In this document: positions 1 to 64,000 of the stretch, in pieces
Numbering within the stretch: position 1 is the stretch's first letter
Layout of the letters: every line of letters starts with the position of its first letter
NCBI GenBank assembly: GCA_027625915.1
Contig: JANTQA010000023.1
Coordinates: forward strand, 310,001-374,000
Origin: Anaeramoeba flamelloides
Taxonomy: Eukaryota; Metamonada; Anaeramoebidae
Direction: 5' to 3'
Length of the DNA: 64,000 bases
The notes under the pieces: model-generated
Told to the model about the DNA's origin: nothing
Seen by the model: only the letters and a program-made list of their open reading frames with translations
Databases searched by the model: none
Made by a program: the position numbers and the translations under genes

Positions 1-1080
1 CTCTACATATGATAATCTTATTTTCAAATTTCAGTAATCGGAAAAATTAATGATGTTGTAAATTTTTGAAAATTCAAAATTGAAATTTGAGTAAAGATCT
101 AAATAAAAAATTATTTTTTTGTGTATTTATGCTTTGGATTAAGAAATGGGTGAGTTTATTAATCATCTAAACAATTTATTAATTTGATTATTTTTTTTTT
201 TTTGTGTGTGAATTCAAAATTTCTAATATATAAAAATATTACAAAAGTAACCTATTAATTTCACAAGAAATTGAAAAAAATTTTCATTAAGTTTTCCTTA
301 AAAAAAATCACAAATAAAAAAAAGAAGAAATAATTTATAATATAAAATAAATCACCTATATTCAACAGCCTAAAATTTAATATCAATGATTTCTAGTAAC
401 TGATGATTAAATTTTTTTAATTTTGATATTTTTAACAATTATTTTTTTTAAAAATTTGAATAAAAATATTGTTAAATTCAATTTCAACAATTCACAAGAT
501 TTTAGAACTTGAATATGATTAATTATTAAGTTTTATAGAAAAGAAAAAATTCTAATTTTTATTTATTCTATTTTGATTTTTGAAATTTGAAGGTTTCTTC
601 TTTCAAAATTATAATTGTACAAAATTTCTATTCAATCTTTTAATAATATTTGTTAAAAATTTCAAAAGTAAAATAAACGTGTTAATATTCTAATATATTT
701 TGAATTCACTTTTTACAAACAAAACTTTGATTCTTTCATATAATCCTTTTTTTCTTTATTTTTTTTTGTATTTTTTTGAGAGAAAAAATGAGAAAAAAAT
801 TAGGATTTTGCAATTAATAATAACCTTATTATATTTTATAAATAATTAAGTTGATTCTTGAAAATGAAAGAAAAATATTTTTATTTTTATAATCTTAATT
901 CTTGATTATACAAGAAAATTAATTTAGAATTTGTTATCATTTTGAATTATTAATATTTCAATAAAAATCTAAATAAATAAAACTAATTCAAATAGAAGTT
1001 GATTTAATAAATGAATAAAAAGATTGAATTTTAACGAAAGATTTATCGATAAATTTAGATCAATTAAAAATCTAGTGATT

Positions 1081-1278
1081 TATAATCAGTTTCAAATTTA
1101 AGGAACAAACTTTCAAGGAAATTTAAGGCACAAAAAAGTCTCAAATTATGGCACAAAATTTAGATTTTTTTTTATTTACAAATTTTTTACTAGAATCAAA
1201 ATTTTGTATCTAAATTTGAGATTTTATGTGCCTTAATTTTCGTTGAAAGTTTGTGCCTTAAAATTGGAATTGTCTGTA
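1081..1278. mobile_element. TA-flanked palindromic MITE, family C, copy 1
   Basis: About 200 bp with long inverted arms. The left arm reads ATCAGTTTCAAATTTAAGG, and the right arm, reverse-complemented, gives the same series with the block GGCACAAACTTTCAACG. Better-preserved relatives at 47471-47671 and 8506-8706 show TA followed by CAGTCAGTTTCACTTTT at the ends. That pattern fits a Tc1/mariner-type non-autonomous element. This copy is shared with the other duplicate (11536-11736), so it was inserted before the segmental duplication. Confidence 0.75.
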
Positions 1279-2812
1279 TAATTTAAAGGAACTCAGTCAT
1301 CATTAACTTTATGTATAAATAATATATTTCTTTTATTAATAAAATTAATTATTTCTTCATTTGGATTATCATTTATCCAGTCTAAAAATATTTTTCAAAA
1401 AAATTAGAGATTCTTTTTAATTCTTTTTTTTTGGGGATAATTTGTAGAATTTCATTTTATCAAAATCTTTAACTGGTTTATTTTTTTGATATTTTATTAA
1501 CTAATAAATATTTTTTAAAGAAAAAACTTATTTTTAATATCCATTGGATTTAGATCTTCAAATTTTTTCAAATAATAACCTATAATTAGTTTTATTATTT
1601 TTATTTGATGGTTATTTGTTAATTTCTGGACAATAATCGAAATAAGTATTTTCTACATTTTTTTTATTTATCATAAATATTGTTGAAGATTTTCTAATTT
1701 CATTTAATAATTTCCAATATTTTTGATTATGTTCGAAGATTTAATGTTGATTTGATTGATTAATTTATACCAAATAAATTATTTTATTATTTTATCAAAA
1801 TTAAAAATTATTTCCGATTTGAATAAAATTGTATAATTGTGATTGTTTGAACAGTTTTAACTCTTTATAATTTTGGAATTTTAGATAATATTAGAGATGT
1901 AAGTCATTATATTCTGTTTAAAATATTTATTTTCAAAATTCATGATTTGTTACCTAAAAACATATAATTCAAATCACTTAGAAAAAAACTATTTATTTGC
2001 GGAATTGAGAAAAAAATTAATAATTTGATAAATAAAAAAAATTATACACAGATATTTCAATGAGAAAAAAAAAAGTAATTGAAAATATTATTCATTTTGT
2101 TGACAAATTGAAAGATTGAATTCTCAATAATCAAAATTTAAAATTGAAAAATATATTTTCTCTACTTTTTATTATATAATTATGAGTTATAGTTTAAAAC
2201 CTTATAAAAGTAAAAAAAAAATTTGTTATTTATCAAAAATTTTTTAGTTAATTTTTAATTTTTTTCAAATTTGAAAAGAGAGAAAAATTTGAAAATTGAA
2301 TCTCTTTTTGTTTATCTGAGAATAATTAAATTTGCTTTTTTGATTGAAATAATATTTTTTATTTTTTATTAGTTTTTTGAAAAATTTCTAAATATATTTT
2401 TTTTTTAGATCTGATAATTTTTATTTGATCTTATTTTAAAATTTATAAAAATTTAAAATTGAAACGTAAAAAAGAAAGTAAAAAACGTGAAAAGAAATTA
2501 TTTAAAATTGAAATTGTAAAAAAAGTTCAAATAAATAAAGATCGAAAAATTAGATTATAATTTAGTTCAGATCAAGAATAATAAAATAAAGCAAATTAAA
2601 ATAAAGGGAAATTAATGGAATAAATTGAAAATTAATATTCTTCTAATTTAGAAAGTAATAAAACACAATGTAAAACTCATGAATCAAGTTAAAATAAGTA
2701 ATCATAAATATACGAATTTGAGAATTGAAATAAAATTATGTTTCCAATAAATATCATTATCATTCTGATTTCTCTTCTTGTATTTTATTTTGTTTTGATA
2801 ATTTGTTATAAT

Positions 2813-3229
2813 TTATATTTTTGATAATTCTTGAGATAAATTAAATAAATTGCAAATAAATAAAAGTGGATTTGTTTGATAGAAACCAGAAACATCCTTT
2901 TCTAAATAGAAATTGATTAAATTATTGATATTATTTTGGTTAAAAGTTTTTATAATAGTATTTGCTTTTGTATTTGTTAATATTAATTGCTCTGATGATT
3001 TTTGAATGCTATTTTTTGTTTTTGATTTATTATTATTCTTATTATAATTATTATTTACTATTTTTTGTGGTATATTATTCTGAATCTCATTATGATTATT
3101 CTTAGTATTTTTATTATTGCTGTTATTATTTTTTTGGATTGTTAGTATTTTTCTGATTGTTATTTTTGCTGCTGATTTTTTGGATATTGTTCTTATTATT
3201 GTTGTTGTAGTTTTTGTTTTCAAAATCAA
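2813..3229 (-). pseudogene. Frameshifted C-terminal tail of the LRR/ankyrin/BTB-like gene
   Basis: This frame overlaps the end of the main LRR frame and carries its expected continuation: an Asn-rich stretch, then a hydrophobic segment (NLINFYLEKDVSGFYQTNP) and LSQELSKI at the end. The same final 79 residues occur in the duplicate copy at 13111. The segment resembles the last helices of a BTB domain, but that is weak. It is probably expressed only if the seven-A run at about 3129-3135 is a sequencing artefact or is bypassed. Confidence 0.6.
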
Positions 3230-6137
3230 AAGTAAAAGTAAATGGAGTCAAATTATAATTATAAAGTTCTGTGAGAAAAAATGGATAAAATTCAGATATT
3301 GAAGTGAAATAATCAGTAACTTGATTGATTGTTAGATATTTTTTTTCTTTTTCTTTTTTTTTTCCCTTTTCTATTCCTTTTATATTTTCTTCTACCTTTG
3401 CCTCCGTTTCTTTTTCATTTTCATTTTCTTTTTCATTTTCTTTTTTCTTTTCCTTTTCCTTTTCCTTTTCTTTTTCTTTTTCCTTTTCCTTTTCTTTTTG
3501 GAATTCATTTTCTTTTTGGAATGGAAAAGTCTGTAAAATCATTTCTCGAAATAAATTTGATCTTAAACAAAGAATAAATTTATTGATTTGAATTGATTTG
3601 ATTTTATAATCATCATTTTTATTTTCATTCTTCTTCTTCTTCTTCATTTTTATTGTATTTTGTTTTTTTAAGTTGATTTGAAAAATTTTTTTTTCAGAAT
3701 TTGCATATTTCTTGATATAATTTTGGAAATCATTTATTAATTTTTCATTTGAAAATAAAGTTTGTTTCTCAAATTTGATTATTTTCAATAATTTGAAAAT
3801 TTCAAGAATGATTTGTTTTTCTTGGAAATTCAAAGAAACAGGACAGTATAACCATTTTAAAAATATTTTTTTTTGCTTTTTAGTTAATTCATTTTTGAAT
3901 TCATTTTTGATTGTTTTCCATTCTTTCCCAATTCTCATCAACATTATTTCTTTTTCTGCAATTAATTTATTTGGGAAACTAGTTGATTTTTCATTATTAT
4001 TAAAATTTGAAGAAGATGATGTAATAAATTGATCATAATAATTTTTAAAATCTTGGATTAAAATTTCATTTGGATTTAACAAATCAATTGCACTTTTTTT
4101 TGTTTTGGCATTTTTGATATTCAATAAAAAATTTCTTTTTGAAATAATTTCTTGATCTGTTTTTTCATTATTTGCAAATAATAAATGGAATAGGAATTCT
4201 ATTTGATTATGAAAAATAGCGGCATGGAAAATTGTATTTTCTTCTTGGTTAATTGGGTAATCTATTACACCTGGAGTAGATTGGTATATTAAGGGTATTT
4301 TTTCAATTTGAATTAATTCTTGGAATTCTTGGAAATTTCCATCTTTGACTGATTTGGTTAACTTTTTTTGAAAATTGAGATTTCTTTTGATTAAATTTTG
4401 CATTTTGTTTTGATCATCTTTATTAATCTTATTTCCATCAATATTCAGATTAATAATAGATTTATTGATATTTAATGATTGTATAAATTCTTGAACATTT
4501 TTTTCTCGATCTTTTTTTGATACATCGTTATATATTTGATTCCAAGAAAGATTCAATTTGGTAAGGGTTTGGTTTACTTTTAGAAACTCACTTAAAACTT
4601 GTATTCCCGTGGGTCCAATTTTATTCGCACTAAGGTCCAATTGGGTTAGGGTTCGGTTTATCTTGTGTACTTCACTTAATGATTCAATTCCCTTGTCTTC
4701 AATTGTATTCTTAGAAATATTCAATTTATTAAGGGTTTGGTTTACTTTTAGAGACTCACTTAAAGCTTGCATTCCTTCGTCTTCAATTTGATTATCATGA
4801 AGATCCAAGTGCGTAAGGGTTTGGTTTACTTTTAAAGACTCACTTAGAGATTGCATTCCTTCGGCTCCAATTATATTCTGACCAAGATCCAAATGGGTAA
4901 GGATTTGGTTTACAATTAGAGACTCACTTAAAACTTGCATTCCCTCGGCTCCAATTTGATTCCAAGAAAGATTCAGTTTGGTTAGGGTTCGGTTTACTTT
5001 TAGGGCTTCGCTGAGTGGCTTGGTTCCTTCGTTTCCAATTCCATTCGCACCAAGGTCCAAGTGGGTAAGGGTTTGGTTCAATTTTAGAGCTTCACATAGA
5101 GATTGCATTCCCTCAATTCCAATTGGGTTCGCACCGAGGTACAATTGGGTAAGGGTTTGGTTGACTTTCAAGGCTTGACTTAAAGCTTTGATTCCCTTGT
5201 CTCCAATTTCATTCACACTAAGATCCAATTGGGTAAGGGTTTGGTTTACTTTCAAGACTTCACTTAGTGATGGCATCCCCTTGGCTCCAATTTGATTATC
5301 AATAAGATCCAAGTGGGTAAGGGTTTGGTTTACTTTTAGAGACTCACTTAAAGCTTGCATTCCTTCGGCTCCAATTATATTCGCACCAAGGTCCAAGTGG
5401 GTAAGGGTTCGGTTGACCTTCAAAGACTCACTCATAGATTGCATTCCTTGGGCTTCAATTTGATTCTCAGAAAGGACCAAGTAGGTAAGGGTTTGATTTG
5501 CCTTCAAGGCTTCACTTAAAGCTTGCATCCCTTCGTCTTCAATTTGATTCTTAGCAAGAGACAATTTAGTCAGGGTTTGGTTCAATTTCAAGGCCTCAAC
5601 TAAATCGTTCATTCCCTCGGCTCCAATTTGATTCCAATGAAGATCGAGGTTGATAAGGGTTTGGTTCAATTTTAGGGCTTCACTTAAAGCTTTCATTCCC
5701 TTTGGTCCAATTTGATTGTTATGAAGATTCAAGTCAGTAAGGGTTTGATTGACTTTTAGGGCTTCACTTAGAGATTGCATTACCTCGTTGCCAATTAGAC
5801 TCCAACTAAGATCCAAATGGGTAAGGGTTTGGTTTAATTTCAAAGACTCACTTAGAGATTTGATTCCTTTGCCTCCAATTTCATTCTCACTAAGATCCAA
5901 GTGTGTAAGGGTTTGGTTTACTTTTAGAGCTTCGCTTAGTGCTTGCATTCCCTCGGCTCCAAATTCATTCTCACAAAGATCCAATTGGGTAAGGGTTTGG
6001 TTTACTTTTAGGGCTTCACTTAGTGCTTGCATTCCCTCGTTTCCTATTTCCTTCTCGTGAAGATCCAATTTGGTAAGGGTTTGAACATTTAACGTTAAAC
6101 TTTGTAAATAGTTTTTGAATTCTTCTTCTGCGTTCAT
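3126..6137 (-). CDS. Leucine-rich repeat / ankyrin / BTB-like protein (C-terminus frameshifted)
   Basis: A 1003-codon open frame. Residues 1 to about 560 hold some 20 ribonuclease-inhibitor-type leucine-rich repeats of 28 residues (pattern LSEALKVNQTLTxLDLxxNxI). Residues about 575-650 look like ankyrin repeats (FHAAIFHNQIEFLFHLLF). Near residue 850 the stretch INKFILCLRSNLFREMIL resembles the start of a BTB/POZ domain. It is followed by a Lys-Glu run and an Asn-rich tail. A cytosolic protein-interaction role, by analogy with NLR-like LRR proteins, is inference. The start ATG is the first in frame and opens directly into the repeat pattern. The stop at 3126 follows a run of seven A (minus strand); the duplicate has six A there and reads on, so this stop is probably caused by a one-base indel. 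The conserved tail continues in another frame to 2813. Confidence 0.85.
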   Translation of the reverse strand: MNAEEEFKNYLQSLTLNVQTLTKLDLHEKEIGNEGMQALSEALKVNQTLTQLDLCENEFGAEGMQALSEALKVNQTLTHLDLSENEIGGKGIKSLSESLKLNQTLTHLDLSWSLIGNEVMQSLSEALKVNQTLTDLNLHNNQIGPKGMKALSEALKLNQTLINLDLHWNQIGAEGMNDLVEALKLNQTLTKLSLAKNQIEDEGMQALSEALKANQTLTYLVLSENQIEAQGMQSMSESLKVNRTLTHLDLGANIIGAEGMQALSESLKVNQTLTHLDLIDNQIGAKGMPSLSEVLKVNQTLTQLDLSVNEIGDKGIKALSQALKVNQTLTQLYLGANPIGIEGMQSLCEALKLNQTLTHLDLGANGIGNEGTKPLSEALKVNRTLTKLNLSWNQIGAEGMQVLSESLIVNQILTHLDLGQNIIGAEGMQSLSESLKVNQTLTHLDLHDNQIEDEGMQALSESLKVNQTLNKLNISKNTIEDKGIESLSEVHKINRTLTQLDLSANKIGPTGIQVLSEFLKVNQTLTKLNLSWNQIYNDVSKKDREKNVQEFIQSLNINKSIINLNIDGNKINKDDQNKMQNLIKRNLNFQKKLTKSVKDGNFQEFQELIQIEKIPLIYQSTPGVIDYPINQEENTIFHAAIFHNQIEFLFHLLFANNEKTDQEIISKRNFLLNIKNAKTKKSAIDLLNPNEILIQDFKNYYDQFITSSSSNFNNNEKSTSFPNKLIAEKEIMLMRIGKEWKTIKNEFKNELTKKQKKIFLKWLYCPVSLNFQEKQIILEIFKLLKIIKFEKQTLFSNEKLINDFQNYIKKYANSEKKIFQINLKKQNTIKMKKKKKNENKNDDYKIKSIQINKFILCLRSNLFREMILQTFPFQKENEFQKEKEKEKEKEKEKEKEKKKENEKENENEKETEAKVEENIKGIEKGKKKEKEKKYLTINQVTDYFTSISEFYPFFLTELYNYNLTPFTFTFDFENKNYNNNNKNNIQKISSKNNNQKNTNNPKK
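3336..3525. repeat. Polypyrimidine/polypurine tract encoding Lys-Glu repeats
   Basis: The plus strand is almost purely C and T for about 190 bp, built of TTTTTC/TTTTCC units. On the minus strand it encodes the alternating Lys-Glu run of the LRR protein. The matching tract in the duplicate is at 13681-13910. Confidence 0.85.
4445..6079 (-). repeat. 84-bp tandem repeats coding leucine-rich repeats
   Basis: About 19-20 units of 84 bp, each coding one 28-residue LRR. On the plus strand each unit carries GTAAGGGTTTGGTTTACTTT or a near variant. Conservation is high at base level, suggesting unequal exchange or gene conversion between units. The duplicate gene keeps only about five to six units. 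Confidence 0.9.
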
Positions 6138-6930
6138 TGGGCTTGAGTTATAATTTCAAAAGAGTTGAGCAATTCGCAAAACTAAAAATAAAAGTTGTTT
6201 TATTTTTGTTTGTCTTTCGTGTTTTGTTTTTTTAGACTTTTTTGGGTTTGATTCTTTTTTGTTTTGTTTAATTTAACAAAAACAAAAATTCAATTTTCGA
6301 ATCTAGAAAAAAGAACAAAAATTTCAATTTTCACAAATAAAAAAAATTCAATTTTCAAAAAGAAAAAATAGAAAAAATGAAAAAATCGAAAAAATGAGAA
6401 AAAAGGTAAAAAAATATAGTTAATTTAAGATTTACAATCTCTGAAAATTTGAAAATAAGATTATAATTTGTCAATTGTTGTGTTGTTTTTTTTTGGTTCT
6501 TAGCTGAAGGATCTTGGACTTGATATGGGTTTTAGTAGTGTTTCAAAATAGGCAAATTTTTAAATTTTTAACAAATCTGGATATATGAGTGTAATTAAAA
6601 TAGGTTGGAAGTTGAGTAATTAGTTAATGTTATTTGATTTTTTTGAGTTGTTTAATTAAAAGATTTTATTTAACTTTTACTCAATTTACAACAAAAAAAA
6701 AAATTAAATTTTTAAAAACTCGAAATAAAACTAAAGTTAATGAAAAATTTTAATTTACAACCCACAAATTATTTTCTTCATTGTTCGATTTGGAAACAAT
6801 CACCTTGTTATGTGAAGAGTTTGAGCTGGAAGAACGAGAAATATGATATTGTTCGAAGTGATATACGATTATGTTGAGGAGTTCGAAGAACGACGATTAA
6901 TATCGTCTTAGCACCAGAACAATATCACTG
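6138..6930. other. Upstream region of the LRR gene and intergenic DNA
   Basis: The first 100-200 bp are related to the region upstream of the duplicate gene (15571 onward), so the promoter was probably copied too. At about 6450-6640 lies a repeat that recurs at 43600-43720 and, inverted, at 10357-10445 (shared core GATCTTGGACTTG). I see no gene here. Confidence 0.6.
6450..6640 (+). repeat. Dispersed repeat N, copy 1
   Basis: Shares with 43600-43720 a series of blocks: a T-rich stretch, GGTTCTTAG, GATCTTGGACTT, a TATGGGT block, then a short A/T tail with AGGC. An inverted shorter copy is at 10357-10445. No coding capacity is evident. Confidence 0.6.
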
Positions 6931-7360
6931 TTGTGGAAAAAAAGTGAAACTGGAAAAAAAGTGAAACACAGTTTTTAATTGTGAACATTACTGAAAATGA
7001 AAAGTAAAATCAATAAAAAGAAGAAACCAATTAACTTCAAATAATAACCCTTTATATTATTTTCAACAAAACCAATAAATTCAATTTAAATTTACTTGAT
7101 TTATCGAAATTATTCAAGCTGTGGTTTTGGAGATCTAAAAAATAGTCAATTTTTTGAACAAATTTTTAATAATTGATCAATCAAAGAAAAACCCATACTC
7201 AAAGATAGTATTTAAAAATCTGTTATTGTGATGAATACTTCATTTTGTCTTTATTTATTTATTTATTCTTTTTTTCATTGATTTTACCTTGAATTTTCAG
7301 TAATGTGCCCAATTAAAAACCGTGTTTCACTTTTTTTCCAGTTTCACTTTTTTTCCACAA
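6931..7360. mobile_element. Foldback MITE, family A, copy 1
   Basis: About 430 bp with inverted termini of about 95 bp. The ends read TTGTGGAAAAAAAGTGAAAC, with the GGAAAAAAAGTGAAAC unit occurring twice, followed by an inner block TTTTTAATTG...ACATTACTGAAAA. Related copies are at 42876-43294 (internal part inverted) and 58230-58658. No ORF; non-autonomous. Confidence 0.85.
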
Positions 7361-8505
7361 CGTTCAAATCTAACAAGTGATGTAGATCTGAAAAATATAG
7401 CATCATTTTTTATATTTTTTCTAATATTTTTTCTTGAGAAAAATAACATATTTTGAGTCTGGAAGGGTATCCAAAACAAGGAATTATAACTAATGGTTGT
7501 CGAACAAATGATACAATATAAAGTGCTATTTATTTTTGTAAACTCGAGAGATCTAACTCTACACAACAATAAATAAATGAACAAATTTAAACCAAAACAA
7601 CTAATTTGTAATTTTTCAATGGTACTTTAAAAGATCTTTTTCTCCACATGGATTTATTGAAAACTCTCAAGTTAAATTTTTATATTTTCACCATCAGTGA
7701 CAAAACTTGGTTTAAATTCATACAGAAACAAACTAGATCTTTCAATCATTTCAATAAGATCTCTATCTCCCCTTTTATTTTGGGTTTGTCAGCCAATTCT
7801 CGAAAATGATCAAACTAGAAATCTGCACTAATCTATTGGTGTTCTTGACAGTACTGATTTTGAGCATTCCTCCAAAAATCTTGACTTGGTTCAGTAAAAT
7901 AAACTGTTTTTTTTTCTAATTTTTAAAATTTATTAATATATTTTTTCAAATTTATTTCTTTTCTTATGGGTCTATTCACTCTATTTTTTTATCGAAAAAA
8001 GAGACCAAACGTTTTTAATTATATTTTGAAATGATATTGATTTCTTTTGGAAAAACCAAAAACCTTGTTTGATTTTAGACATTTTTTTTAAGCAAAGAAA
8101 GGGAATTCATTCAATTTCCAACCTTTAGGTTAAAGTTGATGGACTTTTTTCTTTGTCGTCTATTGAACAAATAATTGGGTGACATCAACTAAATTAATTT
8201 TCAAATCTCGTAAATCCTTGAGTGCTGCCTTCTTTATATATTTATAAGATTAACAACATCACAAAAAAATTGCAAAAACTCTTCTAAAATAACTTTAAAT
8301 ATCATTTTTAAAGTTTAATTTATTAGTAAAATACTGACTCTTATTTTACAGAAATTGAATTATAAATTAGAAGATCAGAAAATTTTTGAATTTGCCTAAT
8401 AACATAATGATTTCCCAAAATATTTCCATAGCAAAAACAATACTATCCTTAACTTTTTAGTGAAACTATCACTTTCTTATAAGTAATTGTCTGGAATTAT
8501 CTAGT
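7361..8505. other. Intergenic AT-rich DNA, no gene seen
   Basis: All reading frames are short and of biased composition. I find no conserved motif and no repeat shared with the rest of the window in this stretch. Confidence 0.6.
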
Positions 8506-8706
8506 TACAGCCAGTTCCACTTTTAATGGCTCCAACTTTCAATGAAAATTATGACACAATAAAAATCTCAAATTAAGGTACAAAATTCAGATTCTAGAAT
8601 GCTAATTAGTGTTTCAAAAAATTCCAAATTTTGTATCTTAATTTGAGATTTTTTTGTGATTTAAATTTCGTTGAAAGTTTGTGCCTTAAATTTGAAACTG
8701 ACTGTA
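8506..8706. mobile_element. TA-flanked palindromic MITE, family C, copy 3
   Basis: Bounded by TA on both sides. The left end reads CAGCCAGTTCCACTTTT and the right end, reverse-complemented, CAGTCAGTTTCAAATTT. Inner blocks AAATCTCAAATTAAG and CAACGAAATTTA are shared with the other family C copies. Confidence 0.8.
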
Positions 8707-8740
8707 AATTTTTATAAATAAAAAGTTTGCAATAAAGATA

Positions 8741-10238
8741 TATATCTCTTAGCACCCCAAATAACCTAAAAATATTTCAAACAAAATTTTTAATTTGAAA
8801 TGTTATCAAAGGATAATAATATATAGAATTAATAAAAAATTATCTTAGAAAGAAAATTTTATAATTAAAAATTGTATAGTTACTTAAAATAAAAAAATAA
8901 TTTTAAAAAAAATTTTCAACATTGGTAATTTTTTTTTGGTTATTGTGATTTTATTATTTTTTCAAATTTTGTCAAAATAAATTTTTTTTTTTTTTTTGAA
9001 AAGTTTGTCTAGACATCAAAAACCTCTTAGTTTTAATATTTAAAACACATCATACTTTACTGTAAATTTTTTGGGGGCCCTTTGCACCCCAAAATTGCCA
9101 AAAATGCTTGATTAAATAATTTATTCATTATAAAAGTTATTATAACATCGCATAGAAAATTTGTTTTATCTACTGATTACTATTCAATATCAATATCTAT
9201 ATTAGATTCTAAATAATTTAAAAAAAAAAAAAAATCTAAATTAAATTAGAAAAAAAAATCAATTTTTTTTTCATTGTAAAATTTGGAAATTTTTTCAACA
9301 AGATTTTTTTTCAATTTTAAATGATTTGGCCAAAAGTTCGAGTCAGATTAATAATTGATTTTTTTTTTTATTTTTTACATTTTTTTAATTTTTGACTTTT
9401 TAAAATCTAGACATAAAATAAACAATATTGCTGAATTAGAGACCATATATCAGAACTTATTTAACAAGATCTGGATTAATTTATTAAGGAAAAATCCAAA
9501 TATCGCAAATATATTATTCAAATTTTTACCAATAACTAGTGGCAATAAAAAAAATTTGGTTTTGGAGATTATTTTATTATATTGGAAGAATATTTAAGAG
9601 TCATTTTTTATTTTATTTTAAATTTAGTTATAAATATTTTATTGATTAAAAAGTAATTTATATTTGTTTTATTCCAATTTAATAAATTGAAATTATTTTA
9701 CAATTTTTTTTTTTTTTTTTTGATTTTCAATTATTATCTATTGCTTAAATAAAAGTTTTAGAAAATGAATCATATTAAAAATTTAATTTTGGCCTAAAGA
9801 AATAAATTTCATTTTTCTCTTAATTGGATATTTATTGAAATTTTTTTCTAAAAAAAAAAAATTAAATTTCAAAGTAATTTATTTTTTTATTTATTTTTTT
9901 TATCATAAAATTAGCAAAATTGTTTGGTGGTTATTATTAATAAATTAATATGTTGAGTTTTGAATTACTATTAATGTAATAAAATTTCTCATTTAAAAAA
10001 ATAAAATAATAATAAAAATCTTTAAAAAAAATGTAAAAATGAATAATTATTATTTTTTTTTTCAATTTCAAAAAAAAAAATCAATAACTTAACTGCTTTA
10101 TATTTGAACTATTTTGACTTTTTATTATAATTAAAATCTGGATTAAAGGCAAATAAGAAAATTAATATATTAGTAGATCAATATACTTTTAAATCTAATT
10201 TAAAAAACTTGATGAAATTTAGGCAAATCCGGGGTGCT

Positions 10239-10250
<12 letters not shown>
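8741..10250 (+). mobile_element. Decayed Tc1/mariner-like transposon
   Basis: The termini are inverted repeats of about 30 bp: left CTTAGCACCCCAAATAACC, right (reverse complement) CTTAGCACCCCGGATTTGCC, each bordered by TA-rich DNA. Inside, at 9293-9597, is a degraded DDE transposase reading. The internal half to the right is non-coding. The length of about 1.5 kb is typical of the superfamily. Confidence 0.65.
9284..9597 (+). pseudogene. Tc1/mariner-type transposase remnant (C-terminal part)
   Basis: At 9293-9304 the frame reads FQQD, as around the second catalytic aspartate of Tc1/mariner transposases. At about 9325-9355 the DNA matches a shifted and mutated version of the WPxxSPDLNxIE motif. 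From 9355 a 80-codon frame continues with KINNIAELETIYQNLFNKIW, which fits the family's C-terminal helix pattern, and stops at 9597. The spacing between FQQD and the WP motif is much shorter than usual, so there is an internal deletion as well as frameshifts. Not functional. Confidence 0.55.

Positions 10251-10275
<25 letters not shown>
10244..10275. repeat. (TA)n microsatellite
   Basis: About 16 TA units directly outside the right inverted repeat of the Tc1/mariner-like element, consistent with insertion at a TA target. Confidence 0.9.
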
Positions 10276-10277
<2 letters not shown>

Positions 10278-10356
10278 CATTTTTATATAACTTACTTAGC
10301 AACCTAATCATCTATAAATCCGTTTAATTTGGATTTTAAACAACCAATAAACAAAT

Positions 10357-10445
10357 AAATTGTCAAAAATTGTTATTTTGCACTACTATTATAATCAAGA
10401 CCAAGTCCAAGATCCATCATCTCAAAAACCACAAAAAATAACAAT
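10357..10445 (-). repeat. Dispersed repeat N, inverted short copy
   Basis: The reverse complement contains GATGGATCTTGGACTTG, matching 6500-6530 and 43630-43650. It ends a few bases before the start of the second copy of the segmental duplication. Confidence 0.5.
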
Positions 10446-11535
10446 TCACAACACTCTACATATGATAATCTTATTTTCAAATTTCAGTAATCGGAAACAT
10501 TAATGATGTTGTAAATTTTTGAAAATTCAAAATTGAAATTTGAGTAAAGATCTAAATAAAAAATTATTGTTTTGTATATTTATGCTTTGGATTAAGAAAT
10601 GGATGAGTTTATCAATCATCTAAACAATTTATTAATTTGATTCTTTTTTTTTTTTTATGTATGAATTCAAAATTTCTAATATTTAAAATATTACAAAAGA
10701 AACCTATTAATTTTAAAAAAAATTGAACAAAATTTTCATTCAGTTTTCGCTAAAATAAAAATTATTAAAATATAAAAGAAGAAATAATTCATAATATAAA
10801 ATAAATCACCAATATTCAACAGCCTAAAACTTAATATAACTGATTTCAATTAATAGATGATTAAATTTTTTACTTTTGATATTTTTAACAATTATTTTTA
10901 TCAAAAATTTGAATAAAAATATTGTTAATTTCAATTTCAATAATTCACAAGATTTTAGAACTTGAATTTGATTAATTAAAAAAGTTCTAATAAAAAAGTA
11001 AAAATTCTAATTTTTTTCTAGTCTATTTTGATTTTTGAAATTTGGAATATTCTTCTTTCAAAATTATAATTGTACAAAATTTCTATTCAAACTTTTTAAT
11101 AATATTTGTTAAAAATTTCAAAAGTAAAATAAACTTTTTAATATTCTAACATATTTTGAATTAACTTTTTACAATCAAAACCTATATTCTTTCATAAAAT
11201 CCTTTTTTTCTTTATATTTTTTTTGTATTTTTTGTGAGAAAAGATGAATAAAAATTAGGATTTTGCAATTAATAATAACCTTATTGTATTTTATAAATAA
11301 TTAAGTTAATTCTTGAAAATGAAAGAAAAATATTTTTATTTTTATAATCTTAATTCTTGATTATACAAGAAAATTAATTTAGTTTTTGTTATCATTTTGA
11401 ATTATTAATATTTAAATACAAATCTAAATAAATAAAACTAATTTAAGTAGAAGTTGATTTAATAAATGAATAAAAAGATTGAATTTTAACGAAAGATTTA
11501 TCGATAAATTTAGATCAATTAAAAATCTAGTGATT

Positions 11536-11736
11536 TATAATCAGTTTCAAATTTAAGGAACAAACTTTCAAGGAAATTTAAGGCACAAAAAAGTCTCAAA
11601 TTATGGAACAAAATTTAGATTTTTTTTTATTTACAAATTTTTTACTAGAATCCAAATTTTGTATCTAAATTTGAGATTTTTTTATGTGCCTTAATTTTTG
11701 TTGAAATTTTGTGCCTTAAAATTGGAATTGTCTGTA
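11536..11736. mobile_element. TA-flanked palindromic MITE, family C, copy 2
   Basis: Duplicate of the element at 1081-1278 with the same ends and inner blocks; copied with the segment. Confidence 0.75.
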
Positions 11737-13110
11737 TAATTTAAAGGAACTCAGTCATCATTAACTTTATGTATAAATAATATATTTCTTTTATTAATAA
11801 AATTAATTATTTCTTCATTTGGATTATCATTTATCCAGTCTAAAAATATTTTTCAAAAAAATTAGAGATTCTTTTTAATTCTTTTTTTGGGGATAATTTG
11901 TAGAATTTCATTTTATCAAAATCTTTAACTAGTTTATTTTTTTGATATTTTATTAACTAATAAATATTTTTTAAAGAAAAAACTTATTTTTAATATCCAT
12001 TGGATTTAGATCTTCAAATTTTTTCAAATAATAACCTATAATTAGTTTTATTATTTTTATTTGATGGTTATTTACTAATTTCTCGACAATAATCGAAATA
12101 AGTATTTTCTACATTTTTTTTATTTATCATAATTTTTGTTGAAGATTTTCTAATTTCATTTAATAATTTCCAATATTTTTGATTATGTTGAAATTCAAAA
12201 TTGATTTGATTGATTAATTTATACCAAATAAATTATTTTATTATTTTATCAAAATTAAAAATTATTTCCGATTTGAATAAAATTGTATAATTGTGATTGT
12301 TTGTGCAGTTTTAACTATGTGTAATTTTTTAATTTTTAGCTAAGATTAGAGATGTAAGTCATTAAATTTTGATTAAAATATTTATTTTCAAAATTCATGA
12401 TTTGTTTACCTAAAAACATATAATTCAAATCACCTAAATTATTAAACAATTTATTTGTGAATTGAGAAAAAAATTAATAATTTGATAAATTTTAAAAATT
12501 ATACACAGATATTTCAATGAGTAAAAAAAAAGAAATTAAAAAGATAATTCATTTTGTTGACAAATTGAAGAGATGAATTATCAATAATCATAATTTAAAA
12601 TTGAAAAATATATATTTCTCTAATTTATATTATATAATTATGAGTTATAGTTTATAACCTTATAAAAGTAAAAAAAAAATTAAATATTTTTAGATTAAAA
12701 ATTTAATAATTAATTTATTATACGATAAAAATTGAAAAATTGTAAAAATTGAAAATTGAAACGTAAAAAAGAAAGTAAAAAACGTGAAAAGAAATTATTT
12801 AAAATTGAAATTGTAAAAAAAGTTCAAATAAATAAAGATCGAAAAATTAGATTATAATTTAGTTCAGATCAAGAATAATAAAATAAAGCAAATTAAAATA
12901 AAGGGAAATTAATGGAATAAATTGAAAATTAATATTCTTCTAATTTAGAAAGTAATAAAACACCAATGTAAAACTCATGAATCAAGTTAAAATAAGTAAT
13001 CATAAATATAAGAATTTGAGAATTGAAATAAAATTATGTTTCCAATAAATATCATTATCATTCTGATTTCTCTTCTTGTATTTTATTTTGTTTTGATAAT
13101 TTGTTATAAT

Positions 13111-13371
13111 TTATATTTTTGATAATTCTTGAGATAAATTAAATAAATTGCAAATAAATAAAAGTGGATTTGTTTGATAGAAACCAGAAACATCCTTTTC
13201 TAAATAGAAATTGATTAAATTATTGATATTATTTTGATTAAAAGTTTTTATAATAGTATTTGCTTTTGTATTTGTTAAAATTAATTGCTCTGATGATTTT
13301 TGAATGCTATTTTTTGTTTTTGATTTATTATTATTCTTATTATAATTATTATTTACTATTTTTTTGTGGTA

Positions 13372-13412
<41 letters not shown>

Positions 13413-15570
13413 TGAATCTGAAAATGATTATTATTCTGAATCTGTATCTGATTATTGTTGTTATTGCTGTTATTATTTTTTGGATTGTTATTATTTTTCT
13501 AATTGTTATTTTTGCTGCTGATTTTTTGGATATTGTTCTTATTGCCATTATTATTGTTGTTTTTTTTTTTTCATTTCAATATTAAAAGTAAATGGAGTAA
13601 AATTGAAATTATAAAATTCTGTGAGAAAAAATGGATAAAATTCAGGAATTGAAGTGAAATATTCAGTATCTTGATTGTTAGATCTGTTTTTTCTTTTTCT
13701 TTTTCTTTTTCTTTTGCGTTTTTCTTTTTCAATTTTTTTAACATTTTCTTTTACTTTTTCTTTTTCCATCTTGTTTTCTTTTTCTTTTTCAATTTTAATT
13801 TTCTTTTCCTTTTCCTTTTCATTTTTCTTTTCCTTTTCCTTTTCATTTTTAATTTTCTTTCCCTTTTCCTTTTCATTTTTCTTTTCCTTTTCCTTTTTTT
13901 TCGTATTTTCATTTTGATTTTCAATTTCTTTTTGGAATGGAAAAGTATGTAAAATCATTTCTCGAAATAAATTTGATCTTAAACAAAGAATAAATTTATT
14001 GATTTGTATTGATTTGATTTTATAATCATCATTTTTATTTTCATTCTTCTTCTGCTTCTTCATTTTTTTTTTATTTTATTTTTTTAAGTTGATTTGAAAA
14101 ATTTTTTTTTTTCTAGAATTTGCATATTTCTTGATATAATTTTCGAAACCATTTATTAATTTTTCATTTGAAAATAAAGTTTGTTTCTCAAATTTGATTA
14201 TTTTCAATAATTTGAAAATTTCAAGAATGATTTGTTTTTCTTGGAAATTCAAAGAAACAGGACAGTATAACCATTTTAAAAATATTTTTTTTTGCTTTTT
14301 AGTTAATTCATTTTTGAATTCATTTTTGATTGTTTTCCATTCTTTCCCAATTCTCATCAACATTATTTCTTTTTCTGCAATTAATTTATTTGGGAAACTA
14401 GTTGATTTTTCATTATTATTAAAATTTGAAGAAGATGATGTAATAAATTGATCATAATAATTTTTAAAATCTTGGATTAAAATTTCATTTGGATTTAACA
14501 AATCAATTGCACTTTTTTTTTGTTTTGGCATTTTTTGATATTCAATAAAAAAATTTCTTTTTGAAATAATTTCTTGATCTGTTTTTTTCATTATTTGCAA
14601 ATAATAAATGGAATAGGAATTCTATTTGATTATGAAAAATAGCTGTATGGAAAATTGTATTTTCCTCTTGGTTATTTGAGTTATCTATTACACCTGGAGC
14701 AGATTGGTATATTAAGGGTATTTTTTCAATTTTAATTAATTCTTGGAATTCTTGGAAATTTCCATCTTTGACTGATTTGGTTAACTTTTTTTGCAAATCG
14801 AGATTTCTTTTGACTAAGTTCTGAATTTCGTTTTGATCATCTTTATTAATCTTATTTTTATCAAAATTCAGATCGATAATAGATTTATTGATTTTTAATG
14901 ATTGTCTAAATTCTTGAACATTTCTTTCTTGATCGGTTTCTAATACATCTTGATTTACATGATTCCAAGAAAGATTCAAGTGGGTAAGGTTTTGGTTGGA
15001 TTTTAGAGACTCACTTAAAGCTTGCATTCCTTCGGCTCCAATTTGATTACGAGAAAGATTCAAGCAGATGAGGGTATGGTTGATTTTTAGGGCTTCGCTT
15101 AGTGATTGTATTCCCTCCTCGTTGCCAATTTGATTCCATGTAAGATTCAAGTTGGTAAGGGTTTGGTTAACTTTCAGAGCTTCACTGAAAGCTATCATTC
15201 CCTCAGGGCGCATATGATTATTAGAAAGGTCCAAGTTAGTAAGCGTTTGATTGACTTTTAAGGCTTCACATAGTGATTGCTTTTTTTCAAAGTCAAAAAT
15301 ATCCTCAGAAAGGTTCAAGTGGGTTATGGTTTGATCGTTCAAGAGAAACCTTTGATAATCGTTTTGGAATTCTTCTTTTGGGTTTCAATCCTCAGAAAGG
15401 TCAAAATGAGTAAGGGATTGATTTCCTTTTAGGTCTTTAAATAGTGATTTCATTTCTTCTGATTCAAGAATATCCTCAGAAATGCCCAAGCCGTCTTGGG
15501 TTTGAACCTTCAAGAGAAACCTTTTAAAATCGTTTTGGAATTCTTCTGGTATTCCGTTTTGTAAATTCAT
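13111..15570 (-). pseudogene. Broken duplicate of the LRR/ankyrin/BTB-like gene
   Basis: The same architecture as the gene at 3126-6137, but the reading is split over 15570-15385, 15342-14542, 14600-14076, 14063-13551 and 13548-13111. The first break is an in-frame TGA at 15385-15387. The others are frame changes, two of them in homopolymers: 12 A at about 13560-13571 and seven A at about 13358-13364, where the left copy has six. Only about five to six leucine-rich repeats remain. Ankyrin-like, BTB-like start and Lys-Glu segments are recognisable, and the last 79 residues match the left copy exactly or almost so. The N-terminal unit (EEFQNDFKRFLL) appears twice in tandem, on both sides of the TGA. 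Confidence 0.85.
13374..13411. repeat. (ATT)n microsatellite in the pseudogene
   Basis: A pure trinucleotide run of about 12 units, absent from the left gene copy; in the ancestral frame it would add Asn codons. Confidence 0.9.
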
Positions 15571-15620
15571 TTATAATTTTAAACAGAGGAGCAATTCAAA
15601 AAAAACTAAAATGTGCAAAT

Positions 15621-16144
15621 TTTTTTTTTTGGATTATTTGGTGTTTTTATTGTTTTTTTTTTTTTCCGAATTTGATTCTTTAGGTTTAAGCTAAAAACAA
15701 AAACTCAATTATCAAATCACAACTGAAAATTGTCAATCAGAATTCATTGGAAATAATAAAAAAAAATTTGTTAATTTAAAACACTTATATCTTGGAAAAA
15801 ATCAAAAATTTCTTGAGTAATGAATTTTTTTTTTATTTTTAACTTCTTTAGTGAAGTTTAACGACAATTTTTTCCAAAAAATTGAAAAAAAATTTCATAA
15901 ACAAAAGTTAATTGAAATGTAATTATAAACTCTTGAAATTCCAAGAATATTTGATCTTTAACCCTTCCTCTGAAAATTAATTTTTTTTCTCACTTTTGCT
16001 TTTTTATTTGTTTTTGATTTATTTTGGAATTGTAATTGTTTTGCAAATTTTTTTTTATGAAAGAATGATGGTTGCTAAACACATTTATAAAATTCAAATC
16101 AGTTTCGAAAAAAAAATTGTTATTTATTTTTTACTTTACAAAAT
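15621..16144. other. Intergenic AT-rich DNA, no gene seen
   Basis: The first part may be the upstream region of the broken LRR copy. The rest has no frame or repeat that I can support. Confidence 0.5.
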
Positions 16145-16160
16145 AAGATATGCATTTTTT
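16145..16160. repeat. Left target-site duplication of the retrotransposon
   Basis: AAGATATGCATTTTTT here recurs exactly at 17996-18011, directly after the poly(A) tail. Confidence 0.9.
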
Positions 16161-16335
16161 ACATAAAGGAAATTTTTGATCAAGATAAAATTAAAGAAAT
16201 TATCAAATTATGAAAAAATAAATCAGTTAAAGAATTTGACAAAATAAATCATTATAAGTTTATAAAAAACCAACCAATTCAATATTTATTAAATTATAAT
16301 TATTTTATTAAAACAGTTCAAAATATTTTTTTAAA

Positions 16336-17926
16336 TTGGATAACAGACGAAATGAAAAAAGTATAAATTTTATTAAAAAAAGAAATTTATTATTTATTCA
16401 TAAATCGGGGGATGAAGGCGAACCATTAAATTATCGACCTATCTCTATAAATCAATCTCTTCCAAGATTTTTTTTAAAATTAATATACATTGGAATTCAG
16501 CCCTATTGGGACTTGATTTCAAAAAAACAATTTGGATTTAAAAAATATTTTGGAACAAGAATTGCTGTTTTAAATTTATTAAGAAAATTTAAAAAAAATA
16601 AAAAATAAAAATAAAAATACAGAATACTTTGTAGTTACTATAGACATACAAAAATGTTTTGACTCTATACAACACTCGTTAATATATCAATCTATTAAAA
16701 AATTTATCAAAAATGAAACAATTAAAAATTGGCTCTTGAGATATTACAAAAAAGAAGGAATTGGAGTTTATCAAGGAGATCCCTTATCACCAATTCTCTT
16801 CGCATTTATATCTCATTTCCTACTAGAAAAGTTAAAAAACTTTAGCTGTTCATGTTCAAATGTATGCAGATGATCTTATTCTTATTATGAAAGGGCCATT
16901 AATCTCTCTAAAAATTAATTTAGAAAGGATTTTTGAAATAATAAAAAGATTCGGGATGAACCCACATAATAAAAAAAAACCAAATATAAAAAAAGAATTA
17001 AAAGATATTTTTTATCTTGGGATTTGGTTCGAAAAAAAACACACATCTTGAATATAATTTCAAAAAAGTAGAAAAGTCCTTGGAAACACTTAATCGATTG
17101 TTTCAACAAAATAAACTCAACAATGGAGTCAAAATAACTTCTTTCAAAGCTCTCATTTTAAGTCAACTTTATTATGGTCTTGAAATATTTGACTTGAAAC
17201 AAAATGATTTTGAAAGAATTGATAGATTTATCAATAAATCAGTCACAAATTTCTTACAAATTAATATCCATTCACCTCGATTAATTTATAAAACTGAAGC
17301 AAAAATTGATCTCGCCAGATTAAAAGTATACCGAAGAAAATATAAATTGATAGAAAAATTAGATTTCTTAAATTTAAAAAAAATTAAAAACAATACTAAA
17401 TTTTCGAAAATTGGAAAATGAAAATATTAATTGGCACACTAAGGGATTAAAATTATTAGATTTAGAATTAAAAGTTTTTCGATTAACCAAATTGGAAAAT
17501 TCACCTAGTTGGAAAGTTCAACAATATCTAAAAATTATAAAACAACAAAATTGCAATTTCAAACAACAAAAATATTTAAACTGGAAAGCTTCAAAAACAA
17601 TTCTAAAATTTCGAAATTTTACTAATTGTTTAAATAGGTACTCTTATGTAACAAGTAAAAATAAAAATAAAAATTGTGATTTATGTAAAGAAAAGTTAAA
17701 TATTGATATCATTGAAGATTTCGATCATTTTTTATGGGACTGTCCGGCCTATAAAATAAATCGAAAAATCTGGATATCTGAATTTTTTGAAAAAAATAAA
17801 AAAATTAATAATATCAGAGATATTATTAATAAAAAGAATTCATCATATATATTATCATTAGTAAGTGATAATAAAATTTGCGATTCTTTAACAAAATTTC
17901 TAAAAAAAAGTTTAGAAATTAGGTAA
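16336..17926 (+). pseudogene. Reverse transcriptase of the LINE-like element (frameshifted)
   Basis: Readable pieces in order: NYRPISI and KKQFGFKKYFGTR (fingers motifs) at 16429-16560; TIDIQKCFDSI with the first catalytic Asp near 16642; GVYQGDPLSPILFAF at about 16765; YADD at 16863-16874; then a thumb and linker region (17017-17421). Last comes a C-terminal Cys-Cys-His-Cys zinc-binding motif (CDLCKE...FDHFLWDC) in the frame 17411-17926. The pieces fall in three different frames, with stops after A-rich runs, so this copy is dead. The motif order fits non-LTR retrotransposons; I cannot place the clade. Confidence 0.9.
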
Positions 17927-17931
17927 CACAG

Positions 17932-17949
17932 GAGAAAAGCAATTTTCTC
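17932..17949 (+). other. Short 3'-UTR hairpin of the LINE-like element
   Basis: GAGAAAA and TTTTCTC pair around a GCAA loop, directly after the last codons and just before the poly(A) tail. In several LINEs the 3' end carries a stem-loop recognised by the reverse transcriptase; that role here is inference. Confidence 0.55.
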
Positions 17950-17958
17950 TCTTCAAAA

Positions 17959-17995
<37 letters not shown>

Positions 17996-17999
<4 letters not shown>

Positions 18000-18011
18000 T
18001 ATGCATTTTTT
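17996..18011. repeat. Right target-site duplication of the retrotransposon
   Basis: Exact copy of 16145-16160, directly after the poly(A) tail. Confidence 0.9.
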
Positions 18012-19164
18012 CAATTCTTGAATTTCCTTTTTGAATAAGTTTCAACTTGCTTTATTGAATTTGAATAATACAACCATAATCAAATCTTGAAATGGTGAAT
18101 TGGTTAACATTATTAATCACCCTTTTTTTAATATTCTGAATTTTCGAACACATTGCTTCTTTAATGACAAGTAACTCTTATTTATTTTTTTTCCCAAAGG
18201 TAATAGAGCAATTGTTTACACAGGGATACAATTAAACTCGATATGAAACTTCTTTTATCAACTTTAGAGAAATGAGTGCTCATTTTTTAAAAGAATTCAT
18301 TTTTTCCCAATGAAATTTTCAGTCAAAATATCTGATCCTTTTTTGTTGGGTTTTTGGATCAAATTAGAAAAATTGAAAAATTTGCAAAAACATTTTTATT
18401 TTTAGGAAATCTCTCTTTGAGTAATTTCTGAGAGTTTCTTAACAAACAACCTTGAACCATTAATCTTATTTTATAAGTACAAGAAAAATAAACCAAATAT
18501 CGAATCCTTGAAGATCTACAACAATTGATCTTTTATTTTATACACAAATATTTATTAAATTTCTTGAAATTTAAGAGTTTAGGCAATAATCTTTTTTTAA
18601 AGTACTCAGAGTATAAACCAGGAATTGTTTGTATAAAAATCAGTTTTTTAATAATATCTATTATTTTAATTTTTAGAAATATTCAAATGAATTTGTTTTA
18701 TTTTATTTTATATAAAAATCTTTAAAAAATAGTAAATTAATTGCATAGTTTAATAATACATTTGGTCTTTGGCTAGTATCCCACTGAAAAAATTAAGATT
18801 GAGTGATCAATTATTGATTATAAATTAATCAAATTTAAAATTATTTCTTTGGATTACTCGTTGACTTTTCCACATTTTAAAAAAGTTTTTCGGGAGAATT
18901 TTTAATTTCTTTGTTCGGTTCTTTTTCTCAGATTTTTTGATTCAATTCAGAGAAAAAATTCATTTAAACTGTTCTTTGATTTAAAAAAATATATTCTTTT
19001 AAAAGTTTTTAATAATTATAGTAATTTAGATGAAATTAAGGGACTAGTCTTCGACTACAACAAGGCAAAATTTTAAAATATGTTATCGGTGGTATTCTCT
19101 ACTTACCAATTTTGTAGATTCCAAGTGTCAAAAAATTCCGATCGACCATGAAAACCATAAAATA
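18012..19164. other. Intergenic AT-rich DNA
   Basis: No gene. At 19036 a TTAAGGGACTAGTC sequence matches the end of the element at 20027-20966, suggesting a lone or truncated relative. Confidence 0.5.
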
Positions 19165-19699
19165 AACTAAAATTCAAAATTTTCGACACAGCTAAAACGT
19201 TCCAAACAATCACAATAATACAATTTCATTGAAATTGGAGATAATTTTGATTTTTGAAAAATATGAAAATCATTTTTTCATCTTTTTAGTTTTTCTTTTC
19301 ATTTTATTGTTTGTATTACGTAATTTGTTTCGTTGGATCGTAAATTTTTTTGAACCATTGATATTATGTTAAAGTTGAGTTGTTCCAAATAGAAGAACTC
19401 AAATAAAATTAGTTGGTAGTATCTAACCATTTGATCGATCAATAATCCTAATAGAATTTAAACAAATTTACCAATGTATTTTTTTGTTTTGCTCTCTCCA
19501 AAATTTTTAACACACCCATGATTTATTTGTATTGATAATTATTTATTTATTGTTTTGTGAGTATTGTACTTTATAAACAAGTGTTGACATTTCAATTGGT
19601 GAATGGTTCTAATTTGATAAATCTTCTTGAATTGATTAAATAAGTTTTTTTTTTTCACCAATCGAATTTTGGTGTGTTAAAAATTTTGAATTGGGGTTT
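19165..19699. mobile_element. MITE-like element, family E, copy 1
   Basis: About 535 bp, clearly homologous along its length to 38546-39090. The ends are short inverted repeats (AATTCAAAATTTTCGACAC against AATTCAAAATTTTTAACAC on the other strand). The second copy sits inside an F element whose relatives lack it. No ORF. Confidence 0.75.
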
Positions 19700-20026
19700 A
19701 AAATTGGTTTATTGAGATCAATTTTTTTTTTCCATTTTTTCTGAAAAAGAAAACTATTAAATTCAATTTTTTTCTCATAATTTATCTAGTTTTTACCCCT
19801 TTTATTACAATTTTGATCATCATTGAACTATAACATTTCTTTTTTACCAATAATAAAAATATAAAGATTTTTTTTCAATTTTGAGATGAAACTTTTGGTT
19901 AACCAAAAAAACTGATATATTCAACGGATTAATAAAAAATAATGGTATTTTTTTAAGAATAGGAGTTATAATAATCAAAGTTTAAAAGTCATGTAAAAAT
20001 TTTACTTCAGAAATTTTGTTTTTGTT

Positions 20027-20966
20027 TTAAGGGACTAGTCTATATTAAATTTTTTTAGGTAAAGTTAATAGAGATTTAGAATTTTTTTTACCAATTACTT
20101 AGATTTGAAATCAAAGTGAAAAACTTCTTAGTATATTAATGAAATATTGCTAAATTACATTCATTAAATTTAGTTATTGTTTTTATAGAAATAAAAAATT
20201 TTTCCATTTTTTCACTTTTTTGAAAGTTGCTTTTTTTCAACTTTTCACAAAAATACAAAAAATAAAAAAAAATATGATCAAGAAAGCAAAACCTTGTTAT
20301 GTTTGTGGAAGAAGTACAAAAAATAGTTTGAAAAATAATCCTGAAAGGTTTTTTTTGGATTTACATGAAAACATAGTTTGATTCGAAAAAAATATACAAT
20401 ATATGCTTTACTCTTAATAAAAGATTTTCTTTTTTTATATTGTACCATTCTTTTTTTTCATGAATCTACTTTTTCAGTTTACACTCTTTTCTTTTTATTG
20501 AATTTGAAGTGTTTTTAAGTCTTTCCAAATTATCATTCCAAAAGTTTTTGTCAGAGTCAAAAAAAATCAAAGAAAAGAATAAGAACTATTTTTTAAAAAA
20601 GTAATTATTGATAAAACAAATTGAGTTCTTTATAAAGTCAAGTTGGATGAACAGAAGTGAAGGAGAAAATATTCACCAGTTTTAAATTATTTTTTCGTTT
20701 TTAAAAATGAGAATAAATATTATTTTTGAGAAAATAATTAAATCCAAAATTAATCAAAAAATTCTCATCCTTTTAAGATCTTTTTTGAAAAAAAAATTTT
20801 TAAGAGTCACTTGTTTTGACAGAATTGTAAAATTTTAAAAAAACAAGAACTAAAAGTTCTAACATTGAAAAAACCTGTCTATTTTCAATTTTAAACATAT
20901 TTCAAGATAAGGATTCCTTATTTAGTAATTGGTCAAAAAAAAAATTAATAGAGACTAGTTCCTTAA
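20027..20966. mobile_element. TTAA-bounded element L
   Basis: About 940 bp. Left end TTAAGGGACTAGTCTATATT, right end reverse-complemented TTAAGGAACTAGTCTCTATT, both followed by a T-run. Contains a 35-codon frame with a CxxC motif at 20274-20381. The DNA on each side (about 19905-20026 and 20967-21095) is itself a direct repeat of about 125 bp. Confidence 0.7.
20274..20381 (+). CDS. Possible small ORF or first exon with CxxC motif
   Basis: ATG in an A-rich context, 35 codons, reading MIKKAKPCYVCGRSTKN and ending after LDLHENIV. The Cys-x2-Cys with a later His could bind zinc. A potential donor (AAAG before GTTTTT) lies near the end, so it may be a first exon. It sits inside a TTAA-bounded element and might be a transposase fragment. 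No family recognised. Confidence 0.25.
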   Translation: MIKKAKPCYVCGRSTKNSLKNNPERFFLDLHENIV

Positions 20967-21095
20967 CACAAAAAAAAATTGATATATTCAAACGAATTGA
21001 AAAATAAGTGAATTTCTTTCATAAGAATAGTTACAAATAATCAAAGTTTTGTGGTCACTTAAAAATTTTACTCAGAAATTTTGTTTTTCCCTTAA

Positions 21096-22277
21096 GACAA
21101 AATTCGATTTTTCAAAATAAAATTTTCTTAAAGATATTTGGGAATTAGTTAATTTTATCCTCAAAATTCAAAATCATTTTTTTTCTGCCAAAAAATAATT
21201 GAATTGTTATAAGGATTCTTGTGAATAAGACCAAACAATTTGTTAAAAAAATTTTTTTGCAAATTTTTTTCATTTTTTGAAAATTATTTTGTAATTTCTT
21301 TCATTTTATGAAAATCATAAAACAACTTTTTCAAAACATTAAAGAAAAAAAATTTTATCCTTTAGAGATCTCAATTTAATTGATAAAATGTAGTTAAGCT
21401 TCTACCAAATATTCATTTATTGAATCACCTATACTTCATTGTGTTTTATTGACTGAGATTTGAATTGAAATATTAATCAAAGAAAAAGAAACCAAATAAA
21501 AAATTTGCTCTCAAAATCAATACTTTCCAACATAAAAAGAAAAATTTGTTTTCCCATTTTCAAGAATAAACTTAATTGTTAAATAAATAATAGGTTACTT
21601 TTTTTCGTTTTAGATTGGAAACATTGAAATTTCGAATTTCAAAAAAGAGACTCAAATCAATAAATTGTTTAAATGAGGTTAACTCATCCATTTCATAAGT
21701 TCAAAACACACATTACAAAAAAAAAAATTTCCAGATCATGACAAAATTACATTTTATTTTCAAAAAGGAATACTCCCTTAAGTAGATTTTTGTATTGGGT
21801 TATTTCAGAACTTAGTGGTTTGGGTGTTAAAGTGAATTTTTGAACACTTCCTTTATAGACTATAAGATTTCAATTCTTCTTTCAAAGGAAATATTTTTTT
21901 TAAAATAATCCAGAAATATCAAGGATTATCATCTTGACAAAACTCGACAAAAATGGATCAAACTTTTAAAACCAATAATTCATTTCTGAAAAAAGCTTTA
22001 AAAGTAAGTTTGGTTTGTAGTAATCAGATTTTTACTGTATTTTTCAATTTCAAGATACGGTAAAATTTTTTTGAATTTGTTATTAAATTTACTTGAAGAT
22101 TTTTACAAGTTTACGAGTTCCTTAACAGAGTTTATAGTTTTTTCATGAATATCATTCGAATTTAAATAAAGAGATTTCCAAATGAGATTTCATTTTTTGA
22201 ATTTTTAGAATCTCAAAAAATTAAAAATTTAGAAATCAACACACCGAAAATGAAGCAATTGAAACCAATTTTTTTTA
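21096..22277. other. Intergenic AT-rich DNA, degenerate repeats only
   Basis: No gene. About 21585-21740 is a degenerate inverted relative of 10560-10700, the non-coding flank of the LRR duplication. Confidence 0.5.
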
Positions 22278-22739
22278 ACAGTCGAGAGAAAAATGTTGTT
22301 CAGAGAAAAATAGTTGGACTGTAATGTTAATTGGAAACATTACTGAAAATGATTTTTTTGTTTCCATCGTTTGTGAAATAAGTAAAGAAAATAACATTAA
22401 TCGACTTATTAGAATGAAAATTAATGTAATTCTACTTTTTCAAAAACTTATCTCTTATAATCTAAAGTAAGTTTAAAAATTACCATTTTCAGAATTAATA
22501 GTAAACTTTACTAAAACTTGGATTTTTGTTAAAAATAGCATGAAATACTTTAGTTATCAACCATTCAAATGAGTATTCTACACACACGACAGATTAATGA
22601 ACTTATAACACATTTAAACCTGGATTTATATAAAATTCACCAAGTTATCAATAGGATTTGAGCTTCAATTTTACTAATGTTCCCAATTAAAAATGGTTTT
22701 CAACAATTTTTCCGTGTCAAACATTTTTCTCTCAACAGT
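22278..22739. mobile_element. Foldback MITE, family B, copy 1
   Basis: About 460 bp, homologous along its length to 50406-50864. Termini carry GAGAGAAAAATGTTG and a second similar unit (CAGAGAAAAATAGTTGGAC), followed by an inner block AATTGGAAACATTACTGAAA. That inner block also occurs in family A. No ORF. Confidence 0.85.
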
Positions 22740-22811
22740 CAACATTTTCCACTTGTTCAAGTCCCTTTTTTCAAATAATTTTTCAAAACATTAAAAATTA
22801 TAATATTCTGA

Positions 22812-24040
22812 TTAAGGACGAAGTCTACAATTTATCAATTTGCCTCAACACAATTTGTTACAATTCCATTTGAATCCTGAAGTTCTGATCTTCAAAATAT
22901 TCACCAATTAGGATCAAAAAATCATTACAGGTCATATTTTTTAAATGAAAAATGAAATTTAAATTTTGAGATACATAAATCGAAGACCTTTTTAAGGAAG
23001 GTAAAAATGAAATTGAATAATAATCACGTTTTTTTAATATTAAAAACACCTTCTCAATCGAACAACTTTATATCTAAATGCTCGTATTGTCAATGATTTT
23101 TGATCATTGAGTTACTTTGAATTGTTAACTTTTATCCACAAACCATATAATCGTTCCAGCCCTACTGAGAAATATTATAAGACATAGAAATTGGTTCTCT
23201 ATTATAAAGTTGTGTTTTTAGAAATAGAGAATTCAATTTCGATGATAAGATAACAATTTCAACTTCTATTCCTTCCTTTGAATTTTTTTTTGTAAAAACC
23301 AATAACAAAAATTAAATTTTCTCAAAGAATTGACATCAACAGAAATTACAGAAATCACAGAAACTTGATTGTATTTTTCAATCTTTGTTTTTAAATTGAA
23401 AATACCTGTAATTTTAACAATTTTGGAAATTGAAGATCCACTTTAATGTAAGTATTTTTTAATGAATTTGTTTGTCAATTCCCAAAACCAAAGTAACCAA
23501 AGGAATCAAAAGAACAAAAAAAATGGATAACTTATTTTTAATCTTCTATTTTAAATTTTTTTTGGTTTCCGATGAACTTTAATAACCCTTTTATGGTTTG
23601 TTGTACATGGATAAAAGTTCAGAAAAGAAAATAACTTTCAATATATTATAAATTTTCAATGTAGGGTTGGAACTTCCTGTATCAATTATTGCAAAGGAGT
23701 TGTGATTTTGTATTATTTGGTTCTTTTTGTTTTTGCTTAAATTAAATCTTTCCGCCCTGATTAAGAGGAGAATATTCCCTCTCGAATTGTTTGTGGAACA
23801 ATATAATCCAGGCCCAAATATACTATACATTTTTTTGGTACTTTTTAGATAAATTGTTTTTTGTTTTGAAAGTTTCTCTCAAAACACAATTTGTTGTATC
23901 AAGATAAATTGGGTTGAGGTAAAGTTTTTGAAGAATTTTTTATGAAAGGATCTTTTTGAGAATTAATATTTGAAAAAATTAGTCATTTTTTTTTATTTTT
24001 TAAAAAAATCTGTCCCTACGACCTAAAAAAAAACGAAAAA
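22812..24040 (+). mobile_element. TTAA-type element F, copy 1
   Basis: Starts TTAAGGACGAAGTCTACAAT. It is homologous to the inverted copy at 37599-41131 and to 61263-62501. The 3' end is not clear, and the last 50-60 bases are assigned loosely. It lacks the E and H insertions seen in the second copy, so it shows the empty sites. Frames inside are short and not convincing. Confidence 0.7.
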
Positions 24041-24937
24041 TGGAAAACTGATTAAATACCTTCCATTAAAAAAATTAAAATAACTCAATGAAAAAATAAA
24101 AATAAATAAAGTTTCAAATTAACTTTTTCTTGAAAACATTTTTTGCCAAAATCATTGAATTCAAAAGTAAAATGATATATATATATATTTAGATGCAATA
24201 TCTTATTTTAACTGATTTACTAAAACAAATTCTAAATTCTGGTAATTTTATTTTTTCAAAAGGCACTAATTTGGTCTTCAAATGTTTTTTTATTTTTAAA
24301 TGGTAAAAGTTTAAAAAAAGTCAAACTATAAAAGATATACTCTCTAGAAAAGTATTCTAATTTAATATATTAACTTATTCTTTGATTTTAAAATTTTCTC
24401 AACCCCAATTTTTCAAAAAAAAAATTAAAAAGTGCACACTAATTTCAAAAAATATTTTAGATATTCAAAAGTTGAGAGTGTTTTTATTCTAAAAAAATTT
24501 ATACCAGTATTTAATTGAATAAAGTTAAGTTCTATATTTCGAAATATATTAATCAGAAAAAAATAGTGCTTAATTTTATTAAGGAAATATAATTCTTTCA
24601 AATAGATGAATATATGCATAGCTCGCAATTACATTTAAAAATAAATGATTGAAATGTTATCAATTTTTTTTATTTATTGAGAAAAAGGAGTAATTATTGA
24701 AAAAACTTATCAATTTTTAATATTTATTATTAAAAATAGTTCTGATTTTAATAAAATATTTATTTTTTCTCTGTAACAAAATGTTTACTAAGCATTTTAA
24801 AAAAAGTATAAAAATAGCAATCACAATAAAAAAAAATAATACAAGTATAATTTTATTGAAATATTTATTCCTTTTGTTTTTAATAAAATAAAAAAGTTTT
24901 TTAGATATTTTTAAAAATGTAAAATTTAAAAAAAACC

Positions 24938-24969
<32 letters not shown>

Positions 24970-25101
24970 TGGGGTTAAATTTTATTGAAATATTAATTCT
25001 TTTTATTTTAATAAAAAAATTTAATTTTTAAAATGAAATTTACTTTTTAATGTATTATAAAATTAAAAATTTAAATAGCAATTAAAGATTTTATTATAAA
25101 A
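24041..25101. other. 3' flank of CNOT1, AT-rich, no gene
   Basis: Downstream of the CNOT1 stop on the minus strand. Contains a long A-run at about 24937-24965 and otherwise featureless AT-rich DNA. Confidence 0.6.
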
Positions 25102-28100
25102 TTATTTTTGTTGTTTCTCTGATTCACCAAAAATTCTATTTTTCGCAAACAAAAATAAATGTTCAATTTGGGGGTTGTTAGAGATTAAATCTAAAGTAAA
25201 TTCTTTGCAAGATTTATCTGTAAACAAAGCAAGAAAAACTGCTATACACCCCCATGGGTGTGGTTTGTAAACAATTAATCTTTCTAAAATTACTCTAATT
25301 ATGATTTGGCGAATATTATTATCATTTAATATTGAAAAAATTTTTATTATTAATAATGAAGAAAATTGAGTTTGGAAATTCGGGTAGCGAAGGCTATTTA
25401 TAATAGCGTTTATTAAATAATATTTACCTTCACAATCTAAGCTGATCATTAAATCACAACACAATTGATAAATGTTTGATAAGAATTCATCAGAGGTAAA
25501 ATTTAATCTTTGGAAATTCTGTGATTGCTTTTGAATTTTTATAAATTCAAATGAACAATATAAAAAAAAATAATTAAACGTTTTTTCATCATATTTTTCA
25601 ATTTTATTTAATTTTGTTTTAAATTTATTAATTAAATTATTTTTTTCGTTATTAATTATATTATTTTTTTCATTATTACTATTATTAAAATTAAAATTTG
25701 AATTTGAATTATTTTTATTATAATTATTCGAATTAAAGTAAAAATTATTATTATTATAATTATTATAATTGATATTAGTATTATTATTATTATTATTATT
25801 ATTATAATTGACAACATTATTAAAATAAAAATTCGAGGAATTCATATTTGTATTCGAATTTTGATTGGTATTAACATTTAATAAAGATAATTTTGCTTGG
25901 TAAAAATTTAATAGATTTAAAAATTGTTTAGTAAAAAAATATTTTTTAATATCTAATTTTTGGTTTTTATACCCTAACTTCTCACCTCCACTATTACCAT
26001 TTAAATAATCATCTAAAAATTTTTTAAAATCATTTTTTTCCAAATATTTGAATGATATTTGTTTTAATGGCAGATCATTATTAAAATTAAAAATATTATT
26101 ATCATTAAGATTAATTTCTAAGGGATTAGGGAAATTAATATTGGGCGGAGAAGAAGATAAAATAAAATTTTTTAATTGTATACAATTCTTTGGAATTAAA
26201 TTTAATAAACTAAAGGAATACGAGCAAAAAAAATCGGGAAAGTCATTTAATATAACTATAAAAATTCTTAAAATTGCAAAATAAATTTTTTTAATTGGTT
26301 TACTATTATTATTTTTCCCATTCTTAAGATCATCATCATCATCATCATTAATTTGATTATTATTACCCTTACCTTGTATATTATTATTATTGTGAAGAGT
26401 TTTATTTTTATTTTTATTTTTTTTAATGATTTTATTATTTTTTAAATAAGGATTGATAAATTTTAATAAAAGAGATAATAAATTATAAAAATAACTATGA
26501 CCAAAATTTTTATTTGATAAGATTGTGGAAATAAAATATTTATTGGAAATTAATTCAATCCAAAGAAAGATACTCAATGGATAATCGATGGGATTTAAAA
26601 TTTTAAAACAATTGGAATAAAATAAGGCATTTATTTCAAAAAAGACATCTTTTTGAAATTCTCTAGAATATAATTCAAAGATTAATTTTTTTAGTATTCT
26701 TTTGTAGGGCAAATAATTAAAAATTTGAGATTTCTTTTGATCAAATTGAAAAATAATTAATTTGTTTATTGAATTCAAAACATGTTTTAATATTTGATTT
26801 CTATCAAAACCCTTTTCAAATCCTGGATAAATTTTTAAAAAAATTGAGATCATTTGACAATAGGAATCAATGAAATAATATTGATTGTCTTTGTGTTTTT
26901 GATTTATTATTTTTAATTTTTTATTATTGTTATTATTATTAAAAGAATCAATACATTCTTTAGTAATAACATCAAAAAATTTAGATTGATGCAATAGAAT
27001 AATATCATTAATTTTATTAAATAAAGATATAATATTAATCTTTTGATTAACATTTTGTGGCTTTTCAAGTAAATAAATCCAATCATTAAATAAATTTATA
27101 AATATATTATTATTTATTTGGTTATTTTTTTCAACATTATCATTAAAAGACTTTTTATTTACAATAACATCAATATTATTTTTATTAGTAAAATTATTAA
27201 AATTATTGAAATTATTATTATTATTATTATTATTATTATGATCATTAATAATTCCATTATCATCATCATTATTATCATCATTAATTTGTAAATTAATTTT
27301 ATTAAATTGTGATTTTAAATGTTGACTTTGTAAATCTTTCACATTTAATAGTAATTTTGGCAATTTAATATCAAAAATTTCATCAGTTTCAATATTTTTA
27401 TTATTTTCAAAATTGTCTTTTATTTTTTTTTTCCTTTCAATTAATACATTTTCGATTGATTTTATCAAGTTATTTAATTTTAATAAAGATTTACCATCTT
27501 GTTGAAGTGATAAATTATGTAAAATAATTATTCCAAATTCTAATGCCTTGTGGCTTTGCCTTTTATTAATTATTTTTGATAATGGTTTATCTAAAATAGT
27601 TAATTTAATTAAATTTTCTTTTGACAATAAAAATATTAAAAATAAATCGATATTATCTTTATTTGGGATTGCTAGTTTTGTTACCTTTTTCATAATATTC
27701 ATCTCAAATTCTTGATTTATTTTTGACAATACTTGTATATAAATATTTAAAGCCATTTCATGAAATTCAATTAAATTTTTCAAATTAGTATTTTGTTTTT
27801 CGTTTTCATAGCTTTTAAAAATTTGGTAATAATAATTAATTATTTTCCAAATAGTTATAATAATAAACGAAATGATTTTTTTTTTATTTCTATAGTTTTT
27901 AATAATTAATAACAAATTATTTATAATTGAAAATATGATTGTTTCATTTTTAATATTTCTATTTTGAAGAAATTCTTTTTCTATTTTTTCTAATTCTTTA
28001 GATAAAGTTTTTCCCCAATTATTAAACCTTGTTTTAAATTGTTGCAATTCAATTTCAATTTCTTCGTCTTCAGAATTATCAATTATCTTATCCCTATCTT

Positions 28101-31100
28101 TTGTTTTCAAGTCTATTGTCTTTTGCTGTGTTACTCCTGTTTGTAATACCTTTTGACCATCATATTGTTGTCTCCACAACGGCTGTTTTTGTTGTTGCTG
28201 TTGTTTTCTCATCATGTTTAAATTATTTATTAACACTTTATCTACTTTTTGATTGCTTTCTAATTTATTATTTTTAATTAAATTACTATTATTAAAAATC
28301 TTGTTTCCAATATTTATATTATTATAATGATTATCTTGTCTTTGATTAACAAAAAGATTCTTTTTATGAATATTATTAAGGTGCTTTACTATTGATAAAT
28401 TGTTTAAATATTTAATTGAAATGTTTTTAAAAAGTATTGATAATTTAGCTAAATCTTGAGTTAGATTTAAATCTTGAAAGTTATTTAAAGAAAATTGATC
28501 ATAAATTTGATAATTTCTAAATTTTGATTTTTCATTATTAAAAATTAACAGTAAATCTTTTGGTAATTGATCTAAAGGCAAGGATTCTTTATTTATTTGA
28601 ATTTTATAATGATCATCATTATTAAGATCATTAAATGTTAATAATTTTTGATTAATATTTTGAATTGATTCAGAAATGGTTAATAATATTAAAAATGATA
28701 AAACTAATTTAACATTATCTTTATAAATTTTTTTAATTAATTTATTAATTGTATTTATATTTTGAAAATATTTGGTCAATAATTTATTTATTTTTTCAAT
28801 AAAGTTATTTTGAAAAATATCCTTGATAGAAACATATGTTAAATTGCTAGATAGTTTTGTAATAATTAAATGACATGCCTTTTTAAGAATGTCTTTATCT
28901 GTTTCACTAGAAAAATCCCTTTTAATCAACCCAATGGTGGTTTTAACTGATAAATTAATAGAGCGTTGAACAATTGGCAAAAGAGTATCATTAATTATGT
29001 TTTTAAAAATTAATAGAATGTCTTTTTTTAATTTGGAAATGATATTGTCCAAAGTAATATTTTTACTTATTATTAAAAATCTTAGAAATTTCGAAATTAA
29101 AAATTTATCCTTTTTAATTAGTTTTATTTCGATTAGATTATATTCATTATTTTTAATTACTTTTTCATCATTATTTTTAATTACCTTTTCACCATCATTT
29201 TGATTATTATTTATATTTGTGGAAAAATTATTATTATTTAAATTTGTGGAAGAATTATTTTTATTATTTAAATTTGTAGATTCCTTATTATAATCATTTT
29301 TATTTTTAGAAAAATCAAAATTATTTAATTTAAAAGTTTTATATTGAGCTAAAATGGATTCATTTTTTAAACTTTTCAAATCTATTCCCAAGTTTTTAAA
29401 CAAAGCCTTTATTTCAAATTGAATATTCATTTTTAATTGAGATAATTTTAGAATTTCAGATAATAAATTTATAATTCCCATTAGCCAAGGATTTGGCGGT
29501 TTAAAATATTTAGATTTCACTGAAGGGTTTAATAACTTTGCAACAAATGGCACAATAATAAATAATTTACCATTCAAATATGCATCTATTAGCAAAGTTT
29601 TAAGAGAAATATACCTTCTTAAAATTGGCTTATCTTTAGCTATTGTAATATTTGCTAAAAAATTGGCTAAATTCTTTAAATTCCTTCTTTTTATTGAGTT
29701 ATTAATTAATTCATTAGAATTTAACAAAATTTTGATGTTTTGATAACAAAATTTTAAAATTAAATTATCTAATTTTGTTGAATTTAAAAAATCTAAAGAC
29801 AATAAATATAGTTCATGATAATTATCTTCTTCAGAAATTCTAGAAATTACTAAATGATTTGCAAACCATAGGTAATACTTTTCAATTAATAATACTTTTA
29901 ATTTATTAATTCTTTTTTTATATGTTTGTAAAGTTAAATTATTTATTATAAAAATAATTTCCTTTTCAATTTTTTCACTTGGTTTTTGATAATCTACTTG
30001 ATTAAAAATTGTTTTATCAAGATTAGTGTTAATCTTATTATTGTTCTTGATTAAAAATTGTTCTGTTTTTTGATCATATTTATTATGGTTATGATTATCG
30101 TTATGATTATGATTATGGTTATGATTATGATTATGATTATGATTATGATTATGATTATGATTATGATCATGATTATGATTATGATTATGATTATGATTAT
30201 GATTATGATTATGATTATGATTATGTTTATGATCATGGTCATTATTATGTTCATGATCATGGTCATGTTCATGGCCATGTTTATGGATATGGTTATGATT
30301 ATTATATTTATATTTATTGTTATTATTTATTATACAAGTATGCTTTTCTTTTCGGATTATCTTTTTCTCATGGTTGTTATTTTCATTTTTTTCTTTATTA
30401 TTGATATTTTTTTTAAGATCATTATCATTATCATTACTATTCTTCTGAACTATTTTTTTCTCATTTTTTTCTTTAGTTAATTGATTTTTGATCGTTTTTT
30501 CCTTTTCTTTATTTGTTATTAAGGAATTTTTATTTTTCGTTTCGTTTTTCTTGACTAATTTTTCAATTAAAGTTATTAATTGAGGATAATTTTCTTTTAA
30601 AGATGATATTTGTAAAATCTTATTACAATAATGTGGCCATTCAATTAATCGTGAAGAGAATTTACTTATTGCAATAATTGCAAATTTAAATAAATTCGAA
30701 TTTGTTGTTAATTTCAATCCCTTATAAACATCCCTTAAAACCATACCTAATAAAACATTTGATAATAAACGGTTATTAATTAACAATCCAATGATTTCCG
30801 AAGCCATTTGCAATTCATAAGGCGGGTATTGAGAAAAATATTGATATTCATTTAATATGGAATATACGATACAAAGGTATATGTCGTTATCATTTTTTTC
30901 TTTGGACTCTTTTAACCCCCTTAAAAGATTAATGAACTGTATTAAATTCAATTCATTTGTAAAAACCTTTTCAAATAAAGAATTTGCTGTATTTTCGACT
31001 TCATTTGAAAATTGATATTCTTGTTCATTTCTTAAATTATAATTCAATAGCTGTGGATTTGCCTGAGCAGAGGCCCTGTACATTTTGTTAGCAATTTCAA

Positions 31101-31828
31101 TCAATTCAATGGGCTGCGAATTAATGTGTTCATACAGGCATTTAAAAAAAATGGCAATGGTTTCTATTGATAAACCCGGCGAACTGGGAGGTTCTAAGTT
31201 TGCAATTGAAACCATTATTTTGTAATCTAAAAATTCCAAGCACCCTTTATAAAAATCTTTTCTTTTCTTTTCCATCTGTACACTCAACCATTTTTCTAAA
31301 TTTAAACATTCCCTTCTAGAAGCTAAAGATGATAAATTAAATACAAACGAAATATCTTCAGATTCTAAAACAGCTAATAACACTTTATGATTTTGGACAA
31401 TATCTAAAAATTGAGATAAAATTGAAGAATCCCTTTTCCAAACAGAAACCATTACATCAATTATTTTATTTGGTAGAATTTTCCATAACCGTTCTAATAT
31501 AATTGTTGAATTTTTATGATTCCCTAAAAAAATTTTTAAACATTCTTCAAATAATTTGGTATGTAATGCATTCCAATTAATTGAAAGATCAACTAAACCC
31601 AAAATTAAATATTCTGGTGAGTTAGTTAATGCTTCCTGGAAAATTTCTTCTACTTTTTTATATTCCTTTTCAGATAAAATAATTAATAATTCAATTAAAT
31701 CCAATGATCTCCATGGGATATATTGTTCTTCTTCCTCTAAATTATTTTCAACATTATTGATATTTTTAACATTAGTGTTGTTGATATTATTGTTTTTATT
31801 ATTAATAGAAAATTTATTATTATTATTG

Positions 31829-31866
<38 letters not shown>

Positions 31867-32644
31867 TAATGATGTTTGTTGATTTGTTTGTTTCAATATA
31901 GATGTGGATTTTGTTTGATTTATTAATGTGGGTGATTGGGAGGAAGACGATACTGTAGATGATATTGTACTAGTTGTTGTAGTATTTGATGATGTTGTTG
32001 TTATCTTTTCTTTTGTTGAATCTGTTGTTGAAGATAGATTTAGTATTTTTTTTTGTAATCTAGGAGATTTTGTAAAATCAAAAAAATCAGTTGATTTTTG
32101 TTGAATTAAAAAATATAGAAAAGATAATTGTGATTTTTCATTTACCCACTTTCTTAGTACAAATTCAAATGGAAATTTTGTGTTTATTGCCTTTGTCATA
32201 ATTGTTGAAAAAACAATAAATGAAACTTGATTTTCAAGATAAAAATCAACCGAATCACAATAATTTAAAACTTTAAACCAATCAATTTTTTTGTTTTGTT
32301 TAGATATACCTTCAAAAAATACTTGTAAATTCCATTTAAATTTTTGATCTAATTGGCTATAATTTTTAATATTACAATGATTTGTATTATTTTTTCTTCG
32401 GTTTTTTATTTGATTTTTTTTTTGATAATCCAATCCACTTTTATTCGACATTATAATAATTGTATTTGCTAATTCCTTTTCAGTAATTGGCAAAATATCA
32501 TTTAATAAATTTTCAAACTTATTCATTGATTCTAATGCTTGATATCCAAGATCAGGTAAAATTGTTGATAATATACAATTTTCATTTAATTCATTAATAT
32601 AATTATTTAAATCATTAAATTGGGGTTGTTTATTTCCAAATTTT
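25102..32644 (-). CDS. CNOT1: CNOT1 exon 4 (most of the protein)
   Basis: A single open stretch of over 7.5 kb. It opens after acceptor AAATAG and reads KFGNKQPQFNDLNNYINELN before the first internal Met at 32526. Holds the rest of the HEAT region, the His-Asn run, MIF4G, the CNOT9-binding region and the NOT1 domain, and ends with TAA at 25102-25104. Confidence 0.95.
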
Positions 32645-35600
32645 CTATTTATTTATGTTATGTAAAATGATCGTAGAATATGTATATATTAGTTGAATAA
32701 ATAATGAATTGTTTTTTTTTTTTTTTTTTTTATTTATTTTTTTTTATTAAATAGATTTAATGATTGATTGTATTAAGGAGTTTGTATAGAATCATAACAT
32801 TTTTGTATATCTATAGTAACATTAAAATCTGATGTCTACAAAATATTCTGTATTTTTATTTTTTTATTATTTTTAAAAATTTCCTTAATAACTTTAATAC
32901 AGCAATTCTTGTTCCAAAGGATTTTTTAAAATCCAAATTGCTTTTTTGAAATTAAGTCCCAATAGGGCTTGAATTTAAAAGTATATCAATTTTTAAAAAA
33001 ATCTTTGAAGAGATTGATTTATAGAGATAGGTCGATAATTTAATGGTTAGCCTTCATCCCCCGATTTATGAATAAAGAATATATTTCAATTTTTAATAAA
33101 ATTTATACTTTTTTCAGTTTGATCTGTTATCCAATTTAAAAAAATATTTTTTAACTGTTTTAATAAAAAAATCATAATTTAATAAATATTGCATTGATTG
33201 TTTTTTTATAAAATTTTAATTTATTTTATCAAATTCTTTAACTGGTTTATTTTATTTGGAATTTGATAATTTCTTTAATTTTATCTTGATCAAAAATTTT
33301 TCTAAAAGTTAATTGGAGTTTTTGAATTGTAATTAATTTTAATTCTTTTGAATATTTTATACTTTTTACCTTTTCCAAATTTCCCTTCTTAAGTTTTTTG
33401 GGTTCCTTAGGTTCCTTCGGTTCATCCTATTTTTGTATGTTTAGGTATTTGAAGGTGTAAAAGGTATAAATAATCATTATAAGAATTGGTTGACTTGTTT
33501 ATGATTAGATCTTAAACTAACTAGTTCATGATCAGATCTTTGAAGAGATTGAGCTGGACTTATGCAACCTAAGAAAACTGAACCTAACGAATGCGATCTG
33601 AAACCAATTAAAGTAAATCGAATTACACTTTCGTTCTATCTGTAGAGTTGTTACCTGGACTGAATTTTTGCTGTCGAGTCGGTATCTTGTACTGGGATTT
33701 TGCGAAAACAAGAAACTGGCAAACTTGCAAAAAAAAAAAAAAAGAAAAGTAACTAAAAAAAAAATAACACAAAAAAAAAAAATAAAAAAAAAGCAAAGCA
33801 ACTGAAAAGAAAATTTTGAAAACCAAATCTTATCCTTAAAAACTCAGAACTTTAAAGATTCAACCCTATTTATAAAGTTCTAAATCAAAATTTAATAAAG
33901 TAGTCTATTTCGTTTGATCTAAAGTTGTTCAAATATTTAGAACTCTTTATTGAAACAAATTATGCTGGCGCTCCAAAAAAAATCTACAAGACATAAAAGG
34001 AAATAACCACCAACCCATTCAACCCTTTTGTGCAAATAAAAAACTTTTAAATCAAGTTTTTTCTTTTTTTTACTATTATTTTTTGACTCTTTTTCATTCC
34101 TTGTTTTTCTTTCTCCTTTTCTTGTCTTTGTTTATAAATAATTTTTTCTTTTAATTTTTTACCTGAGCTATAATCTTGCCTAAATTATAGCTAGGATAAA
34201 AAACTCTAAATAAAAATTTAGAGTTTCATGAAACGCCGTCGGGTGCCGTCGAGTGCTGTAGAATTCAAAAGAATAGAGTAAAATCTTTAATTTTTCTTAA
34301 TTCTTTGGAATTCTGGAAAAGCTAACGGCAGTTGTTTTTTTTTAATTTAAAAGAATTGAGCAACTCGTTATATGTGTATTTATATATTTCATTTATATTT
34401 TTTTAGAGAGATTAAATCTTTTGAATTCCATTTGATTTTATTATTTATTCTTTGGTTAAGGGATTAGCGTCACCATAGATTTCTCGATAATCAAAGTATG
34501 TTGTAATTGGGTGTAAATGGTATTAGTTCACTATGGCTCAAATAGCTCTAAAAAATCTATTATAAATCTTATTGCACAATAAATTATTACATTTTTTACT
34601 AATGATCACAATTAAAAAAGTTTCATTTTGAAAATTTTTTTTTTAATTACTTTTCCAAATCTAAAAATAGAAACCCAAAATACAGTATTCTGGTATTTAA
34701 TAATTTAGATTTAGAACTTCCAAAAGTAAATATTTTTTCATTTTTGAATTTCAAAGATTAACTCAATAATCATCAACATAAAAGAACAAAAACTGATTAG
34801 TTTTGTTTGCTTTTTATAATGCTAATTGTAGTATCAATATATTTCCATGATTTGAGAAATAATTTGTCAAAAAAATTTGTTCGTTAATTATTTAATTTTA
34901 AAAAAAAAACGAATTTTTTAGTAACTAATCTACATTTCGCCACAAATTTAAGAAAGATATTTTATGACTTTGAAGTCTGAATATTGATAATTCAACCTTT
35001 AAATTTATGGCGAAATGCAGATTTTATTCTGAAATTGTTGAGGTTTTTACTAATACAATGGATCATTTTTAATTGCTGAGATCAGTAAATATTACTACTT
35101 GATTAATCGATTTTTTAGATACCTTTGAACCATGTAGCACGAATGTGATTATTTCCAATAACAACATACTTTGTTCCTAGGCTTCTCCTTGGTAGACGCT
35201 AATCCCTTAAATTTTATTAATTTTTCTAAATTTGGCAGGAGATAAAATACCTAATTTATTTTTGAATTTAAAATTCTTTTTATTTACTTTTAATTTATTT
35301 TTTAATTTATTTTTTAATTTATTTGTTTTTTTTATTTACTGAAATTATAATATTTTCAATTTTAAATTCTGTTTAGTAAATAAGAATTGTTGTATTTCAG
35401 TTTATTTTGAGTATTCCAGTAACACATGAATTAACCCAAGAATTTAAATAATTTAATGTTTTTTATTTCATAATTATATATTTCTAACCAATATGTCAAT
35501 TGGCTTATTATAAAAGATTTAAATAATCTAATTTTCTAAACTATTCTTCAGATAATTGTTTATTGAATAATTGTTTACAGTTGTTATATTTTTCTTTAGA

Positions 35601-36252
35601 TTTTTTTAAATTATAAACTATCTGTGAAATTTTATCTAAAAAAATACCCAAATATTATATTTTTTTTTAAATCTTCCAATGTAACTATTTTATCTTTATT
35701 AAGTTTTAATCTAAATTAAATCATAATTTCGAAAATTAAATTAATTAAAAAATCATTTGATATTTAAAATTTTGAGAAAAAGATTGTCAATTAAAAATTT
35801 AGATATAAAAAAAAAAAAAAAAAATTACAAACCTCATTGAGTCTGAAAAATTATTTTTTGATTTATTAATTATTGTAGTGAAAATTAATGGTGAATCAGA
35901 ATTTTCAGGAAATTGATTTTTGATTGTTGATTTTATTAATTTTTTGTATTTTTTTAATTTATTTTGTTTAAATAAATAATATAATAAATGCAGAATGTTT
36001 TCAGAAAGAAATAATAATTTGGTTGGTAAAAATTCTTCTTCTTCTTTCAAATATTCCAAACCTAAAATGTAATAATATTATAATTAAATAATAATAAAAG
36101 AATAAAAGGAAAATTTAACAATTGATTATTATTTTTTATTTTTATTAAAAAAAAAAAAAAAAAACTGTTAAACAAATATTGGTCTAACGTGGGTTATTAA
36201 AACAAATAAAAATTTGTGATTTTTAAAGTATTATACACACGTACATACATAC

Positions 36253-36293
<41 letters not shown>

Positions 36294-39200
36294 TTGTTTA
36301 TATCAAAGGTTAACAAAAAAACAAAAAATTTTTCAAAGATCAATCCACATTCTCCAAGAATAATTTATAAAACTGAAGCTAAACTTGACCAAGCCAGAAT
36401 CTCAATTTACAAAAAAAGATTTAGACTCAAAAAAAATTAGAAATTCTGAGTTTTCAACACATATCAAAAAAATTAAAATTTTACAAAAAAAAAAAAAAAG
36501 ACGATGAAAATATTGATTGGGAAATAGAAAATTTAAGATTATTAAATGTAAATTTAAATCAATTTTAGACAAAACTTAATAATTAAATAGTTATGGGTGG
36601 GGAAAAGTCAATCAGATTTAAAAATTATTAGATATAGTAATAATATCAACAAACGGCTGTGTTGTTTGTGCCGTGGAGTGTTGTAGAGTATCTAGGTTTT
36701 CTTGAGGTTTTTTCTATTTTATTTGTGAAGTGTTCTAGGTTTTTTTTTTTAATTTCTTAAATTGAAAAAAAAACTAGCAAAACTATTCCAGAATTCAAAA
36801 GAATTAAGAAAAATCAAAGATTTTACTTTATTCTTTTAAATCCTGGGAAATTTAACGGCGGTTTTCTTGAAATTTTACTGTTTAATTTGTGAAGTGTTCT
36901 AGGTTTTTTTTTACTTTTTGATATAAACCGAAAATTTTAATAAATTTTCGGTTTATTTCGAAAAGTAAAAAAAAAACTAACGAAAATCTATTGATTTTCC
37001 ATATTATTTTAGATTCTGGAAAAGCTAACGTAAATTTTTTTTAATTTGAGAAATAAAAAATTTTCTTGTTATTTCTCAATTCTTTTTATTTCTCAAATTA
37101 AAAGAAAGCCTAAAGACAAAAAATAATCTAAAATGGGTGGGTTCAACTTCCATTTTAAAATTTTGAAATTTCACCAATTATCGAAACAGATACTCTTTTG
37201 TTTATGATAAGAATAAATTAAAAACAAAATTATGCAACTTATGTAAAAATCATTCTAATCAGGAAATAATAGAAGATATCGATCATTTTCTATGGGACTG
37301 CCCATTCTCTGAAGAAAATCGGAAAATTTTGGATTCAAGGATTTAATCAAGATAAACAAAAAGAAATTTTAGAATAACAATATGTTTGATATTATTCAAA
37401 ATAAAGATTCATTATTTGTCTTATTGTTGTAATGAAAAAGAAAATTATGATTCTTTATTGAAATTTCTAAACAAAAATTTAGAAATTCGGGAAGTGCCGT
37501 AGAGTGTCGTCAAGTGCTTAACTTTTTCAAGATTCAAAAGAATAGAGAATAATCTTAGATTTTACTCAATTCTTTAGAATTCTGAAAAAACTTCACAGTT
37601 AAGAACTACGTTTGCAATTTAAATTTGATGCCACGTGTGATAAAAGAGGATTCTGAGGGCTCTTGAATCTCATAAATATTTATTCAGTGAAATCTAAGTA
37701 GTAAAAAATGGCATTTTTTGCATAATTTTGTTTGTCTTTGATTCTCTGATTTATGTGATTTATATCGTATCTCGAAATGACAAAGAAGGTTGGCAAAAAC
37801 GGTTATTTGAGAAAATTTCTTATTAGCTGAAAGTGAAAAACCTTAATACGATATTGGGGGTTTTCTTTTATTTATTTTTGATATGTGAGTTATGTTGAGA
37901 AGGTTTTCCATTTTCACCTAAAAGATCAATATGGAGAAAATTGAAAATTTTGGATGACTATTCCTTTGTTATTTTAAAAACAAAGAGATTTTTGAAGAAT
38001 GACAACGGAAATTGGTTTGGTATTGTATTAAATCCACTAAAATTCCCATTTTCCAAAAATAGAAAGATCATTTTTTCTCAAACTGACACCATATTTTTTT
38101 TTTTAAAAAAAAAAAACTGACTAATTTTTTCAAATTTAATTCCCAAGATCCTTTCATGAAAAATTCTTCAAAACCTTTATCACAAACCCCAACCCGATTT
38201 CTCTTGAATATAAAAAATCGTGTTTTGATAGAAACGATCCAAACAAAAAAAAATTTATCTAAAAAGTACCAAAAAAAATGTCAGTATGTTTGGCATGGAT
38301 TATGTTGTTACACAAACAATTCGAGAGAGACACTCTCCCCTAGTCATGGAGGGAAGATTTAATTCAGGGAAAAACAAAAAGAACCAAAAAAAAATAAGAA
38401 AAAATCACATCGCCTTTGTAATAATTAATATAGTAGTTCTATCACTACCATGAAAATTTATAACACCCTGAAATTGATATTCATTTCTGAATTTTTATTT
38501 TGTACAACAAACCTTAAAAGAGTTATTAAAGTTCATCATAAACTTAACTAAAAATTCAAAATTTTCCACACACTTAAAATAGATCAAACAATCACAATAA
38601 TACAATTTCATTCAAATTAGAAATAATTTTCATTATTGTAAAATATGAAAATCATTTTTTCATCTTTTAGTTTTTTTTGTTTTCCTTTCATTTTTTGAAT
38701 CACCGAACTTGTTTCCTGAGATCAAATTTTTTTTTTCAACAATTGGTATTAGGTTAAAGTTGAGTTTTTCAAAATAGAAGAACTCAGATAAAATTAGTTG
38801 ATAGTATCTAACCATTTGATCGATCACCAATATTCCTAATAGAATTTCAACAAATTTAACAAGAATTTTTTTTTTTTACTCTCTCCAAAATTTTAAGCAC
38901 GCTGATAATTTATTTGTATTGATAATTATTCATTTTTTGTTTTGTGAGTATTGTAATTTATTAAACAAGTGTTAAAGTTTCAATTAGTAAATAATTTTAA
39001 TTTTGTATTTCTTATAGATTTGATTAATTAAGATTTTTTTGGGTGTTTGAAATTGCATTTTGGTGTGTTAAAATTTTTGAATTGGGGTTTATAAAATTTA
39101 TAATACAAGATTAAAAATAAGTTATCCATTTTTTGCTTTTGGAAATTGACAAACAAATTCATTAATATACTTACATTAGTGTGGATCTTCAATTTCCAAA

Positions 39201-42200
39201 ATTGTTAAAATCTCAAGTTTTTACAATTAAAAAACAAAGATCGAAAAATGCTTTCAAGTTTCCATGATTTCTATGATTTCTTTTCTTGAGAAAATTTAAT
39301 TTTTGTCTTGGCTTTTTATAAAAAAAAAAAAACTCGAATGAAGTAAGAGAAGTTGAAATTGTTATCTTATGATAGGATAGAAATAGAATTTTCTTTTTCA
39401 AAAAACAAAATTTTATAATAGACAACCAATTTCTATGTCTTATAAATTTTAAGGTAGGGCTGGAACTACTGGATGGTTTGTGGAGACAATGTAACAATTC
39501 AAAGTAACTCAATGATCAAAAATTATTGACAATACGATCATTTAGATTTAAAGTTGTTGTTATTTATCGAGAAGGTGTTTTTAAGGTTAAAAAATAGTGA
39601 TTTTTTTTTTTTCATTTTCACGTTCCTTAAGGATTCTTGAGAATTTTATTCTCTGTGGGTACTGTAATATAATATCACAAGTAAAATACAACATTTAATT
39701 GATTATATCTTAAAGGAAAGCCAAAATATTCCTATTTTAGGATTTTTGAGGAAAATTAAAAAAAACAGTTTTTGATCAAAAACTTGTATGACTTTTCAAA
39801 CAAAACAAGGTAAATTTAAAATCGATTTTTTTTACCCCTTGAAAAACTTTCACTCCGGATTAAATTGATGTATGTTTATCCCCTTACCTTTTATTTGATA
39901 ATACTTGAAAATAAAGTGGAGGGACCGTACTCCAGAGACTTTTGGATTTTTAATTTTTGGTTGGAAATTATTAAAATTTTGTAAAATTTTAAAATTTGGA
40001 AATGATCTTGACTCTTTTATATTTTCATCCACAAATTTGGTTTTAATGATTAAAATGGTTAAAAGAGTTTTTTATTTTTTTTTATTTTTAAATTTTTAAA
40101 TATTTTAATTTGACAAAAAAATTGTTTTTAATTTTGTGAAACAAGAAACGAGATTTTTAAACTAACTTCAAAAAAGGCTGAAAACCTTTTCTTTTCAAAT
40201 TTCTTTGGTTTGGAAAAAAAAAAGAAACCATAAATCATTTGCGAAACTCCATTATCAAATTCAAAAGATCCCTTGATGTGGAAAACAAAAACTTTTTTAT
40301 TACCAATCTGAACAGCACAGCCCATTGAAATTTTAGATGGGAAGAGAAAAAGAATTCGAAAGTTTGGTATTTTGAATGGTATCACATACCAATAATAGTC
40401 ACTTTCAATGACACTCTCATAATCGGCTGGAAATAAAGAAACCCAAACTACCTTCCTATTGCAAACAAGCTGATCTCTTCACTTATCACATTTACTAAAA
40501 TTGAGAGAAGTCACAGCACTAACCCAAACATACAAAATCCCCAAAACAAAGGTGAAAAGGAAACAGAATGTGTTTATTGATCCCAAAGATTGCAAAATTG
40601 AAAAAGTTCAGAAACCATTTCCCTACACTTTCATTTTGAAACACCAACGAAACAGAAATCTAAACCAAAATAAATAAATAACAAAGAATCTGGATTTAGA
40701 CCCACTAAAATGGGAAGAAAGGTAATGGATTCTTAATTTTGGAGAATCGTTGGAGAGAGCTGTGGTTAAAATGACAAAGATGTTAAAATTTATCAAAAAA
40801 TGGGTTTACCTTTCTCAATTTTTTTGAAAAAAAAATCTTATTTTTTCGAGTTAAAAAGATCTATTTACTCAACCGGATTTTAAGTCAATAAATATGTTTT
40901 TACACACCAAACTAGTATTCACAGATCATGAAATTCGGAGAATCCTTAACAAGGTGTTCGAGTTCGAGTATCTCAAAATTTCTTAGTAAATTTTTCAGAA
41001 AAAAAAATGAAACAAAATGATTTTTGGATCCAAATTGGAGAATATTTCAAAGATCATTGACTTTACATTTTAAATGAAATTGGAACAAATTGTGTTGAGA
41101 CAAATTAGTAAATTGTAAATGTAGTCCTTAAGCAGTTGTAACAAAATTAGAGTATTTTACACTTGAGATTTTTTTTTTTTGATTTGCACAAAGATCTTTG
41201 CAAAAATAGCAAAGTTATATCCTAATATTTTTTGTTTGACCTTAGTAAATAATTTGAGAATTTAAAGACAAAAACGATAAGAATAGAGAATCAAATCAGT
41301 TATTTTGGGTGTTCTATTTGTTGAAAAATAAAGGGATCAAAATTTTCATTCGACTTTTCAAAAATTGTGACAGAGATCAATCATCAGGTCAAATATAAAT
41401 TGTTTAATTCTGTAAACCAGTTTAAAGTATTATGATTTTTCCTTTTTTGAGAATTGTGTCTTTTAATGATTTTATTTTAATACTTTTTTTCTTTCTTTTT
41501 TTGGAGAAAAAACAATGAAAATTTTATTCCTTTTGTTTTGCAATTAACAGTAATTTTACAGACCGAATATTGAAAAAAACATTCTCATTTTTAACTATTC
41601 TTTCCTTGGCGCTCAGAAGGAAACTAAAACGAAAAATAAGAATTTCTCTGAATTAAAAAAGTGACTGAACACAAATTGTAGTTTGAGGTTTTACAAATTC
41701 AAAAAAAAACTTGCTCGTTGTTTGTTGGTGGTTGCAACAAAGTAGTAAAAAAAAAAAAACATAATTGGTGAAAAAAACAACATACCCTGTTTCGAGAGAT
41801 TTTTATTTTGGGATTGTGTTAAAGCAATTGCAATTATCATTCTTTGAGTCTCATCCATTTCAATTTTTTTGGAAAGTGTTTTTACGAGGTTTTTGATCCC
41901 TGATGGTAAGTCCTCGATTGAATTACAAATAAGCGAAATACAATTTTGTTTTTCAGAAATAAAGTTCAGCTCTTGCTGCAGTAAATAAATACAAATTTTT
42001 TCATGTCCTGTTGGCTCGCTTATTGATGTGAAATCAAGACTTGAAAAGAGCGCTTTTAAAAAATAACTATAAACTTTATTCCCATAGTTTTCTTCCAACT
42101 GTTTGTGTTTTTGAGTATTCCAAAAAAAAATTGAAAAAAATCAGCATTTAGTTTTTCTTTAATGGAGGAATGTTTTTCAAAAAAATTGCTTTGTTTTTTT

Positions 42201-42330
42201 TTTTTTAAAATTGTTTTGTATTGCTTACTTCTTTTATTTGGTTTGAATAACTGTTTACATTTGAATCATTTAAAGTTGACACAAGGTATTTAATTTGTGA
42301 GCTAAGAAGAAACGAAAAATTGTTATCCAT
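25102..42330 (-). CDS. CNOT1: CCR4-NOT transcription complex subunit 1 (four exons)
   Basis: Scaffold of the CCR4-NOT complex, which shortens mRNA poly(A) tails in the cytoplasm. I join exons 42330-42229, 42098-41786, 36061-35833 and 32644-25102, giving 2728 codons (human about 2376; the excess is Asn- and His-rich insertions). Visible parts: N-terminal HEAT region (exon 1 SSQIKYLVSTL; exon 2 FLKALFSSLDF); a motif EWPHYCNKILQISSL before the tristetraprolin-binding region; the MIF4G domain that binds CAF1 (about 1109-1303; FKPPNPWLMGIINLLSEI); a DUF3819-like CNOT9-binding region (about 1400-1600); and the C-terminal NOT1 domain that binds NOT2/NOT3 (ILERLIVYKPHPWGC near the end). The splice phases agree at all three junctions. 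The long introns hold transposon remains. The gene starts at the first ATG of exon 1, which aligns with the usual family N-terminus. Confidence 0.92.
30085..30300 (-). repeat. Hexanucleotide repeat coding a His-Asn run in CNOT1
   Basis: (ATGATT)n on the plus strand; on the coding strand alternating His and Asn codons with some Asp, about 40 histidines in all. It lies in the linker before the MIF4G domain. Confidence 0.92.
31800..31866 (-). repeat. Poly-Asn codon run in CNOT1
   Basis: AAT/AAC repeats coding about 19 consecutive Asn near the N-terminal third. Similar shorter runs occur at about 27207-27240 and 25775-25805. Confidence 0.85.
32740..33330 (-). mobile_element. LINE-like retrotransposon fragment in CNOT1 intron 3
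   Basis: The minus strand aligns with about 16185-16690 of the element at 16161, including the RT start (codons for NYRPISI near 33030 and the QFGF region near 32940). It has many small indels and no long frame. It is truncated at both ends. Confidence 0.85.
34230..34345. repeat. Hairpin repeat D, copy 1
   Basis: A local GC-rich block (CGCCGTCGGGTGCCGTCGAG) followed by an inverted repeat around AGAATTCAAAAGAAT and ATTCTTTGGAATTCTGG. Related blocks are at 36650-36870 and 37495-37590. Confidence 0.65.
34456..35210. mobile_element. TTAA-bounded element M
   Basis: 755 bp. Left end TTAAGGGATTAGCGTC, right end reverse-complemented TTAAGGGATTAGCGTC, then a second shared block CAAAGTATGTTGT. Inside is a further inverted repeat (ATTTCGCCACAAATTTAA at about 34933 against its complement near 35010). 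No ORF. Confidence 0.8.
35833..36061 (-). CDS. CNOT1: CNOT1 exon 3
   Basis: Acceptor ATTTTAG. 75 full codons plus split codons at each end, reading LEYLKEEEEFLPTKLLFL onward and ending SDSM. The donor is ATGAG before GTTTGT. The incoming phase matches exon 2 and the outgoing phase matches exon 4. The helix pattern fits the LLSHLLF region of the family. Confidence 0.82.
36258..36289. repeat. (AT)n microsatellite
   Basis: About 16 AT units preceded by a CATACA/CACGCG stretch. Confidence 0.9.
36330..37495 (+). mobile_element. LINE-like retrotransposon fragment, interrupted
   Basis: 36330-36650 matches the region after the RT domain of the element at 16161 (AATTTATAAAACTGAAGC). 37145-37495 matches its end, including the zinc-motif codons (CNLCK near 37227, then DIDHFLWDCPF). 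About 490 bp of unrelated hairpin-rich DNA separates the two parts. No intact frame. Confidence 0.85.
36650..37140. repeat. Hairpin array D inside the LINE fragment
   Basis: A chain of perfect or near-perfect inverted repeats: CCAGAATTCAAAAGAATT against AATCCTGG at about 36790-36853; ATAAACCGAAAATTT against its complement at about 36924-36957; AATTTGAGAAATAAAAAA against its complement at about 37040-37097. A GTGAAGTGTTCTAGG block occurs twice (36725, 36888). Confidence 0.75.
37495..37598. repeat. Hairpin repeat D, copy 3
   Basis: GTGCCGTAGAGTGTCGTCAAG followed by AAGATTCAAAAGAATAGAG and its inverted partner ATTCTTTAGAATTCTGA. Directly abuts element F. Confidence 0.6.
38546..39090. mobile_element. 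MITE-like element, family E, copy 2 (inside F)
   Basis: Homologous to 19165-19699. The F sequence before it (GTTATTAAAGTTCATC) and after it (GATTAAAAATAAGTTATCC) is nearly continuous in F copy 1 (about 23520-23595), which lacks E. Confidence 0.8.
39627..40949. mobile_element. TTAA-bounded element H, nested in F
   Basis: 1.32 kb between two TTAA. Ends read TTAAGGATTCTTGAGAATTT and, reverse-complemented, TTAAGGATTCTCCGAATTTC. Without it, the F sequence reads CACCTTGTTAAGGAACGTG, matching the uninterrupted CCCTTGTTAAGAAACGTG at 61435. It contains less AT-rich DNA with possible exons at 39850-40430. Confidence 0.85.
40160..40426 (-). pseudogene. Unidentified coding-like segment inside element H
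   Basis: The minus strand opens after a good acceptor (TTTATTTCCAG at about 40427). It reads DYESVIESDYYWYVIPFKIP and continues MGCAVQIGNKKVFVFHIKGSF before running into a low-complexity Phe-rich stretch. A second candidate exon at 40032-39862 (NFNNFQPKIKNPKVSGVRSL) ends at a good donor (AAAG before GTAAGG). No family recognised. It could be a captured host gene fragment or a transposase piece. The reverse strand at 40550-40680 also has a 40-codon open stretch, so the strand is not certain. Confidence 0.3.
41786..42098 (-). CDS. CNOT1: CNOT1 exon 2
   Basis: Acceptor AAACAG, then TTG GAA GAA AAC. It codes 104 residues of HEAT-like helices (EENYGNKVYSYFLKALF; ETQRMIIAIALTQSQNK) that line up with residues about 37-150 of the family. 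The donor is CAGG before GTATGT, phase 1. Confidence 0.88.
42229..42330 (-). CDS. CNOT1: CNOT1 exon 1
   Basis: 34 codons starting MDNNFSFLLSSQIKYLVSTL, similar to the first residues of animal CNOT1. The donor is GAA followed by GTAAGC, phase 0. Intron 1 (42099-42228) is 130 bp. Confidence 0.85.
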
Positions 42331-42654
42331 AAAAAGAGAGGAAAATTTGAAAAAAATGATTTCTTTCAAATTTTGGAAGAGGAAGATTATTTTAAAAATT
42401 GAGTTTTATTTTTTTTCAAAATTTCCTGGATTATTTTGAACTTTAAATTAAATCAAATGGCCATAAGATCAATTTGTATACATTTTAAAAGTGAAAACAG
42501 ATTTTTTATTCTCAAAAGTGCTACTTGAATATTTTTATGAAGAGAAAAATCTAAAAAAAATGAAGAAGAATCTTGTGTGTAATGATTTTGAGTTATTAGT
42601 GGTGTTTCTTTTTAAGGTGTAACAGTAAAATAATTTTGGACTTGATTTACTTTT

Positions 42655-42868
42655 TGTTTACAATTAATAAACAAAGTATTGTTACTTTCTTGGACTACAA
42701 TTTTCTGATCAAGGTTACTTTTTATTTTCCAATTTATAAATAAAAATTTTTCTTTCAATTTCTCAAATATTTTGCCTATTATTTGTTGAAAAAAAAATCA
42801 CAAGTATCTTCACAAAATCAATAAGAAAAGATATTTGTAGAAATTTTATTGAAACTTCCTTATTGGAC
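42655..42868 (+). repeat. Dispersed repeat I, copy 1
   Basis: Homologous to 56156-56347 in the same orientation (shared blocks CTTCACAAAATCAAT, AGAAAAGATATTT, TTTTATTGAAA). In both places it is directly followed by a foldback element of a different family. No ORF. Confidence 0.7.
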
Positions 42869-42875
42869 TTTACTG

Positions 42876-43294
42876 TTGTGGAAAAAAAGTGAAACTGGAA
42901 AAAAAATTCAACATGGTTTTTAATTGTAAAAATTACTGAAAATGAAAACTAAGATCAATTAAAAAAAGAATAAATAAATATATAAAGACAAAATGAAGTA
43001 TTCAACAAAATAACAGTTTTTTTAATAGTAATCTTTTAGTTAGAGTTAAGGGGGTTTTCTTTGGTTGATCAATTATTAAAAATTTGTTCAAAAAATTGAC
43101 TATTTTTGCTATCTCCAAAACCACACAAACAATTTCTATAAATCAGGTAGATTTAAATTGTATTTATTGGGTTGATTGAAAATAATATAATGGGTTATTA
43201 TTTGAAGTTAATTGGTTTCTTCTTTTTATTGATTTTACTTTTGATTTTCAGTAATGTTCCCAATTAAAAACAGGTTTGAATTTTTTTTCCACAA
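42876..43294. mobile_element. Foldback MITE, family A, copy 2
   Basis: Starts TTGTGGAAAAAAAGTGAAAC as in copy 1 and ends with the complementary TTTTTTTTCCACAA. The internal part runs in the opposite direction to that in copy 1. Confidence 0.82.
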
Positions 43295-43599
43295 GGTTAG
43301 ATGAAATTTTGCTGGGTTTAATTTGATTTTAATAGTATCAATTTATTGATTTTTTAATTGTTTTTAATTTAGATTTTTATTGAGGATAAAATTAGAAGAC
43401 TAAATACAGTTCAAGTAATTTATATATCTCTAAAACGAAAAATTTAGAGTTTATAAATCGTCAGTTTTTGTAGAAGTCACCATCTTCAAATCACATTTTT
43501 CGTTCATTTTTCATTTATTTTTATGTAGCCTTCTTTTAGAAGTGATTAAGGTTTACAATCATTAAACTTTGAAATAAAATTATTTTTTATCAGGTTTCG

Positions 43600-43720
43600 A
43601 AAAAATTGTTATTTTGGTTCTTAGATGATCGATCTTGGACTTACTATGGGTGTTAATAGTAGTTAAAAAAGGCGATTTTGGAATTTTTTTTTATTACTAA
43701 AATCCAAATTTGAGAATGAT
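43600..43720 (+). repeat. Dispersed repeat N, copy 2
   Basis: Matches 6480-6600: TTTTGGTTCTTAG, GATCTTGGACTT, TATGGGTGTTAATAGTAG and a following AGGCGA/AGGCAA block. Confidence 0.6.
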
Positions 43721-44340
43721 AGGTCTTATTGATTGATCGAATATTGTGTAAATATATATTTCTTAGGTTGTTTATTGATATTTATATTTATATTTTGTTT
43801 TATCTGGATTTTTTAAAATAATTATTATTATTTGTGTTCTGAAATGAGGCAATGAAGAAAAAGAGACAAGATAATATACTTTATTCTTTGTTGGGGATTC
43901 AAAAATAGAATTGTTTGAGTTTAATAATCATATTTCAAATATTTTTTATTAATTTAAAAAAATTATTCGATTTGGGATTCAAAAATTTCAAAATTTTTTT
44001 CGATATAAAAAATTACGTACTCTATTTAAATCATTTCTTGTTGAATGTACCAATTCTCTGTCTTTTTAAAAAAGTAAAATTATTATTTCTGAAATTTTAG
44101 ACTTGTAAAAAAAACATTCTTTAAATGTTTTTTCTTCATTTTTTCTTTCTTTTCAAAAAGAACTTTATCTAGGATTAAGCTGATAATTACTGATTTTTAG
44201 ATCATTTTTCTTTTTTTTTTTTTTTTTCCTCTAAAAAATTTTACATTTTTAATAAATAAATGAAATAAATATTTTGAATAATATGATTCCAAAATAAACT
44301 AAAAGATACTACTGATGACAAAAAACTGGTAAATTTCCCG

Positions 44341-44344
<4 letters not shown>

Positions 44345-44379
<35 letters not shown>
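44345..44379. repeat. (TA)n microsatellite
   Basis: About 17 TA units. Confidence 0.9.
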
Positions 44380-44381
<2 letters not shown>

Positions 44382-46755
44382 TCATGAATACATATAGATA
44401 ACAACTATCAATTCAAGTAATATTGTAAAAAAAAAAAAAAAATTGATTTTAATTATTCTCAAAGTAAATCTGATAAGAGTGAAAAGAGATTATTATATTG
44501 ACAAAAAATATAACTATCAAATGCTTCTACAACACAAAAAAAAAAAAAAAGAAAGAAAGAAAAGAAAAAGAAAAGAAATAAGTTACAAAAAAATATGTTA
44601 TAAAACAAAAAGAAAAAATAGTTGGTGGGACAAATTATGAACATCTAAGAAGAAGATTTGTGGTTTCAAATTAGTTTAACAATACAACCAAACCCCGTCT
44701 TTAGAATAACTCAAACAAATCTTCCTGGTTTCAATTCAAGAAGATATAGCAAACTTTGTTTCAATAAAAGTGTCCAAACATTTTTTTCAAATATCTGTTA
44801 TTTTTTATAAATGGGATTTGAAGATTAAATAAAAATTAAAAATTATAATAAAAATCAAATAATAGTTGATACATATGAAATAAAACTCAAAAATCAATAG
44901 ATTTTCGTAAAAATTGAAAAACCTAAATTCTTTTATTTCTATTGAGAGAAAAGGGAATGTTCATTTGGATCTTCAATTGAAGATCAAATTAAATCCCAAT
45001 AAAAATCAATATTATTTCTCTACAATCATTTTTAAAATTTTTCATTAACCTTAGAATAGCCTTTTTTACCAGGCGACTATCGGCTTTAGTATAAAAAAAA
45101 ATTAAGAAATGAATTATGTTAAAATTGAAAAAAAAAAAAAAAGGGAGAAAAAAGTATTTAAATTTTGAAATTTCAAAATAAATTTTTCTTTTAATATCGA
45201 TTTGACCCTTTAGTAAAATGTAATTCACTTCTTTACAGTGGATATATTTGAAACGAAATGGTTAATATTCTTATCAAAATTAAGTTTAATCATAACTATT
45301 GTTCTTCACAAAAATTAAAAATAGAAACCAAATTTTGTTGTTCTGAAATCATTTTTGTAATTTTTTTGGTAAGTTAAAATGGATAACCAAATTTCTAAAA
45401 TCCTTTTTAATTCATTTTTTTTTTATTATCATTCTTTTTTTGTTTTAAATTAGCGAAATATAAAAAGGTAACAAATATTTTATGGCTAATTTGAAAAGTT
45501 ATTATATGTTGTTTTGAATAATATTTTATAACAATAATATAAAAAAACAAAATAACATATAATTTTAATTTAGAATAGATTAAACAATAAATAAAAAACT
45601 CGATTTTTTATACTAGTTTACAAATGATTTCTATCATTATAACTCTTTTTTTTACTGGGTACAATATTTTTTGGTATTTTGATGTATATTTGTTTTCTAA
45701 TATATTGATAAACTGGAAATTTAAAGTTACACATATATTCTTTATTTATTTTCCATGGTAAACAATCCTTACGTATTTTCATATTATTAAAAAAATAGAA
45801 AATTTTCATTATTTTTTTTTTTTTTTTTTTTTTTTATTATTATTGAGGAGGAAGGGTAAATTACACTCTAAGTGACCTTTTACTTAAATTCCCTTTCATA
45901 AATTTAAGCGTAAAATCATAAATTTCACGATTATTAATTAATGAAAATAATTTTAAGCTTATATAATTTAAAATTATTTCATTAAAATTTAATTCTTTTA
46001 ACTTTTTCAGAAAAATTAAAATATCTTTTTTTTTTAGGAAGGACATACCCATAAAAAGTGATCAATGAAATTTTTCTTTATTCGCTTATCAAATATTTTA
46101 AACTTAAAAAAAAAGGTTTGTAAATAAAATTATCTATTTTTCAAAAAAATAATTCTATTTATATTGTTAATTGAGAGTCTTTTTATTATGATTTTCTCCC
46201 ATATTCTTCTCAAAATAAGTTTTAATATTTTAAAAAGAATCATTTTTTCTAATTTTACAAATTTAAGTTTTAATTTTTCAAACTTTTTTTTTTTTTTTCT
46301 TTATAGATTTTTTTTTTCCTTTTTTTTGTATTTTTTTTAATACTTATCTTGTTCCAAGATTAAAATGTGAAAAATTGAAAAAAAATATTTGATAAAATTC
46401 TACTAAACATTAATAAAGAATGATATTATATAATCTGACTCACTTGGGTAATATATTATTATCAAAAAATCTCCTTGTTAAACTTTTTTCAGTAAATATT
46501 CAGTAATTTCAATAAGTAATGATAATTTTAAGATTTTTGATTAACTTTTTGGTATAATTTTTTTATTATTTTTTTTTAATTTTTTATATATCCAGTTATT
46601 ATATATTTAGATTGATTTTGATGTGAATTTTTAATAATATTTAATAGTTAGTTGTTTTTGAATATAAAAGAATATATATTGAATATATTTTTTGAGATGA
46701 GTCAAAATTTTTGAAATCAAGTTCCAATGGGAATTTATAAAAAAGGGATTGATTG

Positions 46756-46758
<3 letters not shown>

Positions 46759-46788
<30 letters not shown>
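46759..46788. repeat. (AT)n microsatellite
   Basis: About 15 AT units. Confidence 0.9.
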
Positions 46789-46793
<5 letters not shown>

Positions 46794-47470
46794 TTAAAAT
46801 TAAATATAAATAATAAAAACTAGATTCTTTTCGAATTCAGTTGTAATTTTCAAATTAAAATAGAAACTTTCAAAACAAAAATTGTCAATCTAATATTCAC
46901 GCGAAATCATAAATTTTAAATTCCAATTGATAAACAAAGAATTACAATTTAATTGTATAAAACTCAGATATAAATAACAAAAAAGAAATTTAAATAATTT
47001 CTCTTCATGGTACCAAAAAAACAAGTATATATAAATTTCATTTTCATGAATTTTATAAATTAAATCTAAAATGCATCCCATGTGTATATTTTTGTATGAA
47101 ACCCATTCAGAAATTTAATAGTTATTATTGTAAATTATTCATCTATTTATATAAACTGTAAAAAAAATATCTATTAAATTTGAAAAAACTAAATAATAAA
47201 AATAAAAATAAAAAAATTAGTTTAATAGATATTATAAAAAAATTGTTAAAATTATCAAAAAGAAATACAATGTGATTGATCAAATTACAAAATTAATAAA
47301 ATCATAACTGTGATATTTTTTAATTTTTTTTTTTAGTTAATTTCATAGTTAATCATAAAAAATTCATATGGTGTTTATTTATTCAATTTTTGTCATTTTT
47401 TTGTTTTGTTTTTGATCTAATTTGTTTTAACCCTTTTATTGTTTTCTTTCTTTATTATTAAGGTTACTAA

Positions 47471-47671
47471 TACAGTCAGTTTCACTTTTAAGGCACAAAC
47501 TTTCAACCAAATTTAAGGCACAAAAAAATCTCAAATTAAGACACAATATTTCGAATTTTAATTTTTACAATTTATTTTTACTAGAATCTGGATTTTGTGC
47601 TTTAATTTGAGATTTTTTTTATGCCTTAAATTCCGTTGAAAGTTTGTGCCTTAAAAGTGAAACTGACTGTA
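47471..47671. mobile_element. TA-flanked palindromic MITE, family C, copy 4 (best preserved)
   Basis: 201 bp from TA to TA. Left end CAGTCAGTTTCACTTTTAAG, right end reverse-complemented CAGTCAGTTTCACTTTTAAG; arms extend for about 75 bp. CAGT ends and a TA target fit Tc1/mariner-type MITEs. Confidence 0.88.
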
Positions 47672-47882
47672 CAAATATATCTATATATATATATATTTAT
47701 TAATACATCAGTATTGTTGTAATAATCACTTGTTACTTTTTATTTTCTTAGTATATAGAAATTGAGAAAGTAAAAAAAAAAAAAAAAGAATAAAAAAAAA
47801 TTGTTAAAGATTTTATTGGGTATTTCACTTGAAAATGAGACAATAACTTTATTAGAATTTTTGAGAATAAAAAAAATGGTCA

Positions 47883-48056
47883 TACACTCAGTTCCACTTT
47901 TAATGCACAAAAAAAATCTCAAATTAAGTTCAAAATTCAAATTATATTAGAATTAATTGTGTGGCAAAAAATTCCAAAAAATGTGCCTTAAATTGAGATT
48001 TTTTTGTACCTTAAATTTCGTTGAAGGTTTTTTCCTTAAAAGTGTAATAGACGTTA
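47883..48056. mobile_element. TA-flanked palindromic MITE, family C, copy 5
   Basis: A more decayed copy, 210 bp after copy 4 (CACTCAGTTCCACTTTTAAT at the left; ACCTTAAATTTCGTTGAAG at the right). Confidence 0.75.
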
Positions 48057-49131
48057 GGTCAAAATACCATTGATAAATTAGAATTATATTTCAATGAAAT
48101 TTAGATTTATTTCACAACATATATCTATATGTTTATAATTTGTTGAGTTTAGAATTGAAATATTAATAATTAAAATAAATAACCAATTAAAAACAAATAA
48201 TTTTTTGAAAAAAAACAAGACTTTTCAATAAATAAAATTAAAAATATCAAACTCGATAATCAATAATTATAGTATTTATGAAAAAAAAATAATTAGTTAC
48301 TTTTTTTAGTTTTATATTGAAAATATTTGAAATTTTCTATTCAAAAAAAATCAACAAGAAATAATCAATTTTTTCAAGGATAAAAACTCCTCGATTTCAA
48401 CAAAACATAAATCACAAAAAAAAAAAAAAATAATAATAATATCTAGAATTTTAATTAATTGAGATCTATTATTGGTACTTAATCTGATCATCTTTGATTA
48501 TTTTCATCAAATGATTCATAAGTATATCTTTATATTTAGCTATATCCTTATTTACTGGATTTGAAAATAAAAAAAAAATGATAATTATACCAAATCTGAA
48601 TAAATAATATTTTTGTTTTCATAAGAAAATACGAAAAAGAGAAAGAGCGTGAGAGAGAAATGTGTCTTGATTTTTCTTAAATATAGAATCAATTGAATAT
48701 GTTTTTTTTTTTTTTTAAGGGTATATTATTAGATTTCAAGCCTCGTAGAGTATAAAAGTATGATATACATTAAGTATAATAAAATTCTATTATTTTCTAT
48801 TTGTTAAAAAATAGATCAAAATTGTTATTAGAAATTTGAAAATCTCAATTAAAAAAAAAGGATAATTGGTTTAATAATTAATCCTAAAAAAAATAAAATC
48901 AACAAAAAATAATATAAATAAAATAAAAAAATCAATTTATTTTAATAAATGTCGAAATTAACTTTTTCATCAAATAAAAATTGATTATTTGATTTGTAAT
49001 TTCTAAAATATTTTTAAAAAATTTCTGAAAAGGAATAATGGAAACAAAAAAATAATTTGATGAAATTTTTTGGAAAAAATGAAAATTAAAAATTAAAAAT
49101 TAAAAATAATTGAAAAGCAGGTGTTAGTGAG
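48057..49131. other. Intergenic, 3' flank of RPA2
   Basis: No gene. About 48280-48420 is a weak relative of the non-coding flank of the LRR duplication. Confidence 0.5.
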
Positions 49132-49965
49132 TTAGTCTGTTGATCTAAAATGTTCGTCATCAATTGTGATATAAATTTGGCCTTGGTCCAAGAAGAAGTC
49201 AACAATTTCTCGGATTTCTTCTTCTGTGGATTTTAATTCTTTTGATAATTCTTGAAGGCTTATCCCAGATGATGTTTGGTTTGAGCTGATCAATCTCAAT
49301 GCTTTATCTTTCAATGCAAGTCCAAGGATTTGAGTGGTGTTTTGTTGTGTAATTATGTTGTTGTTTTTGTTGTTGTTGTTGTTGTTGTTTGTTTCTTTTT
49401 GAATTTCGTTTTTTTCTTCTTTGATTTGTGAATTTTGGGATGATGTTTGTTCTTTTTTGAGTGTCCCTTTAATTCGTTGTAAATGAACCAAAATAGCTTC
49501 CAGGAAATGGGTTGTGATTTGGTTTGAGTCTGTGATTTCTGTTATTTTGTTCACAGAAAAGGATTTTTGGTTTTTATATTCCTTTAAATTCCCAATGATT
49601 CGGACATACTTGTTTTCAAACACATTTTCTATTTCTTTGGCTTTGCTTTTGTTTTCTCCTTCTCCTCCTTCTTCCTGTGGTTGTTCTTGTTCTTCTTGCT
49701 GTTGTTGTTCTTCGTCCATGTTGTTTTGTTTGTGTCGTTTGAATTCTCTTACCTTAAGTTGTCCTGTGCCATCATCGATTGTGTAATTTGTGAAGGTGTT
49801 TCCACCATAAACTTTGACTACAGTTCCAACCAAACTTACGTTCATTACAAATTCCTTATCAATTTTAAACGTGTTCCCTTCACTTTCAGTTGATAACTGG
49901 ATTTGTCTGATCGTTAGTGGGGTAATAGTTCTTACTATTACATTTTCGTTCGAATTGTTTGTCAT
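49132..49965 (-). CDS. RPA2: Replication protein A 32-kDa subunit
   Basis: 277 codons, no intron. RPA2 is the middle subunit of the heterotrimeric single-stranded DNA binding protein used in replication, repair and recombination in the nucleus. Residues about 12-28 (PLTIRQIQLSTESEG) match the start of the central OB fold, which runs to about 150 with NVSLVGTVVKV, YTIDDGTGQLKVREF and YVRIIGNLKEYKNQKSF. TTHFLEAILVHL is the trimerisation helix. A winged-helix domain fills about 210-277 and ends with ITIDDEHFRSTD, the family hallmark. Unusual features: a Glu/Gln/Gly-rich insertion (about 84-108) in the OB fold and an Asn run before the winged helix. I start at ATG 49965; the frame is open a few codons further upstream, but without another ATG. 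Confidence 0.94.
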   Translation of the reverse strand: MTNNSNENVIVRTITPLTIRQIQLSTESEGNTFKIDKEFVMNVSLVGTVVKVYGGNTFTNYTIDDGTGQLKVREFKRHKQNNMDEEQQQQEEQEQPQEEGGEGENKSKAKEIENVFENKYVRIIGNLKEYKNQKSFSVNKITEITDSNQITTHFLEAILVHLQRIKGTLKKEQTSSQNSQIKEEKNEIQKETNNNNNNNKNNNIITQQNTTQILGLALKDKALRLISSNQTSSGISLQELSKELKSTEEEIREIVDFFLDQGQIYITIDDEHFRSTD

Positions 49966-50405
49966 TTGAAAAAGCAATTATTATTTTTTGGTAAAAGATT
50001 AAAAAAAATGATAAAAGTTTTCTAATTCGAATTATTTTATAACGGATAGATCAATTTTTTTTTTTAAAAAAATCCGCTATTTCTGTTTTATTTTTTAAAT
50101 TTTAGTGAGATTAAAAAATTGTTTTTTCTTTTTGTTGCTAAATAAATCGAACAAAATTTTTATTCAAAGTTCCAAAAAAAAAGATTTTAAAATCATTTCA
50201 ACTTTTAAAATTTTTCATGTTCTGTAAAGAAGCTTAAACAATTAATTTCCTTTAGAAATGGGAACTTTTGATGATTTCTGATAATTCTTGGAATATGATT
50301 TTTTTGCTTCTTAATAAATATAATTTTGATCTTTTTATTATACAATTAACATAGCATTTCAGTATTTTAGAATTGGGAACTTTGTGATTTATTTTAATTC
50401 TTCTA
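49966..50405. other. RPA2 upstream region
   Basis: AT-rich, no gene. Probably holds the RPA2 promoter; no recognisable element. Confidence 0.4.
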
Positions 50406-50864
50406 ACTGTTGAGAGAAAAATGTTGGACAGAGAAAAATAGTTGGACAACATTTTTAATTGGGAACATTACTGAAAATGATTTTTAATTTCAATCGTTTG
50501 TGAAATAACTAAAGAAAATAACAATAATCGACTTATTAGAATAACGATTAATGTAATTCTACCTTTTCAAAACCTTATCTCTTATAATCTAAAGTAAGTT
50601 TAAAAATTACCATTTTCAGAATTAATAGTAAACTTTACTAAAACTTGGATTTTTGTTAAAATAGCATCATCTACTTTAGTTATCAATCATTCAAAGGAGT
50701 ATTCTACACATACCACGGATTAATGTACTTGTAACACATTTAAACCTGAATTTATATAAATTCACCTAGATATCAATAGGATTTGATTTTCAATTTTACT
50801 AATGTTCTTAATTAAAAATGGTGTCCAACCATTTTTCTGTGTCCAACATTTTTCTCTCATCAGT
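50406..50864. mobile_element. Foldback MITE, family B, copy 2
   Basis: Left end ACTGTTGAGAGAAAAATGTT, right end reverse-complemented ACTGATGAGAGAAAAATGTT. Subterminal GTTGGACA repeats occur twice in each arm. Homologous to 22278-22739 throughout. Confidence 0.88.
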
Positions 50865-53800
50865 AATTTGATTTTTTGGAAAAGTCAAATGCAAATTTAT
50901 CTTTTAAGATTTTAATATTTACTGTTGGTTGCAAAATAAATAGAACAAAGTTTTCATTTAGCTTTAGATGTAAAAAGTTATAAAATCCAAAAAACATTTA
51001 AATATTTTAATCAATAAAATCAGTCTAAATTATTCATTTCTATTTGAAAATTGGGAGCATATTGGATGATTTATTGTAATTTTATTAAGGTGTTTTTTTT
51101 TTGCTATAGTTGAATGAAAATATAGATCTTTTTATTTTACAATTAACAGTACAGTATTTTAAATAACCCGTGTTGACTTAAATAAATAATTATTTTCAAA
51201 CTTTTACTATGGGTTTTTCAAAAATGTGTTTTTGAGTGTTGTTTTTTAAATTTTTTCAGTTGTTTTCTTTTTTTATCTGTTGTTGAAATGAAAAATTTTC
51301 AATAGTGTGTTAATTTTTAAAAAGGAAGTATATCTTGATAATACGATTGTAATTCTCAAAGTCATAAAAGAAATTTTTATTCAAAGTTAACTAAAATATT
51401 ATCTCTACAGATATTGATTGAAAAATTGAAAGATCTTGTAATAGATCAATGAAAATTGATCTTTTAAGAGATTTAATTTCCTCTCATTATTAAACTTGTT
51501 GAAAATGAATTGATTTATAAATAATTTGGTTATTGGGTATGTTCTTGTTGAATTTTAATCAGATAAAATATTGGTTAATTAAATTTTTGATTCAATATGA
51601 AATATTCTTTCATTGAGGATTCTTATCACCTCAATATAAGCAAAAAAAAACATATAAATAAAGTGATCAATTGCAAAATATGATTTGAAGACCAATAACT
51701 AAAGGAAAAAAGGTAAAATGAAATGATCTTTTTGTTTATTTATTTTGCAAAAAACTTTGAAAAAATAATCTCATTTTTGATTCATGTTGAGATACCACTA
51801 AAAAAGGTTTTCAGAAACTCTTTTTATCCCTTTTTTTTTTTTTTTTTGTATTTACTCAAATTGAAAGATTTGTTTGTTGTCAATTTAGGTGTTGTTTAGT
51901 TTAATTTTGGTTCAATTAGATCTCTTTTATCAGGAGATTGGACTAAAAAGTTGTAGAAAAACACTTGGATAATATGATCTATTGTACATTTGGTTTGATT
52001 TGAAAGTATAAGGTTAAACTGGACTGTATTTTTCGTAAAACACAAAATAAATTCGAAAAACCACAGTTAAAAAAAAAATAAACACATTAAAAAAAAAAAA
52101 AAAACAACACTTATTTCAAAAAACAGCACAAATAATTTTCAAAATCACAAAGAAGAACTTCGACACGGGTTATTTAACCAACTGTAAATGGAAATTTTGA
52201 TCTTTATATTTTACAGTTTGTTAAATAATATGTGTTGACTTCAATAAATATTTTTTTTCAACTTTTTATTGCTATTTTGGAATTTTTTGGTTATTAATTG
52301 TTGTTTTGAAAAATAGAGTTGATTTCCGAGAAATTTTTACAATTCAAAAAATCAAAAAAATTGATAAATTTGTGAAAAATTGAAACTATTCCATTTTATA
52401 ACAAATATCAAGGAATTGATCTTCATATTTGATTTGATATGATGTCTAAATTGGATATCAAATTAGATATGGTATACAACAAGAAGAAAGAAAAAACGGA
52501 AAGTTTTGTTTTAGGAAATGGTTTTTATTTTCTTCTTCAAATTGATATGAATCTTGTAGATTGATTAATAAATCTGAAATAAACAATATAAAGTTTAATT
52601 TGTTTTGAATTGGATTTTCTTTTTATTTAGTTTTAAAAAGTCATAAGAAGAAAGTCAATCAAATATTATTTTTTTTTAGATGTTTTTTATGTAATTTTTT
52701 CTTTTAAAAATATTCATTATATCTTAATGTATTTATATCACATTATAATTTTACTATTTTTTAGATTACTTAATCTTCAAAGGTTGATTTTGATACCAAA
52801 TTTCATTTTCTCCCAAATATATGACTTTTTTTTTTTTTTTCAATTTTTTCAGAGTGTAATTTTGTATCAAACTAAACCTGTCTTTTTTTAAATAATATTT
52901 GTTCAAAGAAAATCTATTTTCTGGCTAATAATCTTGTCAACATTACAACTAGGGTAAAAGGTTCTAAATTAATTTTATTTTTAGTAATCACAATAAAATT
53001 TTGCTGAATTATATCTGTTTTGGTATTCTAATAATATTAATGTTTTATCATATAGAATTTATGTACAGTGATTATAAACGAATTGTTTGTTTAATTATTT
53101 TTGTCAAAATTCAGTTCTGAAAATTAGATCATTTGTTATTTAATTATGGATTGAGGAAAACCAAAATTTCATAATTTTTTCAGGAGTATAATTCCTAAAA
53201 AAAAAATAATCCTATCATACACTTTTTGAAGTTTTCTGTAGATTAATTACTATGAAAATAATTTTTTTTAGAAAATTAAATCATTAACTTTGATATTTTT
53301 TTTTTTAAAAATCATTTCCATATATTGGGAAGATAACAATGCTACAACTAATTTCAGAAAAAGAAAACAAAAATAATAAATCTTGATATTTTTATGTTAA
53401 TAATATTGAAGTAAAATTTGGAATTAAAAAAATTAGTATTATTTTTGAAGATTGAAGCTTCTAAATAAGAAAGATTTAATACTGGTGTAATATTATTATG
53501 ATTTTTCATTTTTGAGATTTAGAAAAGGAATAAAAAAAAAAATTCCAAAAAGAAAAATTTTTAATTGTGATCATTACTAAAATAATCTAAAAATTGATAA
53601 TTCTTTAATATTTAATATAGATTTTTGAGTATGTTCGAACTAATTTAGCTTTAATATCATTTACTTTCAATTAAAACATAGTTAATATTTTAAGTGATCT
53701 AAGGTGATGGCAATCACTTGGGTGAAGCATCATAAAATTTATTATTACCATTGATGGATCAAAAAAGGATTTAAAGTTAAAAAAAAAAATGAGATATAAT

Positions 53801-55119
53801 TTTTAAGTATATTAAAGAAGATGGTGAATAATAATAAAAAAGATGGTTTACCATTTATTGCAAAATAAATGGTACAAAATATTCATTCATCTTTTAAAAA
53901 AATTTTTTTAAAAACCTAAAAAAATTTCAATTTTTTAATTCCATAAATCAGTTTAAAATCTTAATTTTCTCTTAGAATTGAAGGGCTTTGATCATTTGTT
54001 TTAATTTTTGGGTTTGTGATTATTTTGGAAAGATAAATGAAAATTTTGATCTTTTTATTTTGCAAAAAATATTAAGTGTAGACCCATTAAAAGGTCAAAA
54101 AAATATAGGAATCAAAAAATAACATTTTTAAAAATTGTTATGAATCAATAATAAAAATTAAATTATACTCAACATGCAATATAAGATCAAGTTATAATAA
54201 TAATCAAAAAAAAAAGATAGGTTTTTTTTTTAGAAAAAACCACCAAAAAGTGAAACCTAATTTCTAATTAGAATGATTGAGAATAAAAATTTTGTTAATT
54301 AAAGGGAAATGTTTTGAATTGTCACTCCTATACACATTTTGAGATATTAAAGATTTTTTTTTTCATTTTTTTCATTTTTCTTAAAGTCTTTATTACCTGA
54401 AAGGATTATTCCAAGAACCTAACTCTACTAAATTTGGAAAGTTAAAAAATCACCAAAAATTAGATTAAATTAAATTGAATTTGGTCTGAAAGAAAACAAT
54501 TTGTTTTAAATTGAAAAAATTGATCCATTTGAAAATATTGCTGTTATGTGAAAAATAAAAAGAGCAAAATTTTCAGTCAACTTTCCAAAAGAAACACACC
54601 TATCAAAGAATTAAAATATATCAAGAAATTCCCTGACTCTAAGTGAAATTAATAATTTAACCTTGTTTTTTGATTAAAAAAATCGAAAGGTTCATGATTT
54701 CAAAATCTCTTTGTCAAAAGCTGAATGAAAAATTTTGTTCCATTTATTATACAACAAATAGTCATCAAAAAAAGGTTAATGTTTTTTTTTTATATTGTTT
54801 TGGAAATTTAGAATACCTTTTAAACTTTTTTTGAATTCGAATTCTAATAAAGATCAAATCAATTTTTAAATCGATTTTTTTTTTGTAAAGTTTTACAGTA
54901 ATTTATTGTAGTGTTTCAACCAAAAGAATTAAAATTTTTCACAAGATATATTATCGAGATTTTCAAGTAATTTCTGGAGTTGGGAATAAATTCAACGTAA
55001 GTGACGGGACCCTTAACTTTTAGAAATTCAAATTCATTTTTTCTTTTCTTGTTGGTTTTGACAAGCTTTTTTTTTGTGACTTCAATAGTTATCTTATTAT
55101 TTTCCTTGATTTTGCTGCA
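50865..55119. other. Intergenic AT-rich DNA between RPA2 and the kinase
   Basis: No gene. Several degenerate repeats share a GCAAAATAAATNGNACAAA-like block and a TTTATTTTACAATTAACAG-like block (about 50930-51155, 53850-54090, 54540-54780, also 41310-41580). A minus frame at 54916-55359 is antisense to the kinase exon. Confidence 0.5.
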
Positions 55120-55704
55120 ATGACACAAAGTATTATCAAACAAGGGTGGGTAACAAAGCAAGGGGGCTCTTTCAAGTCTTGGAAAAAAAGGCTCTTTGTT
55201 TTGTATCCAACCAAAATGGCATATTTTACAAACAAAAAGAATTTTCAAAAGCGAAATGAAAAAGGGCAAATCCCGATCCAAGGCGCAAGAGCTGCAGAAT
55301 ACACCTGGGAAAAAACAAAGCGTTCTCACAAAGGCAAATTCTATTTCCAAATTTATCACGACACAGGAAGGGTGTACATTGTGTACTCAACATCAGAAAT
55401 CGATCGGAAAGACTGGATCACCAAAATCAACTCTGCGTCTGAAAAGTTCCGAAAACAAAACAAACAAAAATATGGTGTTGGCGACATCCAATTCCTCGAA
55501 GAGATCGGAAGAGGTGCATTTGGGTCTGTCTCAAAGGCACTTTATTCTTCAACAAAAGAAATCGTTGCAATTAAAAAAGTTCCTATTGACGAAAACGATG
55601 ATGAAATTGAAGAGCTTGTAAAAGAAATCGCAATCATGAAAAATTTAATAAACCCAAACATAGTTCGATATTATGACACCTACTTTATGGAATCTCATTT
55701 ATGG
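55120..55704 (+). CDS. Kinase exon 1 (PH domain and N-lobe)
   Basis: 195 codons from the ATG in AATG context to TGG; donor GTAAAT at 55705. GC content is higher than in the surrounding DNA, as expected for conserved coding sequence. Confidence 0.93.
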
Positions 55705-58700
55705 GTAAATTGTCCTTCTTTTCTGTTTCTGTTTCTTTCTTTTTTTTGTATTATTTATTTTCAAATCAAAAATTATGAATAAAAAAAAAAAAAAAAAAAA
55801 ACAAACAAACAAAAAAAAAATCATTTTTATTCTTCAAACAAAAAGATCAACTTTGGGCAATTTCATTTCTGACAATTTCTTTTTTTTTTTTTTTTTTTCT
55901 TTTTTTTTTTCCGTTTATTGAAACTTTTTTTTTCTTATTTTTTTTGTTTCAAAAACAAATTTGAAAAATTTTCAACCAAATTCCAAAACCAAGATTTTTG
56001 CAAGGTGTTTTTTTGTTTTAAACAACAAAAAAAAAAATTTATTGAAATTATTTTTTAATGATTCAAAATTTGAATATTGTTGTTTTTTTTTTTTTTATTC
56101 CATCAACTGTGATTTTTAAAACCCAAAAAATTGATCTTGTAAAATTACAAAGAACATACAACCAAACAAAACTTCTTTGGAAACAAATTCTCTTTAAAAT
56201 TAATACTTTGATTTTCCAATTAATAAATGAAAATTTTTATTTCACGTTCCAAAATATTTTGCTAATTATTTATTGAAAAAATCACCAAAAGACCTTCACA
56301 AAATCAATTAGAAAAGATATTTTTAGACATTTTATTGAAAATTCCTTCCCATATGCAAAAAGTGATGTCTTAATATTTCAAGTTTTTGTACTAAATTTGT
56401 AATTGTTGCAAAAACTATAAAACTTTTCAGATGCCTTCCTACGAGAGAGGTTTTTTAGTCAAAACAAACGAGAGGTTTCTAATTGCAAAAAAAACAATTT
56501 AATGAAAGAATAAAAATGTTTGGGGTTGTTTTTGTTTTTGTTTTTTGATTTCTGAAAATTATTTTCCATTTTTGAATTTCTGTTTCTTCCCCAAACATTT
56601 TTTTTCTTTCATTAAAAAGAATTTTTTGCTCTTAGAAACCCCCAAGCCTGTTGACTCGCAAACATCTCCCTTTGGGGCGCATAGGAAAACTTTTATAGTT
56701 TTTGGAAAAATGACAAATTTAGTCTAAAAACTTAAAATATTAAGACATCACTTTTTGCACATATGTTATTAAACTTTGAGATGAAATTTATTGTTTTTGA
56801 ATTTGAATACAACCGTAATAAAAAAGAATGGTCCAATATGTTGAAATTAAGAATTCAAGTCCTTAATTAGTTGTTCACCAATTTTGATTTTACAATTCTC
56901 TTTAATAGATTAAAAAATTTTAATCTCAATTTTCTTTAAGAAAGTAAGTACATTTTATCATTTTGAAAAATTTTAATTGTTCAAGCCTTACTGAAAAATG
57001 ATTTTTTGAGTGCTAGCAGATATTGAAACTTTGAAACCAAAATATCATTCACTGATCTATTTGTGAAAAGAAAAAGAAATTCAGAGTTGAATCTTTAATT
57101 TTTAGATTTTTTTGAACTTTTTTTTTGATTAAATTTTTGGTTTTTAGTAAATTAGGTTTTGGATCTAGAAATGTGTTTATACGAATCAGTGAAATTAATC
57201 AAACAGTAAACCAAAAAAATCTACCCGAAAGGGTGTACATTTAAAACAAATCTTTTCTTTTAGAAGACCAAACACGAAAGATCACCTTTCCAAATAAATT
57301 TGTTGAAATCAAGAATGAAAAAAAAAAAAAAATCCATAAAAATCTATTTTTGAAGATTTGTTTTCAATATCTTCTTAATTTGTATGGATATAAACAAGTT
57401 ATAACCTTGGATTTCTCGCCCCATTACTATTTATTGTTATTTTATAAAACATTTTTTTACAAATTTGTTTTCAAAATTTCTTTTTTAAAATATTTTTATC
57501 AAACAAAACCAAAATAAAGAATACTATTTCAAAAATTAAAATAAAGGGGATGAATTCTCGGAATCAAAAAACAGTTACAAAAAGATTCAACACAAAATAA
57601 AAAGAAAAATTGAGAAAAAATTTCAATCAGAATTCAGAATTATTTTTAGTTTTCATTTTAATGGAAAATAAATAATTATCAAAATCAAACCAATTTGCCC
57701 AATAAACCTTCATTTCTGATGAATAATTCAATAAAATACCTATTTTCTGAACCCAACCAAGAATTAGATGAATTGAATGAAAATAGGAATTTCTATTTGG
57801 AAAAAACTTTTGAAATAGAAAGTATTTTTTTATCAAAAATTTTCCAAATTAAAAGTATTTCGATTTAAAATTAAAAATAAAAACAAATAAAGAAGAAGTA
57901 ATTATATCAGATGTTACAGATCAATCAATAAATGGTTTTTATTTATTTTTCTCGATCAATCTTTTCATTTTTTTTTGAATTCCATTTTTTAGTTGGTCTG
58001 AAAATATATTATACTAGGATATATTCCACTCTAATATTTAATAAAATATCAATATATTTGGTTAAAGAAATGATTTTAAGAATACAGTTCCATAATTAAC
58101 TGGTGGTACTCAAAATTTGAAAAATGTACTTACTTTATTAACAAATCAATGAAAAATTAATTTTAATTGCAAACCTTCTGAAATCCAAAAAATTTGAACA
58201 AAACTTACCATTGAAAAAAAAAAAATAAACAAGAAAAAAAAGTGAATCAGGGAAATAAAAGTTCAACACGATTTTTAATTGAAAACACTTAATAGAGCCT
58301 GGAAATGAAAGGTAAGATCAATTAATAAAAGAATAAACCAATTAACTTCAAATAATAATCCATTTTATTATTTTCAATCAAATTAATAAAAACAATTTAA
58401 ATCTGCTTTGTTATCAAAATTGTTGTTGTGGCTTTAGAGATCTTTCCAAAAATATTCAAATTTTTTGTAATAAATTTTTAATAATTGATCAATCAAAGAA
58501 AACCCTTACCAAAAAATGAAATGTTATAAAAACTGTTATTATGCTGAATCTCCCAATTTTGTAAAAAATCATTTATTTTTTGATTTATTAATTGATCTTA
58601 CTTTTCGGATTCATTAAGTGTTTCCAATTAAAAATTGTTCACAACTTTTTTTTCCTTGATTCATTTTACATGAAAACTAATTTTTTTCTTTTTGTATCAA

Positions 58701-61700
58701 GATCTTTTATTACAATCAACAGACAAATAAAAATTGATATTGTAAAAGAATTACAAATAAAAAAATGATACAGTAGTTTTAAAAAAATGAGAACTAATAG
58801 TTTTAAAAAGTGTTACTAATCCCATTTGATCCACTCTTTTAAGAAGCCTGATTCACACCTTTTAAAACCATCCACTCCTGTTCTTTTAAAACCACCGTAA
58901 CAAAAAACTAAAATAATAATTATTTTTTTAATTTTGATAATTGTAAAGATACTTGATAATTAAAATCGACTTTGATAATTTCAATAAAGTTTATAAATTC
59001 CAAGATTAATTTATCCTGCTTTACAAGAAAATAATCCCCTGATAATATATAATTCCATTTGTGTGTTATATCCTATCGAATGAAAACCAATTTTGAGTGA
59101 TAATGTTCCAATTTCTTAAAAAAAAAAAAAAAAATTATATCAAAATGTTTAATATTACGAATATTTACAATTAAAACTTGAACAAAATTTTAATAAAAAA
59201 ACATAAAAAACAATAATAAAAAAATCATAAAAATTATTAATGAAATTTAATTTTTGATTTGAATTTTTTGGTGAAGAAAAAAACCTCGAAAAAAATACCT
59301 TTTTGCTGATGTGTTGCTATATTCTTTCTGAATATTATCAACCACATTGTCACCTTTAAAAATTCCACAAAATCCACAAATTGTATAAAACAATAAAGAA
59401 ATATAAAAGCTATTTGAGAAGATATGAAACCTGCGAATGAAAGCGTAGCGAAAATCTGCGAAAAGGATAATTATTTTTTTAAAAATATTGTTGTGTGTCC
59501 TTCTAAGATTGAAAAAATGTATATACAATGTTGTTTCACACTAATATAAACACATTTTTTCAATCTTAGAAGGACACCAAACAACCATTTAAAAAAAATA
59601 ATTATCCTTCTCGCAGATTTTCACTTTGCTTTTATTCGCATTTTTCAAAAGCTTCTAGCTATTTCCAAAAAATAGGTGTAAATTTATTTTCAAATATCTT
59701 TATTAAACTAAATCTTATAAAAACTATATTTTAATATCTAAAATCATTATCAATAATTGATTGATTCTTTATAACAATTTAATTTGTTAGTTAGTATGGC
59801 ATTACTCAAATAAAAATTATCAAAATTTCTGATCTTGATTTTGTTATGATATTTTTTAGTGGTGTGAAAATTGGTGATTATTGTTTTCTTTATTATCGGA
59901 AAAAAATTTTTTTCCGAAGAGTTTTAATCTCGACAAAATTTCCAATAGAACAAAAAAGATTTTTAATTGTATTTTATTGTTTAAAAAAATCGTTTCTGTA
60001 CTTACCATATTGCCTGTTTTTTATTGAAATTGGTAGTACATTGCTTTAACCAAAAAAACTGTTATTTTTTTAATCATTTTAAATTTGGAAATATTTTAAT
60101 GAACATATTTTGAAATCAACACAATATTTATTGGTTGATTAAATCAGTATTAATATATCACTTAATTTTGTATTACAAATTTAAGAATAGAACCACTAAA
60201 AAAGAGGATTTTTTAGATAATGTAAAAAAAAATTCCCCACTTTTTTGGAAATACTTTATATATATATTCTTAATTCTTATTGAGTTAATTAAATGTTATT
60301 CATATTTTGGGGTGGGTATAAAACAAAAAAAGAGGAAAAGAAAAAATTTTTTTTTCAAAAATACAAATCAAAATCATTGGTATTAATAACTGTAAAAAAA
60401 TTTTGATTTTTCATTGTTAGGGAAATTAAAAAATTTTAAAACAAATAAATAAAATATTTTGAAGCTAATTTTTTTAATGAACCAATTTTTGTATAAAATA
60501 AGAATTTTGAAAATATCACAATCATTTTTTTAAAATCACTCTTTCATAAATTTTCATTGAAAAAAAAAATAATAATAATACATAATTATTATAACAGGTT
60601 AAATACTCAATTATAAATAATTTCTTAATGTGATCATTCAAAAAAATGATAATAAAAAAAGCAAACAAAAATACACAAATAAAAAAACGAGTTAGTTAGT
60701 TGGCTTGTTATTTTCCCTTTTATAGTTTTTTTATTTAACAAAAAACTAAAGAGAGAGAAAGAAAATAAAAATAAAAAACATCTTTTCATTAAAAAAATCT
60801 TTATTTACTTAAGGAATGGAATACAAAATATTCAAATTTATAATTTATTCATTTTGTTATTTTATTAATCTCAATAAATATTCTAATCATAATTTCTTTT
60901 TTAAAAAATTCTCAATAACGTAAACTTTGTTTCTGTCAAAGGGAACCTAAAAATATTTTACGATATCAATTATTTTTGATAATTGACCCTTAAAGAGTAA
61001 ATAAGATATAAATACAATAAATTTGATAATTATTCTGAATTTGATAAAATCCATAATTATTAATTGATTTCCTTTTTACAAAAATACAAAAATCCAAAAA
61101 AAAATGACATATAAGTGAATTATTTATCTTTATTTTAAAAAAAAAATTTTAAAAAAATATTTTTTAATACGTTCTGGAAATATTTCAATACGTGCCCATC
61201 GACAGTTTTATAGATATCTTTTGAAAATCTTTTTATCACAATTTTATAAAATTACTCTACTTTTGAACTACGTTGGCAATTTACCAATTTGTTTCAAGCC
61301 CTTTTGATCAATCCTAATGTAAATTGTGAAGTCAGACTCAAAATATTGTCCAATTAGCATCAAAATTGCATTTTTTGTATTTTTTAAATGAAAAATTCAC
61401 AAGAAATTTTTAGATAAGTAAACTCAAAACACCCTTGTTAAGAAACGTGAAAATGATATTGAAAAATAATCTAGAGTTTCTTGATTCAAAAAATGCCAAT
61501 CAATTCAAACATTCTCAAAAAAAAAACTATAACTTTAAAAGATCGCATTTTCTATGTTTTTTTTTCAATTGGGTTACTTGAATTATTTCCAATGTCTTAA
61601 GAAATCATGACAATTCACCAAAGAAGTTGTAATTTTTCTTAATTTTTTTGTGTTTGGTTCTTTTGGTTTTTTTCTAAAATTGAAGCTACCAACAACCTTT

Positions 61701-64000
61701 TCAATTGAATAGTATTTACTCTATTTTGGTATTTTGAACAGAATCTCATTACCAAATACCCAAAACATTTGGTTTATTTTCTTTTCGTTTGACGATTATT
61801 TTATTGTTGAAATTGTTTCTCTCAAAACATAATTGTTCTTTTCAATACAAATTGGGATTAGGGTTTTTTGGGAAAGGTTTTTATGGAATTTTACGAAAGG
61901 ATCTAAATGAAAATTAAATTTAAAAAATTTCAAAGTTTTTTTTTAATAAAAAAAATTTTTTTTGTTTCAATAAGAAAAATGATCTTTTCTTTTTTAGGAA
62001 ATGAAGGATTTTGGTGGATTCTATTCAATACGAAAAGAATTTGTCAGTCTTTTGGCAAATATTAACCTAAAGAGAAAATAATAAAAGAAAAATTCCAAAA
62101 TTTTTTGCCTTTTTTCTTAATTTTGACCTTTTAGGCGAAAATGACAAACCCTCTTAACTTAACTCACATATCAAAAATTACTAATAGAAACTTCTCAGCA
62201 ATGTCTCAAGGTTTATCACTTTCACCTAAGAATAAATTTTCACAAAAAGTTGTTTTTTTCTCAACCTTCTTTTTCATTTTGAGAAATCACAGAAATCACA
62301 GAAATCACAGAAATCACAGAAATCACAGAAATCACAGAAACTAGTACGGAGGAAAGAAACAAGTCAAATTAATTTCGTAAAAATATATCATTTTTATTTC
62401 TTTGATCTCACTAGAAGAATTATTTGTAAGAATTACCAACCACCAAACCATGATAAAAAAACATAATACTTTTAAATTTCAATTACAAACGTAGTCCTTA
62501 AGGATGTAAGTTCCAAATGAATTCTTCAGATACATTACAAAAACCATCTTTTTATATTGGTTAAGGTGAATATAATCTTTTATCCACAGATTAAAATACA
62601 TTATTTTTGCAAAAAACACAATTTTATTTTTTTCAACCTTTCTTTTTTTTTTTATTCTACTCCTGTTAATCTCACCCATCAACTCCTTAAAAATAAACCT
62701 AAGAAGTGATTTCTTTTTCATTTGGGCCAGTTATTAATTAGTTTGTTATTAATAAACCCAGTAAAATTCAATAATTTCCCCATAAATCAATACTATTCTT
62801 AATTACTAATCTGTAGTTAAGTGGGTATTTCCAATAGAACAAAAAATAAAAACCCAAAGCAAAAACTTTATTTTTTACAAAAAAAAAATTTATTTTAATT
62901 TGTGGATAAAAGATTGTATCCACCTTAACCATAATGAAAGGATTACATTTGTAATGTATCTGAATAATTCATTTGTAACTTAGCCACTTAAAAATAATAT
63001 TTAACCATTTCATAAAAAGAAAAAAAAAAAAACAAATCAATTATTTTTTATTTTTAAGAAATCAAAATAAAAATCAAAATAAAAATAAACTTTCTGTAAA
63101 ATTGTTGATAATCTCTTATAAAATGTTTGTCTCCAAAAAAAAAAAAAAAAAAAATTAAAATCTTTATCCTTGAAAAATAAATTTTAAATATTATTCAAAA
63201 TATATTTACCAATCAAAACAACCAAACTTGAAATTTTATTTTATAAAATTCATAATAATTTCTAAATTCTTAAACTATCATTGTTTTTGAAATGAAATAA
63301 TAATTTAAAAAAAAAGACTATTGGAATTTAACCTTTTCCCAAATTCAGATTTTTATTGAGTAAAATAAATAATATTGATGATTTTATTAAATTATCTTTT
63401 TCCTATAACTTGTAAAAAAAAAAAGGTAACTAAAAGCTCATCAAATAATAAATGAAAATTGAGCAAACTAATAAAATATATCTCTCTATATTTATATATA
63501 CACACACATGCATTCATAATTAATATCCATACATAAACAAAAAAAAACAATAACAAAAAAAAAAAAAAACAAATAAATTAATAGATTGTCATGGAGTACT
63601 GTGGAGGGGGATCATTGGATGATATTATTAAATTAACAAAAACAACTTTAAATGAAGATCAAATTATTTCTGTTGTGAAATCTGTACTTGAAGGCTTGGC
63701 ATATTTAAATAAAAAAAAAAAAATGCATCGTGATATCAAGGCAGGAAACATCTTGATGAGTGACGAATGCGTTGCAAAGCTGACAGACTTTGGTGTCTCT
63801 GCACAGGTAACTGAATCAAAGAAAAGGAACACTGTCATTGGAACGCCATATTGGATGCCACCTGAAATGATACAAGAAGTGGGATATGGATTAAATGGTG
63901 ATATTTGGTCTCTAGGGATCACGATTTTGGAAATGGCAGAAGGAGAGCCACCACTGACAAACATTCACCCAATGAGAGCAATTTTTTTAATCCCAAATAG
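55120..64000 (+). CDS. PH-domain STE20/Hippo-type serine/threonine kinase (5' part, runs off the window)
   Basis: Exons 55120-55704 and 63585-64000, joined in phase 0, give 333 complete codons before the window ends. Residues about 5-112 form a pleckstrin-homology domain (GWVTKQGGSFKSWKKRLFVL ... DRKDWITKINSA), expected to bind phosphoinositides or proteins at membranes. The kinase domain starts at about 121: glycine loop GRGAFGSV (130-137), VAIK Lys152, helix C Glu169, HRD with Asp245, DFG 263-265, and GTPYWMPPE 281-289. RNTVIGTPYW is the MST/Hippo-type activation loop; Thr278 corresponds to the MST autophosphorylation site. All catalytic residues are present. ESHLW joins IVMEYCGGGS exactly as in germinal-centre kinases. 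The remaining C-lobe and any C-terminal region lie beyond the window. Confidence 0.93.
56156..56347 (+). repeat. Dispersed repeat I, copy 2
   Basis: Same order of blocks as 42655-42868, and again directly followed by a foldback element. Confidence 0.7.
56350..56766. mobile_element. Foldback element K
   Basis: About 415 bp that is almost wholly an inverted repeat (arms about 190 bp). Left ATATGCAAAAAGTGATGTCT, right reverse-complemented ATATGTGCAAAAAGTGATGT; arms continue through TTAATATTT, AAACTATAAAA and AATGAAAGAA blocks. One arm carries a GC-richer stretch (CTCCCTTTGGGGCGCATAGG). No ORF. Confidence 0.85.
56767..58229. other. Intron DNA without recognised element
   Basis: Nothing beyond AT-rich low-complexity sequence. 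Confidence 0.5.
58230..58658. mobile_element. Foldback MITE, family A, copy 3
   Basis: More decayed, but with the same internal series (ACTTCAAATAATAA, ATTGATCAATCAAAGAAA) and inner terminal block TTTTTAATTG...AACACTT on both arms. Same orientation as copy 1. Confidence 0.75.
59405..59663. mobile_element. Large hairpin / foldback element P
   Basis: Arms of about 110 bp (ATCTGCGAAAAGGATAATTA and TCCTTCTAAGATTGAAAAAA against their complements) around a loop of about 30 bp at 59519-59550. GC-richer blocks (CTGCGAATGAAAGCGTAGCG) lie in the outer arm. No ORF; single copy in this window. Confidence 0.8.
61263..62501 (+). mobile_element. TTAA-type element F, copy 3
   Basis: Starts GAACTACGTTGGCAATTTAC (left TTAA mutated) and ends with CAAACGTAGTCC followed by TTAA. 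Homologous in blocks to copies 1 and 2. It shows the unoccupied TTAA used by element H in copy 2. Confidence 0.75.
62279..62341 (+). repeat. 9-bp tandem repeat (AGAAATCAC)n inside F
   Basis: Seven units here, two to three at 23340-23365 in F copy 1, and about two inverted at 39255-39280 in F copy 2. Confidence 0.9.
62498..62991. mobile_element. TTAA-bounded element G
   Basis: 494 bp with arms of about 95 bp. Left TTAAGGATGTAAGTTCCAAA, right reverse-complemented TTAAGTGGCTAAGTTACAAA, both followed by TTCAGATACATTAC. It shares its left TTAA with the right end of F copy 3. No ORF. Confidence 0.82.
63585..64000 (+). CDS. Kinase exon 2 (hinge to C-lobe, partial)
   Basis: Acceptor ATTAATAG, then ATT GTC ATG GAG. 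138 codons plus two bases to the window end, with HRD, DFG and the activation loop. The last residues (HPMRAIFLIPN) match the helix-G region of MST kinases. Confidence 0.93.
   Translation, partial: MVMEYCGGGSLDDIIKLTKTTLNEDQIISVVKSVLEGLAYLNKKKKMHRDIKAGNILMSDECVAKLTDFGVSAQVTESKKRNTVIGTPYWMPPEMIQEVGYGLNGDIWSLGITILEMAEGEPPLTNIHPMRAIFLIPN

Follow-up and report, generated by a model that had tools for sequence, protein, structure and literature searches.

The elements of this window that are bounded by TTAA and begin with TTAAGG probably represent families of cut-and-paste DNA transposons in Anaeramoeba flamelloides that depend on a diversified group of Kolobok-like DDE transposases. The window, i.e., the whole 64,000-nucleotide stretch analysed, is C24:310001-374000 in a genome of 254 Mb and 76 contigs; counts from genome searches are lower bounds throughout. 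An origin is thereby proposed for an extensive class of short repeats found in a metamonad genome, and the transposase group concerned is one that ordinary Pfam scans miss. According to the part of PMC11550330 available, Anaeramoeba genomes are A+T-rich, and that of A. flamelloides is almost six-fold the size of its congener's, with a twofold number of genes. A literature search returned no paper on Anaeramoeba transposable elements, and no mention of Kolobok among the 8 papers listed of 173, which does not prove their absence from print.

The central evidence is a 4,224-bp element on C48, designated KOL-1, which carries the ends TTAAGAACTACG and TTAAGGACTACGT with TTAA on both sides and encodes a DDE transposase. 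Within the 9.9 kb examined around the gene, L107:3127-7350 (TTAAGAACTACGTTTC and TTAAGGACTACGTGTC) is the best-scoring TTAA-bounded inverted pair spanning it; another F-like end, at L107:7832, has a lower score, and the right end of the element is placed at L107:7350, where L104 and the window copies cease to be homologous to it. The coding region in this copy is split over two frames. When the genome was searched with the transposase query, at least 62 matches were obtained (68 of 73 candidates scored), among which the C48 copy alone is open over the full query, and a profile search gave 37 relatives, all in A. flamelloides. The group is diverse (best frames at 31-100% identity) and has Cys/His motifs of its own at the N-terminus, while its alignment conserves D, D, DxxH, H-H-C-H and E, the sole other residue at D137 being C. 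The predicted zinc motif comprises H192, H197, C200 and H202 and lies between DxxH and E. Searching the genome at E <= 10 with PF20700, which we take to be a Kolobok-related model, gave a single match (C48:5956541-5956819, E 0.0014, 24.3 bits; 31.6 bits with its neighbours, the cut-off being 26.5) within a 654-codon open frame; there was no match in the genome at E <= 0.001, and PF20700 was not among the hmmscan matches of this frame at E <= 1.

The features of the window related to KOL-1, together with elements G, L, M and H, are the following:

61261-62501, minus strand: F, a KOL-1 deletion derivative of 1.24 kb, with TTAA at 62498-62501 and TTTT at the far end
37599-41131, plus strand: KOL-1 deletion derivative with TTAA at both ends and H inside
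38156-38368, plus strand: N-terminal coding remnant of the transposase (tblastn with P0004, 30/72 identical, E 8e-9; with P0015, E 7e-9)
22812-24008, minus strand: KOL-1 derivative that terminates in TTAAGGACGAAGTC at 22812; no left end was located
23685-23921, minus strand: N-terminal coding remnant of the transposase (tblastn with P0015, 35/80 identical, E 2e-9)
62498-62991, plus strand: G, 494 bp, with inverted arms of 159 nt (76%) and its left TTAA in common with F
20027-20966, plus strand: L, a 940-bp non-autonomous element bounded by TTAA on either side, 96% identical to the consensus of 14 rows
20274-20381, plus strand: relic reading frame in L, MIKKAKPCYVCGRS..., ending at a TGA common to most copies
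19036-19050, plus strand: solo L-type terminus, no partner found
34456-35210, plus strand: M, a 755-bp non-autonomous element bounded by TTAA on either side
39627-40949, plus strand: H, a 1323-bp non-autonomous element bounded by TTAA on either side and lying within 37599-41131

The right end of KOL-1 and the terminus of F, which occurs once in the window (TTAAGGACTACGT, minus strand, 62489-62501), are identical at 13 of 13 positions, and F also aligns on to the left end of KOL-1 (left 112/155 and right 179/239 columns; blastn 70% over 670 and 74% over 222). The element at 37599-41131 matches KOL-1 in 147/209 columns on the left and 144/185 on the right (blastn 70% over 775, 77% over 188), whereas 22812-24008 agrees with KOL-1 in 180/241 columns and with 37599-41131 at 78-81% over 765 and 478 columns. 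These alignments show all three to be internally deleted relatives of the C48 element, so that the unrelated-looking interiors noted in the preliminary description do not extend to them: they have ends and interior in common. The earlier statement that no transposase is visible in the window stands for an intact enzyme and needs amending for the two remnants of N-terminal coding region, neither of which was matched by tblastn with P0003. Element G begins with TTAAGGATGTAAG (once in the window, plus strand, 62498) and ends with TTAAGTGG, where GT stands in place of a purine pair; its inner TTAAGG pair (62561/62928) is single-copy, and the element itself is low-copy, with one diverged relative encountered (L033, 71.5% over 281 bp).

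L, M and H constitute families dispersed through the genome. The L terminus TTAAGGGACTAGTCT lies at 19036 and 20027 on the plus strand, with the right end of L at 20966 showing one mismatch; TTAAGGGATTAGCGTC marks the ends of M at 34456 (plus) and 35195-35210 (minus), and TTAAGGATTCT those of H at 39627 (plus) and 40939-40949 (minus). Exact termini number 795+809 genome-wide for L, 484+487 for M and 21+19 for H, compared with 1+0, 0+0 and 0+0 for the respective reversed-pattern controls. The 14 rows of L are 91.5-96.6% identical to their consensus (two with inserts, one hand-trimmed), and 12 copies of H, 11 of them outside the window, are 94.7-98.7% identical to theirs, with L082 and L090 counting as one event because their flanks are the same; 17 further copies of M agree up to TTAA and diverge past it. 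Since the L, M and H copies were first picked with patterns that themselves contain TTAA, the fairer boundary test is provided by the L copies located by protein query, where TTAA stands at 14 of 17 ends and the other three (ATAA, GTAA, TTGA) each differ from it by one base. Further ends, partly TTAA-selected, gave TTAA at 28/29 for L, 13/13 for M and 9/9 for H. The TTAA-bounded clan of F, G, H, L and M described earlier is thus borne out for L, M and H, whose ends are sharp at TTAA genome-wide with unrelated adjoining sequence, while F and G, though genuine, are old and imperfect. In the longer copies L014, L023, L052 and L062 the extra length comes from inserts, and L026 consists of two elements. 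In the window, L is flanked by two similar direct copies of a sequence of about 120 bp (19905-20022 and 20970-21090); M lies inside another element (34260-36844) with inverted arms of 62 nt (90%), and an old M relative at 53237-53719 (minus) is 71% identical over 492 columns and has no clear TTAAGG end. The interior of H contains a 116-codon frame (40131-40478, minus; 31% GC) that is still open in several H copies and for which Pfam gave nothing at E <= 0.1.

The terminal signal also has statistical limits. TTAAGG occurs 66 times on both strands of the window, compared with 34.2 times on average (20-48) in 30 third-order Markov sequences, and TTAA-bounded terminal inverted repeat pairs above a fixed score number 18, compared with 0 or 1 in each of 10 second-order Markov sequences. 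The same scan with other boundary tetramers gave 12 pairs for AATT, 3 for TAAT, 2 for AAAT, 1 for ATTA and none for TTTA or TAAA, along with 67 for TATA and 88 for ATAT, for the most part simple repeats. Because AATT also yields 12 pairs, the scan is weak proof by itself and the proof comes from copies elsewhere in the genome; and because other tetramers yield pairs too and, of the 18 TTAA pairs, several (those of TTAAGGCAC, for instance) are nested within other repeats, TTAAGG alone is an unreliable mark. Two candidates were dropped, as their arms extend past TTAA: the TTAAGGCAC pairs, set in repeats with arms that reach out to TACAGTCAGTTTCAC, and 51159-52177. An abundant inverted repeat, part of which is translated inside gene model P0016, likewise contains TTAAGG internally rather than terminally:

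47471-47671, 1087-1272, 8616-8709 and 11533-11719: the TACAGTCAGTTTCACTTTTAAGGCACAAAC... repeat, found in many other fetched loci too

Other features seen in passing include a reverse-transcriptase fragment at 16583-16870 of the window (plus; RVT_1 E 2.8e-12, with R2 and group II intron enzymes as weak matches in the PDB), similar stretches with leucine-rich-repeat genes at about 795-6150 and 11250-15550, 10.3-10.5 kb apart and 89-99% identical in pieces, and, at L028:1266-5021, a gene resembling MCM4 (MCM E 1.8e-94) that contains an intein splicing domain (PF14890, E 7.5e-12) in this eukaryotic genome.

A second, diverged transposase lineage, KOL-2, also has a TTAAGG end. Its loci C57 (41 and 31% identity to the transposase query) and C34 (39 and 32%) are 97% identical to each other over 1,017 columns, and their agreement stops at TTAA, five C34 bases having been read past it. 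The C57 end is TTAAGGTTTACAATCCCTG, with TTAATG in C34; no left end of C57 turned up in the sequence that was read, and both elements are known from one end. The KOL-2 terminus follows TTAA in L069, L033 and L076 as well. L069 contains a 466-bp element that is bounded by this terminus on either side (88% identity with the C57 end over 43 bp) and shares one TTAA with an L element. The window itself contains a member of this type, the interior of which gave no transposase coding match:

6425-10503, plus strand: old element with KOL-2-type ends TTAAGATTTACAATCTCTG and TTAATGTTTCCGATTACTG (85% identity with the C57 end over 40 bp) and inverted arms

The existence of at least two diverged lineages with TTAAGG ends answers the need posed by the variety of interiors within the clan.

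Target, ends and enzyme type together suggest that a Kolobok-type transposase would pair the ends, cut at the border between TTAA and GG, and insert the element at another TTAA with duplication of that tetranucleotide. Internally deleted copies would arise next, as seen for the F type and as may be supposed for L, M, H and G, which would then be non-autonomous families driven by the KOL-1-type enzyme or by sister lineages. As every insertion would provide a further TTAA as target, elements can adjoin at a shared TTAA, the pairs being F/G, H/M (L083, L103) and KOL-2/L (L069). The long copy with an open reading frame that the preliminary description advised seeking was obtained for the F type, as the C48 element; none was obtained for L (150 of 859 candidates scored with the relic frame, 142 of them with a stop inside the query, the other 8 without, and a longest open frame of 107 codons) or for H (at least 61 matches by full-sequence search, 40 of 810 candidates scored, and five related loci read deeper). 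No transposase with the ends of L, M or H was found, and nothing in the interiors of these three resembles the C48 element. These results, together with an L relic frame that has no visible match to known transposase N-termini, would accord with L, M and H being driven by a different transposase family that reached TTAA and GG by convergence; we consider this unlikely, given the same target, the similar first bases (GGGACTA, GGGATTA and GGATTCT versus GGACTAC) and a transposase group diverse enough (31-100%) for several end types.

The part of PMC9587614 available gives the Kolobok signature as a TTAA target, purine ends, a DDE enzyme with DxxH and a zinc motif; it defines the superfamily by TTAA duplication and 5'-RR/YY-3' ends, in contrast to piggyBac, and places a zinc finger with a near invariant third Cys between DxxH and E in all Kolobok lineages except Kolobok1. 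In A. flamelloides, an empty-site alignment at L104 and TTAA at both ends of the C48 element and of 37599-41131 point to the TTAA target. The terminal bases are GA/GG in the C48 element and 37599-41131 and GG in F, 22812-24008, L, M, H and KOL-2, the exceptions being the right end of G (GT) and L109 (TG). THAP was absent at E <= 1 from 18 family members and from a genome search in which the control was silent as well; the domain is usual in Xenopus Kolobok, as described in the portion of PMC6004289 available, and is not among the criteria stated for Kolobok in that of PMC9587614. Searches of PDB sequences and, with four proteins, of NCBIfam gave no relevant match. The transposase group looks like new divergent members of the known Kolobok superfamily, an assignment based on combined features and not on a tree. 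It is quite improbable that it forms a separate C/DxxH superfamily that reached TTAA independently of Kolobok: the lack of sequence matches to named families at normal thresholds and the restriction of the profile-search relatives to one species would suit such an origin, but every tested Kolobok feature except THAP is present, including H-H-C-H at the expected place. More tentatively, the Kolobok-like group could have split off early, next to the described Kolobok lineages or at their root, and then diversified within Anaeramoeba into several lineages that each acquired TTAAGG ends and short satellites of their own; it would hold the TTAA niche while piggyBac of the same genome turned to ATAT.

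A piggyBac transposase with unusual ends is hardly credible as the driver of the clan, for although the TTAA target and at least 68 genome matches to PF13843, some with long open frames, speak for it, the piggyBac copies with readable ends adjoin ATAT and have other termini, and the F-type element encodes a different enzyme. ATAT stands on both sides of L037, L039, L042 and L043 (one clade), L046 (a second) and L038 (a third); GGCATAT stands on one side in 5/5 copies of a fourth (L045, L093, L094, L095, L098), and GTAT on one side of L048, the end-reading having left out L096, L099 and L100. The earlier proposal that GG-type ends mark a divergent TTAA transposase and not ordinary piggyBac is therefore upheld by an enzyme that carries the F terminus, and the clan's possible membership of piggyBac falls, as this enzyme has the Kolobok signature and 18 members of its group have no match to the piggyBac model DDE_Tnp_1_7 at E <= 1. 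The presence of TTAA- and ATAT-users in one genome offers a chance to ask what determines target choice.

Among known systems, the nearest solved folds to the predicted model (pLDDT 64.8, pTM 0.52) are those of Hermes (hAT) and ISCth4 (IS256/MuDR), which have DxxH in common with it at low TM-scores (0.21) and about 10% identity; further rows of the VIA-align structure list are mostly retroviral integrase cores. Target duplications of hAT and IS256/MuDR are 8-9 bp. PiggyBac shares the TTAA target with the clan and differs in enzyme and ends, those read in this genome adjoining ATAT. Kolobok differs in that here no THAP, no clear PF20700 match, distinct N-terminal Cys/His motifs and a single metamonad species were seen; it agrees in TTAA target, 5'-RR ends, a DDE enzyme with DxxH and a zinc-finger motif between DxxH and E. 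The T2-MITEs of Xenopus, as presented in the portion of PMC6004289 available, have AGGRR after TTAA, compared with GG(G)A[CT]T here, and unrelated interiors, but they resemble the A. flamelloides elements in being non-autonomous and TTAA-bounded with a conserved purine-rich terminal motif, and are placed in Kolobok by target and ends.
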